A stretch of DNA of 64,000 bases, from contig OX439039.1 in the NCBI GenBank assembly GCA_949317995.1, positions 14,623,282-14,687,281 of the forward strand. Direction: 5' to 3'. The notes under the pieces are model-generated. The model saw only the letters and a program-made list of their open reading frames with translations. It had not been told where the DNA came from and made no database searches. Position numbers and translations under genes: made by a program. Each line of letters opens with the position of its first letter. Position 1 is the stretch's first letter. Of this stretch, positions 1 to 64,000 are shown in pieces. This DNA comes from Acholoe squamosa (lineage: Eukaryota; Annelida; Polychaeta; Phyllodocida; Polynoidae).

Positions 1-168
1 TGTGATTATTGTGGAAAGATGTTCAGGGACCGTACCAACCTCAATGTTCACAGGAGGTCACACACAGGGGAGAAACCCTTCAAGTGTTTGATCTGTTATA
101 GAGGATTCAGTCAGAAGATTAGCATGATAAAGCACATGGAGAATATACATGGTTCAGTCCGCACCTGA
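1..168 (+). CDS. Partial terminal exon, two C2H2 fingers
   Basis: The reading frame is open from base 1 to the TGA at 166-168; the acceptor lies left of the window. Finger 1 (CDYC...HRRSH, residues 1-21 of the visible part) and finger 2 (CLIC...HMENIH, 29-50) are joined by TGEKPF. Predicted base-contact positions (-1,2,3,6) are D,T,N,V and Q,I,S,K. The tail is GSVRT. Expected role is sequence-specific DNA binding as the C-terminal end of an alternatively spliced nuclear factor; that role is inferred from the family and the array. Confidence 0.85.
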
Positions 169-487
169 AAGTGAATTTTAAACACATGTTAGATTTATAA
201 TTATGTAAGGGTTCTGCAGGTCTACCTAGATGGAGCAGACGAAATTTTTTGTTTTGATGTCCAGGAATGATTGCAATCTTTCACGGAGAAAGCATTTGAA
301 CTCCTTCTTGCATAGATTCCTATTTTTCCCTCTAAGGCCTCTACAATAAGCGTTGCCAATTCCTTAATGAATATCGGCCTATAGCATTACCTTTGAGCAC
401 ACTTGGATATATGTCAAGTTTTATACATTTTATTACGGACAAAATATTTTTATTCCAACCTGACGTTACTGTGCTCATTGTTTCCAG

Positions 488-766
488 GTGGGCTCTCAAT
501 TAGGAGATACTTGGACGTATGGCCAGTCTTGGCAGCTTGGTATGGCTTGTCCAGTTTGTGCCAAGGTCTTTACACGTTCGGGGAACTTGAATCTTCACTT
601 GAAGACGCACTCGGGCCTAAAGCCTTTTCAATGTACGGTGTGCGACAACAGTTTTGGCCGAAAGTCAAGCATGCTCAGACACATGGAAAAAGTGCATAGG
701 GAGGTTCCAGGTTTCAGTAATACAGATAGAAAGCTAGGGACAGGGACACAAGGGAAGATTGATTAG
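488..766 (+). CDS. Alternative terminal exon, two C2H2 fingers
   Basis: The exon starts after ttccag at 482-487 in phase 0 (GTG GGC TCT) and ends at TAG 764-766, 92 codons. Twenty variable residues precede finger 1 (Cys21, Cys24, His37, His41) and finger 2 (Cys49, Cys52, His65, His70). Contact positions are R,G,N,L and R,S,S,R. The linker is unusual, HSGLKPF, with Leu for the usual Glu. A 22-residue Gly/Lys-rich tail follows, longer than in most neighbours. No initiator is needed if it is spliced to an upstream coding exon. Confidence 0.87.
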   Translation: MGSQLGDTWTYGQSWQLGMACPVCAKVFTRSGNLNLHLKTHSGLKPFQCTVCDNSFGRKSSMLRHMEKVHREVPGFSNTDRKLGTGTQGKID

Positions 767-1081
767 GAGAATGCACTTGTTGCATAGCTATTGTAAGAGG
801 TCCACAGGCATAAACGGTGTATATCCTTTTAGTTTGAAAACTTTGCTTTAATATTATTTGAGCTATTTGGAGAATAAGGAGCATGTCTTTGAGAATATGA
901 GTTCACCAACTTAAGCCTACCTGTTAAACTTCCTGACCTGGTTCTCATTTTAATATGAAGTAAGGAAATGCATGTTAGTGTTTTATATGCTAGGACCGAC
1001 CTAGTTGAATGCAAGTTCACTAACAAAAAGTTCAGTTGTGTTCTTCTGGAATGTCTGAGAATTCTTACTTGATGATTACAG
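767..1081 (+). other. Inter-exon DNA, nothing recognised
   Basis: AT-rich spacer ending in the degraded acceptor gatgattacag of the next pseudo-exon. I see no further coding, repeat or RNA signal. A minus-strand open frame here has no recognisable domain. Confidence 0.5.
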
Positions 1082-1292
1082 GGAGGATTATGGATGCTTC
1101 CATACAGAAAGAACATGGATATGGGCGAAAGAGTCCGGATTGTCAGATTTGAATTTCACGACGAATTACAACCTGGACATGCATATGAGAATTCACACTG
1201 GAGAGAAACCTTTCAAATGTTCCTTCTGTAATAGGGGATTCAGTCAGAAGATCCACATGATCAAGCATGTACAGAATATCCATTCCTCATAA
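1082..1292 (+). pseudogene. Broken two-finger exon
   Basis: Follows gatgattacag. It resembles the intact exon at 3085-3342 (shared 'attacaacctgacatgcatatgag' region), but the first finger is interrupted: after CAG ATT the frame hits TGA because about eight bases spanning the second Cys and the following residues are missing. Finger 2 (CSFC...HVQNIH) and the stop TAA 1290-1292 survive. The acceptor-defined frame and the finger frame no longer agree, so the exon is probably dead. Confidence 0.72.
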
Positions 1293-1485
1293 GCAGAAGA
1301 AGGGCCATGAAGTGAGGGCTCGTTAAAGTGTGTGTGGCCAATATCTGACTTTTAATGACATTTTAAGGTTTTTACTTTCATCGTTTGTAGGGTAAGGATC
1401 AGGAGATACATTTTAGGGTATTTTGCATTGCCCTTCTGAAAGATTCTGACATGTGCTAATCATTGCACTTACTTTTTTAACACAG

Positions 1486-1701
1486 CGCGTGGCCAAACAC
1501 AGAGAGACTGCGAACCACAGATCCAAAAAGAAGAATTTCGATTGCTCCATTTGTGGCAAGACATTCTCGCAGCGTGGGAATCTGAAAGTTCACCTGAAAA
1601 CACACACAGGAGAGAAACCTTTTACTTGTGTGCACTGTAGTCGAGGGTTTGTCCAAAAGATAAATATGTTGACACATATACAAAGAGTTCATCACTCATA
1701 G
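1486..1701 (+). CDS. Alternative terminal exon, two C2H2 fingers
   Basis: Acceptor ttaacacag ends at 1485; the first codon is CGC in phase 0, and TAG ends at 1701 (71 residues). A basic stretch RSKKK precedes finger 1 (Cys20, Cys23, His36, His40) and could act as a nuclear localisation signal. Finger 2 spans Cys48 to His69 (CVHC...HIQRVH). Contact positions are Q,G,N,V and Q,I,N,T. The TGEKPF linker is canonical. There is no ATG at the exon start; the upstream ATG at 1453 lies in the intron and is not the start. Confidence 0.87.
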
Positions 1702-1935
1702 ACTACCAAGATTTTCTACACAAAGCAGTATTGAGGAGTTAGTTCAGGTTTAGAAGAAGTTCTTTATCCTTTGTTCATGGCTGGAAGGCTTTCTTAGAAT
1801 TAATAAATGATTGTTTGTAAATTGCTTTTAGGTTCATGAGAGGATAGATTAAACTTTTAGGAATCAGTGAATGGCGATGTGCTGGCTCATGAGTAAATGT
1901 GAGTTCTGAGTTAAACTTTTGCTTGCATATTACAG

Positions 1936-2155
1936 GCAAGAACTTGGGCTTCTAGTTTACCTGCATCATCCAGACAAGCGAGTAGGTTTGAAGAAGATAG
2001 GTATGGTTGCCAGATTTGTGGTAAGAAGTGATAATCTAAAGGCGCGTATCAGGACACATGCAGGAGAGAAACCATTTAAGTGTTCGTTCTGCAATAGGGC
2101 CTTTAGCCAGAAGATACACATAATTACACATGAGAAAAAGCTGCATTCATCATGA
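1936..2155 (+). pseudogene. Two-finger exon with frameshift in finger 1
   Basis: After gcatattacag the phase-0 frame begins [16 protein letters not shown], which closely matches the pre-finger region of the intact exon at 3085, then CQICGKK followed by TGA. The finger resumes in another frame at [16 protein letters not shown], so roughly eight bases are missing around the core Phe. Finger 2 (CSFCNRAF...HEKKLH) and the stop at 2153-2155 are intact. Interpreted as a recently disabled paralogue of 3085-3342. Confidence 0.77.
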
Positions 2156-3084
2156 AGCAAAAAAGTATGTAAACTTGCATTCTCCAAGCTATAGATGATG
2201 TCAATAAAAGGAATGACTACCAGACTGTAACTAGGTTACACGGAGGATTGTACCTCTTTTAAACAATGGGAAATTGGAGCCTGAACATTCTGATGTTCAG
2301 TCTGAAACATTAGGTACATCAGGAAGGGAACAAACAGGCACATGCCCGTGAAAAATCTTTTTCTGAGGAAGAAAAAGCCTTTGTTGAATTTAAGTGTTAA
2401 AAGTTTGTAGTTCACAGGGTTCGTCTTTGTGGACAACATGTATGGTTGATTACAGCGTGTTTATCGGACCTGTATTGTAATAACATGTGACGAAATGCCC
2501 TTACATAAGACTTGATATTTAGTGTTCTTAAGGTGGACTAGTGCAACTGCCCTATGTTCCCATGATATTTCAACGTACATATGTATATATTTTATGATTT
2601 TACTATTGATGACTATGGAAAATAGCAAGTTGTACTAATAATTTCTGCTTTGAATAAAAATGAATAGAATGATCAAATCTTGTTTTGTATCATATTTCTC
2701 TTTTGTAGTATTGATTGCAGGAACAGATAGATTGAACTTAACATAAGAAAGCCTATATAAAGGAAACCATATGGACGATGAGAAATGTCCCCTTTACAGT
2801 TCGTGTGTTCTGATGTTTGCCGTTAACCAAGAGACAAGTTGAAGTCAAGTTCTTGTTGTATCACAAGGTATAAATGTTTCAATGTCCCAGTGTAAGCAGG
2901 GTGTAATTGCATCTGGTTAATCAAGGTGAATAGCACCTCCGTGAGGCCCTTCATGTAGCTACCCTTTACCTCATTGGCCTAGATGCAGTAACGACCTGAT
3001 TGCACTAAGTTGACGGTTTCATCTGCATTTTGGCATATCATATCAATCTGACAATTCTGACATGTTGGCACTTGCTGATTACAG
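2156..3084 (+). other. Inter-exon DNA with a candidate poly(A) signal
   Basis: About 930 bases of AT-rich DNA. The only element I can support is AATAAA at 2653-2658. The end of the interval is the intron leading to the next acceptor (ctgattacag). No finger remnants are visible. Confidence 0.5.
2653..2658 (+). terminator. Candidate polyadenylation signal AATAAA
   Basis: AATAAA followed by T-rich DNA, about 500 bases after the stop of the 1936-2155 exon. It could end transcripts from the exons upstream. Confidence 0.45.
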
Positions 3085-3342
3085 GCAGCAACATGGACCT
3101 ACAGCTTCCCTGCTTCCTCCAGGAAAGCGAGTGGGTCAGGGCAGAAGAGTCGCGATTGCCAGATTTGTGGGAAGAGGTTTACGACAAATTACAACCTGAC
3201 GATGCACATGAGGACACATACAGGAGAGAAACCCTTCAAATGTCCATATTGCCAAAAGAGCTTCACTCAGAAGATAGGCATGATGAGACATATGCAGAAC
3301 TTTCACAAGGTGAAGGGAAATGCTTCAAAAGACACAAAATAA
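3085..3342 (+). CDS. Alternative terminal exon, two C2H2 fingers
   Basis: Acceptor gctgattacag ends at 3084. The phase-0 frame starts GCA GCA ACA TGG and runs 85 codons to TAA 3340-3342. It contains no early ATG, so a start-codon-based gene finder would miss it. Finger 1 is Cys25, Cys28, His41, His45; finger 2 is Cys53, Cys56, His69, His74. Contact positions are T,Y,N,M and Q,I,G,R, with a TGEKPF linker. The tail KVKGNASKDTK is polar. The broken exons at 1082 and 1936 are its close paralogues. Confidence 0.87.
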   Translation, partial: AATWTYSFPASSRKASGSGQKSRDCQICGKRFTTNYNLTMHMRTHTGEKPFKCPYCQKSFTQKIGMMRHMQNFHKVKGNASKDTK

Positions 3343-3491
3343 GTTTCAGCTAAATTAGTTTAGATCATTAAATTGCTAAGAAGGTTTGGTATAGCAGAGG
3401 CATTTTTATCCAAGGTTCTACAAGACCGCTAAAATGAGCGAGGAAGGTCAGAAGAGGAAATACAGTTTCCCGCTTGTTCTACTGTTTGCAG

Positions 3492-3788
3492 GCAATGACT
3501 TTTACCAAAGTCATATCCATGGTCAGTAGGACTGGCCACCAGAACATCAGTCGGTCACAGACTTCATCTCTGCAGTGCCCGTTATGTGCCAAGACGTTTT
3601 CTATGGCCGGGAATCTGAAGGTTCATATGAGAACACACATGGGAGAGAAATTATTTCAATGTCCGGTTTGTAATACTGGTTTTAGTACCAAGGCTAACAT
3701 GCTGAGGCACCTGAAAAGTCATCAAAAGGAACGAGGTTCCAGTCTAGAACAGCATTATACTATCAAAAAAGAGAAAAGAGGCATTTGA
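3492..3788 (+). CDS. Alternative terminal exon, two C2H2 fingers
   Basis: Acceptor ctgtttgcag ends at 3491; GCA ATG ACT begins the phase-0 frame, ending at 3788 (98 residues). Finger 1 (Cys29-His49) and finger 2 (Cys57-His77) have contact positions M,G,N,V and T,A,N,R. The linker is altered to HMGEKLF (Thr to Met, Pro to Leu), which may weaken the TGEKP helix-capping linker. A charged 21-residue tail ends KKEKRGI. Only 149 bases separate it from the preceding exon's stop. Confidence 0.87.
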   Translation, partial: AMTFTKVISMVSRTGHQNISRSQTSSLQCPLCAKTFSMAGNLKVHMRTHMGEKLFQCPVCNTGFSTKANMLRHLKSHQKERGSSLEQHYTIKKEKRGI

Positions 3789-4401
3789 CTTCAGAATCAT
3801 AGTTTAGGTTGTTGTGCACATTCACAGTTTTAGTCTGTTTATAAGCTGCTAGGACCTTGGACCGTATCAAAAGTCATTGTTGATTTTAGTAGGGCCTTAA
3901 ACCCCATCATTTCAGTGTGCCCACTGACTTCTTGTAGTGGACAAGTGCATTGAATGCCCTACCCGTAGGACACTTGAACTATATGCTTTTATCCATTTTC
4001 ATTTGATGATTGATGAGAATAAGGTGTGAATATTACTAGTTCTCCTTGGTAAGTAAAGAGATATATTGAACAATCTGTCTGTGTGTCATTTTTTCTAAGC
4101 AATATTCTATATACGTAGTAGGTTTCAGGTGCGCAGAACCTGTCCTCACTGTAAATGCCACTTATCTTACTGTTGCAGGACTTCCTGATTTCCCTGTAGA
4201 AAACTCAAAGACAGTTAAAAGTAAAGGTTCTCTCTTTCCCGAAGGTCATCAATTCAATCATGAGAAGGCATCTTTGCAGTGTTGATTTATATGCTGTCCT
4301 AAACTCCCATAATATGCCTTCCCAAACATTTATAATACACCTGGACACGTTGGCCAAAACAGACCAGTTGATAAACCTTTCCGTATATGCTCCCCTTACA
4401 G
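3789..4401 (+). other. Inter-exon DNA
   Basis: AT-rich spacer. It ends in the pyrimidine-rich acceptor ctccccttacag of the next exon. No extra finger, repeat or clear poly(A) signal is seen. Confidence 0.5.
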
Positions 4402-4644
4402 GTAGGGACTGTGGGACAGCCACTGTGGATGAGGACTCCCTCTGGTTACTATCAAGTGAACCGGTCGGGCCAGAAAACATTTGATTGCTCGATTTGCGGC
4501 AAGAAGTTTGCACAGAACTGGAACCTGACGGTTCACATGAGGATACATACTGGAGAGAGGCCCTTTAAATGTGTGCATTGTGACAAAGGTTTCAACCAGA
4601 AAGTGCACCTGATGAAGCATGTTGAGAAAATACACCATCTTTGA
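4402..4644 (+). CDS. Alternative terminal exon, two C2H2 fingers
   Basis: Starts after ctccccttacag in phase 0 (GTA GGG ACT) and ends TGA 4642-4644, 80 residues. Finger 1 is Cys29, Cys32, His45, His49; finger 2 (CVHC...HVEKIH) is Cys57 to His78. Contacts are Q,W,N,V and Q,V,H,K. Linker TGERPF. Aromatic pre-finger region (W, YY). The second finger resembles that of 1486-1701, placing both in the same local subfamily. Confidence 0.88.
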   Translation, partial: VGTVGQPLWMRTPSGYYQVNRSGQKTFDCSICGKKFAQNWNLTVHMRIHTGERPFKCVHCDKGFNQKVHLMKHVEKIHHL

Positions 4645-4889
4645 GAATATCTGTGTACCCCTCTTAGCATAAAACCCCATATATGAAGGAATCATGGTAC
4701 TTTTTTTGCCAGAGGCGAGTCAACTACATTGCAGACAGCTCTAAGAAAGTCCTCTATGTTGTCATTTAAGAACTTCCTTAGACCCTTAGCAACCCGAACG
4801 AGTTGTATTGGGGCATGGTCTTGCATGAGCTGTATTTATGAAAGTCAGTCCTACCTGTTTCAAAGAAGCCTTTATGTATATTGTTGCAG
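4645..4889 (+). other. Short inter-exon spacer
   Basis: Non-coding spacer ending in the acceptor gtatattgttgcag. Nothing else recognised. Confidence 0.5.
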
Positions 4890-5186
4890 ATAACACCGGG
4901 TATTGGAGCCAAACCCAGAAAGAAAGTAAAAAAGTGGACCCACTGGCAGATGGTACCCCTGGGTGTTGGCACCCTACCCCAAGAGAAAGGCAAGTGTAAA
5001 AAGCGACTAGTCTGCACCATCTGTGGCAGATGGATGATGAATAAAGATGATCTTAAACTCCATATGAACGCCCACAGCGACGACGATCAGCCGTATCAAT
5101 GCCCGTACTGCGTTCAGCGGTTCTCATGGAATCATGAAATGCTGAAGCACATGGAGAAGGTTCACCCCCGAGGACACTTTGGCTAA
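4890..5186 (+). CDS. Alternative terminal exon, two divergent C2H2 fingers
   Basis: Acceptor attgttgcag ends at 4889; ATA ACA CCG opens a 98-codon phase-0 frame ending at 5186. The 41-residue pre-finger segment is strongly basic (KPRKKVKK, KGKCKKR), a likely nuclear signal. Finger 1 (Cys42, Cys45, His58, His62) has Met instead of the core Phe. The linker is HSDDDQPYQ, acidic and one residue longer than TGEKP linkers. Finger 2 is Cys71 to His92 with Trp at -1. The most divergent pair of the first 5 kb. Confidence 0.84.
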   Translation: MTPGIGAKPRKKVKKWTHWQMVPLGVGTLPQEKGKCKKRLVCTICGRWMMNKDDLKLHMNAHSDDDQPYQCPYCVQRFSWNHEMLKHMEKVHPRGHFG

Positions 5187-5521
5187 TAAGGATCTGCCAA
5201 CTAAAATGGCAAACAGACACCTTGTGTTTTTTGTTTAGTTTTTCAGTTGGTCCTCGAAAGAATACAATATGATCTTCCAGAGTGTGCTTTCTGTAGTGGT
5301 CTGAAGGCTTTAACCATTTTTTTGTCCTTTGGTTTTGGAAGTATTCCTTAAGTAACATTGAGCTCCCCGGCACAGCAAAACACCCAAAGTAAGTGCTGAA
5401 TTTAAAAGATGTTTTCAGTCACTGGTTGTGTGAAAGAACTCAAGCAGCTTGGATCTCTTTCACCATAGAGTTCATAGTGTATGATCACATAGTTGAACTA
5501 TTATGAATACTATCATTGCAG
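5187..5521 (+). other. Inter-exon DNA
   Basis: Spacer ending in the acceptor tatcattgcag. No supported features; a minus-strand open frame overlaps the finger exon antisense and has no domain I recognise. Confidence 0.45.
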
Positions 5522-5755
5522 GTGGGGATGACTAACACTACTGCATCCCAGATGCGGAAATCGAGCCCACCATGCGAGATTTGTGGTAGGATGATATGGG
5601 ACAAGTCGCACCGTATCATTCACATGAGGACGCACACAGGCGAAAAGCCATTTCAGTGTACGGTGTGCGGGAAAGATTTTGCACAGAATTCCTCGTTGGT
5701 GAGGCATATGAAGACATGTCATCCTGGTCAAAGAATCCCTCCTTCTGCCACATGA
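5522..5755 (+). CDS. Alternative terminal exon, two C2H2 fingers (PCEICGR type)
   Basis: Starts after tatcattgcag with GTG GGG ATG in phase 0, ends 5755, 77 residues. Finger 1 (Cys18, Cys21, His34, His38) has Ile at the core Phe position and Arg at the core Leu position (DKSHRIIH), so its hydrophobic core looks weak. Finger 2 (CTVCGKDFAQNSSL, Cys46-His67) is canonical with contacts Q,S,S,R. TGEKPF linker. Founder-like member of the subfamily at 6706, 6950, 7570, 10160 and 16538. Confidence 0.86.
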   Translation: MGMTNTTASQMRKSSPPCEICGRMIWDKSHRIIHMRTHTGEKPFQCTVCGKDFAQNSSLVRHMKTCHPGQRIPPSAT

Positions 5756-6705
5756 GCAGAGAATCACTTTTCCTCATTCATGAGGAATTCCTGGTATATT
5801 TGATGTATCTGAATTGAATATGTTGGATCATTTCCTTGGTTAAGGTATCCATAATCATGGGTTCTTGGATTTTGGTCGGTCAGTGAGCAACATCAAAAAG
5901 GAGGGAGCATCAGGTAGATGCCCAGAGTGGAGCTTATTCAAGTGTACCATCATTTGGTTTATTAGTGGTGATACTGAGGGATAAAGATGATGCTTACTGA
6001 AGTTCCTCTACAAGGGATTACACCTGTGGATCCTGCAGCAAAATAGTATCATTTTAGAGGTGCAGCATTCAATGATAGGCATGATATAATTATGTGATTG
6101 ACTAGACGTCAATCACATACTTATATATACATAGACTGCTGCACAAAATCACATTGAAACAAAGAGAGATTCTGACAGACATAGGAACAAAGAGGGAAAT
6201 TTGGCCCATACTCTGTCTCTGTACACATTGGTTTTGGTGTATATGTTTTTGGTATATAATATAGTTGAAGCTAGCCCATAGGCCATGTATATGGTACAGC
6301 TAGTATTTACACCTTAGAAACAGAGAATAATCTCTCTTCTGGGTTGGTCACAGGTCAGCAGCAAAGAACAATGGGGGATTAAGGCATTTCTTCAAACCTG
6401 CATGCACCAGTGGTCATTAACCCCCTCAGTGCCACATAGCAGCAGTAAAATTATTAACCCTACAAGGGCATTGAACATAGAACATAGGACTCAATCACAC
6501 ATAGGCCTAAGGCCTGGACTTAGCCATTTTATACATTTTATCTCCATTTCAATGGAATTGACAACATTCCTCCAGCTTGAAGGCACAGGTAAGAGCTGAC
6601 TTAGTTGAATGAGGTGTTTCAATATTCAATCATAGACTAAGTACTTGCAATACACAGATGCTTTAGTTTGTTCTTAAGCATTAAGCAGAAGTACTTATGG
6701 TGCAG
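5756..6705 (+). other. Inter-exon DNA with an inverted repeat
   Basis: About 950 bases without coding signal. It holds a perfect 12-bp inverted repeat with a 5-bp loop at 6091-6119 (TATGTGATTGAC arm). The last 100 bases (from about 6620) are similar to 9815-9895, part of a segmental duplication. Confidence 0.5.
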
Positions 6706-6916
6706 ATTGGAGTGGATGGTAACTGTGTACCACAGCAAATGGCAGAAACAGCTCGCCAATCACGCTTGTCATGTGAGGTCTGTGATTTGACTGTTAGAGA
6801 TAGAAACGACCTTACCAGCCAGATGCGGACACAGATACCGTTGGAAACCATTTATGTGTCCTGTCTGCAAGGACAGTTTTAGTCGCAAGTGCCATCTCAA
6901 AAGACTAAGTACTTGA
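6706..6916 (+). pseudogene. Decayed two-finger exon (PCEICGR type)
   Basis: After acttatggtgcag the phase-0 frame gives a pre-finger region and CEVCD, but both finger-1 histidines have become Gln (QMRTQ), and a frameshift follows in the linker. In the shifted frame finger 2 reads CPVCKDSF...HL then ends at TGA 6914-6916 before its histidines. Its 3' end shares 14 exact bases with intron sequence at 6633-6646, and the next exon's acceptor is only 33 bases away, suggesting a recombination deletion. Confidence 0.77.
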
Positions 6917-6949
6917 AGTAGTTGCAACTTTATTGCTTGTTCTTTGCAG

Positions 6950-7195
6950 ATGTGTCAGCCTAGCATAGAGGTACCACTGAAAGACCCCTGCCACACAGAG
7001 AAGCCTAGTTTGACCTTTGAGATATGTGGCAGAATGACGTCTAGAAGATCAGAGTTGATCAAGCACATCAGGACCCACACTGGCGAGAAGCCATTTCAGT
7101 GTCCTGTCTGTCAGAAAGGTTTTGCACAAAACTCAAACATGCTAAGGCACATTAGGAAAAGTCATGCTGACCAAGAAGTGTTGCCAATTGTGTGA
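6950..7195 (+). CDS. Alternative terminal exon, finger 1 lacks its first Cys
   Basis: Acceptor gttctttgcag ends at 6949; ATG TGT CAG starts an 81-codon phase-0 frame to TGA 7193-7195. Finger 1 reads F23-E-I-C26: the first zinc ligand is Phe (TTT, one G-to-T change from TGT) and the core Phe is Thr, so it probably cannot bind zinc normally. Finger 2 (CPVC...HIRKSH, Cys51-His72) is intact with contacts Q,S,N,R. The frame is open, so it may still be expressed as a one-finger end. A decayed duplicate is at 10160-10340. Confidence 0.78.
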
Positions 7196-7569
7196 TAACT
7201 CTTCAGCTGCCTGTAAAGTTGTGCCAGATCATTCCATTCCTCCTCCCCATATATATGAAACCTTTTGATTGGTGCACACTATTAAAAAGTCTTTTACATT
7301 TTCATACTAAATTCGCGAAGCTAAGTAATCTCTTATACCAGAGATGCAGAACATTTAGCATAGTATCCTAATACCTTTGAAACATGGCGTCTTTTCAGTT
7401 GGTTTCTCTCCTCTAAAGCAGCCTGTGTCCATAGCAGCTCGGGTGTCTGAATGTTTGCCAATAGCTCAGTCCTTGACAAGATGGTGTTCACTTTAATTTA
7501 AAGATTATGTGTAGTTCAGTTCAAAGCTTGTGGTGACCCTATCTCAGACCTGTCTAAATGCCATTGCAG
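7196..7569 (+). other. Inter-exon DNA
   Basis: AT-rich spacer leading to the acceptor tgccattgcag. No supported feature. Confidence 0.5.
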
Positions 7570-7785
7570 ATGGTGCCGCGTGGTTTCCCACCTCAGAGGG
7601 TCAACCAAAAGAGGGGGAGGCTCCTGCCGTGTGAGATATGCGGCCAGCTGAGTGAGGGTAAATCAAACCATACCAACCACATGAGAACACACACTGGCGA
7701 AAGGCCCTTTCAATGCCCCCTCTGCCAAAGCAACTTTACCCAGAGACAGAGCATGCTCAAGCACATGAGGAAGTATCACACTTAG
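7570..7785 (+). CDS. Alternative terminal exon, two C2H2 fingers (PCEICG type)
   Basis: Acceptor tgccattgcag ends at 7569; ATG GTG CCG begins a 71-codon frame ending 7785 right after finger 2 (...KYHT). Finger 1 (Cys21, Cys24, His37, His41) keeps all four ligands but has Ser for core Phe and His for core Leu. Finger 2 (CPLC, Cys49-His70) is canonical with contacts Q,Q,S,K. Linker TGERPF. A basic KRGR patch lies just before finger 1. Confidence 0.85.
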   Translation: MVPRGFPPQRVNQKRGRLLPCEICGQLSEGKSNHTNHMRTHTGERPFQCPLCQSNFTQRQSMLKHMRKYHT

Positions 7786-9110
<1,325 letters not shown>

Positions 9111-9275
9111 ATCGTAAGAGCTATACTTTCGGTTAACATGACATTGATTTCTCAAGTTTTGACTTGTTCAGTGCTAAGGGGTCTGAGTGTTCACATAATC
9201 AGGCTTCCAGCTTTTGCTTGGTATCAGAAATGTTATAGATGGAAGGCACATTTTCACAATTTCTGACAAAGTATG

Positions 9276-9343
9276 TTCAATCAAAAGGCCCACTTGGGTA
9301 ACCACATGTAAAGAATTAATCGAAACTTGGAATCTTTGTAAGA
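9276..9343 (+). pseudogene. Finger-2 remnant
   Basis: Reads F-N-Q-K-A-H-L-G-N-H-M then TAA, aligned with the second finger of 13168-13428 (NKKSHLVNHMKRVHRNL). Likely the detached 3' part of the 8943 pseudo-exon. Confidence 0.6.
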
Positions 9344-9465
9344 AAATGCTAATAGTCTTAAGGTTTGAGTATTCATAGGATCAAACTTCCTCTCTTTGCA
9401 TGGTATCAGAAATACATGCCAGGGAAATTTCTCATTTTTTAATGTATATATAGTGTGAATAACAG

Positions 9466-9498
9466 ATCCACTCCAGAAGCTTGAAGGGCCACTCGTAA
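9466..9498 (+). pseudogene. Exon-start remnant
   Basis: gtgaataacag is followed by ATC CAC TCC AGA AGC, the KVC-subfamily exon start, but the frame ends at TAA after ten codons and no finger follows. Confidence 0.55.
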
Positions 9499-9730
9499 AT
9501 GATCGCTATAAGTGTTATGATTCAGGCATAGGAAAGTATTTGTCAGTCGTTTTAGGTTAAAATATCAGCTGTCACAGTGTTGTATTAAATATGCATAGAT
9601 TGTATGCAAGAGAAGGGAGCATCGAAAAGAGAATTGTAAAATGGGCTCATTAGAACTAAGTACAAAAGTATCACATAGGCATTATATTGTGAAAAACAGG
9701 TTGTGTTCAATTATCAGTGTAGCCGTTTTG

Positions 9731-9736
9731 AATAAA
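9731..9736 (+). terminator. Candidate polyadenylation signal AATAAA
   Basis: AATAAA within a block (TTTGAATAAAG...TGATCTGTCTTGTGTT) repeated almost unchanged around 15188. Conservation of this block next to KVC-type exons supports a real 3' end. Confidence 0.6.
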
Positions 9737-9906
9737 GTATTGAGTTAACTTGATCTGTCTTGTGTTTCTGTGAGTGAAATTAGCAGACTTTACTAACAGC
9801 AAACAGTCCATATCTGATCATTCAATACACATGTGCTGTAGCTTGTTCCAAGCCATTAAGCTGAAGATGAATGGTCTTGTAGTTGATACCGTTTGATAGG
9901 CATTAT

Positions 9907-10035
9907 TTCAGATCGGTCTGTATGGTAATGGTTTGCCATATAGAGGGGCCTGTCACTTGTGATTCATAATGAGTGTGTCCTGCCTGCAAAGGTGATTTTA
10001 GTCTCTAGGATATCTCAAGGAAACATAGGACAACA
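9907..10035 (+). pseudogene. Highly decayed copy of the 6706 exon
   Basis: atttcagATCGGTCTGTATGG aligns with the 6706 exon start, and CCTGCCTGCAAAGGTGATTTTAG aligns with its finger-2 region. Finger 1 is gone. Part of a larger duplicated block (about 6620-7200 versus 9815-10345). Confidence 0.55.
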
Positions 10036-10159
10036 ATCAATCATTGCATAACCAAAGAGGGCAATGCACCACACCATTTCATGTTTTCCTTGTGAGATAG
10101 TTTCTCATAAAAATGACTTAAGATTTTGAAAGGCCTAAGGGCTGGGACAAGTGAATACT

Positions 10160-10340
10160 TAGTTGACATGTGAGATATGTGGCAGAATGACGTCTAGAAG
10201 ATGATCAGGCATATCAGGACCCACACTGGCAAGAAGCCATTTCAGTGCCCAGGCTGTCAGGTTTTGCACAGAGGTCTAGCATGCTAAGGCACATTAGGAT
10301 GCATAACCCTGACCAACAAGTCTCACCAACTGCACCATAA
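10160..10340 (+). pseudogene. Decayed duplicate of the 6950 exon
   Basis: Matches the finger region of 6950-7195 nearly base for base (gagatatgtggcagaatgac...), including the end corresponding to the stop, here TAA 10338-10340. A 7-base deletion in finger 1 and a 4-base deletion in finger 2 break the frame. It still reads ACATGTGAGATATGT at the first Cys, so the Cys-to-Phe change in 6950 arose after the duplication or was never shared. Confidence 0.73.
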
Positions 10341-11137
10341 TCATCAGAAAGATGGAAAGTTATACCAGAGCATTGGTCTTGTGCAGTTGCATGAAAGGTT
10401 TTGATGCATGCTATGGTATTAAAAATTTCATGGGTACCACCTGCCCCCCACCCCGACACCTGCAGTGAATAGTTGGGATTCTTTCATTGGCTGATAATTA
10501 ATCCCGCTAAGTCGGTATAGTGTATGCCTCCTTTACTAAAATTTCTAATCTTTGTACTGTTGTGATGACACATTTATGGCTCTAGCACGTAGGGAACATT
10601 TAAAAATAATTTTAGCATTGATACTTTGGGCATGGGAAACATTCACAAATGATTTCAGAATTAACACTATCGCACGGGGAACATTCACAAATGGGCAATG
10701 TTTTACAAAAGTAAATCACCATTGACACTGGGAAAAGTTAACAAGTGACTATTGCCACTATGCCATGGGGAACATTCACAAATAACTCTTTTTAATTGAT
10801 AATATGATGCGAGGAATTCACAGATGCTTATACTATTGACCATAGGACATGTCAAAGGAGGTTCAAAAATTATTTCAGCATTGGCACAATAACCAATAGG
10901 GCATTCACAAATGATTCACCATTGGCACTATGATACGGAGAACTGGGGGACACATGGGCACATAGATTGACACATAGGCAGACTTTGGACACATGGAGAG
11001 GCAGAAGGGGGTCTGTTCCATAACATTAAGGCGGAAAAACATGTTCTTTTGAGTTGTTGGTTGTGCATGGTTCTTTGAGTGATTGTTAACATAGAGGCAG
11101 TTAAGAGTTGGCACCAAGGAGAATCTGATTAGACTCT
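10341..11137 (+). other. Spacer with degenerate tandem repeat
   Basis: No coding signal. Most of the interval is the repeat listed at 10590-10945. No good acceptor is present before the next finger ORF. Confidence 0.5.
10590..10945. repeat. Degenerate tandem repeat, unit roughly 55-65 bp
   Basis: The phrase 'gggaacattcacaaatga' with a preceding 'cattg(g/a)cactat' recurs about six times with variable spacing and many substitutions. Looks like an old minisatellite. Confidence 0.55.
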
Positions 11138-11407
11138 ATGGGTAGGCGGCACCTCACATCAAACCAAGAGGAAGTTGGTAAAGTGTTCCAATGCAACACA
11201 TGTGAGAAAGTTTGTAAAAAGAAATCACACCTCAAAGAACATATGAGGATACATACAGGTGAAAAGCCTTTCCATTGCTCACTTTGTGAGGGCAGGTTTA
11301 TTACAAAGTCCCATTTGCTTAGGCACATAAAAGTAATTCATCAGAACTTGCAAACCCATAAAAAGGGCCTTGAGAGGAAGGAATCTGCATCTTTTAAAGT
11401 ACAATGA
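11138..11407 (+). CDS. Two-finger ORF of the KVC subfamily, no phase-0 acceptor
   Basis: The finger frame is clean: finger 1 Cys19, Cys22, His35, His39 (EKVCKKKSHL, Cys at the core Phe position) and finger 2 Cys47 to His68, contacts K,S,H,E and T,S,H,R, stop at 11407. But where relatives have gattacag the sequence is gattag (ends 11132), and that AG enters two bases out of phase; other nearby AGs either mis-phase or meet a stop. The coding part is preserved while the acceptor is damaged, so function is uncertain. ATG at 11138 marks the start of the open finger frame only. Confidence 0.6.
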   Translation: MGRRHLTSNQEEVGKVFQCNTCEKVCKKKSHLKEHMRIHTGEKPFHCSLCEGRFITKSHLLRHIKVIHQNLQTHKKGLERKESASFKVQ

Positions 11408-11698
11408 AGCAAAGGTGACTTGATAAGCTAATTGGAGGCATGGATGATGGACACATGGATTTCTTGGCAATCTAGTGTTGGATAAGACTTTGATTTTGGA
11501 TATAAAGTTTTAGTATGTGTTTGGTTGACATACCATTAACTTTCTTGTGTTTTGACTTGTTTAGTGCTAAGGGCTTGAGTGTTCATGGATCATTTTGCAA
11601 GTTATTAGAAATATGTATCATACATGCAAAATATACATCATACATGCAAGGGACATATTTCATTTTGAAATAAATGTTTTTAATATTGTGGATTACAG

Positions 11699-11959
11699 AT
11701 GAACTCCAAAAGATTGAACCTCACATCAAGCCAACACAAAGTTCCCAAAGTGTTTACATGTGATGTATGTGGCAAAGTTTGTAATCAAAGAGGTCATCTC
11801 ACTGAACATATGAGGATACATTCAGGTGAAAAGCCTTTACATTGCTTACTTTGTCAGAAGACATTCAGCAAAAAGTCTAATGTGGCTAGCCACATGAAAA
11901 GAATTCATCAAAACTTGCAAACCCAAAAGAATGGTTTTGAGAGCAAGGAATCTTTGTGA
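11699..11959 (+). CDS. Alternative terminal exon, two fingers, KVC subfamily
   Basis: Acceptor tgtggattacag ends at 11698; ATG AAC TCC starts an 86-codon frame ending 11959. Finger 1 (Cys21, Cys24, His37, His41) has Cys28 in the core Phe position; finger 2 (Cys49-His70) has Val for core Leu. Contacts Q,G,H,E and K,S,N,S. Linker HSGEKPL. The tail [15 protein letters not shown] recurs in 13168 and 11138. The exon and about 180 bases of upstream intron are duplicated at 13640-14044. Confidence 0.87.
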
Positions 11960-12047
11960 CTTTTTAAGTGGCTGCCCATGTTTGTAAAATACACGCAAGG
12001 GACGTTTCTCTTTCTTTTCGTTTTTAAATGTATACTGTGGATTACAG

Positions 12048-12276
12048 ATTCACTCCAGAAGATGGAACCTCAGATCGAACCGACAGACAGCTCTGAAAGT
12101 GTACTGATGTGATGTGTGTGGCAAAGTTTGTAAACAGAAAGGTCATCTTAGACTGCATGAGGATACACACTGGTGTAAGGCTCTTCAACTGCTCACTCTG
12201 TTAGAGAAAGTTCAATTAAAAGTCTAGCTTGGTTACCCACTTAAAAAGAGTTCATCGAAACTTGAGAACTGAATAG
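12048..12276 (+). pseudogene. KVC-subfamily exon with multiple stops
   Basis: A good acceptor (tgtggattacag, ends 12047) and exon start (ATT CAC TCC AGA AGA TGG) are kept, but TGA follows GTG TAC just before finger 1, an indel breaks the first His region, and finger 2 carries TAG and TAA in place of GAG and AAA codons. Relic stop TAG at 12274-12276. Clearly dead despite an intact-looking splice site. Confidence 0.82.
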
Positions 12277-12339
12277 AATTATCTTAAGACCAGGGAATCT
12301 ATTTAAACCTTTTCAAGTCTGGCTGCCAAGGTTTGTAAA

Positions 12340-12831
12340 CAGAGATGTCAGACCTTCAGAGGTCTGTCTATTTTCAGATGTTCAAACTTTCCCAAAAGTC
12401 AGACATCTCAGAGGCTACTTCCATCCTGTGGTCATAATATAGATAGAGGGAATTACATTAATCATAGATACCCTTACAACTTGCTCTTTCTACTTCTATG
12501 GAGCATAAGGCTGAGCATAGTTCAGGCTTGTGCTGCCCTCTAGCCTTTTCTAGACAAACCACCTTTCAGAGATCAGAGGATCTCTGAAATCTCATTTCAG
12601 AGGACATGAATCTAAGCTGGCTTCTGATTGGCTGAAATTCAAATGCAGTCTTTTAATTGTTTTTCTATCACCATCCAATCTAAAGATGGTTTTAAAAGGT
12701 CTTTAATGTGAGGGAAACAGGTTAAATGAAGATGAGATGGGTGCTTTTAGTATAATAAATTGAGGGAAATGGGTGCTTTGCTAACACCCAAAAACTTCAG
12801 AGGTTTAGCCCTTACCCAACTGACATCTCTG
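12340..12831. mobile_element. 492-bp TIR element, 6-bp target duplication
   Basis: Begins CAGAGATGTCAG and ends CTGACATCTCTG, flanked on both sides by TGTAAA (12334-12339 and 12832-12837). It carries no transposase frame. The terminal CAG(A/G)G(A/G)TG motif and 6-bp duplication are shared with the elements at 24610, 40888, 40985, 49720, 53251, 54085, 58665 and 59580. hAT-type termini (CAGRG) fit best, but hAT elements usually make 8-bp duplications, so the superfamily is open. Confidence 0.8.
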
Positions 12832-12837
12832 TGTAAA

Positions 12838-13167
12838 GATTGAAATTGTAGACAATATCTGTTTAGACCCGGAAATCCTAGTGTGAATTTCCAAACATAG
12901 CACAGAAATGATTGACAGGTGCTTTCTTGGCCATCTAGTTTAGGATAAGACTGATGTTTGATATTCAAGTTTTCTATGACAATAGCAGATTATAATAGAC
13001 ATCTAGAGTGTTTAGTTGACATACCATTGATTTCTCATGTTCTGAGCCTATTAAGTGCCAATGTTCTGATTATTCATGCCAAGTTTCCCATTTTTGCATG
13101 GTTTGAGAAGTGTTACAGATGAAAGCACAATTATCCAATTGAAAATGTCATATTGTGTGGAGTACAG
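12838..13167 (+). other. Intron-like spacer
   Basis: Sequence shared with the introns before 11699, 13814 and 14278 (for example 'gacataccattgatttctcatg'). Ends in the acceptor gtggagtacag. Confidence 0.5.
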
Positions 13168-13428
13168 GTTCACTCCAGAAGTTGGAATCTCACATCGAAC
13201 CAACAGACAGTTCACAAAGCGTACCAATGCTCCGAATGTGGCAGAGTTTGTAAACAAAAAAGTCATCTCACAGATCATATGAGGATACACACAGGTGAAA
13301 AGCCATTCCAGTGCTCGGTTTGTGAGAGGAGATTCAATAAAAAGTCCCACTTGGTTAACCACATGAAAAGAGTTCATCGAAACTTGCAAATCCAAAAGAA
13401 TGGCCTTGAGAGTAAGGAATCTGTGTAA
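13168..13428 (+). CDS. Alternative terminal exon, two fingers, KVC subfamily
   Basis: Acceptor tgtggagtacag ends at 13167; GTT CAC TCC AGA opens the 86-codon phase-0 frame to 13428. Finger 1 (Cys21, Cys24, His37, His41) has Cys28 for the core Phe; finger 2 is Cys49-His70. Contacts Q,S,H,D and K,S,H,N: both fingers carry His at +3. TGEKPF linker. Tail NLQIQKNGLESKESV. The pre-finger motif HSRSWNLTSNQ is the subfamily hallmark. Confidence 0.88.
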   Translation, partial: VHSRSWNLTSNQQTVHKAYQCSECGRVCKQKSHLTDHMRIHTGEKPFQCSVCERRFNKKSHLVNHMKRVHRNLQIQKNGLESKESV

Positions 13429-13813
13429 CTTTTTAAGTGGCTGCCATGTTTGTGAAAATGTTAAATTTACTTATCTGTAATAGGAATGTACATTTTCAAG
13501 ACAATGAAGCAGAAACGAGAAGCATAGAACTGGATGATTGGCAGGCAGATTTCTTGGCAATCTAGTGTTAGATAAGACTTTGATGTTGGAAATGAAGTTT
13601 CATATAGCAAGAGCAGGTTAAAAAGACATTCCTTTAAGTGCGTGTTTGGTTGACATACCATTGATTTCTTATGTTTTGACTTCTTTAGTGCTAAGGGCTT
13701 GAGTGTTCATGGATCATGCTTTGGGTTGTTGAAAGTTATCAGAAATATGTATGATACATGCATGGGACTTATTTCATTTTGAAATGTTTAATTTTTGATA
13801 TTGTGGATTACAG

Positions 13814-14044
13814 ATGAATGCCAAAAGATGGAACCTCGCATCAAGCCAACACAAAGTTCCCAAAGTGTTTACATGTGATGTATGTGGCAAAGTTTGTAAA
13901 AAAAAAGGTCATCTCTCAGATCACATGAGGATACACACTGGTGAAAAGCCCTTCCATTGTTCCATTTGTGAGAGTAGGTTCAATAGAAAGTCTAGCTTGG
14001 TTACCCACATGAAAAGAGTTCATCGAAACTTGAAAAATGAATAG
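13814..14044 (+). CDS. Alternative terminal exon, two fingers, KVC subfamily
   Basis: Acceptor tgtggattacag ends at 13813; ATG AAT GCC starts a 76-codon frame ending 14044. Finger 1 (Cys21-His41) reads CGKVCKKKGHL with Cys for the core Phe; finger 2 is Cys49-His70. Contacts K,G,H,D and R,S,S,T. Pre-finger and finger 1 are nearly the same as in 11699, but finger 2 differs, suggesting exchange between paralogues or rapid finger-2 divergence. Confidence 0.88.
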   Translation: MNAKRWNLASSQHKVPKVFTCDVCGKVCKKKGHLSDHMRIHTGEKPFHCSICESRFNRKSSLVTHMKRVHRNLKNE

Positions 14045-14277
14045 AATTATCTTGAAAATAGGGGATCTGTGTAACTTTTTGAGTCTGACTGCCCTTGTTT
14101 GTAGAAATTAAGCACAGAACTGGATGATTGACAGGCGATTTCTTGGCCATCTAGTGTATGTTATGAGCTTGTTTAGTGCCATGGTTCTGATTATTTTTGC
14201 CAAGTTTACTATTGCATGGTTTGAGAAGTGTTACAGTTGGAAAGCACATATCTCATGTCATATTGTATGGATTACAG

Positions 14278-14604
14278 GTTCGCTCCAGAAGCTGCAACCT
14301 CACATCGCATCAAGAGAAAGTTCCCAAAGTGTTCCCATGTGATGTATATGGCAAAGTTTGTAAAAAGAATTGTCATCTCATAGAACATTAAAGGATACAT
14401 ACTGGTGAAAAGCCATTCCATTGCTCGGTTTGTGAGAGGAGATTCCATAGAAAGTCTCACTTGGCTAGCCACATGAATACAGTACATGGAAACTTGGAAA
14501 CTGAAGAAAATGGTCTCATGAGAAAGTCAGGGTCATGGCAATGTGAATTCTACCATTTCGAAAAGAAAGGTGGAATGTTTCTGCTAGGCTTCCCTCTTAT
14601 GTAA
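14278..14604 (+). pseudogene. KVC-subfamily exon with lost Cys and stop
   Basis: Acceptor tatggattacag ends at 14277; GTT CGC TCC AGA AGC is a normal start. In finger 1 the second Cys is Tyr (GTA TAT GGC) and the ATG after the first His has become TAA (14389-14391). The same frame then continues cleanly through finger 2 ([18 protein letters not shown]) to TAA at 14602-14604. Only a few changes, so a fairly recent pseudo-exon. Confidence 0.8.
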
Positions 14605-15705
14605 TTAGTTTGTATTTCACATGTAGGATATACTGAAACATCAATGCCTAGAATGAGCAGGTTCATTCAGTGTTTGTACTGAAGTTTAGAAGGTAACATT
14701 TACATACTTTGTTCTGTTTTTGTTTGTTCCTGGTTGACATATAGATCCTGCCCAGTTTTGGAAATAACATAAGAGAAGAGTTAGTTGTTCTATATGTGCG
14801 AAAGATTAGCCACTTCAGCAAATGTTTATCTTGTTGTGGAGGGTAAATCATAATATGGGACGATCAAGATGAGCATTTGTGATTGGGACATGTGAACATA
14901 TTAGTCAGACAACACCTTAGCTAAACTCAAGCTTGCGTATCATAATTTTCATTATTGCCATTTGTGGTAGTTATTTTTAAGTCATTTTTAGGTTAAGATA
15001 TCAGGTGGCACAGTTTAGCTTTTAGGCTGCATAGAGTTTGTAAGACAAGGGTGAATTTGCCTGTGCATTCATGTGTAAAGTCAGCTTGTAAGAGGCAGAA
15101 AATGTGAATTCATAGTGAAGAAGTATCAAAGAGACAGCATACCTTTGGTCACGCCGGTTGTTATTAGTGGTCAGTGTAGTCTTTTTGAATAAAGCATCGA
15201 GTCAACTTGATCTGTCTTGTGTTCCCATGAATGTAATTAGCAGAACGGACACTCAAAACAAACCATCTATTCTGAGAAATAGCTATGTTATTAGGTAAAT
15301 TTACGTGATGATATGGACAATATTTTCCCCGATCAGATACCTTGAGGGGGCTTTATCAATGAACATTCGTGAGTAAAATTAGTAAAAGGGTGACTGATAG
15401 TTTGTACAGACAACTGAGAAAATGGTCAAGTGACAGTAGGCCGGCATCGGGAAGTGGAAACAATGATCTATTTATCAGAGAAGAGAAACTTCATAGTTAT
15501 TAGAATTCATCATTGTGCACACACTTTATTTCCCTCTACCTCCTGAAGATACTGTCCAGAGGCTTCTCTGTAGCGTGTGATAAAACTTGTAGTAATTGTT
15601 TGGGAACATGAATCCACATGAGATCAGAGTCATTTTTACCTGTAAATACTAAATCCAACATCTATACAATGATGCTCACAAACACAACTTCTTTCTTCCC
15701 AATAG
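14605..15705 (+). other. Inter-exon DNA with poly(A) signal
   Basis: About 1.1 kb, containing AATAAA at 15188-15193 in a block shared with 9720-9780. Ends in the pyrimidine-rich acceptor ctttcttcccaatag. No coding remnants seen. Confidence 0.5.
15188..15193 (+). terminator. Candidate polyadenylation signal AATAAA
   Basis: In a roughly 60-base block repeated around 9731; follows the KVC exon group by about 0.6 kb. Confidence 0.6.
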
Positions 15706-16098
15706 GACTACTCAGAAGCCATGCCACTCGGGGACCCACCCGCCAAGAAGGAACATATCTGTAACCTCTGCATCAAGCAGTTTGTATCTAAATCACAACT
15801 CGACGTTCACCTCATGGCTCATTACGGAGTTAAACCCTTTGAATGTACGACCTGTGGAAAGCGCTTCACTCAGAAGTCAAACTTGTCGACCCATCTGCGC
15901 ACACATACTGGTGAGAGACCGTATGTTTGTAAAGTCTGCAAAACTGGATTCACCCATAGCAGCAACCTCAAGAAGCACATGAGAAAACACCAAAGCGAAT
16001 CGGTTTCTGTTGCCGTTCAACATGACCCAATGGGAGGAGATTTTCCAACAAAGGATGAACCAATGGGAGGAGAGTCCCCTAAAGATGAAACAAACTAA
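15706..16098 (+). CDS. Alternative terminal exon, three C2H2 fingers
   Basis: Acceptor ttcttcccaatag ends at 15705; GAC TAC TCA GAA GCC ATG starts a 130-codon phase-0 frame ending 16098. Three fingers: Cys19-His39, Cys47-His67, Cys75-His95, all with complete ligands and core Phe/Leu. Contacts S,S,Q,V; Q,S,N,T; H,S,N,K. First linker HYGVKPF is atypical, second is TGERPY. The acidic tail repeats a PMGG-x-P-K-D/E motif twice. Higher GC and more conventional fingers than its neighbours suggest stronger constraint. Confidence 0.9.
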   Translation, partial: DYSEAMPLGDPPAKKEHICNLCIKQFVSKSQLDVHLMAHYGVKPFECTTCGKRFTQKSNLSTHLRTHTGERPYVCKVCKTGFTHSSNLKKHMRKHQSESVSVAVQHDPMGGDFPTKDEPMGGESPKDETN

Positions 16099-16537
16099 TC
16101 TGCCCAAGATTTTTAAGCTCTTGGAGTAGGTTCTGTAGATCAAATATTGACGCAAGAAATTGATCGAATCAGGTCTCTTGACATTGGGGCATGAGTAAAC
16201 CTTTGGGACTATAGTTAGTACTATGATGTACTTATAGCAACTCAGAAAATGTAGTATAGTCTAGGTGATTGTATGTAATTTATAGCTGCCTTTAGGTGTC
16301 TTGTGTAGCAGAGAATCAGTAGGCGTAGGCGTGAAACCTTTAGGTCATTATTCAGCTTCTCAGTATTGAGCCTCAGTAGTGCAGTTCAGGTGCCTGATAT
16401 TATAACAATATTCGGTCTATTGAACTACTATAGTCCGTAGGTAACCAAAGATATGTCATGATTAAATTTGCAGCCACTTCGCTCTGTGACAAAGTTATGA
16501 TATCTGACAAGTAAATTTCCATCACTGCTTACTACAG
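16099..16537 (+). other. Inter-exon DNA
   Basis: Non-coding spacer ending in the acceptor cttactacag. Nothing else supported. Confidence 0.5.
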
Positions 16538-16762
16538 ATGGTGACGTATGGCTTTGGTGTTCTACCACCGGCGGGCTACAGACACCCGCGCCGCTCTGTG
16601 CCTTGTGAACTGTGTGGAAGGACGTCTCGCGACAAGACGGATTATACCAAGCACATGCGGACCCACACGGGAGAAAAACCGTTCCACTGTCCCCATTGTC
16701 CACACAGCTTCGCAGCCACGTCGAACATGTTTCAGCACATCAGGAAACACCACCCTGAATAA
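16538..16762 (+). CDS. Alternative terminal exon, two C2H2 fingers (PCELCGR type)
   Basis: Acceptor ctgcttactacag ends at 16537; ATG GTG ACG begins a 74-codon frame to 16762. Finger 1 (Cys23, Cys26, His39, His43) has Ser for core Phe and Tyr for core Leu; finger 2 (CPHCPHSF, Cys51 to His71/72) is complete. Contacts D,T,D,K and A,S,N,Q. Basic HPRR before finger 1. Related to 5522 and 7570, although 9 kb away. Confidence 0.86.
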   Translation: MVTYGFGVLPPAGYRHPRRSVPCELCGRTSRDKTDYTKHMRTHTGEKPFHCPHCPHSFAATSNMFQHIRKHHPE

Positions 16763-17630
16763 TGACTTATATATGAGTAAAAGCAAGAACATGGCTAGCA
16801 GTTCACAGTGTACTCTTGAGATGTTAGATTAATTTATTAACCAATCAATACACCTCACCAATCTGGGTTTATTAACTCGAGTTATAAGAGCCAGGTAAAA
16901 AAAAAACACACACACAAAAACAACCTGATTTTCAGTGCCTCTGATTGGAGACAGATGGGGGACAGGAAGTGGAAGTAAATGTCTGAAATAAAGCATGAAA
17001 AGAGTGCAAAAATTGCAAAGAATGTACATGGTGTTTGAGGTTAGACTGTTTTCTTTAAGGTATTAAAGGATTTAAGTTTTTCTGTTTTTATGGTTTTGGA
17101 GATATTGATTGGAACAACCAAAGTAGTCAGTCAAATTTTCAGAGCAGTAGAGTTAAGACACTTTTGGGCTCTAGTGCTAAGCCTATGGGATGTTGATCCA
17201 TGGATGACCATTCCCGCCCTTTTTGCCTGAGGTGGTGCAAATAAGCTAAGGTGGTGCAAATATATGGAAATGAGGGCCCACATTGAGGCAGATGGTGCGA
17301 TGGCATCAGCATACAGGCAGGAACTAGCTCAAAGCAGATATCAAATAGTGTAACCTGGTTATAATGTAGTTCTAATACCACAACAGATCTGCATGGAGAG
17401 CCAGTTAATGTCCATGGTGGGTTACAGCACCACAGAAGGGCAGGTAAAAGGTTCCCAAAGGTTTCCAAATGGAACGCATATACTTTTAACAGCCTACTGA
17501 GAGAACTAAGAAATAATTTGAGGAATTGGCCAATGCTAAAGCTTTGAATACGTCTCGCGGTTATGTTTGTGTTTAATACACCTTGTCGCCTGGCAGCGGA
17601 CAGCGACAGCGCACACGACGAAAAAAGATG
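16763..17630 (+). other. Inter-exon DNA with poly(A) signal
   Basis: Contains AATAAA at 16988-16993. No coding evidence; a 109-codon minus frame (17139-17468) has no recognisable domain. Confidence 0.5.
16988..16993 (+). terminator. Candidate polyadenylation signal AATAAA
   Basis: About 230 bases after the stop of the 16538 exon, in T/A-rich DNA. A plausible 3' end for that exon. Confidence 0.5.
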
Positions 17631-17703
17631 CGCCCGGACTGGGACTCGACCAGCGTACCTCTGGCGGCTGAGCGCAACGCGCTAACCACTAGACCACAGC
17701 GTC
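17631..17703 (-). repeat. tRNA-like sequence, probably SINE or tRNA pseudogene
   Basis: On the minus strand TGGTCTAGTGGTTAGCGC looks like a tRNA A-box/D-arm (tRNA-Glu/Asp style) and CTGGTCGAGTCCCAG like a T-arm with a paired CTGG/CCAG stem but one base short in the loop. The acceptor stem does not pair and the anticodon stem is poor. So not a functional tRNA; a tRNA-derived SINE head is most likely. Confidence 0.5.
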
Positions 17704-17838
17704 TCCTCCTTCAGCGGCCGTTTCGGCTTGGCTATGTTTGAATGCGTCCTGTGGTTATGGTAGCTGACAGACCGCAGTCGTCGCCTTCCCGGGCTTTCTA
17801 TCATATCCAGACCTGGTTCTAGCCAGCCACCATCAGTC

Positions 17839-17903
17839 AGTCCCTGTGGCGCAATGCATAGGGAGTTGGACTAGGGATCTGAGGTTCGACCCCTACCCTG
17901 GTA
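17839..17903 (+). repeat. Second tRNA-like sequence (tRNA-Arg-like), probably SINE
   Basis: TGGCGCAATGCATAG matches a tRNA-Arg-type A-box and GAGGTTCGACCCC a perfect B-box (GGTTCRANYCC). The anticodon region is shortened and the acceptor arms do not pair. Together with the minus-strand tRNA-like stretch 140 bases upstream, this looks like a tRNA-derived repeat. Confidence 0.5.
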
Positions 17904-17956
17904 ATGAAAATTGTCGTAGGTTTTAACATGTAACATATGACATGGAGGGACATGAG

Positions 17957-17991
17957 AGGCGTGCGGGTTATCCATGGATAACCGCACGCCT
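17957..17991. repeat. Near-perfect palindrome
   Basis: AGGCGTGCGG-(G)-TTATCC and its inverse meet at CCATGG; only one extra G breaks symmetry. GC-rich compared with the surroundings. Could be the core of a small foldback repeat next to the tRNA-like DNA. Confidence 0.65.
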
Positions 17992-18129
17992 TGAAAAATT
18001 GATGTTACAGCCTACAGGGTGTGCAATATCGACAGGTATGTGCATAGGAATATCCAGCAAAAAGCACTGTGTAACCCAGAAATCGTGGTATAATTACTCC
18101 TAGCCTGCTTTCAAAATGCACATACCTAC

Positions 18130-18143
18130 GGGGGGGGGGGGGG
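18130..18143 (+). repeat. G14 run
   Basis: Fourteen consecutive G on the sense strand, inside a short inverted CCTAC...GTAGG context. One of several long G runs in the window. Confidence 0.7.
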
Positions 18144-18225
18144 TAGGTATTCTGTGCATCTCATGTAACTCCTACGGACTTATGAAAATTAACTGATACG
18201 AAAAGCCTCCCTGATGCATCTACAG

Positions 18226-18444
18226 GTGATTTCATGGGGTTCCAGTGTCTTTGCTAGAGCAGTTGGGAATCAGCAGGGTCGCCTGGCATGTGACAATTGT
18301 GGTAAGGTATTTCGGGACAAGACGGACCAAAGGCATATCAGGACACATACAGGTGAAAAACCATTCAAGTGTAACGTCTGTCAGTATAACTCTACACAAA
18401 AGTCGGCCTTGTTTACACACATGAAAAGACGCCACCAGCAATAG
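18226..18444 (+). CDS. Alternative terminal exon, finger 1 one residue short
   Basis: Acceptor gcatctacag ends at 18225; GTG ATT TCA TGG begins the 72-codon phase-0 frame to 18444. Finger 1 is CDNCGKVFRDKTDQRH: eleven residues lie between the second Cys and first His instead of twelve, and the core Leu is lost (relatives read DKTDLTRH). Finger 2 (Cys49-His70) has Ser for core Phe, contacts Q,S,A,T. The frame is open, but finger 1 probably folds poorly. Confidence 0.8.
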   Translation: MISWGSSVFARAVGNQQGRLACDNCGKVFRDKTDQRHIRTHTGEKPFKCNVCQYNSTQKSALFTHMKRRHQQ

Positions 18445-18737
18445 CAATTCTACATGCTCTGATTATGTAAAATATCCAATTATGCTGGGATGGAAATATT
18501 TTGAATAAGTTGGTTTATCAGCAATAGGTCTCGGGATGTAAAATGTTAAGCCAAATGAAAGTGCACTTCTGACAAAGTTAACAAGTTACATTTGCACATG
18601 AGCCACTTTCTGCTAGCCCTGCGTTAGCTGATTCTGCTAGCCGTATGTTCAGATAGTACTTAAGGTGTTCAATGCACGTTGTAGAATTAGTTTTAAAGTA
18701 GAGACAAACTGTAAAATCTTGTATAATGCATCTACAG

Positions 18738-18967
18738 GTTACTTCATGCCGACAGAGCATCCTCGTGGCAGTAGTTGGAAAACAATGGCATGTGACATTT
18801 GTGAGAAGGCTCTTTGGGACAAGACTGACCTCACAAGACCTCTCAGGACACATAGAGGCGAAAAATCATTTCAATGTTACACCTGCCAGAAAGGTTTTTG
18901 TCGGAACCCCAACCTGCTGAGACACATTAGGAAGTGTCACCCTTACAAACAGGTGTCTCAAGCATAG
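18738..18967 (+). pseudogene. Two-finger exon out of phase
   Basis: Acceptor gcatctacag ends at 18737 and the start GTT ACT TCA TGC mirrors 18226, but a small deletion before finger 1 moves the finger frame (CDICEKALWDKTDL) by two bases relative to phase 0. In addition the first His of finger 1 is Pro (RPLRTH) and the linker is HRGEKSF. Finger 2 (CYTC...HIRKCH) is intact, stop 18965-18967. Confidence 0.76.
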
Positions 18968-19201
18968 AACCTTGCTGTAACATACTGTTTTTGTTAGGAT
19001 AAGATATCATGAGCAAAGCATGGATGTGGTTCAAAAATGACATGATCTTCATAAGTAAGTGCAGAGTTCTGATGAGTTCTGAGGTCTTAGAACTTTTTGC
19101 CTGAGACCAAGTGCATAGTTGCACATTTGTGGTACTTTAGTCTCTAGTGCATGTTATGAAACTAACCAATCCATGCCTATGTCTTAGATTGGTATGAAGA
19201 A

Positions 19202-19474
19202 GTGTCCTCATTCTCATTTGGACAGGGTAACCTAAGACAAGCAATTGGAATACTCAGAGTTCGTCTGGCTTGTGACACCTGTGGCAAGACATTTCGTGAC
19301 AAGAAAAACCTTGCCAGGAATGTAATGACACACACAGGTGAAACACCATTTCGATGTGCAATCTTTCAATATGGTTGTACAAAAAAGTCTAACTTAATTA
19401 AGCACATGAAAGCACACCATCCAGAAAAGCACTTTTCATCAAAATATGAATATCTTTGTTCACAAACAGAGTGA
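19202..19474 (+). pseudogene. Two-finger exon with lost acceptor and ligands
   Basis: The open frame SSFSFGQGNLRQAIG aligns with the pre-finger region of 22577, but the expected cacag acceptor is replaced by agaa. Finger 1 lacks its first His (RNVMTH) and finger 2 its second Cys (CAIFQYG, TGT to TTT). Linker HTGETPF. Three independent losses argue it is dead, although the frame is open. Confidence 0.7.
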
Positions 19475-19477
19475 ACA

Positions 19478-19717
19478 AATGGCTATATCCTCATTTGGAT
19501 GGCGTAACCCAAGAGAAACAGTTGGAAGACTATGGAATCGTCTACCTTGTGACACATGTGGTATACTGGTGGCAAGACATATCGTTACAAGAATGACCTA
19601 AACAGGCATATGAGAACGCACATGGGAGAAAACCCACATCAGTGTAACTTATGTCAATATAGCTGTAACCAGAAAACTCACTTGATGAAGCATATTAAAG
19701 CAGGTCATTGTAAATAG
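19478..19717 (+). pseudogene. Two-finger exon with 11-base insertion
   Basis: Begins almost where 19202 ends, without an acceptor. TATCCTCATTTGGATGGCGTAACCC matches the RDKT-subfamily start. Eleven extra bases (around 19560-19571) within the CxxCG codons shift finger 1. Finger 2 (CNLCQYSC...HIKAGH) is complete, stop TAG 19715-19717. Confidence 0.72.
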
Positions 19718-20024
19718 CATTTTTCAAGTGCATTTTGATGATGTTGATGACATGGGAGCACTTTAAAGGGAACAGGAAATTGTTTTGAAAGAATAAGTAT
19801 GAGGTATTGTGGGTAATAGATCTATTTTAAAATCTAAAGAAAGGTTGTGTTGGAAGCTCAGTTGGTATTTATCTTTGTTTCTAAGTGTGAAGGTCTTGCA
19901 CCTGCATTAGAAAGTATTACACCTGCATGTATTATGCATACCTTCTTGTAGTATGCACACTTTCTTGCAGTGCTTCATATGCAGAGAAAAGACTAATACA
20001 AACTTGTGTTTGCTACAGTTGCAG

Positions 20025-20258
20025 ATGGCCTTAAGTGGATGGGGTACCCCCCAATCAGTAGCGGTAGTTAGAGACCAGTCACATGGGTCGTTTTGTAGCA
20101 CCTGTGGAAAGGTGTGTCGAGACAAGACAGACCTTAGAAAACACATCAGAACACATACTGGCGAAAAACCATTCCAGTGTCCGGTTTGTAATTACTGCTG
20201 TGCAGAAAAATCTAACATGACCAAGCACATGAAAAAACGACACTCACACTCACAGTAG
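20025..20258 (+). CDS. Alternative terminal exon, two C2H2 fingers (RDKT subfamily)
   Basis: Acceptor ctacagttgcag ends at 20024; ATG GCC TTA AGT starts a 77-codon frame ending 20258. Finger 1 is Cys24, Cys27, His40, His44 and finger 2 Cys52, Cys55, His68, His73. Both have Cys at the core Phe position (GKVCRDKTDL and NYCCAEKSNM). Contacts D,T,D,K and E,S,N,K. TGEKPF linker, tail SHSQ. Finger-2 remnants of close relatives lie at 20864 and 21607. Confidence 0.87.
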   Translation: MALSGWGTPQSVAVVRDQSHGSFCSTCGKVCRDKTDLRKHIRTHTGEKPFQCPVCNYCCAEKSNMTKHMKKRHSHSQ

Positions 20259-20551
20259 ACATCTAGGCCATGCACATAGACCAGAAAGCCATTTTGACCC
20301 TGCCTTCTAAGGGGGGAAAATCACAATTGGCTAGGTCAACATAGGCAGGTTGGCAGAAAAAAGTGTAAACCAGTCATTGTGCACCATTACACTATAGTTA
20401 ATAGAGCTGATGATATAAGGTACAGGTTCAAGCACCCATGTTTTCGTTTAATATAGTTTTACTACCATATTTATGTACTGTAAGAACTTGGTGATCTCAG
20501 TTCCTGGTGCCAGAAAATATGAATGTTTTGGTTCATATTTCACCCCCACAG

Positions 20552-20803
20552 TTGGCTGAAACCTCATTTAGATGGGGTAACCCAAGACCACCAGGTGGAA
20601 GAGGCCGGGCTCTTGTGGTTTGTGACACCTGTGGCAAGACATTTCGTGACAAAACGGATCTTATCAGACATATGAGGACACACACACAGGCGAAAAATCC
20701 TTTCCAGTGCAACATCTGTCAATATACTGACAAACAAAAATCTCACCTGCTGCAGCATATAAAAGCATGTCATAAGAAGTACCAGTTTTCAGGTGCATTT
20801 TGA
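20552..20803 (+). CDS. Alternative terminal exon with compensated linker frameshift
   Basis: Acceptor cacccccacag ends at 20551; TTG GCT GAA ACC opens an 83-codon phase-0 frame to 20803. Finger 1 (Cys24, Cys27, His40, His44) is canonical [14 protein letters not shown]. The linker reads HTQAKNPFQ instead of HTGEKPFQ: an extra CA in the CA run and an extra A in the A run together restore the frame with one added residue. Finger 2 (Cys53-His74) has Asp at the core Phe position. Probably a rescued or decaying exon. Confidence 0.8.
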   Translation: MAETSFRWGNPRPPGGRGRALVVCDTCGKTFRDKTDLIRHMRTHTQAKNPFQCNICQYTDKQKSHLLQHIKACHKKYQFSGAF

Positions 20804-20863
20804 TTAAGTTTAAAACAACATAGAAGAGACAGGAGGGAATATTAGTGTAAAAAAATGGTGTAA

Positions 20864-20950
20864 CTATCAGTGTCTGGTAAATACTGCTTCACAAAAAAAC
20901 CTATAACATGATGAAGCACATGAGAAAACTGCACTCACAGACATATCGGC
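20864..20950 (+). pseudogene. Finger-2 remnant
   Basis: tgtctggtaaatactgcttcacaaaaa...atgatgaagcacatgagaaaactgcactcacag matches the second finger of 20025-20258 with indels. No finger 1 precedes it. Confidence 0.6.
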
Positions 20951-21261
20951 CATGCACACAAATCAGAGAGCCATTTTCTAACCAAGTCCTTAGAAGGGGG
21001 AAAATTACAATCGACCTAGTCAAATTAGGCAGGTTGGCAGAAACAAGTTGTGCACCCACTAAGTAATGGTCAGAGTTTTCTCTCTATACTTGAAGTGATC
21101 GCTCTTTGTCTGAAATGAAGACGCCTGCAGTTTTTAAGGTGAGGTATTTGTGTACCACAAGAACTTGGTGATCTCAGTTCTTGGTGCCAGTTAGTGTAAG
21201 ATTCTTAGCTTTTATTCATAGAGAAAATATAAATGTCTTGGTTCATATTTGACCCCCACAG

Positions 21262-21484
21262 GTGAATGAAACCTCATTTAGATAGGGTAACCCAAGACTA
21301 GTTGGAAGATTCCGAAGTCTCCCGGCTTGTGACACCTGCGGCAAGACATTTCTTGACAAAACCAACCTTGCCAGGCATGTGAGGACATACACAGGCGTAA
21401 AACCTTTCCATTGCAATGTCTGAATATACCTGCAAACAAAAATGTCACCTGCAGCAGCATATGAATACATGTCATATGAAGTAG
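21262..21484 (+). pseudogene. RDKT-subfamily exon with stops
   Basis: A good acceptor (gacccccacag) and start GTG AAT GAA ACC TCA, but TGG has become TAG at codon 8, the second His of finger 1 is Tyr (RTYTG), and the second Cys of finger 2 is TGA. Relic stop TAG 21482-21484. Paralogue of 20552; the 3' flank (ttttcaggtgcattttga) is shared. Confidence 0.8.
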
Positions 21485-21606
21485 CAGTTTTCAGGTGCAT
21501 TTTGATTGAGTTTAAAACCACATTGCTAGGGGAAAAGTGTTGAATAGAAGGGAAGGAGGGGGGGGGGCGCGAAATTTTTGTGTAAATATTGGGTGTAACC
21601 ATTAGT

Positions 21607-21690
21607 GTCAGAAAAAGAAAAATCTAACATGATGAAGCACATCAGAAAACTGCACTCTGACTCAGAGACATCCGGGACAATTACACAGAC
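21607..21690 (+). pseudogene. Finger-2 remnant
   Basis: agtgtcagaaaaagaaaaatctaacatgatgaagcacatcagaaaactgcactc aligns with the end of finger 2 of 20025-20258; the rest of the exon is absent. Confidence 0.6.
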
Positions 21691-21918
21691 CAGAGAGCCA
21701 TTCTGTAACTATTGCTTGCCTTATGGGGAAAAATTACAATTGACTTTTGATGACAAAAGAGCATGTCCAAGCACTTTATTCATGGTTTAGCTTGATGTTT
21801 TTGTTTACAAGAACTTGGTGATCTCAGTTCCTTTTGCCAGTTGGTCTAAGATTCTTTACTTCTATTCATAGTTCATAAAGAAAATACAAATGTCTTGGCC
21901 CATATTTGACATCCACAG

Positions 21919-22139
21919 GCAGTCGAATCCTCATTTGGATGGGGGTAACCCAAGACAAGCAGTTGGAAGAGTTCAGAGTTCTGTGGCTTGTGGCACCTGT
22001 GGCAAGACATTTCGTGACAAAACCAACCTTAGCAGGCATATGAAGACACATACAGGCGAAATACCCTTCCAGTTTTTAATATGTGGTAAAGATTTTACAC
22101 AAAAAGGTGATTTTGACTAGGCACCAACACAAGTCATAA
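21919..22139 (+). pseudogene. RDKT-subfamily exon with frameshifts
   Basis: Acceptor catccacag ends at 21918. GCA GTC GAA TCC TCA follows, but an extra G (GGATGGGGG) brings TAA into phase 0. In the shifted frame finger 1 is normal; finger 2 has Phe for its first Cys (FQFLIC) and a second frameshift ends it at TAG before the histidines. Relic stop at 22137-22139. Sister of 22577. Confidence 0.8.
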
Positions 22140-22576
22140 CCACACAATTTGAAAAATGCGCTCAATATGTAAAACTGCTTCACTACCCTGCCTCATATAT
22201 ATAACTGACATATTTTAATATGCTGGCACAACATGAAAGCATGACATGAAGTAGCAGCAATTTTAACAGCATATGCTGATGTTCAAAACAGTTTTTATTA
22301 CTATTCAAGTTTATTTTAGAAACCAAATTGGGAATTTATGTTTGAAACTTTTTGTGTCATCAAATGATCTGGTTCGCAACACAATTGCTGTATATCTGAT
22401 GTCCAATGGGGAAACTCTCATGTTAAGTGAGCTCGCTGTATGGAGTTTGTAACAAGGATTAAAGAGGCCAACATATCATACATGTTTCAGCTTTAGGCCT
22501 ACATAGGCTATGGTATTAATTCTTCTTTATGGAAAGAGAAAATATAAATATCTTGGTTCATATTTGATATCCACAG
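22140..22576 (+). other. Intron-like spacer, duplicated
   Basis: Shares a run (ggcaacacaattg(a/c)tgtatatctg and flanks) with 22920-23050, and its last 60 bases (ggaaagagaaaatataaat...tttgatatccacag) with 23240-23289. It belongs to a tandemly duplicated unit. Confidence 0.6.
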
Positions 22577-22804
22577 GTGGCAGAATCCTCATTTGGATGG
22601 GGTAACACAAGACCAACAGTAGGAAGAGTCCAGAGTTCTGCGGCTTGTGGCACCTGTGGCAAGACATTTCGTGACAAAACCAACCTTAGCAGGCATATGA
22701 GGACACACACAGGCGAAAGACCATTTCAATGTTTATTGTGTGGTAAAGGTTTTATTCAGAAAAGTGATATGACTAGGCACAGACAAAGGCAGCACAAGTC
22801 ATAA
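22577..22804 (+). CDS. Alternative terminal exon, two C2H2 fingers (RDKT subfamily)
   Basis: Acceptor gatatccacag ends at 22576; GTG GCA GAA TCC begins a 75-codon phase-0 frame to 22804. Finger 1 Cys24, Cys27, His40, His44 and finger 2 Cys52, Cys55, His68, His73 are complete with core Phe/Leu or Met. Contacts D,T,N,R and Q,S,D,R. TGERPF linker. This is the least damaged member of its local cluster and a good reference for the pseudo-copies at 19202, 19478, 21262 and 21919. Confidence 0.9.
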
Positions 22805-23289
22805 CTAGATGAACATTTCACTGCCGTATCTTAGTTATAGGTGACATACTTCAATATGGCAGCACAATATTTTCATGTGCATATGATGAAAGCTACTATC
22901 TCTCTCTTTTTTTAAAGGAAAAATAAATGGAGAAATTGGTAAGGAACAATTTGTGTCAACATTGAAAGTTCTGGTTGGCAACACAATTGATGTATATCTG
23001 TTATCTAAAGGTGAATGTCTCATATCTTGTCTACTAACTGTTTGGATACCTTGTTATAATGTTGCATATTTAAAGAAAGGACTTAGTTGTAAATTGTGTT
23101 TCCTACTTTTTCCTCACCCACTAATAGTTCTCAGGTCTTTGCATGATGACCCCTAGTTAATAGAAATTATGATGAAGGTACAAGTACATTATGTATCTTT
23201 CATCTTTAGGCCTAAATGGGCCAAGAAATCTTTACTCCTTTATGGAAAGAGAAAATATAAATGTCTTGGTCCATATTTGATATCCACAG
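22805..23289 (+). other. Intron-like spacer, duplicated
   Basis: Second copy of the spacer described at 22140-22576. Ends in gatatccacag. Confidence 0.55.
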
Positions 23290-23499
23290 GCGGCCGAGTC
23301 ATCAAGACCATCAGGTGGAAGAGGCCGAACTCTTGTGGCTTGTGACGTTTGTGGTAAGACATTTCGTGACAAGACAGACCTTGGCAGGCATATGATGAGA
23401 CATACGGGCGAAAAACCCTTCCATTGTAACGTTTGTCAATACAGCTGTATCCGAAAATCTTACCTGATTAAGCATATGAAAACACGTCATGCGAAGTAA
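23290..23499 (+). CDS. Alternative terminal exon, two C2H2 fingers (RDKT subfamily)
   Basis: Acceptor gatatccacag ends at 23289; GCG GCC GAG TCA TCA opens a 69-codon phase-0 frame ending TAA 23497-23499. It has no early ATG and is easily missed by start-based prediction. Finger 1 is Cys18, Cys21, His34, His38 (RHMMRH); finger 2 Cys46-His67 has Cys for core Phe (QYSCIRKSYL). Contacts D,T,D,R and R,S,Y,K. TGEKPF linker. Compared with 22577 about seven pre-finger codons are missing without frame change. Confidence 0.86.
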   Translation, partial: AAESSRPSGGRGRTLVACDVCGKTFRDKTDLGRHMMRHTGEKPFHCNVCQYSCIRKSYLIKHMKTRHAK

Positions 23500-24430
23500 C
23501 AGTTTTCACATGCATTTTGTAACTGCTCTTGGTTGGATAAAAGTGGGTTTGTTCGTTGGTCTTTGTAAGTGCCCGTGTATACATTAGGTTATGAACAGCT
23601 TGGCAGTAGAGATTATCTGCAAAACTTGAAATTGTTGTAGAGTTTAGTTGATTTGCTCGAAGGTTTGCCCTTTTTTCTGGTTAGTTGTTAAGAGTTCCTT
23701 GGAAAAGCTGATTTTGTGCCAGCCTCAAGGCCGATATATGTTAGAAAATTGAGCAAGAAAAAAAAAAAAGACTGTTTCACAGGAAGGTATTTTGCTGTCC
23801 TTCAAGTTAACATGCTGATAAATACTAAGGCATGGTAGCATATTTCATTAACCCTGAAATAATCTTAACAAAAGAACTACAGTAAAGTGACATGGACAGC
23901 TTCTTTTGTTAACTCAGAAGAGTTATAGGTACCACCATGGATTAACACTTTTGGAGGGTGCTGAAAACGAGACAAAAATGTGGAACTATTGCCGAAATAA
24001 AGCATCAAATAAGTGTTTTTTCTTCTTCATTAAATATGGTATCATTCATGTAGACTAAAGTGTAAAGGTCATGTAGATCACAACTGATTAGTCAAAGAAG
24101 GTCTTATCTTATCATAATTCATTGATAACAAATTGGTGTCTGGAACCTGTGCAGAGGCGACGCTATCAGTGTCCAATGTTAAAGTATATACCTTCCATTT
24201 GGAAACCTTTGGATACCTTTTTCCCTACCCCTTTGACCCATGTGTTAACCACCTGGCTCTCTAAGCAGATGTCTTGTTGTGTTGGGACTATACTTATTAA
24301 CAGATTACAGTACTAAACATCCGATTGGAGCTAGTGACTGGGAGTGCTGATGTCAGACCAAATGCCACCCATCCCCCTCTCTTCCGAGTTAGCTGCGCCC
24401 ATGGTACATACATCCCTCTAGTTCTTACAG
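23500..24430 (+). other. Spacer with poly(A) signal
   Basis: About 930 bases; AATAAA at 23996-24001 and an A-rich tract at 23755-23770. Ends in ctagttcttacag. No coding signal. Confidence 0.5.
23996..24001 (+). terminator. Candidate polyadenylation signal AATAAA
   Basis: About 500 bases after the 23290 exon, followed by a T-rich stretch (gtgttttttcttcttc) that resembles a downstream element. The best-looking poly(A) site of this cluster. Confidence 0.55.
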
Positions 24431-24816
24431 GCCTTGCTTACTGCGGATACCATCAGCTCGGACCAGATCCAGAGGCCTATTATACATCATACGGCTATGG
24501 AAAGAAGTACGCCAGTATGTGGAGTGCGCAAAGATTTGTAAACGGAAATCTCACCTCAAAGACCACCTGACAACGCATTCTACAGAAAAAGCCATTTCAG
24601 TGTACAATCCAGGGATGAAAGTCTTCAGGGATTTCCCTGATTTCAGGGATTTTGAAGGCCTCATATATTCATACAAAAATCCAGGTTTTTGGGTTGATAT
24701 TGTCCCTTTTTAGGGATTTTCATGCTCTGTGACTTTCATCCCTGACAATCTGCCATAAGAAATTCAACCGGAAATTCACTCTAACAAATCATATCAAGAA
24801 CTGCCATAAATCATGA
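24431..24816 (+). pseudogene. Two-finger exon split by a MITE
   Basis: Acceptor gttcttacag ends at 24430. Phase 0 runs to a TAA; in another frame finger 1 reads ECAKICKRKSHLKDHLTTH (KVC type, first Cys not found). Finger 2 begins CAG TGT ACA ATC, is cut by a 135-bp transposon (24610-24744), and resumes TGC CAT AAG AAA TTC...CAC-like ending at TGA 24814-24816. The linker is also frameshifted. Confidence 0.78.
24610..24744. mobile_element. 135-bp MITE inside a finger codon stretch
   Basis: Ends are CAGGGATGAAAGTC and GACTTTCATCCCTG, perfect inverted repeats, flanked by ACAATC at 24604-24609 and 24745-24750. Internal palindromic 'cagggatttccctgatttcagggattt' is shared with the copies at 54085 and 59580. 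It interrupts finger 2 of the 24431 exon between its two cysteine codons. Confidence 0.88.
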
Positions 24817-25146
24817 TGAAAGCTTTATTCACGCTTAGTAAACTTGATATACTAGGGAATGGGGCATCTGAAACCTGCATATGGTACTAGGCCACCTGAT
24901 CAAATCAATTTGAAGGCAAGGCTTTCTGGAATTAGTTCATAGATTGTGGAGAATGGACAGAACCATGTTGGCAGAGAACATCTTATGAATGAAAAAGTTC
25001 CCTGACAGGCGCTTTGAAAAACCACACAAGATGAAAATGAAGTTTAAGTGCCCTGACAGTGCTTAGAAAACACGCGACATTAAAATAAAGTTTTTCCAGT
25101 TGCTTAGACTTAATTGTGACCCATGTGCATCTCTTTGTGATTACAG
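24817..25146 (+). other. Inter-exon DNA
   Basis: Spacer ending in the acceptor ctttgtgattacag. Nothing recognised. Confidence 0.45.
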
Positions 25147-25413
25147 GTGTGGCCTGAAGGTGTTGAGATACGTAGCATCCGCAGCCTCCGAGGCAGAAAG
25201 GCGGCAGCACGCCAATGTTCACAATGCCCTAAAGTATGCGTCGATACGGTCCACCTGGATGAACATATGCGCTCACATACCCGCGAACGACCCTTCCACT
25301 GCTCACACTGTGTCAGCCAATTCATGATGAAATCAGGCTTGGAGAAACACATGAGGAAATTTCATCCATATGCTTTAGCTGAAGGAGAGGTTAAAAGCGA
25401 GGACTCAGTTTAA
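25147..25413 (+). CDS. Alternative terminal exon, two fingers, KVC subfamily
   Basis: Acceptor tgtgattacag ends at 25146; GTG TGG CCT GAA starts an 88-codon frame to 25413. Finger 1 (Cys24, Cys27, His40, His44) has Cys31 for core Phe (PKVCVDTVHL); finger 2 is Cys52-His73. Contacts D,V,H,E and M,S,G,K. Linker HTRERPF (Gly to Arg). Pre-finger RGRK is basic. The tail has VKSE, matching the sumoylation consensus psi-K-x-E. Higher GC than neighbours. Confidence 0.86.
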   Translation: MWPEGVEIRSIRSLRGRKAAARQCSQCPKVCVDTVHLDEHMRSHTRERPFHCSHCVSQFMMKSGLEKHMRKFHPYALAEGEVKSEDSV

Positions 25414-25960
25414 TGCAGTGCCATGTTTGAAGGGCATGCATATAAATGTCACTCAGCTCTTTTGCATATTCCTGGCAAGAGTCAAAAACAAAGCAGCTGG
25501 ATTCTGTGAAGACAATTCTGAAGCATCTGTGCAAAGAAAGAATTTGGTCCTCCCTCCGGTGTGGACCCCTGCCTCACAATGCCGATCGTTGTTTGTACAA
25601 TGTTAGTCAGGAGTGTACAAGTAATGATGTATGAAATTTGAAATTAAACCATCAAAAGGAATTGTTTCATGCGTTTAATCTCCTTCTTGATTAGTATATA
25701 TGATCTATATGTAGAAGAATTCAAATGGAAGGCGGCCATAACAAATAGATGACTGATATAGCTTGGGTTGAGGTCATTTTTCAACTTTCCCATGTTGACA
25801 ATGCTCCCTATTTATATTCAGGATAGACAGGTTTGATGCATGCGGTTTACATGTTCTATATCATACACGTGTGAGATTACTTTTGGGTTTCCTCCTTTAT
25901 TCTAACAACTGATAATAATATTTCAAGTAGAACTAATATGTATCAATACTATGGTTCCAG
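25414..25960 (+). other. Inter-exon DNA with poly(A) signal
   Basis: Contains ATTAAA at 25643-25648, about 230 bases after the preceding stop. Ends in acceptor actatggttccag. Confidence 0.5.
25643..25648 (+). terminator. Candidate polyadenylation signal ATTAAA
   Basis: Common variant hexamer at a suitable distance from the 25147 exon. Confidence 0.4.
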
Positions 25961-26233
25961 ATACCACAGCTCGTGGAGAAGTATAGAATTGAGTCTGACA
26001 ATTCAGAGACAATCAAGGTGCGGAAACACAGCCTGACATGTGGCATCTGCGGAAGACTTTGTTGGGACAACTCGCATTTAACGGACCATATGAGGACCCA
26101 CACAGGAGAGAAGCCATTTCAGTGTACGCTTTGCGGAGTAAAGTTTAACCGCAAGTCTAACATGCTAGTACACATGAGGAATAAGCATGGGGCTCAGAAT
26201 CCTATCCCCCGGGGCAGCCAACCTCTCTTCTAG
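25961..26233 (+). CDS. Alternative terminal exon, two C2H2 fingers
   Basis: Acceptor tggttccag ends at 25960; ATA CCA CAG CTC GTG opens a 90-codon phase-0 frame to 26233. Finger 1 (Cys27, Cys30, His43, His47) has Cys34 for core Phe (GRLCWDNSHL); finger 2 (CTLC, Cys55-His76) is canonical. Contacts D,S,H,D and R,S,N,V. TGEKPF linker. Tail GAQNPIPRGSQPLF is Pro/Gly-rich. Links the KVC and PCEICGR groups in sequence. Confidence 0.88.
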   Translation: MPQLVEKYRIESDNSETIKVRKHSLTCGICGRLCWDNSHLTDHMRTHTGEKPFQCTLCGVKFNRKSNMLVHMRNKHGAQNPIPRGSQPLF

Positions 26234-26326
26234 GGGACTTCATTTTGAGGAGCCCATTGCGTCACTGCGAAATACAACCGATGATTTAGAAGTATAAGCC
26301 TGGTGATTGGTGCTTTTTCAGTTAGA

Positions 26327-26332
26327 AATAAA
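26327..26332 (+). terminator. Candidate polyadenylation signal AATAAA
   Basis: About 95 bases after the stop of the 25961 exon. Confidence 0.5.
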
Positions 26333-26952
26333 AGAAGATAATTCAGATGTATTTTGCATGTTTACCTCAGCTTCTTCATGTCAAAGTCATTTGCACTTGA
26401 CGCCTAAAGGCGGGATTTTCTGCAATGTCTGTGTTATCAGGATTGGATCTGGTTGGGAAGTCTGATGGAGGGTTGGATGAACTAAAGGACTAAAAAAGGG
26501 AGGATAGGTCTTGATCACTCATTGGCCCAGGGTTCCCCCGGGCTATTGGCGGCGCCTTTTCAGCCAAATCCACAAATTTGTTATCACCAACTTTAGGGTG
26601 TAATCATTCAGTGATATACTGTTATTTCACACAAGCCAAATGAAAGTTTCAAATCTCATCTATCAGACAATATTTTGTCCTTCATGGTGAGTGATGTCTT
26701 TCTCTATGTAAAATGCTGCTGTACGTACATCATGTTTTCATGTGCCATACTGACTACAAGGCCCTTAAGCATTGGGTCTATGGGTGCGATAGATTTTAGT
26801 GATAGAATTAACACATGGTCTCTTATGGGAATTACCAGATTAAGACACTTTTTTTCAGCAGGTGAGCTTCAGGTAGTCCAGCTGTACTGATAACAAATGC
26901 GATAGCACCTACAGCCGAAGGGTTATATATATTGTCAAAAAGTGAAGTGATA

Positions 26953-26972
26953 GGTCTCCATATATGGAGACC
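26953..26972. repeat. 20-bp perfect palindrome
   Basis: GGTCTCCATATATGGAGACC, self-complementary with no loop. No flanking element recognised. Confidence 0.6.
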
Positions 26973-28577
26973 GATCATTAGAAGACCGTTTATGTAGTTA
27001 TATGTATCATCGCTAGATCTTAGGAAGGTCTATTCATTGACCTGTCATATACCTTCTTTTTTAGTCGGCAGATGGCATGCGATGTCCGTGTAGCCTATGA
27101 CGGTCCAGTTTTCATGAACAGTCTCTCTTGATTTTTGGCAAGGAAGTGTCATTGGCGGCATCTTTTCAGCCATGGTACGTTGATCAGAATGGAATACTTT
27201 AAGTGGGAATTTCTTCTACAAAATATGGGAAAATAAATAGTGACAGTCCACTACAGTACATCCATAATTGCTCTATAGCAGATGTTTTATTTTAATTCAA
27301 TCTTTTTTGGATATTTGGTGGAAGACCCTGGGCCATAAGTGCTCTATAGCACACATAAATTTATTTTGTTCCTATCAGCATCATCTGTGTACTACCCTCA
27401 GCAGATACCAGGCAAAAGTGTATTAAAGATTCTCTCATATAATTCTTTATTGGCTCAGGGTACCTCCTGAGTCTATACCACCGGGTAGGTGGTGGCATTT
27501 TCCAAAAAACAGACATCAAATTTACAATGTCAATTTTCATCCAGAATTTCCAAATAAAATTTCATAAAACACATGCAGATGGATAAACAAGGTGCTATTG
27601 TATCCATCTGAAACAGTAAAAATGAAAAAGAAACAAAGCAAAACAACCATTTTACCTTTTGAAGAAAAGGAATGGTTTCAGGTGCCAATTTTCTCCCAGA
27701 GATTTTCCCATAGGGTCTACTACTAAAGTGGAAGGAAAATCAGTGATTTCCTTCTTTGTTCCTATTTGGTCTAAGCCCAGACCACCAAAAAGCGTCTTAT
27801 TGTGAGACGCTTTCAACTTCCGGTTTTCAGTACATGCCGGCAACAGCAGAGCAAATACTAGATGAGGCACATGGATAGGTCTTGTCCTTAAATTGTAGAT
27901 CATAGTTAACGAGTCAAGTAATACCATAGATCTACTTGATCTACACCTAAAGGCTTTATTGGTTATTTGAACTCGTTTTCTGAAGGGCCTTTTCAATATC
28001 AATGTTTTCTGTCCTATTTCTACATTTATGGTTCTATATCCTAGTAAATTTGCATGAAACAAGTTGAAAATGATATATAGGTCATAGGATATTTGTTTTA
28101 TCTTTTTTTTTTTTTTTGATTTTTTTTTGTTTACCCATTTTTCTAGATTTTTTTTTTTTTTTTTTCAGTAGTTACCAAAAAACATCACAAAGCAATGCTA
28201 CTTAATGTGAAATAACCACCTTACAGAGACAGGAATATAGCCAAATTTTATTCTAAAGTTATCTCGATGAAAATGACAACAGAATGGTGCAGTCATTTCT
28301 TTTTCATTTAAAAATTCCATATTTTCCTGAAGGTTTAAAGAAATGTAACTTTAATGCGTGGGTTTGAGTTCCTCTTCTCCCCATAATATGGTGCCACCAA
28401 GGAGTTTTCTAGGTTCACTATAGAGGGCAGCACAAGTCACCTACCTCTGTAGATAGCCTCATACACTAACTCAAGCCTGTCCCATTGTACACTTAAGGCC
28501 TATGGCCTATGCCTATCACCTCCACTATACAATCTATATACGCCCATTTACTTGACTCGTTCTTTAATGGCTTCCAG

Positions 28578-28803
28578 CAGAGATGACAGAGTTTCAGATT
28601 TTCTCTGATTTCAGAGTTTCAAAGGTGATATTTTACTGCACAAATAATAATAAAAAAAAAATTAAAATGAATATTTTATAATTCTGATAATCCTTAAAGA
28701 TACACCCAACCCAAAGTGATTAATTTTGAAGGTATTTGTCACTCTGATTAGGGTATAACCCCACTTTTGAAGTGCCCAAATATCGAACTGACATCTCTCT
28801 GAA
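28578..28803. mobile_element. Probable relative of the CAGRGATG MITEs
   Basis: Left end CAGAGATGACAG followed by an internal 'tttcag...ctgatttcagagttt' pattern like the 24610 family; right end CTGACATCTCT. No clean target duplication, so the boundaries are approximate. Confidence 0.45.
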
Positions 28804-29055
28804 TCCAGACACCCTTCTATTCTCTATTAAAGATAATGCACGGCACCTTGTTAAAGCTTTACAGAGAAGATATCAATTTAGTTATTTTTCCCTTGTGCAA
28901 TATATAAGAACAAGCCTTTAACAAAATACTGATTGACTAACTTGATTAATAATGTTCCTAGCAGTATTATCTGTAATCTACCTTCCCTCAGCAAATACAA
29001 GGGAGAAGTATCTTGAAAAATCCTATATAATTCTTTATTGTTATCCTGGTTGTAG

Positions 29056-29733
29056 GTGGAAGATGATGCAGAAAAAAATACTGCTGCCAAAACCAAACTC
29101 AAAAGAAGAGTTTTCACATCCGGGAAAAGAGTCAAGCGAGGTCCTAAGAAAAGGACTGAGCCGTTTCAGTGCACCGAATGTCCTAAGACCTTCATGCTGA
29201 GGCACCATTTTGTGGATCATATGAATATGCACAATGGCGTGAAACCATGGGCTTGTGATGTTTGCGGGAAAGCCTTCGTTCAACGCTCAGCAAGGGACTG
29301 CCATGTGAAGGCGCGACATGGTGTGGAGACGCCTTACATGTGTAACTACTGTGGACTCTGCTTCAAAGTAAAAGGTTCATGGAATCACCACCTAAGAACC
29401 AAGCATGCAGATAAGAGTGATAAACCAAAGACAGAAAATACAAAGTCAGCTGCACCGAAAAAGATTTTCCAGTGCACGGTGTGTGGAAGAATCCACCATA
29501 TGAAGCACCACTTTGATGACCATATGCGCATACATACTGGAGAACGCCCATTTGAGTGCGACCAATGCGACAAGGCATTTAAACAGAGAGCTGCCCTCCG
29601 ACTCCACAAATTTACACACAGCAAGGTTGCGGCACACCAATGTGTCTTCTGTGGTACCAGGTTCAAGGTCAAAGCCAACATGAAGGCCCATATCAAAAGG
29701 AAACATCCTGGTTTTGAAATTGAGACTGGATAG
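29056..29733 (+). CDS. Alternative terminal exon, six C2H2 fingers
   Basis: Acceptor cctggttgtag ends at 29055; GTG GAA GAT GAT begins a 225-codon phase-0 frame to 29733. After an acidic then very basic start (KLKRR, KRVKRGPKKR: nuclear signal) come fingers Cys39-His59, Cys67-His88, Cys96-His117, a 22-residue Lys-rich spacer, then Cys140-His160, Cys168-His188, Cys196-His217. The two triads resemble each other finger for finger (RHHFVDH/KHHFDDH, QRSARDCH/QRAALRLH, KVKGSWNHH/KVKANMKAH), implying an internal duplication. Finger 4 has His at the core Phe position. Sister exon at 31367. Confidence 0.92.
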   Translation: MEDDAEKNTAAKTKLKRRVFTSGKRVKRGPKKRTEPFQCTECPKTFMLRHHFVDHMNMHNGVKPWACDVCGKAFVQRSARDCHVKARHGVETPYMCNYCGLCFKVKGSWNHHLRTKHADKSDKPKTENTKSAAPKKIFQCTVCGRIHHMKHHFDDHMRIHTGERPFECDQCDKAFKQRAALRLHKFTHSKVAAHQCVFCGTRFKVKANMKAHIKRKHPGFEIETG

Positions 29734-30292
29734 AGTTGGAACTGCAAAAATAATGATTGGCGTTTTGGTTGTGTTGACAAATGAACATGCAAGTAGCAGG
29801 CTGAATTTGAAATTGTGCAAGATGCATTAAACATAAATGCACTGACAGGATTCAAAATCAAATTCAGAAGCCGCGCAATCTGGACATGTATGAATGAAAT
29901 GACAAAGATGAACTCTTTAAGACTGATAAAATCATTTAGAACTTTAGTGTAGGTTTCCGGTTATGTCTTTTGTCGCACAAAGTTTTATTTTTGGGATACA
30001 CTGGCCACAATATACAGGTATTTTTTCTTTAAAATTGAATTCTGGGAATTTCAGCCATTTTTTTTTTATATTTATTAAGAAATCATTCTTTGACTTTACA
30101 ATTTTGTAAGAAATAACACTGCTAGTGCAATTATATAAGGAATAGTTATAAACTTCACTCCATATGTTCGACCAACTCACCTGAACAATGTCCACAACCT
30201 AACATATTCTTGTACAAAACACAAACTAGTGTTGATATCGAGACAAATTTCACTGATCTGCATATGATGGTTCTTTATTATCCTGGTTGCAA
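29734..30292 (+). other. Intron-like spacer
   Basis: AT-rich, ending in 'ttctttattatcctggttgcaa', a mutated version of the acceptor region before 29056. Confidence 0.5.
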
Positions 30293-30956
30293 TGGGCAGC
30301 TCAATTGGCACCAGACCCAGATGGGACCAGAGTGATCTTTTCACCATTGGATAGCATGAAACAGAAAAGAGAGGGGGACAAGCCAGAGTTTGAGTGTAGT
30401 GAGTGTTTGCGGGTGTTTGGACGCAGGCACCACTGCATCGACCACCTGAGAACACATACAGGAGAGAGACCATTTAAATGTGAAATATGTGGTAAATGCT
30501 TCACGCAAGGCTCTGCCCGAAACTGTCACATCAGATCAGTACATAGTGCTGAGGACTGCACCAGTGTATGCTCTGCAAGGCGAGTTTTAAAGCCAAGTTC
30601 AGGTTAAATGCACATATGAAAATGAAACATGCATCTGAGACCGGTGAGTCTGAAAGGTGCTAGCACCTGAGACTGTGACGGCAGCCAAAAGGTCATTTAA
30701 ATGTGTGGAGTGTGGTAGCGTGCACTCCATGCGGCATCACCTGGTAGAACATATGAGGATACATACTGGCGAGAGACCTTTCCAATGTCAGCTTTGTGGC
30801 AAAGCATTTAAACAGAGTTCCCATCTTAATGTACACCTCAGGTCACATGACAGCGAGAGGCCGTATAAGTGCACCCTTTGCAACGCCAAATTCAAATTGA
30901 ATCAGAGCCGAAAGGAGCATCTGCTGAAATGCCATCCCAACATTGAGATTGAATAA
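30293..30956 (+). pseudogene. Broken six-finger exon
   Basis: The expected acceptor ttgcag reads ttgcaa, so the AG is lost. Fingers 1 and 2 (CSECLRVF..., CEICGKCF...) are in one frame, finger 3 (CMLCKASFKAKFRLNAH) is shifted before its first Cys, and fingers 4-6 (from 30657: CVECGSVHSMRHHL, CQLCGKAFKQSSHL, CTLCNAKFKLNQSR) lie in a third register ending TAA 30954-30956. The two frameshifts and lost acceptor mark it as a pseudo-copy between 29056 and 31367, though each finger is still well preserved, so decay is recent. Confidence 0.8.
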
Positions 30957-31155
30957 GGGTACATTTTCTTTCTTTTAAAAGGAATTTCAGTTATTCCACA
31001 CATGAGATATGCTGATCACCGGCCATATATATTCTAGTGAACCATAGTTTCTTTTCTATTCTAGTTAAATATCCCTCAGTTACATGTGGATACAAGGAGG
31101 CAACTTAAGTCTTGTTGGGTGCATAGTTTGGGTTTAGTCGTCAAAGCTTTGCAAT

Positions 31156-31158
<3 letters not shown>

Positions 31159-31222
<64 letters not shown>
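31159..31222. repeat. (TA)n microsatellite
   Basis: About 32 uninterrupted TA units in the intron before the 31367 exon. Confidence 0.95.
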
Positions 31223-31225
<3 letters not shown>

Positions 31226-31366
31226 TTCTGAAGTTTCAATGGTTCATTCAATAAAAATCTAAGGGCATTTATGTGGAGATCACAGCCCACCTTGGTGGCT
31301 GTATATATAACAAGACCTAATGCAGTAGCTGTATCATTAAATACTTTGTTGTTATACTGGTTACAG

Positions 31367-32207
31367 ATGCCAGAGAAGAAGAAAAGGAAGCGGCGCAGGA
31401 CGGCCCCTAAAAGCTATGAATGTAATGACTGTGGCAGGGTCTCCCTGACTAGACAGCGCCACATAGATCATATCCGCATCCATACTGGTGAACGCCCCTA
31501 CTCATGTGACATATGTGGTAAACGTTTCATTCAGCGATCCAATCGTGACTCGCATGTTAAAGTACACAGCGATGAAAAACCACACCAATGCACCTACTGC
31601 GGGGTGCAGTTCAAACTGAAGTACACCCTCCATGCCCATGTTAAGGCAAAACACCTGGAACCACCAGCAACTCCGAAGAAACACAAAACTGCCTCAACAA
31701 CGGGTCATAGACCCAAGAAGATCTATCAGTGTTCTGAATGTGGCAAGGTTTGCTTCATGAAGCAACACTTTGACGACCACATGCGCATTCACACAGGAGA
31801 GCGGCCGTTTCAGTGCCAGACCTGCGGGAAGGCTTTTAAACAAAAATCCGCTCTTAATACGCATATGAATACGCACAGTAATGCAGTACCCTTCCAGTGT
31901 TATGTCTGTGGGATAGGGTTTAAGGTTAAGTTCAATATGAAGGCCCATATAAGGAGGAAGCACCCAGAGGCATGGGAAGCGGAGACAGGTGAAACGCCAG
32001 GGCAAAAGCCCAAGAAGGCTTCAAGTGGGGAGGTTGGAGAGGGTTCAGAACAGGCGTCAGGTGCAGAGGGAGGAGAGGGTATGCAAAAGAGTCTCAGCTT
32101 CTCCCCAGATTTCTCCTCACAGATAAAAATGGCTATAGCGGCCGTAGAGGAAGAACAGGCTGAGGTCACTGAACATTCTGACAGTGACTGTGAACCTGAG
32201 GAGAGCC

Positions 32208-32248
<41 letters not shown>

Positions 32249-32359
32249 AATGATGATGATGTTGATGTCCCCCCAGGGTTAGAGTTAGAAATCAGTCAGG
32301 TCTCTGGTGGGCAACACGACCACTTCCATGGAAGTGATACAATTGAAGATTCTCTGTGA
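31367..32359 (+). CDS. Alternative terminal exon, six C2H2 fingers plus acidic tail
   Basis: Acceptor actggttacag ends at 31366; ATG CCA GAG AAG starts the 330-codon phase-0 frame to 32359. KKKRKRRR at residues 4-11 is a strong nuclear signal. Fingers: Cys19-His39, Cys47-His67, Cys75-His96, 25-residue spacer, Cys122-His142, Cys150-His170, Cys178-His199. The long tail is Gly/Glu-rich, then has about 18 Asp with one or two Asn (residues ~282-300, from a GAT trinucleotide run at 32209-32265) and looks like an acidic activation or histone-contacting region. Longest open unit in the window. Confidence 0.92.
32209..32265 (+). repeat. Coding (GAT)n microsatellite
   Basis: In-frame GAT repeats encode the poly-Asp stretch of the 31367 exon; repeat length is likely to vary between individuals. 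Confidence 0.9.
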
Positions 32360-33745
32360 TTCCAAGTGTGAATATGCATCCAGCTGGGTGGTTTCAAGTT
32401 GACACATAATGGGAAGAGAATCGATAGCACCCTGCAAAGATGCATTATTTCCTAGTAGGACCATTCCATATTGGTTGACTTGTTCAAAGATGTAGAACAC
32501 TCATTCTAAACTATTGCCCATTGACTATAGTTACAAGCTTAATCAACAACTGTGTCAGGATATCTGTTCATGTGGTGTTACGTGGGTAGTAAGTGCTTGC
32601 TTATTCATTAGTTAAGGCTAATATGTACATGTGTATTTGGTTTTAAGAGTTTGGTGATGTATTATTCAAGGGTTTAAGATATATTCTTGGTAGCTTTACT
32701 GTAAACAGACTGCCTATAGACATCTAACATAGTGTATCATCTGTTGAAATGCAGTTCACTGTTGTTAGTTCCCTCCTAACTTTAGATTGTGGTAACAAAA
32801 ATGATATATGTGGTTCTGATGTCTTTCAATTTCAATAAAGGTCTATATGACGATTCCTGTTTCAGTTGTCTTAACATAATTTGCATCCATGGTTAGGTAG
32901 GCTATTTGCCAAAGCGTGCATCAGTGTAAGGTTGTTTTCTATTCGAAGAGCCAATAGGCAAACAAACATATATGTACATATGGGATATCCAAACTGCAGA
33001 ATCTGATGTATTTCCCGAAAGCAAACCTAAGCACAAAAGGCCAATTTTTAGATCAAACTAGAGCACACCCTGAGGCCTAACTAGGGAGTAAGCTATGAAC
33101 TTCTGATTTGTGTTAGGGCCAAATTAGAAGCGCATCTTCCTAACTCGGGTTACTGAGGTACAAGTAACCCTGATGCACATATATACTTCTTCCATATGAA
33201 TCCACAAACAAACTGAGCTTGAAGTGGTTTTACCGGTTATTGATTGCTCATCACAGATGGGGGATCGCCAGCAGGGGATGGTCCAAAGGTAGAAATACCT
33301 GAAGAGGAAAAAGCCAACAGCACCATGAAAACAAACTGCCGAAGTATTAAAAAGAAAAGAAATGGCTGAAGAATCGAAAGGAGAAACTTCGAGAGCTATT
33401 GACCTGTCCATCCCCTATAAAAACATAATAGATTTGAGATTATCATGTGTTTATCTTTTATGAAAGTGTTTTCTGCATTAACAGTGTAATAAGAAAGATT
33501 ATACTCTTTCTTCTCTGCTGGTATTGAGCATTTGCAGATCAAGGAGTGAGGATCTGACATCCGTGTCGTAGCTTTTTAAGGAAATACTAACTCCCATAAT
33601 CATTTAACATGGCACCATATCGCTTCCATAAAATATACTGATGCTCCAGAAAGGGACACCTTTCCAGCGGAGCTGCTTCCTTCTTGGCACTAATCTTGAG
33701 AGAATTAACATTAGTATACATTAGGTTCTTTATTCTTTATTACAG
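32360..33745 (+). other. 3' flank of the six-finger exon and spacer
   Basis: AATAAA at 32834-32839 fits a roughly 500-base 3' UTR. Beyond it nothing is recognised up to the acceptor tctttattacag. Confidence 0.5.
32834..32839 (+). terminator. Candidate polyadenylation signal AATAAA
   Basis: In TTTCAATAAAGG, followed by T/G-rich DNA (ttcctgtttcagttgtct); good match to a functional site for the 31367 exon. Confidence 0.65.
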
Positions 33746-34162
33746 AAAGGAACACCGGTAGTCGTGGCACCTGTAGAGCCGAGCCTTGGTGGACAGAAGC
33801 TGAAAACTATATTTCTCTGCGCCGTATGTGAAAAAACCTTCTCGAGGCGAGGTTACCTCATTACCCACATGCGCACCCATACCGGTGACAAACCCTTTGC
33901 CTGTAGAATCTGCCAAAAGAAATTCAACCAGAAAGGTGTTTGCTTGAGGCACGAGAAAACACATGGTAATACAAAACATATCCCATGTACGGTCTGTTCG
34001 TCAAAGTTCAGAGAGGAAGGAAACATGATTAAACATGTCATAAAGCAGCACCCGGAGGTTACACCACCAACACAAAAACGGAAATTTGTTCGGAAGCGTG
34101 TACCAAAGGAGGTCGAAGTTGTCAAAGTTGTCCAAGGCAAAAAGACAAAGGGGAAGCCTTAA
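33746..34162 (+). CDS. Alternative terminal exon, three C2H2 fingers
   Basis: Acceptor ctttattacag ends at 33745; AAA GGA ACA CCG opens the phase-0 frame, 138 codons to 34162. Fingers are Cys25-His45, Cys53-His73 and Cys81-His102. The first linker is TGDKPF; the second is GNTKHIP, non-canonical. Finger 2 has Cys where core Leu is expected (KGVCLRH). The tail is rich in Lys/Arg (KRKFVRKR, GKKTKGK), a likely nuclear signal or nonspecific DNA contact. The last zinc-finger exon before the 5.4-kb repeat element. Confidence 0.9.
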   Translation, partial: KGTPVVVAPVEPSLGGQKLKTIFLCAVCEKTFSRRGYLITHMRTHTGDKPFACRICQKKFNQKGVCLRHEKTHGNTKHIPCTVCSSKFREEGNMIKHVIKQHPEVTPPTQKRKFVRKRVPKEVEVVKVVQGKKTKGKP

Positions 34163-34488
34163 ATGTAAATAGCCTATGTCAGTCGCACATGTATAGAAAT
34201 AATAATATCATAGTCTATCAAATAGAAAAGGTGAAGAAAACTTTACATTATAAGCCAAACTTAAATGACTGTCCAAACGAACATTTTTGATATGATGCAG
34301 ATGTTGTACCCTATAATGAATTCTAGAATGGGTCAGTTGTTAAGGGATTGGGTTATACCTGTAACGGTTCGTTCTATGTGTTAGATTGGGTGGCTCTTAG
34401 GCTCGCTTAAGTACTACAAGCAGCACACAACACGAAAGGTTCGGGTTGGGCAAAGCCCTTAAATTCCCATCTGTTTGGATGGACTTTA

Positions 34489-34908
34489 TTAAGAGAAGGT
34501 AGAGAGATGCGTCTGGACTGGACTAGGTCCAGTCCCCTTGTGCCGATCGTCTGGCTCTTTAGTAGGAGCTGGATGCGAGGCGTGGTGCTGCCCCCTCTTG
34601 TACCAAACACCTGGTTGGCATAGAAGGAACGAGCACCACACAAGCACATCTCTCGGATGATCCGCACTAGTATATATACAACGATGCCGGCCCCTACAGG
34701 TATGTAGGGGCCGGCATCGTTGTATATTAAGAGAAGGTAGAGAGATGCGTCTGGACTGGACTAGGTCCAGTCCCCTTGTGCCGATCGTCTGGCTCTTTAG
34801 TAGGAGCTGGATGCGAGGCGTGGTGCTGCCCCCTCTTGTACCAAACACCTGGTTGGCATAGAAGGAACGAGCACCACACAAGCACATCTCTCGGATGATC
34901 CGCACTAG
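34489..34908. repeat. 182-bp direct repeat pair around a hairpin
   Basis: 34489-34670 and 34727-34908 appear identical, offset by 238 bases, with the hairpin between. A diverged inverted single copy lies at about 39420-39605. Minus-strand open frames here are by-products of the repeat. Confidence 0.85.
34674..34727. repeat. Perfect 25-bp-arm hairpin
   Basis: Arms of 25 bases (core ACGATGCCGGCCCCTACA and inverse) with the 4-base loop ggta. GC-rich core in AT-rich DNA. Confidence 0.9.
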
Positions 34909-35359
34909 TTGCCGTTCATTCTTAAGAATGAACGGCTATAGGAGGGGACCCATTCTTAAATACAAGCTCTCATAGTGGTGCTTCCTCGCTCTCCATGTAT
35001 AATCCTGTCATAGGTACAGTATTGAGTATGCCTATACCTGGATTAAAATCTGCAAATCAGTCAAGCATAGAAGTGGTGGCAGTGGTGGTGTTGGTGGACC
35101 TGTTATTGTAGACCCTGGGGACAGTGGTGGTAGCCCTGGACACCAGGCAGAGCCATGGTATATAGTATATAGAGCCCCCCCCCACCCACCTCTGAATGGT
35201 GGTGGTGGCTGTGCTCCTGGGGTGGCCCCATACCTGCCTGGCACCACCTCCCCCAGCACCATGTGGTTCTCTTCTGCTGGTGGTGCGCTTCTCAGCACCA
35301 CTGACTATTAACCCACTAAAGGCCACCTACATGTATATTTATGTATACATGTACACATA

Positions 35360-36720
35360 AGTATGATGCACTTTTTTAGGAGTTTTAAGTGGCATGATGA
35401 ATTGATGCACATTTAAACCTTTATGGATGGCATGATGCACACTTAACCCTTTATAGATGGCATGATGCATTGATGCACACTTAACCCTTTAGGGATAGCA
35501 TGATACATTGATGCACACTTAACCCCTTAGGGATGTATTGATGCACACTTAACCCTTTATAGATGGCATGATGCATTGATGCACATTTAACCTTTAGGGA
35601 TAGCATGATGCATTGATGCACAATTAAACCTTTATGAATGGCATGTTGCATTGATGCACACCTAACCCTTTATAGATGTATTGATGCACACTTAACCCTT
35701 TGTAGATTGCATGATGCATCGATGCACTCTTAACCCTTTATGGATGTATTGATGCACACTTAACCCTTTGTAGATTGCATGATGCATTGATGCACACTTA
35801 ACCCTTTATGGATATCATGATGCATTGATGCACACTTAACCTTTAGGGATAGCATGATGCATTGATGCACAATTAAACCTTTATGGATGGCATGATGCAT
35901 TGGTGCACACTTACACCTTTATGGATAGCATGATGCATTGATTCACACTTAACCCTTTATAGATGGCATGATGCATTGATGCACACTTAACTCTTTATGA
36001 ATGGCATGATGCATTGATGCACACTTAACCCTTTATAGATGTATTGATGCACACTTAACCCTTTGTAGATTGCATGATGCATCGATGCACTCTTTACCCT
36101 TTATGGATGCATTGATGTACACTTAACCCTTTGTAGATTGCATGATGCATTGATGCACACTTAACCCTTTATGGATATCATGATGCATTGGTGCACACTT
36201 AGACCTTTATGGATAGCATGATGTATTGATGCACACTTAACCCCGTTAGGTATAGCATGATGCATTGATGCACACTTAACCCTTTATAAATGGCATGATG
36301 CATTGATGCACACTTAACCCTTCATGGATAGCATGATGCATTGATGCACACTTAACCCTTTAGGGATGTATTGATGCACACTTAACCCTTTATAGATGGC
36401 ACTTAACCCTTGAGGGATGGCATGATGCATTGATACACACTTAACCCTTTATAGATTGCATGATGCATTGATGCACATTTAACCCTTCATGGGTGGCATG
36501 ATGCATTGATGTACACTTAACCCTTTCGGGATGGCATGATGCATTGATGCACACTTAACCCTTTATAGATGGCATGATACATTGATTTACACTTAACCCT
36601 TTAGGGATGGCATGATGCATTGGTGCACACTTAACCCTTTATGGATGGCATGATGCATTGATGCACAATTAACCCTTTATGGGTGACCTGCTACATTGAT
36701 GCACACTTTAAGCATTATAA
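35360..36720. repeat. Tandem array, unit about 38 bp
   Basis: Roughly 35 units built on GCATGATGCATTGATGCAC followed by ACTTAACCCTTTATGGATG, with shorter units that lack GCATGATGCATT. Variation between units is modest. Confidence 0.9.
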
Positions 36721-36779
36721 TTAACCATGACAAAATAAATCACCACGGCTATGCCGTGCTTAACTGATTTCCTTAATCC

Positions 36780-38660
36780 ATCAAATACACGCCTCCTAGT
36801 TGTTTTCCATGTGTGTCGGCCATCTTTGTTTTAGGAAACACAGGGATCCAGCTCATATATTGTCAATTTTAATCTTCAAAAGTTATCAGATGGATGTTAG
36901 TGACCATTGGGACACCTCAACTAGCTAATTTTATTGTTCTCCATATATGTCGGCCATCTTTGTTTTAGGAAACACAGGGATCCAGGTCATATGTGGTCAA
37001 TTTTGATCTTCAAAAGTTATCAGATGGATGTTAGTGACCATTGGGAGACCTCAACTACCCAATTTTGTTGTTTTCCATGTGTGTCGGCCATCTTTGTTTT
37101 AGGAAACACAGGGATCCAGGTCATATGTGGTCAATTTTGATCTTCAAAAGTTATCAGATGGATGTTAGTGACCATTGGGAGACCTCAACTACCCAATTTT
37201 GTTGTTTTCCATGTGTGTCGGCCATCTTTGTTTTAGGAAACACAGGGATCCAGGTCATATGTGGTCAATTTTGATCTTCAAAAGTTATCAGATGGATGTC
37301 AGTGACCATTGAAAGACCTCAACTACCTAATTCTATTTTTTTTTTCAATATGTGTCAGCCATCTTTGTTTTAGAAAACACAGGGATCCAGGCCATATATG
37401 GTCAACTTTGATCTTCAAAAATTATCAGATGGATGTTAGTGACCATTGGGAGACCTCAACTACCCAATTTTATTGTTTTCCATGTGTGTCGGCCATCTTT
37501 GTTTTAGGAAACACAGGGATCTAGGTCATATGTGGTCAATTTTGATCTTCAAAAGATATCAGATGGATGTTAGTGGCCATTGGGACACCTCAACTACCTA
37601 ATTCTATTGTTTTCCTTGTGTGTCTGCCATCTTGGTTTTAGGCAACACAGGGTTCCAGGTCATATGTGGTCAATTTTAATCTTCAAAAGATATCAGATGG
37701 ATGTTAGTGACCATTGGGACACCTCAACTACCTAATTCTATTGTTTTCCTTGTGTGTCGGCCATCTTGGTTTTAGGAAACACAGGGATCCAGGTCATATG
37801 TGGTCAATTTCGATCTTCAAATGTTATCAGATGGATGTTAGTGACCATTGAAAGACCTCAACTACCTAATTCTATTGTTCTCCATATGTGTCGGCCATCT
37901 TTGTTTTAGGAAACACAGGGGTCCAGGTCATATATGGTCAACTTCGATCTTCAAAAGTTATCAGATGGATGTTAGTGACCATTGGAAGACCTCAACTACC
38001 TAATTCTTTTGTTTTCCTTGTGTGTCGGCCATCTTGGTTTCAGGATCACAGGGATCCAGGTCATATGTGGTCAATTTTGATCTTCAAAAGTTATGAGATG
38101 GATGTTAGTGACCATTGGAAGACCTCAACTACCTAATTCTATTGTTTTTCATATGTGTCGGCCATCTTGGTTTTAGAAAACACAGGGATCCAGCTCAAAT
38201 ATGGTCAATTTTGATCTTTCAAAGTTATGAGGTGGATGTTAGTAGTCATTGGGATACCTCAACTACCTAATTCTATTGTTTTCCATATGTGTCGTCCATC
38301 TTGGTTTTCGGAAACACAGGGGTCCAGGTCATATATGGTCAATTTTGATCTTCAAAAGATATCAGATGGATGTTAGTGACCATTTGGACACCTCAACTAC
38401 CCAATTTTATTGTTTTCCATGTGTGTCGGCCATCTTTGTTTTAGGAAACACAGGGATCCAGGTCATATGTGGTAAATTTTGATCTTCAAAAGTTATCAGA
38501 TGGATGTTAGTGACCATTGGGACACCTCAACTACCTAATTCTTTTGTTTTCCTTGTGTGTCGGCCATCTTGGTTTCAGGAATCACAGGGATCCAGGTCAT
38601 ATGTGGTCAATTTTGATCTTCAAAAGTTATCAGATGGATGTTAGTGACCATTGTGACACC
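36780..38660. repeat. Tandem array, unit about 134 bp, 14 copies
   Basis: Phrases 'aaacacagggatccaggtc' and 'atcagatggatgttagtg' recur every 133-136 bases from about 36811 to 38600. 134 is not a multiple of 3, yet open frames cross adjacent units in different registers; they are repeat artefacts, not genes. Confidence 0.92.
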
Positions 38661-39358
38661 ACCACCACCAATACCACCACCACACTACTCCCAACCCTCA
38701 CACACATTCCTTATTTGCATATTTTAATCCAGGCATAGGTTTACTCCATACTATAGCAATGGGACAGGATTTTACATGGAGAGCGAGGAAGCACCACAAT
38801 CAGAGCATATATTTAAGTATAGGTCCATTCCAAAGGCCATAGAGTTCATATATAATGATCTTTTTTCCTTGGATCATAATAGGAATATGCACGGCATTAC
38901 AGCATTGCTGTGTTTACTTTCCTGAAAGTATGTTATAGATTAATAAATTGCAAAACACACAACATATGAAGGGCTTTTATATTCCGTATTAAAATAATAT
39001 TTGTTCTGAAAATTTTGATCTAAGATCATATTAAAAATGTTGTAAATCAATTCTATACTTCTTAGAACATGATATGAATATGCACGGCATTACAGCTTTG
39101 CTGTGTTTACTTTGCCGAAAATATGGGATAAATTTCTAATCCGGGAAACGCACTGCAATTTAACTGCTTTTAGAATTGATATTAAACTCAGAATTGATCG
39201 TCAAATTTAAATATGAAATCCTAATATCTTGATCATAGATGACAGATCCTAAATTCAATCCTCTCAATTGCATCCTTAACACGGGCCTCTTGATCATAGA
39301 TCTTAGATCTAAATTTTCAATTGAATCCTTAACATAATCTCCTAACCATTGACCCCTT

Positions 39359-39412
39359 GTATATATACAACGATGCCGGCCCCTACATACCTGTAGGGGC
39401 CGGCATCATTGT
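39359..39412. repeat. Second copy of the 25-bp-arm hairpin
   Basis: Same arms as 34674-34727 with the loop inverted (tacc) and one mismatch (catcattg versus catcgttg). Sits at the mirrored place in the right terminal repeat. Confidence 0.88.
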
Positions 39413-39795
39413 ATATATATTAGTGCCGTTCATCCGAGAGACGTGTTCGTGTGGTGCTTGTTCCTTCTATGCTAGCTAGGTGTCGCTTTGCGATACCTCG
39501 TTGGTACAAGAGGGGGCAGCACCATGCCTCGCGTCCAGCTCCTACTAAGGAGCCGGACGAGCGGCAGAAGGGGACTGGACATGGTCCAGTCCAGACGCTA
39601 ATACTTTGTCATCAGAGAGATTAAGTAAAGTCCTACCCGAGAGGTAGGGGTTTCTGGGGCTTTGCCCAACCCGAACTACTCGTGTTGTGTTGGTACATCT
39701 AGTGGTAAGCGAGCCAAAGAGCCACCCAACATATAAGTCAATACGAACCATTACATACCTATGGGTGTGGGGCTTAGTAAACGTAAGCTTGTTTA

Positions 39796-40012
39796 GGCCA
39801 CACCAAAAAAATAAGTTGGTTTACGGATTTTGGTTTTGAAAAAATGGTGCGAGCGAGCGAATTTTTTTTTTATTTATTTTTATTTTTTAAAGAATAAGCG
39901 AAAATAGTAGACAAGATTTTTTTTTCAAAGAAAAAAAAATTGTATTTCCAAATATGTGGAGAGGGTGATCCGTAGACCAACTAAATTTTTTTTTTTTTTT
40001 TTTGGTGTGGCC
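39796..40012. mobile_element. 217-bp PIF/Harbinger-like MITE
   Basis: Starts GGCCACACCAAAAAA and ends TTTTTTGGTGTGGCC, flanked by TTA on both sides (39793-39795, 40013-40015). The 3-bp TWA duplication and GGC ends fit PIF/Harbinger. Subterminal 'agttggtttacggat' is mirrored by 'atccgtagaccaact'. Same family as 48233-48556. Confidence 0.82.
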
Positions 40013-40382
40013 TTAGGAATTTGTAGCATGAACTTTTCAAAAAAAGGACAAATGTTTGTAGTTACTGTATAGAGTTTTGATATTGGTTCCTACTTGTTCG
40101 ACTGTTTCATCAGTGTTCCAAATAAATAGTTCAGTAATAGCTTGCCTTCTTTTCTCTGTAGGTAGCTCTTACACAAATCTAAAGTTCCCTCTTCCAGTTA
40201 GTGGTCATCGCTCACCTATCTCCCCCTCCCCTTTTCCCAGCTCCTTTTCTGTCTTGAATCTTAGGCTTTTGAGAGCATGTTTGTTTATCAGGGGATTACA
40301 TACGATCAAAGAATAGTCTTACTGTACTGAAAAGCCAACTGCAAGACAGAAAAATAATCAAACATATTCATCATGGTTGCAG

Positions 40383-40640
40383 GTGTTTCTTATCGGTGGA
40401 ACGGCAGATGGGGCACCTACCCAGTACCAACATCAGAAGACCTCGAGGGTGAAAACTGATCATGTCTGTAATATCTGTGGCAAAATATTTGCACACAGTT
40501 CAAAGCTGATCAGACACCTCCGGATACATAGTGGTGATAAACCTTTTGGATGCCCTGTCTGCGAAGCCAGGTTCAACCAAAAAGCCAATATGATTGCACA
40601 CATGAAGAAAATGCACAAGAATCATCCATTTGATAACTGA
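40383..40640 (+). CDS. Alternative terminal exon, two C2H2 fingers (CxxCGKxFxxSS subfamily)
   Basis: Acceptor catggttgcag ends at 40382; GTG TTT CTT ATC opens an 85-codon phase-0 frame to 40640. Finger 1 (Cys29, Cys32, His45, His49) and finger 2 (Cys57-His78) are complete. Contacts H,S,K,R and Q,A,N,A. Linker HSGDKPF. Tail KNHPFDN is shared with 42139 (KNHSFDN), and the downstream DNA is similar too, so the two are tandem duplicates later separated by a 1.2-kb transposon. Confidence 0.9.
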   Translation: MFLIGGTADGAPTQYQHQKTSRVKTDHVCNICGKIFAHSSKLIRHLRIHSGDKPFGCPVCEARFNQKANMIAHMKKMHKNHPFDN

Positions 40641-40844
40641 ATGTGAACTTATAGATATTGGAAATTGTGCTAGGGAGCTTATCATTGGACAAATTAGCAC
40701 TGATAGGATAAGATTCTGAGTATTTGGTGCATTGCTGTAATGGTCTGGATGCTTTATCAAGTAGGGAAAGAGTAGGGCCTGCTTCCATGAGGTAGCTTTA
40801 ATGTGTTGCGTTTATGATTAGTTAAACGCTAGTTAGACATAAAG

Positions 40845-40850
40845 AATAAA
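40845..40850 (+). terminator. Candidate polyadenylation signal AATAAA
   Basis: About 205 bases after the 40383 stop. The counterpart in the paralogous 3' flank is at 42637-42642. Confidence 0.5.
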
Positions 40851-40887
40851 ACAAATATATATCCATTGACTAGTGAAGTTTACTGTT

Positions 40888-42121
40888 CAGAGATGTAAGT
40901 TGTCAGGGATTTCCCTGAAAATAGGGATTTAAAAAATCTTTAAATTTAGTCCGAACAGGGATATCATGAGCCCTCAGGGTAGTACAGGGATGTAAGTCTT
41001 CAGGTTTTATCAGGATTTCCTGATTTCTAAAAATTTTGAATGACATGTATTTTCCTGATATGAGTGGTAAGGAGGGCTGTTTGGAAAAATAAAAGGCTTT
41101 TTTTTATCAAGTAAATGTATGACTTCCTGATTTTTGCCCTTGCCTGACTTACATCCCTGGTAGTAGACAATGTGAGTATTCATGTTTATCATAAAACAAA
41201 TTAAATGAATCTTGCGTTCTTTCCCTAATCCTCTATTTCACACAGGCCCTGGCCTCAGTTGTCTACTTCAGCCAGTGACTCCACTAAGGAGTAGGCAGGC
41301 CCCCTGGTGTAAGCAGAGGGATTTACTGGCCCAGGGGTAGGCCAGGGGTAAGCTTTGGGCAGAGGACCAGCACCTGCGGCGCTGCTCGCACGCAAAGAAG
41401 TGGCGCCACCACGTGCCAAAAGCATTGCAACTTCTACCGTTGCAACTCTTACTTGACCCACAACTTCTACTGTTTTCTTATTCACTGGGTCACTTTCGCT
41501 GGTTGCTATAAGATAGAGTGTGAGTGGCAAACTACAGGAACATTCCACGTGAAAGCGGACAACTTCCGGGGTAGCCGTTTTGGATAAGTAGTGCAACCAC
41601 AGGGGTGAACCGGCTCAGTGAGAAGTGAATGGAATTCTGCTCTCTGATTGGTCTAAAATGCTTAGTCAGAAGACTGTATAATACAGTGTCCCCACATGGT
41701 GCCTTGCCATTGGTAACCTTATCTGAGTGTTGTGGTCTGGGAAATCCCCTTAAGAGGGGCCATATGAAACCCATCCCACTCCCTCCCTCCAAACACTACA
41801 ACTATACACTGTCAATGTTTCAACTCCACACCACACACACTGGCCCATATAGGCTGAAACAAGGGGAGGGAGTATGGATACAATTATATGCACAATGTGC
41901 ATCTACTGATGCCCCTCCTAAATGTATTGAACATGTCAGGCATATACTCAAAATCCTTTAGTATTTCAGCTAATACCCCACATGGAAATGAAACTGATTC
42001 TTTAGATAGAGCCTCTAAAACAAATAGAATACATTGAAAAATATCAATTTTTGAAGGGGGGGGGTAATTTCCACGACAGCAGCTTTTTAGGGAATTTCTC
42101 AATACCCAACTTACATCTCTG
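40888..42121. mobile_element. 1.23-kb TIR element abutting a splice acceptor
   Basis: Left end CAGAGATGTAAGTTG, right end CAACTTACATCTCTG, flanked by TACTGTT (40881-40887 and 42122-42128). Without it the flanks join to ...ccattgactagtgaagtttactgttacacttgcag, which aligns with the intron end before 42686 (...ccataagacaagtaaatactactctcacacttgcag): an empty-site paralogue. It contains a nested MITE (40985-41159). No transposase is recognised. Seven bases are duplicated, one more than in related elements. Confidence 0.83.
40985..41159. mobile_element. 175-bp MITE nested in the 1.23-kb element
   Basis: Ends CAGGGATGTAAGTC and GACTTACATCCCTG-like (tgacttacatccctg), flanked by GTAGTA at 40979-40984 and 41160-41165. 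Variant of the 24610 family. Confidence 0.85.
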
Positions 42122-42138
42122 TACTGTTACACTTGCAG

Positions 42139-42402
42139 ACTTCGATGGCAAACACTCTCGGTCGGCGTCTCGGGATCTCATCCATTCCTTACATAACAGA
42201 GACGGCAAAGAGCAGATCTGAATTTATGTGCACAACTTGTGGAAAAGTATTCGATCGTTCATCAAACCTAAACAGACACATGAGGATACATAGCGGCGAT
42301 AAACCTTTTGAATGCCCTGTCTGTGGAGCCAGGTTCAACCAAAAAGTCAATATGTATGCACACATGAAGAATAGGCACAAAAATCATTCATTTGATAACT
42401 GA
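42139..42402 (+). CDS. Alternative terminal exon, two C2H2 fingers (VFDRSSNL subfamily)
   Basis: Acceptor ttacacttgcag ends at 42138; ACT TCG ATG GCA opens an 87-codon phase-0 frame to 42402. Finger 1 (Cys31, Cys34, His47, His51) and finger 2 (Cys59-His80) are complete. Contacts R,S,N,R and Q,V,N,A. Linker HSGDKPF. The region where a branch point is expected (18-40 bases upstream) is now transposon sequence (element 40888-42121), so its splicing efficiency may have changed. Confidence 0.9.
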   Translation, partial: TSMANTLGRRLGISSIPYITETAKSRSEFMCTTCGKVFDRSSNLNRHMRIHSGDKPFECPVCGARFNQKVNMYAHMKNRHKNHSFDN

Positions 42403-42685
42403 TAACTTTAACTTGCAACGTTCAAGGACATACTGTCTGAATGTAGTACAAATACTAGATATCGTACTAGAGAATTAATAGTGGCAAACACAGATCTAGA
42501 CAATTTGGTACATTGCCGCAATGGTCTGAAGGATACACCAGGTAGGAAATCAGTGTAAGATACATGTTTAAGTTTGTGATAGGTTAAGTGTTAGGTTGTG
42601 ATTTGATTCAGTTCAAGAATAAGAGGCAACGAAGAAAATAAATATATATCCATAAGACAAGTAAATACTACTCTCACACTTGCAG
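42403..42685 (+). other. Spacer, paralogous to 40641-40887
   Basis: Shares several blocks with the 3' flank of 40383 ('tttggtacattgc(c)gcaatggtctg', 'aaatatatatccat'). AATAAA at 42637-42642 lies only 44 bases before the next exon. Confidence 0.55.
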
Positions 42686-42913
42686 GATGCGAAAGTCGCT
42701 CATGGTTGGCGTCTGGAAAACTATGTAACAGAAAAGCCAAAGGGTAGAGCTGAATATATGTGCACAACTTGTGGAAAGGTATTTGACCGTTCATCCAATC
42801 TGAACAGGCACATGTGGACACACAGTGGCAACAAACCGTTTGAATGTGCCCCATGCAACGCCAGGTTTAATCAGAAGGCCAATCTGCAAAGACATATGGG
42901 CAGAATACATTAG
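42686..42913 (+). CDS. Alternative terminal exon, two C2H2 fingers (VFDRSSNL subfamily)
   Basis: Acceptor cacacttgcag ends at 42685; GAT GCG AAA GTC starts a 75-codon phase-0 frame to 42913, ending directly at the last finger His (RIH-stop). Finger 1 (Cys26, Cys29, His42, His46) is the same as in 42139 except MWTH; finger 2 (CAPC, Cys54-His75). Contacts R,S,N,R and Q,A,N,R. Linker HSGNKPF. Differences from 42139 concentrate in finger 2 and the pre-finger region. Confidence 0.9.
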   Translation, partial: DAKVAHGWRLENYVTEKPKGRAEYMCTTCGKVFDRSSNLNRHMWTHSGNKPFECAPCNARFNQKANLQRHMGRIH

Positions 42914-43290
42914 TAGTTCATTGTTAATAAGAAATATGACATAAAGTGTGTGATGGTCTTCTTGCTACCTGAGTAGGAGAATGACATGCAGAGAATTTCC
43001 AGGGTTGCCACTTTTTTGTCTTCTTCTTAGTAACTGAGTTTTTGTCATCTTTATTTTCCAAGAATTCCCCTTTCCTGCGATTTCCATCCTTAATAGAACG
43101 CTGTAGAGAAAGCTGCCTAAGTACCTTTCTTTTTTGTACCCCTCTATATGTATTTTGTTGTAAACAGGCTCGTTCCCTTGAGTGTCTCGGGATATGTTGT
43201 GAATTGTTTCAAGCTAAGTGTAAACGCGCCATTACATCAATGCCACTGCTGAATAATGCCACTGCTGAATGATTGCTCTCATGGTTGCAG
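42914..43290 (+). other. Inter-exon DNA
   Basis: Contains 'ccagggttgccacttttttgtc' at about 43001, similar to the left end of the 53251/58665 MITE family, without a recognisable right end. Ends in acceptor catggttgcag. Confidence 0.45.
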
Positions 43291-43509
43291 GATTGGCTGG
43301 CTCGTCCTACCTTCATATTCCGATCAAAGTCAAACAGACCATATGATTACAACTGCAACGTTTGTGGAAAAATGTTTGATCGGACCACAAATCTAACCAG
43401 ACATATGAGGATACATAGCGGAGAGAAACCATTTGAATGTGGCATCTGCAAGACTAGATTTACACAGAAGGTAGATATGCAGAGACATTTGAGGATGAAG
43501 CACCCATGA
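43291..43509 (+). CDS. Alternative terminal exon, two C2H2 fingers (MFDRTTNL)
   Basis: Acceptor catggttgcag ends at 43290; GAT TGG CTG GCT opens a 72-codon frame to 43509. Finger 1 (Cys22, Cys25, His38, His42) and finger 2 (CGIC, Cys50-His71) are complete; contacts R,T,N,R and Q,V,D,R. Linker HSGEKPF. Pre-finger [12 protein letters not shown] is basic and aromatic. The stop follows one Pro after the last His, as in 43868, 45350 and 52637. Confidence 0.9.
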
Positions 43510-43867
43510 CGCAAAAGCCATCCACATGCCAGCAACGTTCGTCTCCATCAGCTATTATTATTGCTATAACCTTCAAAATGATTTATATTCGAAGGAAGGC
43601 ATGTGGTATTTCCTGAAGTTTCATAGCAATCTGGTAGAAGCAATGACCCTACACTAGTACAAGGTGACAAAAAGGAGGTGTGCCAGCAATGTGTGACAGT
43701 GAATTTCTCCAAGCTCTTTTAAGACTCCGAAAGAGTTTTACCATGAATATAGTTTGAACTCTTTCAAGCTATTGTCTAGATATCTTTTCTGGATGAAATG
43801 CAGAAAGCCTACAGTTTGCTGGTCCTTTGTTACATGTTTAAGAAAGTGATTGTCATAATGGTTGCAG
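43510..43867 (+). other. Inter-exon DNA
   Basis: No supported features; ends in ataatggttgcag. Confidence 0.45.
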
Positions 43868-44107
43868 GGTTGGCCAAGTTCGGAAAGTCTGCAAATCGGA
43901 AATCCTCACATAACACCTCTAAAATCAAAAAGGCGAAAATTTGATTATGAGTGTACCACTTGTGGAAAGATGTTTGACCGCACCTCAAACTTGACCCAGC
44001 ATATGAGGACGCATACCGGTGAGAGGCCGTTTGAATGCCGCATTTGCAAGGCTAGGTTCTCAGTGAAATCAAACCTTCTGAGACATATGAAGATTCTTCA
44101 CCCATGA
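43868..44107 (+). CDS. Alternative terminal exon, two C2H2 fingers (MFDRTSNL)
   Basis: Acceptor taatggttgcag ends at 43867; GGT TGG CCA AGT opens a 79-codon frame to 44107. KSKRRK before finger 1 is a likely nuclear signal. Finger 1 (Cys29, Cys32, His45, His49) and finger 2 (CRIC, Cys57-His78) are complete; contacts R,S,N,Q and V,S,N,R. TGERPF linker. Very close to 45350 (KSRRRKFEYECTTC), with most differences in the second finger. Confidence 0.91.
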   Translation, partial: GWPSSESLQIGNPHITPLKSKRRKFDYECTTCGKMFDRTSNLTQHMRTHTGERPFECRICKARFSVKSNLLRHMKILHP

Positions 44108-44893
44108 GGGTAACAACTTAGACATTGAAGCAAACATGCTGTTTGTGTAAGGCCTGCTCGTTATTTTACCTAAAACCGCACTGTGAAGTGCTGCAGGTAC
44201 AGAGTCCCTGAAATCACATAGGGATTTGTCATGAACGATGTTCATGCTGACTTGGTAGTAATTGGGTTGCATATTTGCTTTAAGAAATGGTATCAAACCA
44301 TTGGGATACTTTCCATGTCATGATTAGGTTTTAACTGATTCAGAAATAAAGGTTATAACCAGTTTAACCGTCTTCTTGACCTAATTCAAAGAAAACAAAT
44401 CTTTAAATGACTGAGTACCTTAAGGTTAGTTTTGCTATAAGGAAATAAAATAAGCACTGGACTTCCCTAGCCCACTTAAAAGGGTCTATTTCTCCTCTTT
44501 CCTATCTCCTCCGATGTGTGGTGCACATATATGCGTGGGCACCAACACATTCCTCTATGAAATTGTGTAATGTAGTTCTCGCCATCAATATGACCTTAGC
44601 TGTCGAAATGGCGCTAAACCTCTATTGCTCACTCACTAAAACTAGCATGGTGCAGCAATGACTACATAATTAACGGCATATAGCAGGTAAATGAAAGAGA
44701 AGTCAAAGGACAAGATGTAGGTAGGTAGGGAATGGCTTCAAGACATTTTAATTCCTGTTCTTGATTTCTTTTGTCAAAATTAGAAAAGTTTTCCTGTTCT
44801 TAATTTCTCTTGTTAGAATTAGAAAAGTAAGATTTATCTAAATATGAGACAAAATTTTAATGTATGGGTTTAAAGACGAGCCCTCTCAATCAG
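44108..44893 (+). other. Spacer with poly(A) signal
   Basis: AATAAA at 44345-44350. The rest is featureless AT-rich DNA up to ccctctcaatcag. Confidence 0.5.
44345..44350 (+). terminator. Candidate polyadenylation signal AATAAA
   Basis: About 240 bases after the 43868 exon stop. Confidence 0.5.
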
Positions 44894-45103
44894 TCCGATT
44901 GGATGTGTGCTAGTGCTGAGATAAAACAACAGAAGCCTGAATCTGTGTGTACGACTTGTGGAAAGGGATTTGACCGTCCAGCAAAACTTGTGACACATAT
45001 GAGGACACATAGTGGGGAGAAGCCATTTGAGTGCGGTGTTTGTCAGGCCAGATTCAATGTAAAGGGAAATCTGCAGAGACATAGGCTGAAAATGCACAAG
45101 TAG
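44894..45103 (+). CDS. Alternative terminal exon, two C2H2 fingers (GFDRPAKL)
   Basis: I place the start after ccctctcaatcag (44893), giving TCC GAT TGG ATG in phase 0; an upstream AG at 44875 would also be in phase but lacks a pyrimidine tract. 69 codons to 45103. Finger 1 (Cys19, Cys22, His35, His39) reads [10 protein letters not shown], almost as in 60549 and 63525; finger 2 is Cys47-His68. Contacts R,A,K,T and V,G,N,R. Linker HSGEKPF. Confidence 0.82.
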   Translation, partial: SDWMCASAEIKQQKPESVCTTCGKGFDRPAKLVTHMRTHSGEKPFECGVCQARFNVKGNLQRHRLKMHK

Positions 45104-45349
45104 GACAAAGAGGTGAATGCTACCATACATGGAAGAGGTCATATGAAAGCTGTGTTAACCTAATGATTTAGCATTTTCTTTGCTTCAGTGATTATAGTGT
45201 GAGAGAAACTGACAAATATGTTCTTGTAGAAACTTGGCAGCTGTCTTTGAGGTAAGAATTAGGTGTAGGAATTCTGCTTTTGCAATATCTTACATGGAGA
45301 TTACCAAATCAAAGATCACATTTGTGAATTCTTGCTCTCACAGTTGCAG

Positions 45350-45607
45350 GGTATGCCTATCCTGCCACGTGCCCTTGGACAGCTTGAGGGAGTGTCAACA
45401 GATCTCAACATGACTCATGTAAAATCCAGGAGACGAAAATTCGAATACGAATGCACCACCTGTGGAAAGATGTTTGATCGGAACTCAAACTTAACCCAGC
45501 ATATGAGGACACACACAGGCGAGAGACCGTTTGAATGCGACATTTGTAGGGCAAAGTTTTCCCTAAAAGGAAACTTGTTAAAGCACAAGAAGATGCTGCA
45601 TCCATGA
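45350..45607 (+). CDS. Alternative terminal exon, two C2H2 fingers (MFDRNSNL)
   Basis: Acceptor cacagttgcag ends at 45349; GGT ATG CCT ATC opens an 85-codon frame to 45607. Basic KSRRRK precedes finger 1 (Cys35, Cys38, His51, His55); finger 2 is CDIC, Cys63-His84. Contacts R,S,N,Q and L,G,N,K. TGERPF linker. Tandem paralogue of 43868. Confidence 0.91.
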   Translation, partial: GMPILPRALGQLEGVSTDLNMTHVKSRRRKFEYECTTCGKMFDRNSNLTQHMRTHTGERPFECDICRAKFSLKGNLLKHKKMLHP

Positions 45608-45915
45608 TATAACTCATTCAAAACTGCATTACTTGTATTGTATTGCAACTTACTCAATAATGCTTGCAGACATTATTTATGGACATGTGGACCACACTAG
45701 CATAGGAAATATGGAGTATGACAAAGTGATGCTTTTACAGTTTTAAGCGATGTCAAATAACTGGCTATATTGGCTTTGTGTGGTATATGTACATGGTCAA
45801 TGATCAGTGGTTCCAGCAGTTTTCTAGGTAGGATTAGTGTCTGGTTAGTCAGGTGCTCCTTTTGCTATTTCCCTATGTCAAATGCCAACTCAAATCACAA
45901 TATACGAGTCTAGCT

Positions 45916-46127
45916 AAAGGGAAAAAGCTGATAATGCATGTACAACTTGTGGGAAGGTATTTGATCGCTCGTCAAACCTAAAGAGGCCCATAATGACACA
46001 CACCGGTGAGCGACTGTTTGCATGTACACTGTTCATGGCGAGATATATACGGAAGGAGGACATGCAAAAGCACATGAAAAACTGTCACCGTGGAGATCAT
46101 ATACATCCCACTCTTCCTACTTCCTGA
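45916..46127 (+). pseudogene. Two-finger exon without acceptor, ligands lost
   Basis: The frame CTTCGKVFDRSSNL is recognisable but the first His of finger 1 is Pro (KRPIMTH), and finger 2 has Phe for its second Cys (CTLFMARY). No phase-0 acceptor precedes it: the nearest AG (gtctag) leads to TAA. Stop TGA 46125-46127. Confidence 0.72.
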
Positions 46128-46298
46128 TTTCCTTTATGAGTCAGATTTTTTTGGCGGAAGAGGATGGTTTTGTGTTACTAGTTTAGCTAGGGATTGAGTT
46201 TAGAGAAAGATCAAAGCACAATCAGCAAGGAGTGTTAGTATGCCCCTTTGACAAGAAAATGTGCTCAGTAATGAAAGATTCTTCACATCAAACCTAAA

Positions 46299-46311
46299 GG
46301 GGGGGGGGGGG
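46299..46311 (+). repeat. G13 run
   Basis: Thirteen consecutive G on the sense strand, between the 45916 pseudo-exon and the 46340 remnant. Confidence 0.8.
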
Positions 46312-46339
46312 CAAACAAACAAACAAAAAACCCACAAAA

Positions 46340-46410
46340 AGAACATTTGAATGTCTGCAGTGATAGACTCACACAGAAGATCCCTTTGCAGAAACTCCTG
46401 CAGAATGCTC
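46340..46410 (+). pseudogene. Finger-2 remnant
   Basis: acatttgaatgtctgcagtgatagactcacacagaag resembles FECxxCxxRFTQK with a small deletion between the cysteines. Very short; the histidine half is unrecognisable. Confidence 0.4.
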
Positions 46411-46499
46411 AACGGAACCGAAAATGGCTGCTGACCAGTCAGTACGATCAGAACAAAAGTATAATCATTATAACACATTTGTTGGTATTGTGCTTTCAG

Positions 46500-46754
46500 A
46501 TGCTAATGATGGGACTTGCTGGCTGGACACCGGGTTACTTTGAACCACCTATGGAATCTAGTCGGGGAAGGCCTAAAAAGTATAAATGCGATAAGTGTGG
46601 TAAGCGCTCGACAAATAATGCAGATCTTCAGAAACACATGAGGATCCACACTGGAGAAAAACCATTTGAGTGTCCAGTCTGTGGAGCAAAGTTTAACCAG
46701 AAGTCAAACATGTCTACCCATGTCAGAAAGTACCATCCTACTCAAATGGTGTAA
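46500..46754 (+). CDS. Alternative terminal exon, AT-hook-like motif plus two fingers
   Basis: Acceptor gtgctttcag ends at 46499; ATG CTA ATG ATG starts an 84-codon frame to 46754. SRGRPKK at residues 21-27 matches the AT-hook core (RGRP) and lies directly before finger 1 (Cys30, Cys33, His46, His50), where core Phe is Ser ([10 protein letters not shown]). Finger 2 ([14 protein letters not shown], Cys58-His79) is canonical with contacts Q,S,N,T. TGEKPF linker. The AT-hook could add minor-groove binding; that is inference. Confidence 0.87.
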
Positions 46755-47607
46755 GCGGTCAAAATGCTTAGAATTGACCAACATGGTCAATCTAAGATAA
46801 AAAATACTGGTGGTCTAGATAAGGCCTCATACGGCATTTTGAGCTTGTCTTATCTAGACCCTGGTATAAAGATGTATAGATGGGGGCCAGTAGGTATCAT
46901 CATTGAAGAGTAGGAGGGGGTCTATTGAGACGATGATAGCATGGCGCCGAGACAAAGGTTCATATGATAAAGATTTTTTTTTAAATCTTATTGTATGACG
47001 TATGTTCTATCTGATCTAAACTTTAAGTGCAGTTGATATTTGAGAAACAGGGCCCTTATTATCCAACACTACAGTCTGGATAGTCCAGGTATGTGGAAAC
47101 TAATCGAGTATACCTTTCTACAGTTTTTGAGGAAATAAGTTTTTGAGATGCCTGCCTGTTTCTGCATCCTCTAAAATAATAGACTTTGCACTGTGGAGTA
47201 TTAACACTAGAGTATATACCGTAATCTCCCACGTATAAGGCGCATCCCGCGTATAAGGCGCACCTAGAGTTTTGGAAAATTCTCCAAAAAATGAAAAATT
47301 CATAACTTTGGTTCTACTGAATGAATTTTCAAAATTCAAAAACCTATGGGTAGCTTGGGCCACCTTGGGCCCTCCTGGGCCCCATTTTGTCCCATTTTGA
47401 CCAAGGGGGCATGTAAGATATCAAAAGAAAGGTCTTGGTGTCCCCCTTGTGAATCCAATGAGAACTAAACCCCCCCCACCCCCACCCCCCCCCCCCGTAT
47501 AAGATGCGCCTTATACGCGGGAGATTACGCGTAGTATGTTTTATATTAAAACAGATATATCCAGGGTGTTACGTCTTGCACATAAATAATATCTGCCATA
47601 ATTACAG
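46755..47607 (+). other. Spacer with hairpin and TIR element
   Basis: A 12-bp-arm inverted repeat (GGTCTAGATAAG at 46812-46823 and inverse at 46849-46860) and the TIR element at 47221-47528. Confidence 0.55.
47221..47528. mobile_element. 308-bp TIR element (GTAATCTCCC type)
   Basis: Left end GTAATCTCCCACGTATAAG (continuing gcgca) is mirrored at the right by tgcgccttatacgcgggagattac, with one mismatch over 24 bases. A second partial copy of the TIR lies just inside the left end. No clear target duplication. Contains a C-rich tract near 47470-47495. Confidence 0.78.
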
Positions 47608-47821
47608 GCTGCGCAATACGAAGTACTGTATCCCCCTGCAAGGTCCAAGAGCACCTGGAACTGCCAAGTATTTGGTAAATTGTGTGATTATAAGAAGGAC
47701 CTAATCAAACATGTCAGAATACACACGGGTAAGAAGCCATTTTAAATGTTCACATTGTGGGATGAGGTTTAACCAGAAGACAAACATGAGGCAGCATATA
47801 CTAAAAAGGCACCCAATGTAG
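47608..47821 (+). pseudogene. Two-finger exon with Cys loss and frameshift
   Basis: Acceptor ataattacag ends at 47607; GCT GCG CAA TAC is in phase 0. Finger 1 has Phe for its second Cys (CQVF) and Cys at the core Phe position. An extra T in CCA TTT T creates TAA just before finger 2, which is otherwise complete (CSHCGMRFNQKTNM...H) with stop 47819-47821. A single-base correction would restore the frame, so inactivation is recent. Confidence 0.78.
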
Positions 47822-48180
47822 AAGCTTCATTGATTTTCCACCAAAGTTGTATGTCAAAATGATCGTGGAATATTTTTGTATCGTATTTCACGAGGTGTGG
47901 CTGGCGTATTCCACGAAGCCATTATAATCATATTCATCAAATATTATGTAGTTCGTGTCCTCATGATAGGTAAGATTTGTAGTGGCGTCTTCGAAAAAAT
48001 ACCTAATGAGTCTTGTACTGGTAAGAAACCTTCTAGATGTATCATTGGGGTAGAAGGTCCCATTAAAAGGGAAGCATGAGAGCATATGCCAAGTTATATA
48101 GTCTATCATCAGTTATTCAAGGTTTTTAATAGTTGTGTTTTTCACATGTAAGACCAATTGAAAGGGCAAAGTTTGATACA

Positions 48181-48186
48181 AATAAA
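48181..48186 (+). terminator. Candidate polyadenylation signal AATAAA
   Basis: About 360 bases after 47608-47821, just before the Harbinger-like MITE. Confidence 0.45.
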
Positions 48187-48232
48187 GCTTTTAAATATTC
48201 TTACGAATCCTGCCTTGGTTTGTATCAACTAA

Positions 48233-48556
48233 GGCCACACCAAAAAAAAATTAGTTGGTCTACGGATTTTTGTTTTGAAAAAAAAAAGAAGAAAAAAAGT
48301 GCCAGCTAGCGATTTTTTTTGTGTGTGTGTGTTGTGGTAAAGAATTTTTCGGCGTCCAGTGAGGCGAGCGAAAAAGTTTAATTAAAAAAAAATAAAAAAA
48401 AATTGCCAAACATCACAAAGAAAACTTGTTGAAAGTGAAGCGAGCGAAATCCATAGACGCGATTTTTTTTTCAAAGAAAAAAACAACAACAAAAATTTGT
48501 TTTTACGAAAACATGGAGAGGGAAATTCGTAGACCAACATATTTTTTGGTGTGGCC
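48233..48556. mobile_element. 324-bp PIF/Harbinger-like MITE
   Basis: GGCCACACCAAAAAA at the left, TTTTTTGGTGTGGCC at the right, flanked by TAA (48230-48232 and 48557-48559). Subterminal ttagttggtctacggattt is mirrored. Internal 'agcgagcga' phrases are shared with 39796-40012. Confidence 0.84.
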
Positions 48557-48933
48557 TAAATACAAAGAATCAGGCTTCTTAAAAGTACAAATATGATATA
48601 TATACGCACACGCACAAGATTGTCTACTCTGACCCATTCAAAAGCTTGCAAAGTCAAGATGTCTCTTAGTTAGGCAAGGTAAGGAAGGAGTTGGTTTTAT
48701 AACCTAGTTGTTACCTAGCTTCTTTCACAGTTCAGGGGTTGTTTTGCTGTTGGGTTTTGATTCTGCATTTTTACCCTATCCAGTTAACATCCCCCATGAA
48801 CTAACCTTTGAAGAGCAACATAATGCACGGTCGAAGTGAAGCATTATGCTCATTTGCTGTCATATCGCATTGGGTAATTCAAGTACATACTTATACACTG
48901 TCCTTAAATTTGCATGTGGCGTCTCACTTTCAG
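48557..48933 (+). other. Inter-exon DNA
   Basis: No supported features; ends in acceptor gtctcactttcag. Confidence 0.45.
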
Positions 48934-49174
48934 AATGCTTCAGCTGGACAGTCTAGTACCGGATCGGTGAATTCTAGTGATCAGTCTACATCAAAATCTG
49001 AAACATCCAAATACGTGTGCAATATGCCTGAAAGTATTCAGTCGCTCATCTAACCTAAAAACTCACATCAGGACTCATAGTGGCGAGAAGCCATTCCCAT
49101 GTCCCTTCTGTGGGAAGAGATTTACTGTAAAGTGCAACATGACCAGTCACGTGGCTTCTATGCATACTAAATGA
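48934..49174 (+). pseudogene. Two-finger exon with 2-base deletion
   Basis: Acceptor tcactttcag ends at 48933 and the phase-0 frame runs AAT GCT TCA ... TCC AAA TAC GTG TGC AAT, as in 49430, then two bases are missing in the CxxC codons and TAA follows. In the shifted frame finger 1 reads [15 protein letters not shown]...H and finger 2 [14 protein letters not shown]...H, both otherwise perfect, to TGA 49172-49174. Either a very young pseudo-exon or a sequence error. Confidence 0.68.
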
Positions 49175-49429
49175 ACATGCTTTATACACTTCTATGCAGT
49201 TTTGTTTTCTCAAGACATCTGTACTTTGATATGCTATATTCCTGGTTAAAGGATTCCACAATTAATTTTACTTGGTTTAGATGCTTGATGTTGCACTTGG
49301 GTTTGAGACTGTTTTTGGTTTCATCTTATGCTATTCATAGATTAGTTCTAAGCCATCCCTGTAATAAGGCTGTGGAATTCTGTGCATGAGGACTGATCAG
49401 ATGATGGTGTTGGTGATATATCATTCCAG

Positions 49430-49675
49430 GTGCCGGTAGCTTCCACTGGACAACATATCCATGTCAGTCAACTACAGAATAAAACAGCAATAGCCCAGTA
49501 TGTGTGTGAGACATGTGGCAGGGCATTCAACCGCTCTTCGAACTTGAAAAAGCACAGAATGACCCATACTGGGGAGAAGCCATTTGTTTGCTCGATAAGT
49601 AGAAAAGGATTAAGTCAGAAGGCTAGTCTATGTAGGCACATGGCTTCACTGCATCCACAGTCAGACAATGGATGA
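49430..49675 (+). CDS. Alternative terminal exon, finger 2 lacks a Cys
   Basis: Acceptor atcattccag ends at 49429; GTG CCG GTA GCT starts an 81-codon frame to 49675. Finger 1 (CETCGRAFNRSSNL, Cys26-His46) is complete, contacts R,S,N,K. Finger 2 reads C54-S-I-S57: the second ligand is Ser and the core Phe is Leu, so zinc binding is doubtful. The frame is open and the splice site good; it may function with one finger or be at the start of decay. TGEKPF linker. Confidence 0.78.
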   Translation: MPVASTGQHIHVSQLQNKTAIAQYVCETCGRAFNRSSNLKKHRMTHTGEKPFVCSISRKGLSQKASLCRHMASLHPQSDNG

Positions 49676-49719
49676 GCTGTTCAATTGTTTATTGGTAATT
49701 CAACTGCAGTCACAGTAAT

Positions 49720-50043
49720 CAGGGGTGTGAAATTTCCGCGGAAACGCGGAAATCCGCGTTTTTAAAGCTCAGAAAGACCATTCTTGAGATCTATGCAAAT
49801 CCACTGAGAAAAGAATTTACCATTTGTGGGGGGGGGGGGGTCTGACTTAAAATTTCTGCCAATACCATTCCAGATTGAAAAATGTGGGCATCCCAATGGT
49901 AGTTCCAAACATACTTGTACAACAGAGTTTGTTATATTATGCCCAAAGAACATTTAGATCACTTTTATCCAACATTAAAACATTAACTAACAAGCTGTAT
50001 ATTACGCTTCAGAGGAAATAGGTTTTGGGATTTCACACCCCTG
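49720..50043. mobile_element. 324-bp TIR element, 6-bp target duplication
   Basis: Ends CAGGGGTGTGAAAT and ATTTCACACCCCTG, flanked by AGTAAT at 49714-49719 and 50044-50049. A GC-rich imperfect palindrome (ttccgcggaaacgcggaa) follows the left end, and a G13 run (49828-49840) lies inside. No coding capacity. Confidence 0.85.
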
Positions 50044-50347
50044 AGTAATGGAACCGATTTCATGTTTGCGACTGTTTACATGTCGATGTCATATTGCACT
50101 TCAGGACATTCACAGGAAATTCACTAAAGAGGATCATTGCCTGATGTTACTGGCATGAAGAGATGACCCTTATTTTGTTGTTAGACAGTAAGACTTTGTG
50201 ATGGTGGAAAGGTTTAATAATGAATATCTCCCTCCACCAAAAACCCTTAGAGCTGGAGCTGGAAACACTCATTGTTATTGTCATTTGTTTGTGTTTGATT
50301 CCCAAAGATAACAATTTAAACATTTTCTTGTATTTTCTACAAGACAG

Positions 50348-50602
50348 GTTCTTTTGACATCTCCAATTTTTTATTGTAAGGTAATGGTCACATGGTATTC
50401 CACTGAGAACTTCTATTCATACGAGAAACAAGGAAGCCTGTCATGTCAGCTTTGTGGCAAAATCTTGTCTGCACTGAGGAAACCTCAACCGAATATGAGG
50501 ACACATACGGGAGAGAAACCATTTCAAAGCCCTATCTGTAAAAAAGTATTCAGCGCAAAGTGCAATGTGTATCGGCACATGGCTTCGGTTCATTTGCAAT
50601 AA
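50348..50602 (+). CDS. Alternative terminal exon, both fingers missing a ligand
   Basis: Acceptor tctacaagacag ends at 50347, giving GTT CTT TTG ACA in phase 0; an in-phase alternative start follows ccactgag (50407). Frame ends at 50602, 84 codons. Finger 1 (Cys33, Cys36) has Asn instead of the first His (PNMRTH) and Leu for core Phe; finger 2 has Ser for its first Cys (FQSPIC). Open frame but probably not DNA-binding through normal fingers; could be an early pseudo-exon. Confidence 0.6.
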   Translation, partial: VLLTSPIFYCKVMVTWYSTENFYSYEKQGSLSCQLCGKILSALRKPQPNMRTHTGEKPFQSPICKKVFSAKCNVYRHMASVHLQ

Positions 50603-50671
50603 TACAGTGCATGTTAGGTAGGTCCATCAATAGAAATATGGTTTCACATAGATATAGCTAGGCAGAATCTT

Positions 50672-50804
50672 CAGAGATGCCACTTTTCCTAACTTTTTAG
50701 GAATTCCGAATTTTTGATTTTCATTCCTATAGATATTTCCTTTTGTAAATTGAGAAAATTAGGAGGATTTCCGAATTCTTGGGGATCAGTGAGTGGCATC
50801 CCTG
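50672..50804. mobile_element. MITE of the CAGAGATGCCACTTTT family
   Basis: Left CAGAGATGCCACTTTTCC, right AGTGGCATCCCTG. Internal 'ttaggaattccgaattt' parallels the 53251 and 58665 copies. No clean target duplication is visible. Confidence 0.65.
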
Positions 50805-51067
50805 GCAGATTTCAGTAAGCTGAATGATAGGAAGGTCTTACAATTCATACTGACCTCAAAAACAGTATTTGCAGTAGACGTGGCCAGAAAGATTGCAAAT
50901 GAATGAGGTGGTGTTTTTTTTAGGTTAGGAATTAAGTTATCTTCTGAATTCTGCTCCATTGTATACCAAAACTTCAAAGGTTGTTTTTTCCCCCAGATTC
51001 TTTTTTGTGTTGGCTAGTTTATAATTTATGATATCCAAGTAATGGACCCATGATATTCCACTTGCAG
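50805..51067 (+). other. Inter-exon DNA
   Basis: Ends in the acceptor attccacttgcag. Nothing else seen. Confidence 0.45.
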
Positions 51068-51307
51068 ATGACTCCCGATGGAAACAATTCATCTATAAAT
51101 TGGATAAAGACTGAAACAGGAACAACAGGATATTTGTGCCAGATATGTGGTAAAACATGTGGTTCTACAACAAACATTAGAGCTCACATGAGGACACACA
51201 CAGGCGAGAAACCATTCCAGTGCCCTTTATGTAAAAAGGGATTCAGTGTGAAAGCCAATATGATTCGGCATATGGCTTCACAGCGATGTAAGAGTAAGAA
51301 CTTTTAA
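51068..51307 (+). CDS. Alternative terminal exon, second finger C2HC
   Basis: Acceptor ccacttgcag ends at 51067; ATG ACT CCC GAT starts a 79-codon frame to 51307. Finger 1 (Cys24, Cys27, His40, His44) has Cys for core Phe (GKTCGSTTNI). Finger 2 begins Cys52, Cys55, His68, but where others have HMASVH it reads HMASQRC74, i.e. His-x5-Cys as last ligand. The same ending occurs in 54408 (HMASQKC). Contacts S,T,N,A and V,A,N,R. Confidence 0.87.
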   Translation: MTPDGNNSSINWIKTETGTTGYLCQICGKTCGSTTNIRAHMRTHTGEKPFQCPLCKKGFSVKANMIRHMASQRCKSKNF

Positions 51308-51960
51308 TTGATAGGTTATCTGAACTGAGAAAATTCTGAAATCAGTCACTCTTAATTTCCTTCTTGGATCAAATTACTTCAGCATTTTACAATGCATCTA
51401 CATTGTGTTTCACCATATATACTGCAAGATAGATAGTGATTCATTGATATTGTGAATGGTAGAGTTCTGTGAATGCATATCGGTGCAAATATTCCAGCGG
51501 TAGAATTGTTGCTGCAGTGGATAAATTGATTTGGTGAAGAAAAATCAAAATATTTAGGACTCAACCCATCCCTCTTTTGTTCTATCCAAAAGGAAAATTA
51601 GAGGAAATTCACTATTAGGCAGTAAGGCTGGAAGACTTCTTTAACTTGTTCTGTTATGTATTTTGTATGTAAGCCACATTCTAGTTGTAATTAAGTGTAA
51701 TTAGTTACTAATTAGGTGTATTGCCATGGACCAATGACTTAAGGCTTAGAGTAGAAGTAAAATGTGTGCATTAGCAACATAGGTCTAAAGAGATTGTAGT
51801 TTAGGTAGAGCGCAGTTGTTTTCTATACATACAAAACCCGTAAGGGCAGTCACTGCCTCTTGTTCCCCTTGCACCTTGTGCTCTCTGCTGCTGCATGTGA
51901 AGTCAGTTTGTGACTCATTTCTTATATACAACACTAAGGTGATGGGATATGTACTTGCAG
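51308..51960 (+). other. Spacer, partly duplicated
   Basis: The block about 51410-51575 ('gtgaatggtagagttctgtgaatgcatatcg...tttaggact') is repeated at about 54820-54980 in the 3' flank of the paralogue 54408. Ends in tgtacttgcag. Confidence 0.6.
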
Positions 51961-52183
51961 GTCGCCTTTAGCTGGCCTCCACATGTCTGCCCTCAGCCAC
52001 AACCTAAAACGAGAGAGGACAGTATGTGTGCCACATGTGCAGCAAAGACTGGTTATCTGTCAAATCTGAGAGCTCACATGCGTACACACGGGAGAGAAAC
52101 CCTTTATATGCTCTGTCTGTAGCAAAGGGTTTAGCCAAAAGGCTAGTATGATCCGGCACATGACTTCTATGCGCACAAAATGA
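51961..52183 (+). pseudogene. Two-finger exon with linker frameshift
   Basis: Acceptor tatgtacttgcag ends at 51960; GTC GCC TTT AGC TGG is in phase. Finger 1 ([21 protein letters not shown]) is complete. In the linker ACACAC GGG lacks two bases, shifting the frame to TAG within finger 2. Finger 2 otherwise reads [14 protein letters not shown]...HMTSMR, where the last His is Arg. Relic stop 52181-52183. Confidence 0.77.
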
Positions 52184-52636
52184 GACTTTGAAGAGTTTAT
52201 TTGGCATAAGAAGACTAGAAAAATGGCATTATTTAGGACTGTTGATACATTAATCATGGCTTGTGAACAGGGCTTTGTATTTTGTTGTGCACAAAATGTG
52301 TAGAAGCTATCAGAGAAGTTGAAAGTTCCCCAGTGGTAGGCAGTGACTTGATAATTCAACATACAGATTGTGTGCATTTTCTGACAGGTGGAGGTTTATA
52401 AAGATAGTTTGGTAAAAGCTGAGACAATGTCTAGGTCTTGATTCTGTGGTGATTTTATGGGCCTGCTCAGATATAGAATATCAGCAGTATGCTCACAAGA
52501 CAAGAGAAAGGAGTAAGGTTTAATCCACTTTCTTCACCATTTTAGTAGCACACAATACCAGGGTTCCTTGTATGTTGATGCCAACTGATTCCTCTTTGTA
52601 ACTTACTTACGAAGGTCTCTATTCTTCCCCTTCCAG
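52184..52636 (+). other. Inter-exon DNA
   Basis: No supported features; ends in attcttccccttccag, a strong polypyrimidine acceptor. Confidence 0.45.
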
Positions 52637-52867
52637 ATAGTTTCACCAAGAAGGGGAAACACAGTTTGGCGCTCTGAGGCACCATCCATGCAGGCAGCCT
52701 CTCAGTACGAATGTCCAAGTTGTGCGCGTGTATTTGATCGGTCTTATAATCTGAAGGCCCATATGAGGACACATACTGGTGAAAAGCCGTTTGAGTGCCC
52801 TGTGTGCAGGATGGCATTTGCCTTGAAGGGAAATTTGCAGAAACATATGAGGCGCCGCCACCCTTGA
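52637..52867 (+). CDS. Alternative terminal exon, two C2H2 fingers (VFDRSYNL)
   Basis: Acceptor ccccttccag ends at 52636; ATA GTT TCA CCA opens a 76-codon phase-0 frame to TGA 52865-52867. The first ATG is 18 codons in, so start-based gene calls would truncate it. Finger 1 (Cys26, Cys29, His42, His46) and finger 2 (CPVC, Cys54-His75) are complete. Contacts R,Y,N,A and L,G,N,K. TGEKPF linker. Groups with the 42-45 kb subfamily although it sits among HMASVH-type exons. Confidence 0.9.
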   Translation: MVSPRRGNTVWRSEAPSMQAASQYECPSCARVFDRSYNLKAHMRTHTGEKPFECPVCRMAFALKGNLQKHMRRRHP

Positions 52868-53573
52868 AAGAGACATGGTTCAACTGAGTATCTAAGCACG
52901 TTTTCACTGTTATATTGAATTTAGATACCAATGAATCATAAGATTTTGTCCTCAATTTCCACTTACAACTGGATTGGCCATTAAAACAAATCAATGTCAT
53001 GAGGTTATAAATGGTTGGATTTAGAATTTGGATGTAAAGTTTCATGTTATTGATTGAGCCAGTCTCAACATTGCTGCATATGACTTACCGGAGACACTAA
53101 AGGTGGACGATGAAGAGTTTCTACCTTCTTGTTGCATCCTGTTCCCACCAACACAGCTTGTTAAAGATGCGCCCAGACATTCTATGTCAAAAAGGCATTT
53201 AAGAGCTTTGTATATTCAATTTGTCACTTAACCCATCAGTAACTTATGTTCAGTGTTGCCACTTTTCCTGGTTTACCAGGAATTCCTGGTTTTCATTCCA
53301 AGATACCTGCATTAGATTATGTTAAATTACTGGAAAAATGTGTCCAAAAGTCCAGTTTTCCTGGCTTTTGTCGGCCATTGAGTGGCATCTCTGTATGTTA
53401 CATGCTGTTCGTAATTGTGTTTTGTGTTCCACATGCATTTTTAAGGGTTGCCTTTGCATCAGATTCAGTTTGGTTCTGCATATATTAAGTATAGGGGTTG
53501 CTCTTGAGTTCCCCACAAATAAGGTTCTATTAGGTGTGGGAAGGTAATGAGACGCATCATATTCTACTTGCAG
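52868..53573 (+). other. Spacer with a MITE
   Basis: Holds the 53251-53393 element. Antisense open frames across 52542-53045 and 53322-53780 have no recognisable domain. Ends in ttctacttgcag. Confidence 0.5.
53251..53393. mobile_element. 143-bp MITE, 6-bp target duplication
   Basis: Left CAGTGTTGCCACTTTTCCTG, right GAGTGGCATCTCTG, flanked by TATGTT at 53245-53250 and 53394-53399. Internal 'taccaggaattcctgg' is an imperfect palindrome shared with 58665. Confidence 0.85.
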
Positions 53574-53804
53574 ATGACTTCTGTAGGACATGTTGCGTCT
53601 AGAAATTGGCCAAAGACCAAAGCAGCAGGAACAGCACAATATGTGTTTCAAATATGTGGTAAAATATTTGGTTTTCCAACAAACCTGAAAGCTCACATGA
53701 GGACACACACGGGTGAGAAACCGTTCCAGTGTCCTATATGTGAAAAGGGATTCAGTGTAAAGTTTAGCATGGCTCGGCACATGACGTCAGTGCATTCACA
53801 ATGA
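53574..53804 (+). CDS. Alternative terminal exon, finger 1 lacks its first Cys
   Basis: Acceptor ttctacttgcag ends at 53573; ATG ACT TCT GTA starts a 76-codon frame to 53804. Finger 1 reads V-F25-Q-I-C28, with Phe (TTT) where relatives have Cys (YLCQIC in 51068). Finger 2 (CPICEKGF, Cys53-His74) is complete with contacts V,F,S,R. TGEKPF linker. The frame is open; like 6950 and 49430 it may work as a one-finger end or be decaying. Confidence 0.77.
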
Positions 53805-54407
53805 GACAGTGACTTAATTTATACTGCAGTGATCCATGAATATCGTGCCATCTCGAGTTGTGAATTCCAGCCCCGTTCAGTTAGAAGATAAAGGGCCTGT
53901 GGGTCGTGTAATGACTTCAACAAGTTCATCATCAGTTCTGAATGCAGATGGATGTAGATGTTCCAGCAGTGAGAAGAATACATGGGAAAGACCAGATGCC
54001 CTCTATGACTTAAAATGTTTTTCTATTTTGTAGTCATTGTGTTGAGTTTGCTGATATCTCTGTGACTCAGGATCAAGTACTTTGCAGGGATGGAAGGCTG
54101 GGGATTCCCCTGATTTCAGGGATTTTTAAGTTCTAAGGACCAATACATTCATATACATATCCTATATGTGAGGGTATCTATTTAAGCATTTCAGGGATTT
54201 TTGTGCTCAGTGACTTTCATCCCTGACTTTGATATTAAGAGAAGTGACCACCGCAGCATATCCAAGGACTAGGTCAGTACATGAGAGTTAGATGTAGTTA
54301 GTCAATTAGAACACTTTTATTGAACCCTAGTCTGTGTTTGTTCATATAGCTGCTACAAAGTTACTAAACTGCCACTAAATGAGGTGTGTGTGATGTTGTA
54401 CTTGCAG
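53805..54407 (+). other. Spacer with a MITE
   Basis: Contains the 54085-54225 element. An open stretch from 53836 follows the previous stop but has no finger. Ends in gttgtacttgcag. Confidence 0.5.
54085..54225. mobile_element. 141-bp MITE, 6-bp target duplication
   Basis: Left CAGGGATGGAAGGC, right GTGACTTTCATCCCTG, flanked by ACTTTG at 54079-54084 and 54226-54231. Same family as 24610 and 59580 (shared 'cctgatttcagggatttttaagttc'). Confidence 0.86.
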
Positions 54408-54647
54408 GTGGCCTCTACTGTACTTCACACACCTGTTAGTCAGCCACAGCCCAAAAGAGGAAGAGTACAACATGTGTGTATTGTGTGCGGCAAAGACTTT
54501 AGCCATCTGACTAATCTTAAAGCTCACTTGCGGACACACACAGGCGAGAAACCATTCCAGTGCCCTTTATGTAAAAAGGGATTTAGTGTAAAATCCAATA
54601 TGACCCGGCACATGGCTTCACAGAAATGTAAGTTTTCAGAGTTTTAG
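54408..54647 (+). CDS. Alternative terminal exon, second finger C2HC
   Basis: Acceptor gttgtacttgcag ends at 54407; GTG GCC TCT ACT opens a 79-codon frame to 54647. Finger 1 (Cys24, Cys27, His40, His44) is canonical, contacts H,T,N,A. Finger 2 (Cys52, Cys55, His68) ends HMASQKC74, so the last ligand would be Cys after five residues, as in 51068. The bases encoding [14 protein letters not shown] are virtually the same in both exons, pointing to recent conversion or duplication. Basic PKRGR precedes finger 1. Confidence 0.88.
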
Positions 54648-55669
54648 CTGATTTCAGAGTTTTCTCAGTTCGCGTAACCTATTTCTACTCTAAATTTTCT
54701 TCTTGGATCAAACTCCTTTAGGATTTAACAATGGATTTATATTTTTCACATGGATCTTCAGAATTTTTTATAGACCCTGACTTGCATCCCAGCACTCAGT
54801 GCATCCACAGTGAATTGTACAATGTATAGGCCTATTGCAGTTAGATAGTAATTCATTGATGGATATTTTGAATGGTAGAGTTCTGTGAATGCATATCGAT
54901 GTAAATATTCCGGCGGTGGATTTGTTGCTGCAGTGGATAACTAGAAAGAAATTCAAAACATTTAGGACTTAATCCATCCAGGCATATGACATCTCAACAT
55001 CCAGAATATTTTTCCAAACCATCAGTGGGACAGACATTATGATATACTCATTTTCACATACTTCATTGCTGTGTGGCAGATATACTTACTTATGTAAGAA
55101 CCTATACTTATTAGGGACAGAGAATGGTTTTCATGCAGTTCGACCAAGACCTTGCAATGTGTTCAAACAGTGTGATGGTTGATCTAATCCTTCTAAAAAA
55201 TTAGAAACCAGGATCGTCTAAAGAACGCAAGGTAAGATCGTCCAAAGAATGCGAGGTAGGATATTTGAGAATAATATTGTGTACCTGGAAGTGACAAAGA
55301 TTGGCTGAGGAATACATGAAAGTGAGTTTTGACGAGTTAGATGTACCGTATGTAGTGTTGAAGGTGAAGATCTATGCAGGTAGTACTTGTTATATAAGTG
55401 TTAGGAATAGATGAGAACAAACTAGGAAGTCATATATGAAGGTGTTATTATACCTAATGGTGGTTGGTTTCATATTAGATTGACATCGATTTTATCGATA
55501 AGTGAAATAATCTGCTGTTCTGTTCACTTTATGATTGTAATAAAACTTTGAAAGGAATTCAGTTATACCTCATATCTTTTCATAGAAACAGAAAATACAT
55601 GATTACAGTTGCTGGTCACAAGGTAACTTGATGAGAAGTAGATGTTTATTATTTGCGTTGCATTTGCAG
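54648..55669 (+). other. Spacer with poly(A) signal and duplicated block
   Basis: 54820-54980 repeats the 3' flank of 51068. AATAAA at 55539-55544. Nothing else recognised. Confidence 0.55.
55539..55544 (+). terminator. Candidate polyadenylation signal AATAAA
   Basis: In TGTAATAAAACTTTG, about 890 bases after 54408 and 125 bases before the next exon. Confidence 0.45.
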
Positions 55670-55915
55670 ATGGCCACATCAGGATATCAATATTCACTCG
55701 CTCCTATCTCTTATCCACGATCAGAACCGAAGGATCCTAAGTTGATGTGCCCGACTTGTGGGAAAACCTTTGGGTATGCTACCAATATAATTGCACACAA
55801 AAGGACCCATACAGGTGAAAAGCCACTTGGATGCTCAATTTGCAAGGCCAGATTTTCACTGACGGTTAATATGTCGTGGCACATGCGGGTATTCCATGGT
55901 GTGAAAGACAATTAA
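55670..55915 (+). CDS. Alternative terminal exon, two C2H2 fingers (TFGYATNI)
   Basis: Acceptor gcatttgcag ends at 55669; ATG GCC ACA TCA starts an 81-codon frame to 55915. Finger 1 (Cys27, Cys30, His43, His47; IAHKRTH) and finger 2 (CSIC, Cys55-His76) are complete. Contacts Y,T,N,A and L,V,N,W. Linker TGEKPLG. The stop is only 46 bases before the next exon, so a transcript ending here must be cleaved inside or beyond that exon. Confidence 0.9.
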   Translation: MATSGYQYSLAPISYPRSEPKDPKLMCPTCGKTFGYATNIIAHKRTHTGEKPLGCSICKARFSLTVNMSWHMRVFHGVKDN

Positions 55916-55961
55916 ACCAAAGTCAGTGGCTGTCGCTAAATAGTGATAATTGTTCTTACAG

Positions 55962-56198
55962 ATGGTCTCGAGAGCAGTTCCTGCAGGCTGGCCGAACAAT
56001 GCCTTAACACAGCGAATTTCAAATTCTAACTCTTGCGGAGTCTGCGGTCGGGAGTTTTTCACTCAGTGTGACCTGGAGCGACATATGCGAACCCACACTG
56101 GAATAAAACCGTTTCAGTGTTTAGTCTGTGGGAAAAAGTTCAATCGAAAGGACAACATGACCAGGCATATGACAGCAAAGCACCCTGCTTCACTCTGA
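55962..56198 (+). CDS. Alternative terminal exon, two C2H2 fingers
   Basis: Acceptor attgttcttacag ends at 55961; ATG GTC TCG AGA starts a 78-codon frame to 56198. Finger 1 (CGVCGREFFTQCDL, Cys25-His45) and finger 2 (CLVCGKKFNRKDNM, Cys53-His74) are complete. Contacts T,C,D,R and R,D,N,R, unlike any neighbour. Linker TGIKPF (Glu to Ile). The 46-base gap to the previous stop contains the whole polypyrimidine/acceptor region and little else. Confidence 0.9.
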   Translation: MVSRAVPAGWPNNALTQRISNSNSCGVCGREFFTQCDLERHMRTHTGIKPFQCLVCGKKFNRKDNMTRHMTAKHPASL

Positions 56199-57096
56199 TA
56201 TCATTGATTCAAAGGCCTACATCATTTATATTAGACATTCATGGATTATGTACTCTTGGGATAAAAAAAAAGTTGACAACATTTTGTTTGAGTTTGTTAA
56301 GACGTATAAGGGTACTCGCACGCGGACCAACATCCAGTGTATTACTTATAACAAAATTAGATCCGAGTGCTGGGACATCGGTACATGTAGTTTTCTTCAC
56401 TAATGTGTGAGACATTGGCCTTTGCTTAACCCTTGGTTAGTTCATGGAGTCCAATATGGATTTAACAGGATCAATTATTAGCCAATAAGATAATCCCAAC
56501 TATTTACTGTGGCCCTCTCAGGGGGGGGGGGGGCAAGTGGTACCCATCAGATGGGTCTTATCAGTAGAACTCCCTGGGAACAAGCTCCAGCAATGGCCGC
56601 GCCAATGGGACAACCTACTACCTCCTTATAGATATTGCACTAGCTCTTTTCATCAGTGTATATTTGCTTTTCTTGAATTGGCATATTAGTTCAGACTAGA
56701 AAGGAGCTGTGTGTTCACTGACTTTCAAGCACGATAGTTACTCTAGATGAACTAAAATAAATAAACAACCTTCAAAGTATGATATTTTCCCCCCTTAGTT
56801 TTCTTGCTCTATGTAGTTAAGGATTGAACAGGATAAAGGTAGAGATTGTCATATTGATGATGATAATAGTTATAAAAGCTTGTAGCGAATCCAGGCAAAA
56901 TGGGAGGTCATCAGTTAATACCTATACGGTGAGTAGTTCTGGTTTTCTTACCCTATGGAAGTCCTACATAGCTACTTAATGAGCTATAGCCCAACATTTT
57001 GACTTTTCCTCTTCCACAGCCACATAAGAATCCTTCACCATGCTGTGTTTGCCTCTTCTCTTTACATCTAATGTGCTGCCATTTTCAAATTTATAG
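56199..57096 (+). other. Inter-exon DNA
   Basis: G13 run at 56521-56533. No finger remnant. Ends in attttcaaatttatag, the acceptor of the non-finger module. Confidence 0.5.
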
Positions 57097-57336
57097 CTCA
57101 TGGAAGAGCTTCCACAGCTCCCACTTCCATATCTGCCACCTTTAAAACGCCCAGAAACCAAAAATGTGGAGGAAATGAGGGCCTGGGTGACAAAGCTGAA
57201 GCCTTATCTGAAGGTAATGTCAAATGAAGACAAGAAGATTTATACCAAAGTGAGAACTTGTGTGCATCAGCGCGACTCTTACGTCAAGCGGTATCAAAAC
57301 GAGGAGGTCAGAAAGAAGCACAGGGAAAACGCAGCT
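57097..57336 (+). CDS. Non-finger terminal module, exon 1 of 3
   Basis: Acceptor caaatttatag ends at 57096; CTC ATG GAA GAG opens in phase 0, the same phase as the zinc-finger exons, and runs 80 codons to the donor GCAGCT|gtaagt at 57337. The start is Pro/Leu-rich (LPQLPLPYLPPL), then highly charged with many Lys/Arg and few hydrophobics (VRTCVHQRDSYVKRYQNEEV). No known domain recognised; the basic helix-prone region might bind nucleic acid or protein. It could be an alternative C-terminus of the same locus or exons of an unrelated nested gene. Confidence 0.7.
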
Positions 57337-57642
57337 GTAAGTTACCGTCTTCTCAGTTTTGTACACTACCTACCCCAAGTATTAAACAGATTTATTGTCC
57401 GCGAACAAATACTTCACATAAATTGTCGAATGTAAGAAAAGTGCATTGAAAAGGGCATTGATGAAATAGTGAAAAATGAAGGACACCTCTTCTGCTTATT
57501 GGTCAATGTAAGAAATGTGCATAATGCAGGGAATTGGTACAATAGTGGAAAGCAATCCTGTCTTCTACTTAACAAGGATGAAGTGAATGGTGCGACCAAT
57601 AGAACCGGCGTATATATTTATACATTTATGATTTATTCACAG

Positions 57643-57724
57643 AAATATCGTCCAGTGAAAGGAACCCCTCAGTATGAGGCAGCCAAGAAAAGAAACACTT
57701 TAAATAAGAGAATGCATCGTTTAG
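57643..57724 (+). CDS. Non-finger terminal module, exon 2 of 3
   Basis: Acceptor atttattcacag ends at 57642; AAA TAT CGT CCA continues phase 0 from the previous donor and ends TTA G|gtatgt (donor 57725), leaving phase 1. Sequence KYRPVKGTPQYEAAKKRN and on to NKRMHRL is strongly basic. Joining to 57952 keeps the frame, which supports this three-exon model. Confidence 0.68.
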
Positions 57725-57951
57725 GTATGTATGAAACAAATGCAATAGATATTCATTTAAAAAAAAGGGAAAAATATCCACTAGATATGAGTGAAGAAAC
57801 GAGATATGAGTGAAGAAACGAGATAGACTAGTGTAACTGATATATGGAATGAAGTTCGGAATAACATAATGGATTTATCCCTTTCAACTCCTTAGACATT
57901 ATAACACATGTGGTCAAGTGGCTTACGCAGCATTGAATATTGTACTTTCAG

Positions 57952-57980
57952 CAAAGAAGTTGAAGCAGGAAAAGAAATAA
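57952..57980 (+). CDS. Non-finger terminal module, exon 3 of 3 (coding part)
   Basis: Acceptor tgtactttcag ends at 57951; joined to the preceding phase-1 G it reads A-KKLKQEKK and stops at TAA 57978-57980. The whole module would be about 116 residues, with Lys/Arg the dominant residues. A short last coding exon like this is hard to prove without RNA data. Confidence 0.6.
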
Positions 57981-58664
57981 GTATAAATACAAGCTGGCTG
58001 TAGATGCTGACCCTATCACCGATAACAAGATGCAAGGAGCTCATGGAGTTTCACAAGTGACGATGACGCCACTCAGTCATGGATTTTACCAATATGAATT
58101 AGGCCAGGAACTGGTAAACTCAGAAGCCATATGTTGACTATCCCCATGCTATTTTCGTGCCCTGAAAAAGGACTAATAGTTTCTTCGAAATGGACTGCCT
58201 GTATCTTAATATTTAGCAAGACTGAGACACAGAAACATGGACAGTATTTCCCATAGATAAAACACAGGCTGGTGGCTATGTGGTAGTATTTCATTGTGCA
58301 TATATTGCTTCAGATACGAAGGTGTAAATGAAGAGCCATGTTTCTTGTTAGAAGAGAGTACCAATGATAATTATGAGGTGTTTTGCAGATTCATCCAATG
58401 TTATTCAGATTTCGTGAATTGATGTACACGATGAAGCTTGATTTACACCAAAGGGTTTGGGAATAGAGTTTGTGTGTGTGTGTGGGGGGGGGGGGTGTAG
58501 GCAAATAGGTAAGTAACCAAAACTCATAGTTAATCCGGTGTGTGGCCGAGGTACGTTTTTTTTTACTTGCACAGCTTAAGAGAAAATGTAAGTTAATACC
58601 TGCGGCAAATTTGTGAGAGTTCTTTTGCTTCAGCGGGTATTATAGTTTCCCTACCTTTGTGTCG

Positions 58665-58801
58665 GAGAGATGACACTTTTCCTGGTTTACCAGGAATTCC
58701 TGGTTTCAAGATTTCTGTGTCAAATTATGTAAAATTCTTGGGGAAATGTGTCTAATGTCCAGTTTTCCAGGTTTTTGAGTGCAAAATAAGTGACATCTCT
58801 G
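58665..58801. mobile_element. 137-bp MITE, 6-bp target duplication
   Basis: Left GAGAGATGACACTTTTCCTG, right AGTGACATCTCTG, flanked by GTGTCG at 58659-58664 and 58802-58807. Internal 'taccaggaattcctgg' is shared with 53251. Confidence 0.85.
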
Positions 58802-58959
58802 GTGTCGTCAGATAGAACTGCAAGGCTCAAGACTTGTCATTTCTGTTGAAGACAATTTATTACAAAGCAGAGCCTGGTATTTGATTGATTTTTTTAAAGC
58901 ACGGAATCGTCCCGATGGGACGTTTTTCGGCGCACACATCTGGTACATTACAGTTGATC

Positions 58960-59870
58960 AGGGATGTGGCTAGGTCCATTGGTGTGAGAGGATTCTGAGA
59001 CAAAGGTACATAACCAGTATATAATGGGTAATAATATCAACTTCGCTGATATACAAGTCAGAGGCTAAGGTGCTGAAATACTTGGGCCCAATATAAGAAG
59101 GTAGTGACGCAATTATTAAGCGCAAAGGGACTTGTCAGCTGCAAGTTTAAATTTGGACTTGGAGGCTAGATGCTGGGTTTGATGGCTTAGTTTGACTTTG
59201 TCCCAGGCAGAGACCGCACGGTAATAGGGGGATTTCTGGTAGAAACTTGTTGTGGCCCTTCTTTCGGCAAACTTAATTTTTCTGTCACCCCTAGTTCTAA
59301 CATCCCTATCCCCGATTCCTTCACCAGACTTGGATATCTTCCACATTAATAGTAATAACTGTAGATTTCGTCTATGGTCAAGTTTGTCTATTTGGCATTG
59401 CTTGTGCAGTTCGTCAATGCTTATCTGCCTAATGTGGACAACCAGACAAATTCGTAGGGCATGGTTTTGCAGTCTTTATAACTTGATAAGTTCATAACCA
59501 TGAGTGCTGCCAATGTAGAATGAACAATATTCAATGCCTGGTATTATCATGACTTTATAAACCTTGATGCTTATATCCACAGGGATGAAAGTCTTCAGGG
59601 AATTCCCTGATTTCAGGGATTTTTAAGTTCCAGGGCCCTATACATTCATATAGAAACCCTAGTTTTTAGGGCGAATATTGGACCATTTCAGGGATTTTCG
59701 TGCTCTGTGACTTTCATCCCTGTATCCAGGTTCAGGACTAACCTGTTTCTTAGTACACCCTAAGATTGAATGATAGTCCCTGGATCATGGTGTGTACTAA
59801 GAACTCAGTACCCTTGTTTATCTTCAAATTTCTCTTACTTTCTTATCAAAGTACGTAATTTTGATGTCAC
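58960..59870 (-). mobile_element. Truncated non-LTR retrotransposon (LINE), RT C-terminal region
   Basis: Read on the minus strand with the 59580-59722 MITE removed, the frame gives LRNRL...SIKVYKVMIIPGIEYC, then a stop, then RLQNHALRIC...SIDELHKQCQIDKLDHRRNLQLL and MWKISKSG...AERRATTSFYQKSPYYRAVSAWDKV. This is the thumb/C-terminal part after the reverse-transcriptase domain of CR1/jockey-like LINEs. It is 5'-truncated, has at least one stop, and is interrupted by a MITE, so it is dead. Confidence 0.75.
59580..59722. mobile_element. 143-bp MITE inside the LINE fragment
   Basis: Left CAGGGATGAAAGTC, right GACTTTCATCCCTG, flanked by TATCCA at 59574-59579 and 59723-59728. Removing it and one TATCCA restores an uninterrupted LINE reading frame, an independent check on the boundaries. 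Nearest relative of the 24610 copy. Confidence 0.9.
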
Positions 59871-59875
59871 CATAG

Positions 59876-59914
59876 GTAAATATAGCCATTTTTCTGAGAA
59901 ATGGCTATATTTAC
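59876..59914. repeat. Perfect 16-bp-arm hairpin
   Basis: Arms GTAAATATAGCCATTT and inverse around the 7-base loop ttctgag. Lies just beyond the LINE fragment; no element termini recognised. Confidence 0.75.
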
Positions 59915-60548
59915 AATCTTCCCCTCAGTCTTGCTATACTAAAATTGATTGTCTAATTTTTTGTTTAATTGGCTGATAAATATGAACCCACAAGATTAAA
60001 AAATAGACAAATGCCCACAAACTGACGTTTTCATTTGTGCTAAGTGCTGTTTAATAAGGGAGTAAATGTATCATTTAATGTAAATTATAAGTACCAAATG
60101 ATGGAGTGGTTTCACCATCCCACCTTTGACCCCAATAATGTATGCACAGGTAGGTGTCATGGTCCAGTGACCAGGGCTCTGATTGGCCCATACACTTGTT
60201 GAGGTGAGTGTCATGGTCCAGTGCACACACAACTACTAAGATGCCAGTACATCCTAAACCTGCATGGTATCAGAATCCTAGTACAGACTAAAATCAGACT
60301 GTTGTACTATAATCCTGGTGTGTCCCAACAAGATAGTCCCGTCCCCAACCTGATATCCCTCGACATACATTTACGCAATTTGCAAAGCTTATATATTTTT
60401 TTTTCTGCCTACCACATAGGTCATCTGTTTGAGAAGCAAAATAATCTTCTTTTGTTTTTGCCTGTGCTGTAATCTTAAAGTGTACATCAAGAACACTTCT
60501 TGTATCCTGTACAAATTCTTAACTCTTCTGTTGCCTGTGGTATTGCAG

Positions 60549-60776
60549 ATGTACAATGAGTCAGTCGTGACTGGCCCGACACTTGCCTGTGTCATACGTC
60601 AGCGGCCACAGCACCAATGTCAGACTTGCGGGAGCTCGTTTGACCGTCCCGCTAAGTTAATCACACACATGAGATCGCACACTGGGGAGAGACCGTTCAA
60701 ATGCTCGCTCTGCGAGAAAAGCTTTTCACAAAAGTCTAACCTGACCAGACATGTGGTTTCAATCCATTCACAATAG
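60549..60776 (+). CDS. Alternative terminal exon, two C2H2 fingers (SFDRPAKL)
   Basis: Acceptor gtggtattgcag ends at 60548; ATG TAC AAT GAG starts a 75-codon frame to 60776. Finger 1 (Cys24, Cys27, His40, His44) reads [10 protein letters not shown], as in 44894 and 63525; finger 2 (CSLC, Cys52-His73) ends HVVSIH. Contacts R,A,K,T and Q,S,N,R. TGERPF linker. Finger 1 of one subfamily and finger 2 of another suggest recombination between exons. Confidence 0.9.
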
Positions 60777-61572
60777 TTTAAAGGGTATTGAGAATGCGAG
60801 TTTTTTCTTCGCTGTATTAACAGATTTATTGAGGTCTTGAAGACCAAGGTTTTTCTCAGGATTTGTTTTTACTTTCTACAAACAAGATTTTGCTTTTGCT
60901 GCATTTAAAGTATCTATGATCGTGTGGAGAGAACCTCAGTCTTGCAGCCATGGTTTATAGATGATTGCAGCCCTGGTAACTTTTCTCACTAGCGTTGCAA
61001 TCACACGGTTGATAGATCCATGTTCCATGCCCCAGCTAGGCTGCTTTTGTACACACTTGTGGCGAAATAGGCACAACTCAACAAAAATTGATGTGCATAT
61101 ATATATCATTGAAAAGGTTGGCTGCCTAGCATTTCAGAAAAAAGCAAACAGGGATCTAGAGTACATTTGTAATACTAATTGCACTGAAACAGCTCAGCTG
61201 CACGGGATCTGGAAGTGTATTCCCAATGGCCCCAAAAGTTGACTTTACTAAATGTCATTGAGATCTTCAAGCTACCTGGTGTGATTCAGCCACAGCAGCT
61301 CTCAGACATGTTTACTTTTAGTACATACGCGTATCCCAAATTTGTGTTCGATATAATGTAGACTTAAGGAGGAAAACAATAAAGATTACTTCCCCAGTAC
61401 TTTTTGTTGTAATTAAATTCAGAGGAATATTTCAAGTTGTGCATGATTGCCAAGTTCTTCCAAGAAACAGAATCTGTGTTAATGTTAGGTTCACTTCATA
61501 GCATTAATTAATGCACATAAAAAATTCTATCCAGTATCTATCTAAAACGGACGTCTATTGTTGGCCTTGCAG
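60777..61572 (+). other. Spacer with poly(A) signal
   Basis: AATAAA at 61378-61383. A 93-codon plus frame (60961-61242) has no domain I recognise. Ends in gttggccttgcag. Confidence 0.5.
61378..61383 (+). terminator. Candidate polyadenylation signal AATAAA
   Basis: In AACAATAAAGAT, about 600 bases after 60549. Confidence 0.5.
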
Positions 61573-61827
61573 ATGTTCACACTTGGATATCCCTTCACAT
61601 CTGGCAAATCTACAACTCAGCCTCAGTCTGCAAGAGAGAAACAACACTTGATGTGTCCCACATGTGGAAAGATCTTTGACCACACTACAAATTTCATTGC
61701 ACACAAGAGAACCCACACAGGGGAGAAACCGTTTGTGTGCTCTGTTTGCCCGGCCAGGTTTTCCTTGAAGGGTAACATGTTGAGGCATATGAAGAGCAGG
61801 CATCAGATCTTTCAAGAAATTCCCTGA
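61573..61827 (+). CDS. Alternative terminal exon, two C2H2 fingers (IFDHTTNF)
   Basis: Acceptor gttggccttgcag ends at 61572; ATG TTC ACA CTT starts an 84-codon frame to 61827. Finger 1 (Cys28, Cys31, His44, His48; IAHKRTH) and finger 2 (CSVCPARF, Cys56-His77) are complete. Contacts H,T,N,A and L,G,N,R. TGEKPF linker. Closest to 55670 (LMCPTCGKxF, [12 protein letters not shown]). Ser/Thr/Gln-rich pre-finger region. Confidence 0.91.
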   Translation: MFTLGYPFTSGKSTTQPQSAREKQHLMCPTCGKIFDHTTNFIAHKRTHTGEKPFVCSVCPARFSLKGNMLRHMKSRHQIFQEIP

Positions 61828-62087
61828 AATCAAGAATTTTAAGAGTCCTTATGCCCGATATATCTCAAGTTCCACAGTAAAAGGAATCATTGTCTGGTTT
61901 ACAGTCAAAACATGGAGACTAACATCTTTACATCAGGAAAATTAGATTTGACCTTATATCTAGCCTGTAGTTAGCATTGCATGTTTAGTTTGTGCTTCAT
62001 ACAATAGTCTCCGATAGGTTTGTATGTGTCTCAAAGCTATAGTATCGGTAGACATATACAGTGACAAACTATTCAATATCCTTGCAG
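61828..62087 (+). other. Inter-exon DNA
   Basis: No supported features; ends in caatatccttgcag. Confidence 0.45.
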
Positions 62088-62369
62088 ATGTTTCATGCAA
62101 GAGGAGGACACAGTTGGATGAGAACAGCTCCTCCAACTTCAGGCTCAACACAACCTCGGGTGGAAAATCCAAACACGTGTGATATCTGCGGGAGGACATT
62201 TAATACAAAACAGCGCTTTGAGAGACACAGGTTGACACACACGGGAGAAAAACCGTTCCGCTGTCCAATTTGTGGACACGGTTTCAACCAAAAGACAAAT
62301 ATGTCAAGGCACATGACATCTCAGCATCCACAACAGTGTCTTGGACCACAGACTTCTTCACTATCTTAG
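62088..62369 (+). CDS. Alternative terminal exon, two C2H2 fingers (TFNTKQRF)
   Basis: Acceptor atatccttgcag ends at 62087; ATG TTT CAT GCA starts a 93-codon frame to 62369. Finger 1 (CDICGRTFNTKQRF, Cys31-His51) and finger 2 (CPICGHGFNQKTNM, Cys59-His80) are complete. Contacts T,Q,R,R and Q,T,N,R. TGEKPF linker. Thirteen-residue tail PQQCLGPQTSSLS. A G17 run begins 19 bases after the stop. Confidence 0.91.
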   Translation: MFHARGGHSWMRTAPPTSGSTQPRVENPNTCDICGRTFNTKQRFERHRLTHTGEKPFRCPICGHGFNQKTNMSRHMTSQHPQQCLGPQTSSLS

Positions 62370-62387
62370 ATGCCAACTTGAAAGTGT

Positions 62388-62404
62388 GGGGGGGGGGGGG
62401 GGGG
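62388..62404 (+). repeat. G17 run
   Basis: Seventeen consecutive G on the sense strand in the presumed 3' UTR of the 62088 exon; the longest in the window. Confidence 0.85.
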
Positions 62405-62658
62405 CAGTAGTCTTGTGAAAAGGATGCCTACTCTTGCCATAGAACATGGCGACATTACTTATTAGATCTTCTCAGCATAGTTCAGATTTCGAAGTAGTTG
62501 TTCTTTAAGTAAGTGTTGCTTTTTTTTTTTTTTATGATTTCTTGCATAAGAAGTTAAGCTTTTATCGATGAATATAGTTTGAAGGCTTCTGGTGAAGTTC
62601 AGCATGAATAAAAGATTTGAACTTGCATCGTAATGGTTATCAATCTCTATTCTTATAG

Positions 62659-62772
62659 ATGTTGCATACAAGGCAAGATAAAAAGCACACAGATGAACAT
62701 GAGCCTGCAAGGCCTGTAAAACATTTGAGATTACTTTGCATTTGGATCCAAAGGAGCCTGCAATCCTCATAG
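62659..62772 (+). pseudogene. Finger exon remnant
   Basis: Acceptor-like attcttatag ends at 62658 and ATG TTG CAT ACA AGG resembles the 62088 start. A finger start (C-K-A-C-K-T-F-E-I-T-L) is visible one frame over, near 62706-62745, then the match is lost. The phase-0 frame ends at TAG 62770-62772 without any finger. Confidence 0.5.
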
Positions 62773-62915
62773 ACTATATCCTTATCTATGCTGTACCTTA
62801 TATGCACTGGGCATTAGACTTCTTGTTCTCGAGAATGAGACTTGAGAGGTATAATTGGCTTCAGCTTGGTATTCTTATGATGCACGTGTAAAATCAGATG
62901 TTCTCCTTGTTGCAG

Positions 62916-63134
62916 ATGATTCCAGGTCTGAGTTGGCCAAAAGCTACCTCAACCAGTCCCTTGTCCAGTAGCACAAGGAGACCCAAGACCTGCCTTGTAT
63001 GTGGTAGGCAGTTTGCCGAGAACAGGAACTTGGAGAGACACATGAGGACACACACTGGAGAGAAACCGTTCAAATGCTCTCTATGTGGGATGGCATTCAG
63101 TGTTAAATGTAACCTTAAGAGGCACATCACTTAA
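62916..63134 (+). CDS. Alternative terminal exon, finger 2 cut before the last His
   Basis: Acceptor ccttgttgcag ends at 62915; ATG ATT CCA GGT starts a 72-codon frame ending TAA 63132-63134. Finger 1 (CLVCGRQFAENRNL, Cys26-His46) is complete, contacts E,R,N,R. Finger 2 (Cys54, Cys57, His70) ends RHIT-stop, where relatives read HMTSxH; the DNA continues ATG CAC, so TCA to TAA removed the last His. TGEKPF linker. Finger 2 may still fold weakly with a solvent ligand. Confidence 0.8.
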   Translation: MIPGLSWPKATSTSPLSSSTRRPKTCLVCGRQFAENRNLERHMRTHTGEKPFKCSLCGMAFSVKCNLKRHIT

Positions 63135-63524
63135 ATGCACCTAATACAGTGATCAGATATTCAGTTTTGATTAGGAGGAGATAGATTCTTTGATCATATT
63201 TAAGACAGGCAAATCAATAAAGCAGTTATTCTTACAAGGTTTTTGCAGTTAAGTTTCATTAAGTTAAGCCATTGGTACTACATATCATACTGTAAATCTG
63301 ACAAAGCCCAGGTGATGCCGTTTCTCACTGCATCCAGTGCGGCTAGTGTATAGTTATTCTTTACACAAGCAGAAACTGAGAATATTGAATTTCAACAGTG
63401 ATTCATATGCTCTGCCTTTAGATGTTTATAAGAGTTTCCCCTGTAAGATAGTTTTCATTAATATGTGAGTGACATGGTTCATTACTTCCTTTGATATTAT
63501 CAACCTTTTGTGTTGTACTGACAG
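63135..63524 (+). other. Spacer with poly(A) signal
   Basis: AATAAA at 63216-63221. Ends in gttgtactgacag. Confidence 0.5.
63216..63221 (+). terminator. Candidate polyadenylation signal AATAAA
   Basis: About 80 bases after the stop of 62916. Confidence 0.5.
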
Positions 63525-63713
63525 ATGGCCCCACAGGGATATGCAAGAAGATACATGTGCCAAACGTGTCAGAAATCATTCGATCGGCCGGCCAAGCTTG
63601 TTGCACACGAGAGAACACATACTGGTGAAAGGCCTTTTGAATGCTCTTTATGCAACGCAAGATTTTCACTGAAAGGAAACCTCAAGAAACACACAAAGAA
63701 GCAGCATTCTTGA
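63525..63713 (+). CDS. Alternative terminal exon, two C2H2 fingers (SFDRPAKL)
   Basis: Acceptor tgtactgacag ends at 63524; ATG GCC CCA CAG starts a 62-codon frame to 63713, the shortest intact exon here with only 11 residues before finger 1 (Cys12, Cys15, His28, His32). Finger 2 is [14 protein letters not shown], Cys40-His61. Contacts R,A,K,A and L,G,N,K. TGERPF linker. Confidence 0.91.
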
Positions 63714-63901
63714 GATTCTTGTATAATATATTGGCACACACAAGAACAATATGTCTAAAGTCCCAAACAAACTGTTTAAGACCAATGAGAGTTTTCTTGC
63801 TGTGTGTATAAAATAAGCTGCCAAAATAGCTTTACACCTGTAGTTTACTCAATTGTTTAAAGGATGCCATTAATAATGAAACAAGACTATTATTGTCACA
63901 G
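63714..63901 (+). other. Short inter-exon spacer
   Basis: Ends in ttattgtcacag. No features. Confidence 0.45.
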
Positions 63902-64000
63902 GTCGTTCACGGAGGAAGTTGGAATTGGAAGAATGATGCTTCACCTCTTGGCTCCTCTGGCCTAACCGCCAGAAACCATTACACATGCCAGGTTTGTGGT
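63902..64000 (+). CDS. Partial terminal exon, first finger begins
   Basis: Acceptor ttattgtcacag ends at 63901; GTC GTT CAC GGA GGA opens a phase-0 frame with a 28-residue pre-finger region and CQVCG at the window edge. The rest lies outside, so the array continues to the right. Confidence 0.85.

Follow-up and report, generated by a model that had tools for sequence, protein, structure and literature searches.

A predicted transcription unit with one constant exon and about 225-250 alternative zinc-finger last exons in the annelid Acholoe squamosa

Described systems closest to the locus

In Drosophila, lola joins a common N-terminal region carrying a BTB domain to alternative C-terminal exons, most of them with zinc fingers, and at least 20 isoforms, from cis- and trans-splicing, are described (PMC1947980). 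The mod(mdg4) gene of Diptera and Lepidoptera combines a shared 5' exon with many alternative zinc-binding 3' parts, some on the opposite strand; it is described with a BTB constant part, FLYWCH endings, and known trans-splicing. Drosophila has at least 31 isoforms of it, and in the monarch 24 acceptor genes yield at least 40 (PMC4667647).

We analyzed a window of 64,000 nucleotides from Acholoe squamosa (OX439039.1, positions 14623282-14687281, + strand), approximately the middle quarter of a + strand array of zinc-finger exons. The locus resembles lola in its common N-terminus and alternative C-terminal finger exons, here predicted from sequence, and mod(mdg4) in pairing a single 5' exon with a large choice of zinc-binding 3' parts. 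Unlike lola, its constant exon has no match in either Pfam or PDB, and its 225-250 candidate endings are about ten times more. Unlike mod(mdg4), its constant exon lacks BTB and its endings are C2H2 without FLYWCH: among 10 exons from the 53 full window units, zf-C2H2 was above its cut-off in all 10 and FLYWCH in none at E<=0.001.

KRAB, ZAD, and cephalopod C2H2 expansions grow as whole genes, and Dscam1 and the clustered protocadherins, which are cell-surface proteins, vary internal or 5' exons. With the former, our locus shares finger sequences that were tandemly duplicated locally and then diversified, but the repeated unit here is a single terminal exon; the words 'exon' and 'splicing' are absent from the main text of the cephalopod C2H2 cluster paper (PMC12513265). 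Dscam1 and the clustered protocadherins are likewise described as producing many isoforms from tandem alternative exons in one locus (PMC4835542), whereas here the last exons vary and the products are putative transcription factors.

Finger exons of the array

The original prediction counted 48 open finger units on a single strand. With a finger-pair profile, we found 70 matches in the window, all on the + strand and grouping into 65 units (Table 1): 53 have a full-length stop-free finger pair and 12 are partial, and some carry degenerate fingers or frameshifts. A phase-0 acceptor lies inside the open stretch in 47 of the 53. The C2H2 pattern alone gave 117 matches on the + strand and 1 on the - strand. 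The array, predicted to be cut at both window edges, indeed runs on at either side, over at least 14,524,117-14,801,263. In the 264 kb of it that were read, there are 303 units on the + strand and 0 on the - strand; 250 of them contain a stop-free finger pair, with a phase-0 acceptor in 225 and no scored one in 25.

The predicted phase-0 entry was confirmed. Among the 211 + array units with at least two fingers, 166 had a scoring acceptor, and its best phase was 0 in 148, 1 in 11, and 2 in 7. This phase-0 excess is beyond chance: among 274 open stretches without fingers from this DNA, the counts for phases 0, 1, and 2 were 32, 34, and 36, and 172 had no such acceptor. A frame-blind test on 59 window units gave 39, 8, and 12. 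Exon-side bases, which did not enter the scoring, also follow a consensus (n=180): the +1 base is a purine (A or G) in 93% and the +2 base is T in 66%. Four of the acceptors proposed as examples (488, 22577, 42139, and 62088) are phase 0; the fifth, 5522, failed the filter, and a phase-0 acceptor at 5552 passed.

Nearly all finger exons had also been described as lacking a donor. This holds for the strong GTRAGT motif, which 1 of the 211 units carries after its last finger and before the stop (GTRAG in 6), and which was found 4 times in sense vs. 21 times in antisense within 180 exon bodies. It does not hold for the looser GGTRAG (34 sense vs. 17 antisense), so the depletion is limited to the strong motif. 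At 200-300 nt past the stop, GGTRAG was also slightly more frequent (16 vs. 7); together with its presence in exon bodies, this makes some splicing past the finger-exon stop conceivable.

Poly(A) signals (AATAAA/ATTAAA) were not enriched after the stops of the 211 units: 66, 97, and 150 had one within 300, 500, and 1000 nt, little above the antisense counts (59, 89, and 134) and not above the frequency at random positions (34%, 49%, and 73%). No variant signal was prominent after the stops, and no clear splice-choice element was seen upstream of the acceptors (best 6-mer in 12 of 180 vs. 2 and 1 in control segments). Upstream CpG content (0.42 for finger exons, 0.44 for the + constant exon) does not speak for or against separate promoters of the finger exons.

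All 214 finger pairs compared have distinct sets of base-contact residues, and the closest relative of a unit lies at a median rank distance of 3 vs. about 64 when shuffled. In 12 recent duplicate pairs, in-register homology has its centre at the finger exon and in most cases reaches no more than 0.3 kb upstream, with patches to about 1 kb and no shared upstream block. In the - strand array described below, only 22 of 37 finger pairs have their closest relative within that array, so the finger exons of the two arrays do not form two clearly distinct lineages.

Close duplicates are under purifying selection (pooled dN/dS of 0.21 over 23 independent close pairs), and a stop codon interrupts only 11 of the 316 profile matches in the + array. 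Both observations make it unlikely that the array is mostly a graveyard, with some endings used and the rest relics of past duplications, despite the 53 of 303 units without a full stop-free pair and the degenerate or frameshifted units in the window.

Table 1. Constant exons (coordinates on OX439039.1) and finger units (positions in the window)
Position	Strand	Feature	Remark
14,517,804-14,518,616	+	constant exon	105 kb left of window
14,485,336-14,486,130	-	paralogous constant exon	head-to-head
1..168	+	two-finger terminal exon	cut by window edge; acceptor, one of the 47, 71 bp left of window
488..766	+	two-finger terminal exon	
1152..1292	+	partial unit	degenerate first finger
1486..1701	+	two-finger terminal exon	
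2024..2155	+	partial unit	degenerate first finger
3085..3342	+	two-finger terminal exon	stronger phase-1 acceptor at 3123
3492..3788	+	two-finger terminal exon	
4402..4644	+	two-finger terminal exon	
4890..5186	+	two-finger terminal exon	
5552..5755	+	two-finger terminal exon	5522 a possible alternative acceptor
6950..7195	+	two-finger terminal exon	degenerate first finger
7597..7785	+	two-finger terminal exon	
9003..10260	+	two partial units	9003-9086, 10195-10260
11129..11407	+	two-finger open stretch	acceptor not scored
11699..11959	+	two-finger terminal exon	weak acceptor
12112..12249	+	partial unit	
13207..13428	+	two-finger terminal exon	weak acceptor; paired duplicate of 13814..14044
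13814..14044	+	two-finger terminal exon	weak acceptor; paired duplicate of 13207..13428
14338..14604	+	partial unit	broken first finger
15706..16098	+	three-finger terminal exon	
16538..16762	+	two-finger terminal exon	CAG/ATG
18226..18444	+	two-finger terminal exon	first finger short by one residue
18653..18967	+	two-finger terminal exon	degenerate first finger
19226..19474	+	weak two-finger unit	
19571..19717	+	partial unit	
19971..20258	+	two-finger terminal exon	
20552..20803	+	two-finger terminal exon	
21328..21420	+	partial unit	
21989..22120	+	partial unit	one cysteine missing from second finger
22577..22804	+	two-finger terminal exon	
23290..23499	+	two-finger terminal exon	duplicate of 22577..22804, the preceding full unit
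25147..25413	+	two-finger terminal exon	
25970..26233	+	two-finger terminal exon	weak acceptor
29056..29733	+	six-finger terminal exon	
30257..30956	+	frameshifted relative of multi-finger exons	three overlapping open stretches; no scored acceptor
31367..32359	+	six-finger terminal exon	acidic tail; CAG/ATG
33746..34162	+	three-finger terminal exon	
40383..40640	+	two-finger terminal exon	
42139..42402	+	two-finger terminal exon	
42686..42913	+	two-finger terminal exon	
43291..43509	+	two-finger terminal exon	
43868..44107	+	two-finger terminal exon	weak acceptor
44861..45103	+	two-finger open stretch	acceptor not scored
45350..45607	+	two-finger terminal exon	
45939..46127	+	weak two-finger unit	acceptor not scored
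46500..46754	+	two-finger terminal exon	CAG/ATG
47662..47821	+	partial unit	
48971..49174	+	two-finger open stretch	acceptor not scored
49478..49675	+	two-finger unit	degenerate second finger
50348..50602	+	two-finger unit	both fingers degenerate
51068..51307	+	two-finger terminal exon	CAG/ATG
52027..52183	+	partial unit	frameshifted
52637..52867	+	two-finger terminal exon	
53574..53804	+	two-finger terminal exon	CAG/ATG; first finger without its first cysteine
54408..54647	+	two-finger terminal exon	54408 or 54450 as acceptor
55670..55915	+	two-finger terminal exon	55670 or 55586 as acceptor
55962..56198	+	two-finger terminal exon	CAG/ATG
60420..60776	+	two-finger terminal exon	later acceptor possible
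61573..61827	+	two-finger terminal exon	CAG/ATG
62088..62369	+	two-finger terminal exon	CAG/ATG
62916..63134	+	two-finger terminal exon	CAG/ATG; stop ends second finger
63525..63713	+	two-finger terminal exon	CAG/ATG
63999..64000	+	partial unit	crosses right window edge

Constant exons and their N-terminal domain

A search to the left of the window for a shared exon, as had been proposed, found a phase-0 exon on the + strand. This constant exon has 813 nt (271 codons), ends TCG/GTAAGT, and consists of a conserved domain, some 60 residues long, at the N-terminus, followed by an acidic, glycine-rich stretch. Its head-to-head paralogue has 795 nt, ends TCG/GTAGGT, also in phase 0, and heads a second array of about 40 units on the - strand. 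The first 61 residues of the two differ at one position, with pS 0.74 (near saturation) and pN 0.021.

The shared exon, for which BTB had been named as one possibility, is not BTB. Pfam gave 0 families at E<=1 for both constant exons, the PDB search with the constant exon gave no match, and BTB was found neither among the 150 scored of 506 candidates at 14.4-14.8 Mb nor in another 10 open stretches from there. The predicted arrangement of alternative finger ends on a shared upstream exon is supported in part: a phase-0 exon is present, but as it is not BTB, we rejected lola itself or a BTB gene as the identity of the locus. Chitin_bind_4, a family abundant in arthropods, had 0 matches in the genome, and the control genomes likewise had 0. 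The TTK-type BTB group is Arthropoda-specific according to the title of PMC11426971.

Proposed organization and its meaning

The locus has the predicted layout of an alternative-terminal-exon array, with an upstream phase-compatible exon followed by many same-strand exons that carry an acceptor and a stop and nearly always lack the strong donor motif; the compatible phases, order, and strand would fit a lola-like joining. Judging from these sequence features, it is very probably a single very large transcription unit, with one constant exon and about 225-250 alternative terminal exons. Translation would presumably start at the ATG of the constant exon, and alternative splicing would join its phase-0 donor to one of the phase-0 terminal exons, each of which supplies C2H2 fingers, usually two, behind a short linker and ahead of a stop. 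The resulting transcription factors would all share one N-terminus but differ from choice to choice in the surface that contacts DNA; most finger exons are presumably used, and the predicted products would bind DNA as regulators. The array would have grown by local tandem duplication of single exons plus some flanking intron, and the head-to-head paralogue would work alike with its own array. To include the last exons, a transcript would have to extend over about 283 kb, which counts against this explanation, as do the poly(A) signals at background level, the 25 stop-free units with no scored phase-0 acceptor, the looser donor motif, the lack of a clear splice-choice element, and the incomplete separation of the two arrays.

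The finger exons could instead come from separate promoters and be joined in trans to the constant exon, as for mod(mdg4) and lola. Trans-splicing is described in these two closest analogues (PMC1947980, PMC4667647), the array extends over about 280 kb, and a second gene of this kind lies head to head with the first. However, each array lies downstream of its own constant exon and on the same strand, so cis-splicing suffices; we regard joining in trans as quite improbable, and the predicted constant-to-finger splicing as probably occurring in cis.

A repeated first exon was not found in the array. The N-terminal domain had 41 matches in the genome and 0 inside the array, blastp of the constant exon against 4245 array open stretches gave none at E<=1, and 821 non-finger + strand stretches (at least 35 aa) formed 26 small families, none tracking the finger units (at most 17 members each; the two largest consist of local tandem repeats). 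Outside the locus, the same layout recurs in the sequence: 37 of 45 short-frame finger matches lie 3' of a copy of the domain on the same strand, and the other 8, without a nearby copy, count against the single-unit explanation. Both the lack of a recurring first exon in the array and the position of most finger-exon groups elsewhere weaken the earlier alternative of several small genes, and we give least credence to many independent ones with their own promoter and first exon for each finger exon or small group: an ATG directly after 43 of the 148 phase-0 acceptors makes a local start imaginable, but no non-finger stretch recurs with the units, homology between recent duplicates has its centre at the finger exon, and a consistent phase-0 polypyrimidine-CAG acceptor would be purposeless if the exon itself started translation.

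Beyond the single transcription unit proposed here, we lean towards a genome-wide gene family, built on an undescribed N-terminal domain, that would diversify DNA binding through alternative last exons; no larger alternative-terminal-exon gene would then be known than this locus, with its about 250 endings on one strand and about 40 in the head-to-head partner. Since it has no BTB domain, the strategy would have arisen independently of lola and mod(mdg4). Loci of this kind would be missed or broken up by annotation that keeps one isoform, or a few, for each gene. The finding raises the question of how a cell picks one last exon from hundreds over 280 kb. If the endings are used, one divergent gene pair encodes close to 300 transcription factors with a common constant part and different DNA contacts, about ten times the isoforms reported for lola or mod(mdg4), and the transcription-factor repertoire of one locus would be numerically like that of a whole zinc-finger gene family.

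The finger-exon array and its extent

A pattern search found 117 C2H2 matches on the forward strand of the window and, on the reverse strand, a single one that is unconvincing as a finger. With a finger-pair profile built from the region's own finger pairs, we obtained 70 matches, all on the forward strand, corresponding to 65 units: 53 with a full stop-free finger pair and 12 partial. A phase-0 acceptor (a 3' splice site entering at codon start) lay within the same open stretch in 47 of the full units, so that the profile count agrees well with the 48 open finger exons of the original prediction. All ten endings tested in Pfam, out of the 53 full units, exceeded the zf-C2H2 cut-off. The typical unit has two fingers with a TGEKP-type linker between them; three-finger and six-finger exons are listed in the table. 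A frameshifted relative lies between both six-finger exons, and the remaining array consists mostly of two-finger exons.

Within the window, the longest interval free of fingers contains a 38/68-bp minisatellite, adjoined by a 134-bp satellite (13.9 copies, 91% match). A reverse-strand open stretch near the right end resembles, by eye, the end of a non-LTR reverse transcriptase, and matched zero Pfam families at E 0.001. The window gave no match in Rfam or tRNA scans.

To either side we examined 200 kb (left) and 100 kb (right) of this 1.48 Gb genome. Both edges of the window do cut the array, as had been predicted: it starts at about C5:14,524,117 (C5 is contig OX439039.1) and reaches at least to C5:14,801,114, where a genome search with a rightmost exon as query found one further exon. 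None was found beyond it on this stretch among the 150 of 5511 candidates scored, so weaker exons further right could be missed. The 264 kb from the array start to the end of the DNA examined hold 303 units on the forward strand and none on the reverse; a stop-free finger pair is present in 250 of the 303, of which 225 also carry a phase-0 acceptor. Stops interrupt 11 of 316 profile matches in this array. An 809-residue open stretch, roughly 10.5-13 kb to the left of the window, may be a very long array ending; in it, two fingers are preceded by a long low-complexity segment rich in Q, P and R.

Coordinates of features in the window, at the home locus and elsewhere in the genome
Feature	Position	Strand	Details
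Window	C5:14,623,282-14,687,281	+
Three-finger exons	window, start 15,706 and 33,746	+
Six-finger exons	window, start 29,056 and 31,367	+
Six-finger exons and frameshifted relative	window 29056-32359
Largest finger-free interval	window 34.2-40.4 kb
38/68-bp minisatellite	window 35,390-36,708
134-bp satellite	window 36,800-38,660
Open stretch resembling reverse transcriptase	window 59119-59475	-
Forward constant exon	C5:14,517,804-14,518,616	+	271 codons from ATG, end TCG/GTAAGT (exon/intron), phase 0
Reverse constant exon	C5:14,485,336-14,486,130	-	265 codons, end TCG/GTAGGT (exon/intron), phase 0
809-residue open stretch	C5:14610322-14612748
High-CpG 500-bp bins (L019-L020)	C5:14613031-14614281
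Domain copies heading six finger groups	C5:27,801,708	-
	C5:27,814,517	+
	C5:29,832,120	+
	C5:8,355,889	+
	C5:58,620,632	+
	C1:117,913,968	+
Finger matches without nearby domain copy	C4:8,707,169, C4:31,329,689, C4:49,384,971, C4:81,158,245
	C15:30,759,599, C1:80,700,937, C12:21,368,147, C8:35,413,606

Acceptors, stops and downstream signals

For the 211 forward units with at least two fingers, we took the highest-scoring acceptor within the open stretch. A scoring acceptor was present in 166, entering in phase 0 in 148, phase 1 in 11 and phase 2 in 7, against 32, 34 and 36 in 274 open stretches without fingers from the same DNA (172 without acceptor), which bears out the predicted phase-0 entry. 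A frame-blind acceptor test, in the window only, gave phase 0 in 39 of 59; under a looser cut, a phase-0 acceptor was best or near best in 180 of the 211 units. These 180 acceptors, once aligned, showed ordinary acceptor sequence, followed on the exon side by A or G at +1 (93%) and T at +2 (66%), two bases that took no part in the scoring. Met, Val or Ile was the first residue in 114 of the 180 exons.

The stop follows the last finger by a median of 5 residues (211 units), and between the two the donor motif GTRAGT was present in one of these units and GTRAG in six. Throughout the 180 exon bodies, GTRAGT was rarer in sense (4 vs. 21 antisense) and GGTRAG commoner (34 vs. 17), so only the strong donor motif is depleted. 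Thus, the predicted absence of donors held for the strong motif and not for the looser one.

What speaks most strongly against a simple last-exon model is the background level of poly(A) hexamers after the stops. AATAAA or ATTAAA lay within 300, 500 and 1000 nt of 66, 97 and 150 of the 211 forward stops, compared to 34%, 49% and 73% at random positions, and no alternative poly(A) signal stood out after these stops. For the reverse-strand array (n = 37), sense and antisense counts were 19 vs. 12 (300 nt), 25 vs. 24 (600 nt) and 33 vs. 27 (1000 nt), numbers too few to claim an excess. As to a possible shared 3'UTR exon, donor motifs past the stops did not rise consistently; counts at 200-300 nt were somewhat high (GTRAGT 9 vs. 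3, GGTRAG 16 vs. 7).

Constant exons and the search for private first exons

A finger-free gap of about 43 kb separates the forward array from a reverse-strand array and holds two paralogous divergent exons. The original prediction proposed a BTB or other shared exon left of the window, ending in phase 0: a candidate for this exon is there, and no BTB was found in the locus. Neither constant exon matched any Pfam family at E up to 1, and no PDB chain matched at E up to 10, either with the first 61 residues of the forward exon or with a profile of both exons. Searches of prokaryote and viral contigs confirmed no relatives of the N-terminal domain. Over their first 61 residues, the two exons have one difference (pN 0.021 vs. 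pS 0.74, synonymous sites nearly saturated); the part after residue 61 is looser, and identity is 64% overall.

The 40 finger units of the reverse-strand gene lie on the same strand as their constant exon, with a stop-free pair in 39 and a phase-0 acceptor in 37 of these 39. The lowest of these units is at C5:14,426,186; no other was found in the next 2.9 kb to the left or among the matches listed in two genome searches. To look for a further coding exon, common to both genes and located ahead of the arrays, we compared the two first introns: blastn gave one 24-nt match and tblastn none. Since they share no coding sequence, the constant exon would most simply splice straight to the array.

No repeated first exon was found within the array: 821 non-finger forward stretches of at least 35 aa formed only 26 similarity families, with no such recurring family among them. 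Local tandem repeats account for the two largest families (17 and 9 members), and no other has more than 4 members. By blastp, the constant exon matched nothing at E up to 1 among 4245 open stretches of at least 20 aa on the forward strand of the array. A private first exon copied along with each finger exon would be expected to show in these comparisons, unless very short or fast-evolving. CpG content is uninformative as a promoter test, since the forward constant exon itself has no CpG signal. Left of the window, some 500-bp bins exceed a CpG o/e of 0.9, against a regional average of 0.44, and reach 62% GC; they overlap a local tandem repeat. No Dscam-style docking or selector element was found either, as no strong k-mer lay upstream of the acceptors.

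Evolution, related loci and proposed mechanism

Within the forward array, the nearest relative of a unit is a median of 3 units away (about 64 after shuffling), and therefore the array grew by local duplication. In 12 recent duplicate pairs, in-register homology extended over the finger exon plus short flanks, and patches sometimes reached out to about 1 kb. Only 22 of 37 reverse-array finger pairs had their closest relative in their own array; the two arrays are thus not cleanly separate. Pooled dN/dS was 0.21 (23 independent pairs, >72% nucleotide identity), with 0.35 at the eight base-contact positions vs. 0.28 at other non-ligand positions, and the contact-residue set was distinct in all 214 finger pairs compared. 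Therefore, recent duplicates have been kept functional and different, with base contacts that are mildly relaxed and not positively selected.

With all 45 candidates scored, the N-terminal domain has 41 matches in the genome. Contig C5 carries 31 of these, including three head-to-head pairs (14.486/14.518, 27.802/27.815 and 63.621/63.625 Mb). Among the matches listed in two genome searches, 45 short-frame finger matches (<250 aa) lie outside the home locus; by a hand count from the match tables, 37 of them are 3' of a same-strand domain copy, within about 90 kb, in six groups, and 8 have no nearby copy. Long-frame finger matches, present on C4, C10 and further contigs, resemble ordinary poly-finger genes.

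The Acholoe locus would work like two Drosophila genes. For lola, a BTB-containing common region and at least 20 endings are described, with cis- and trans-splicing (PMC1947980); for mod(mdg4), the isoforms number at least 31 in Drosophila and, in the monarch, at least 40, which derive from 24 acceptor genes (PMC4667647). It differs from both in a constant part without BTB, which sets it outside their group, and from mod(mdg4) in its endings, with FLYWCH in none of the ten tested. Among lineage markers, Chitin_bind_4, the molluscan haemocyanin beta-sandwich and the annelid linker had no match in this genome; the absence of Chitin_bind_4 hints at a host outside the arthropods, although none of the three markers gave a signal in the control genomes. 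Our literature search, of open-licence PMC papers, turned up no account of a terminal-exon finger array lacking BTB, and an earlier one elsewhere is therefore possible.

What can be read from the DNA itself are the component exons, the match of their phases and the recurrence of the layout; from these we infer that splicing takes place, whether in cis or in trans, how many endings are used and a regulatory role. A constant exon with about 250 alternative last exons is the best explanation, and a very likely one. Joining it to one of them at a time would give factors that share their N-terminus but each have their own DNA targets.
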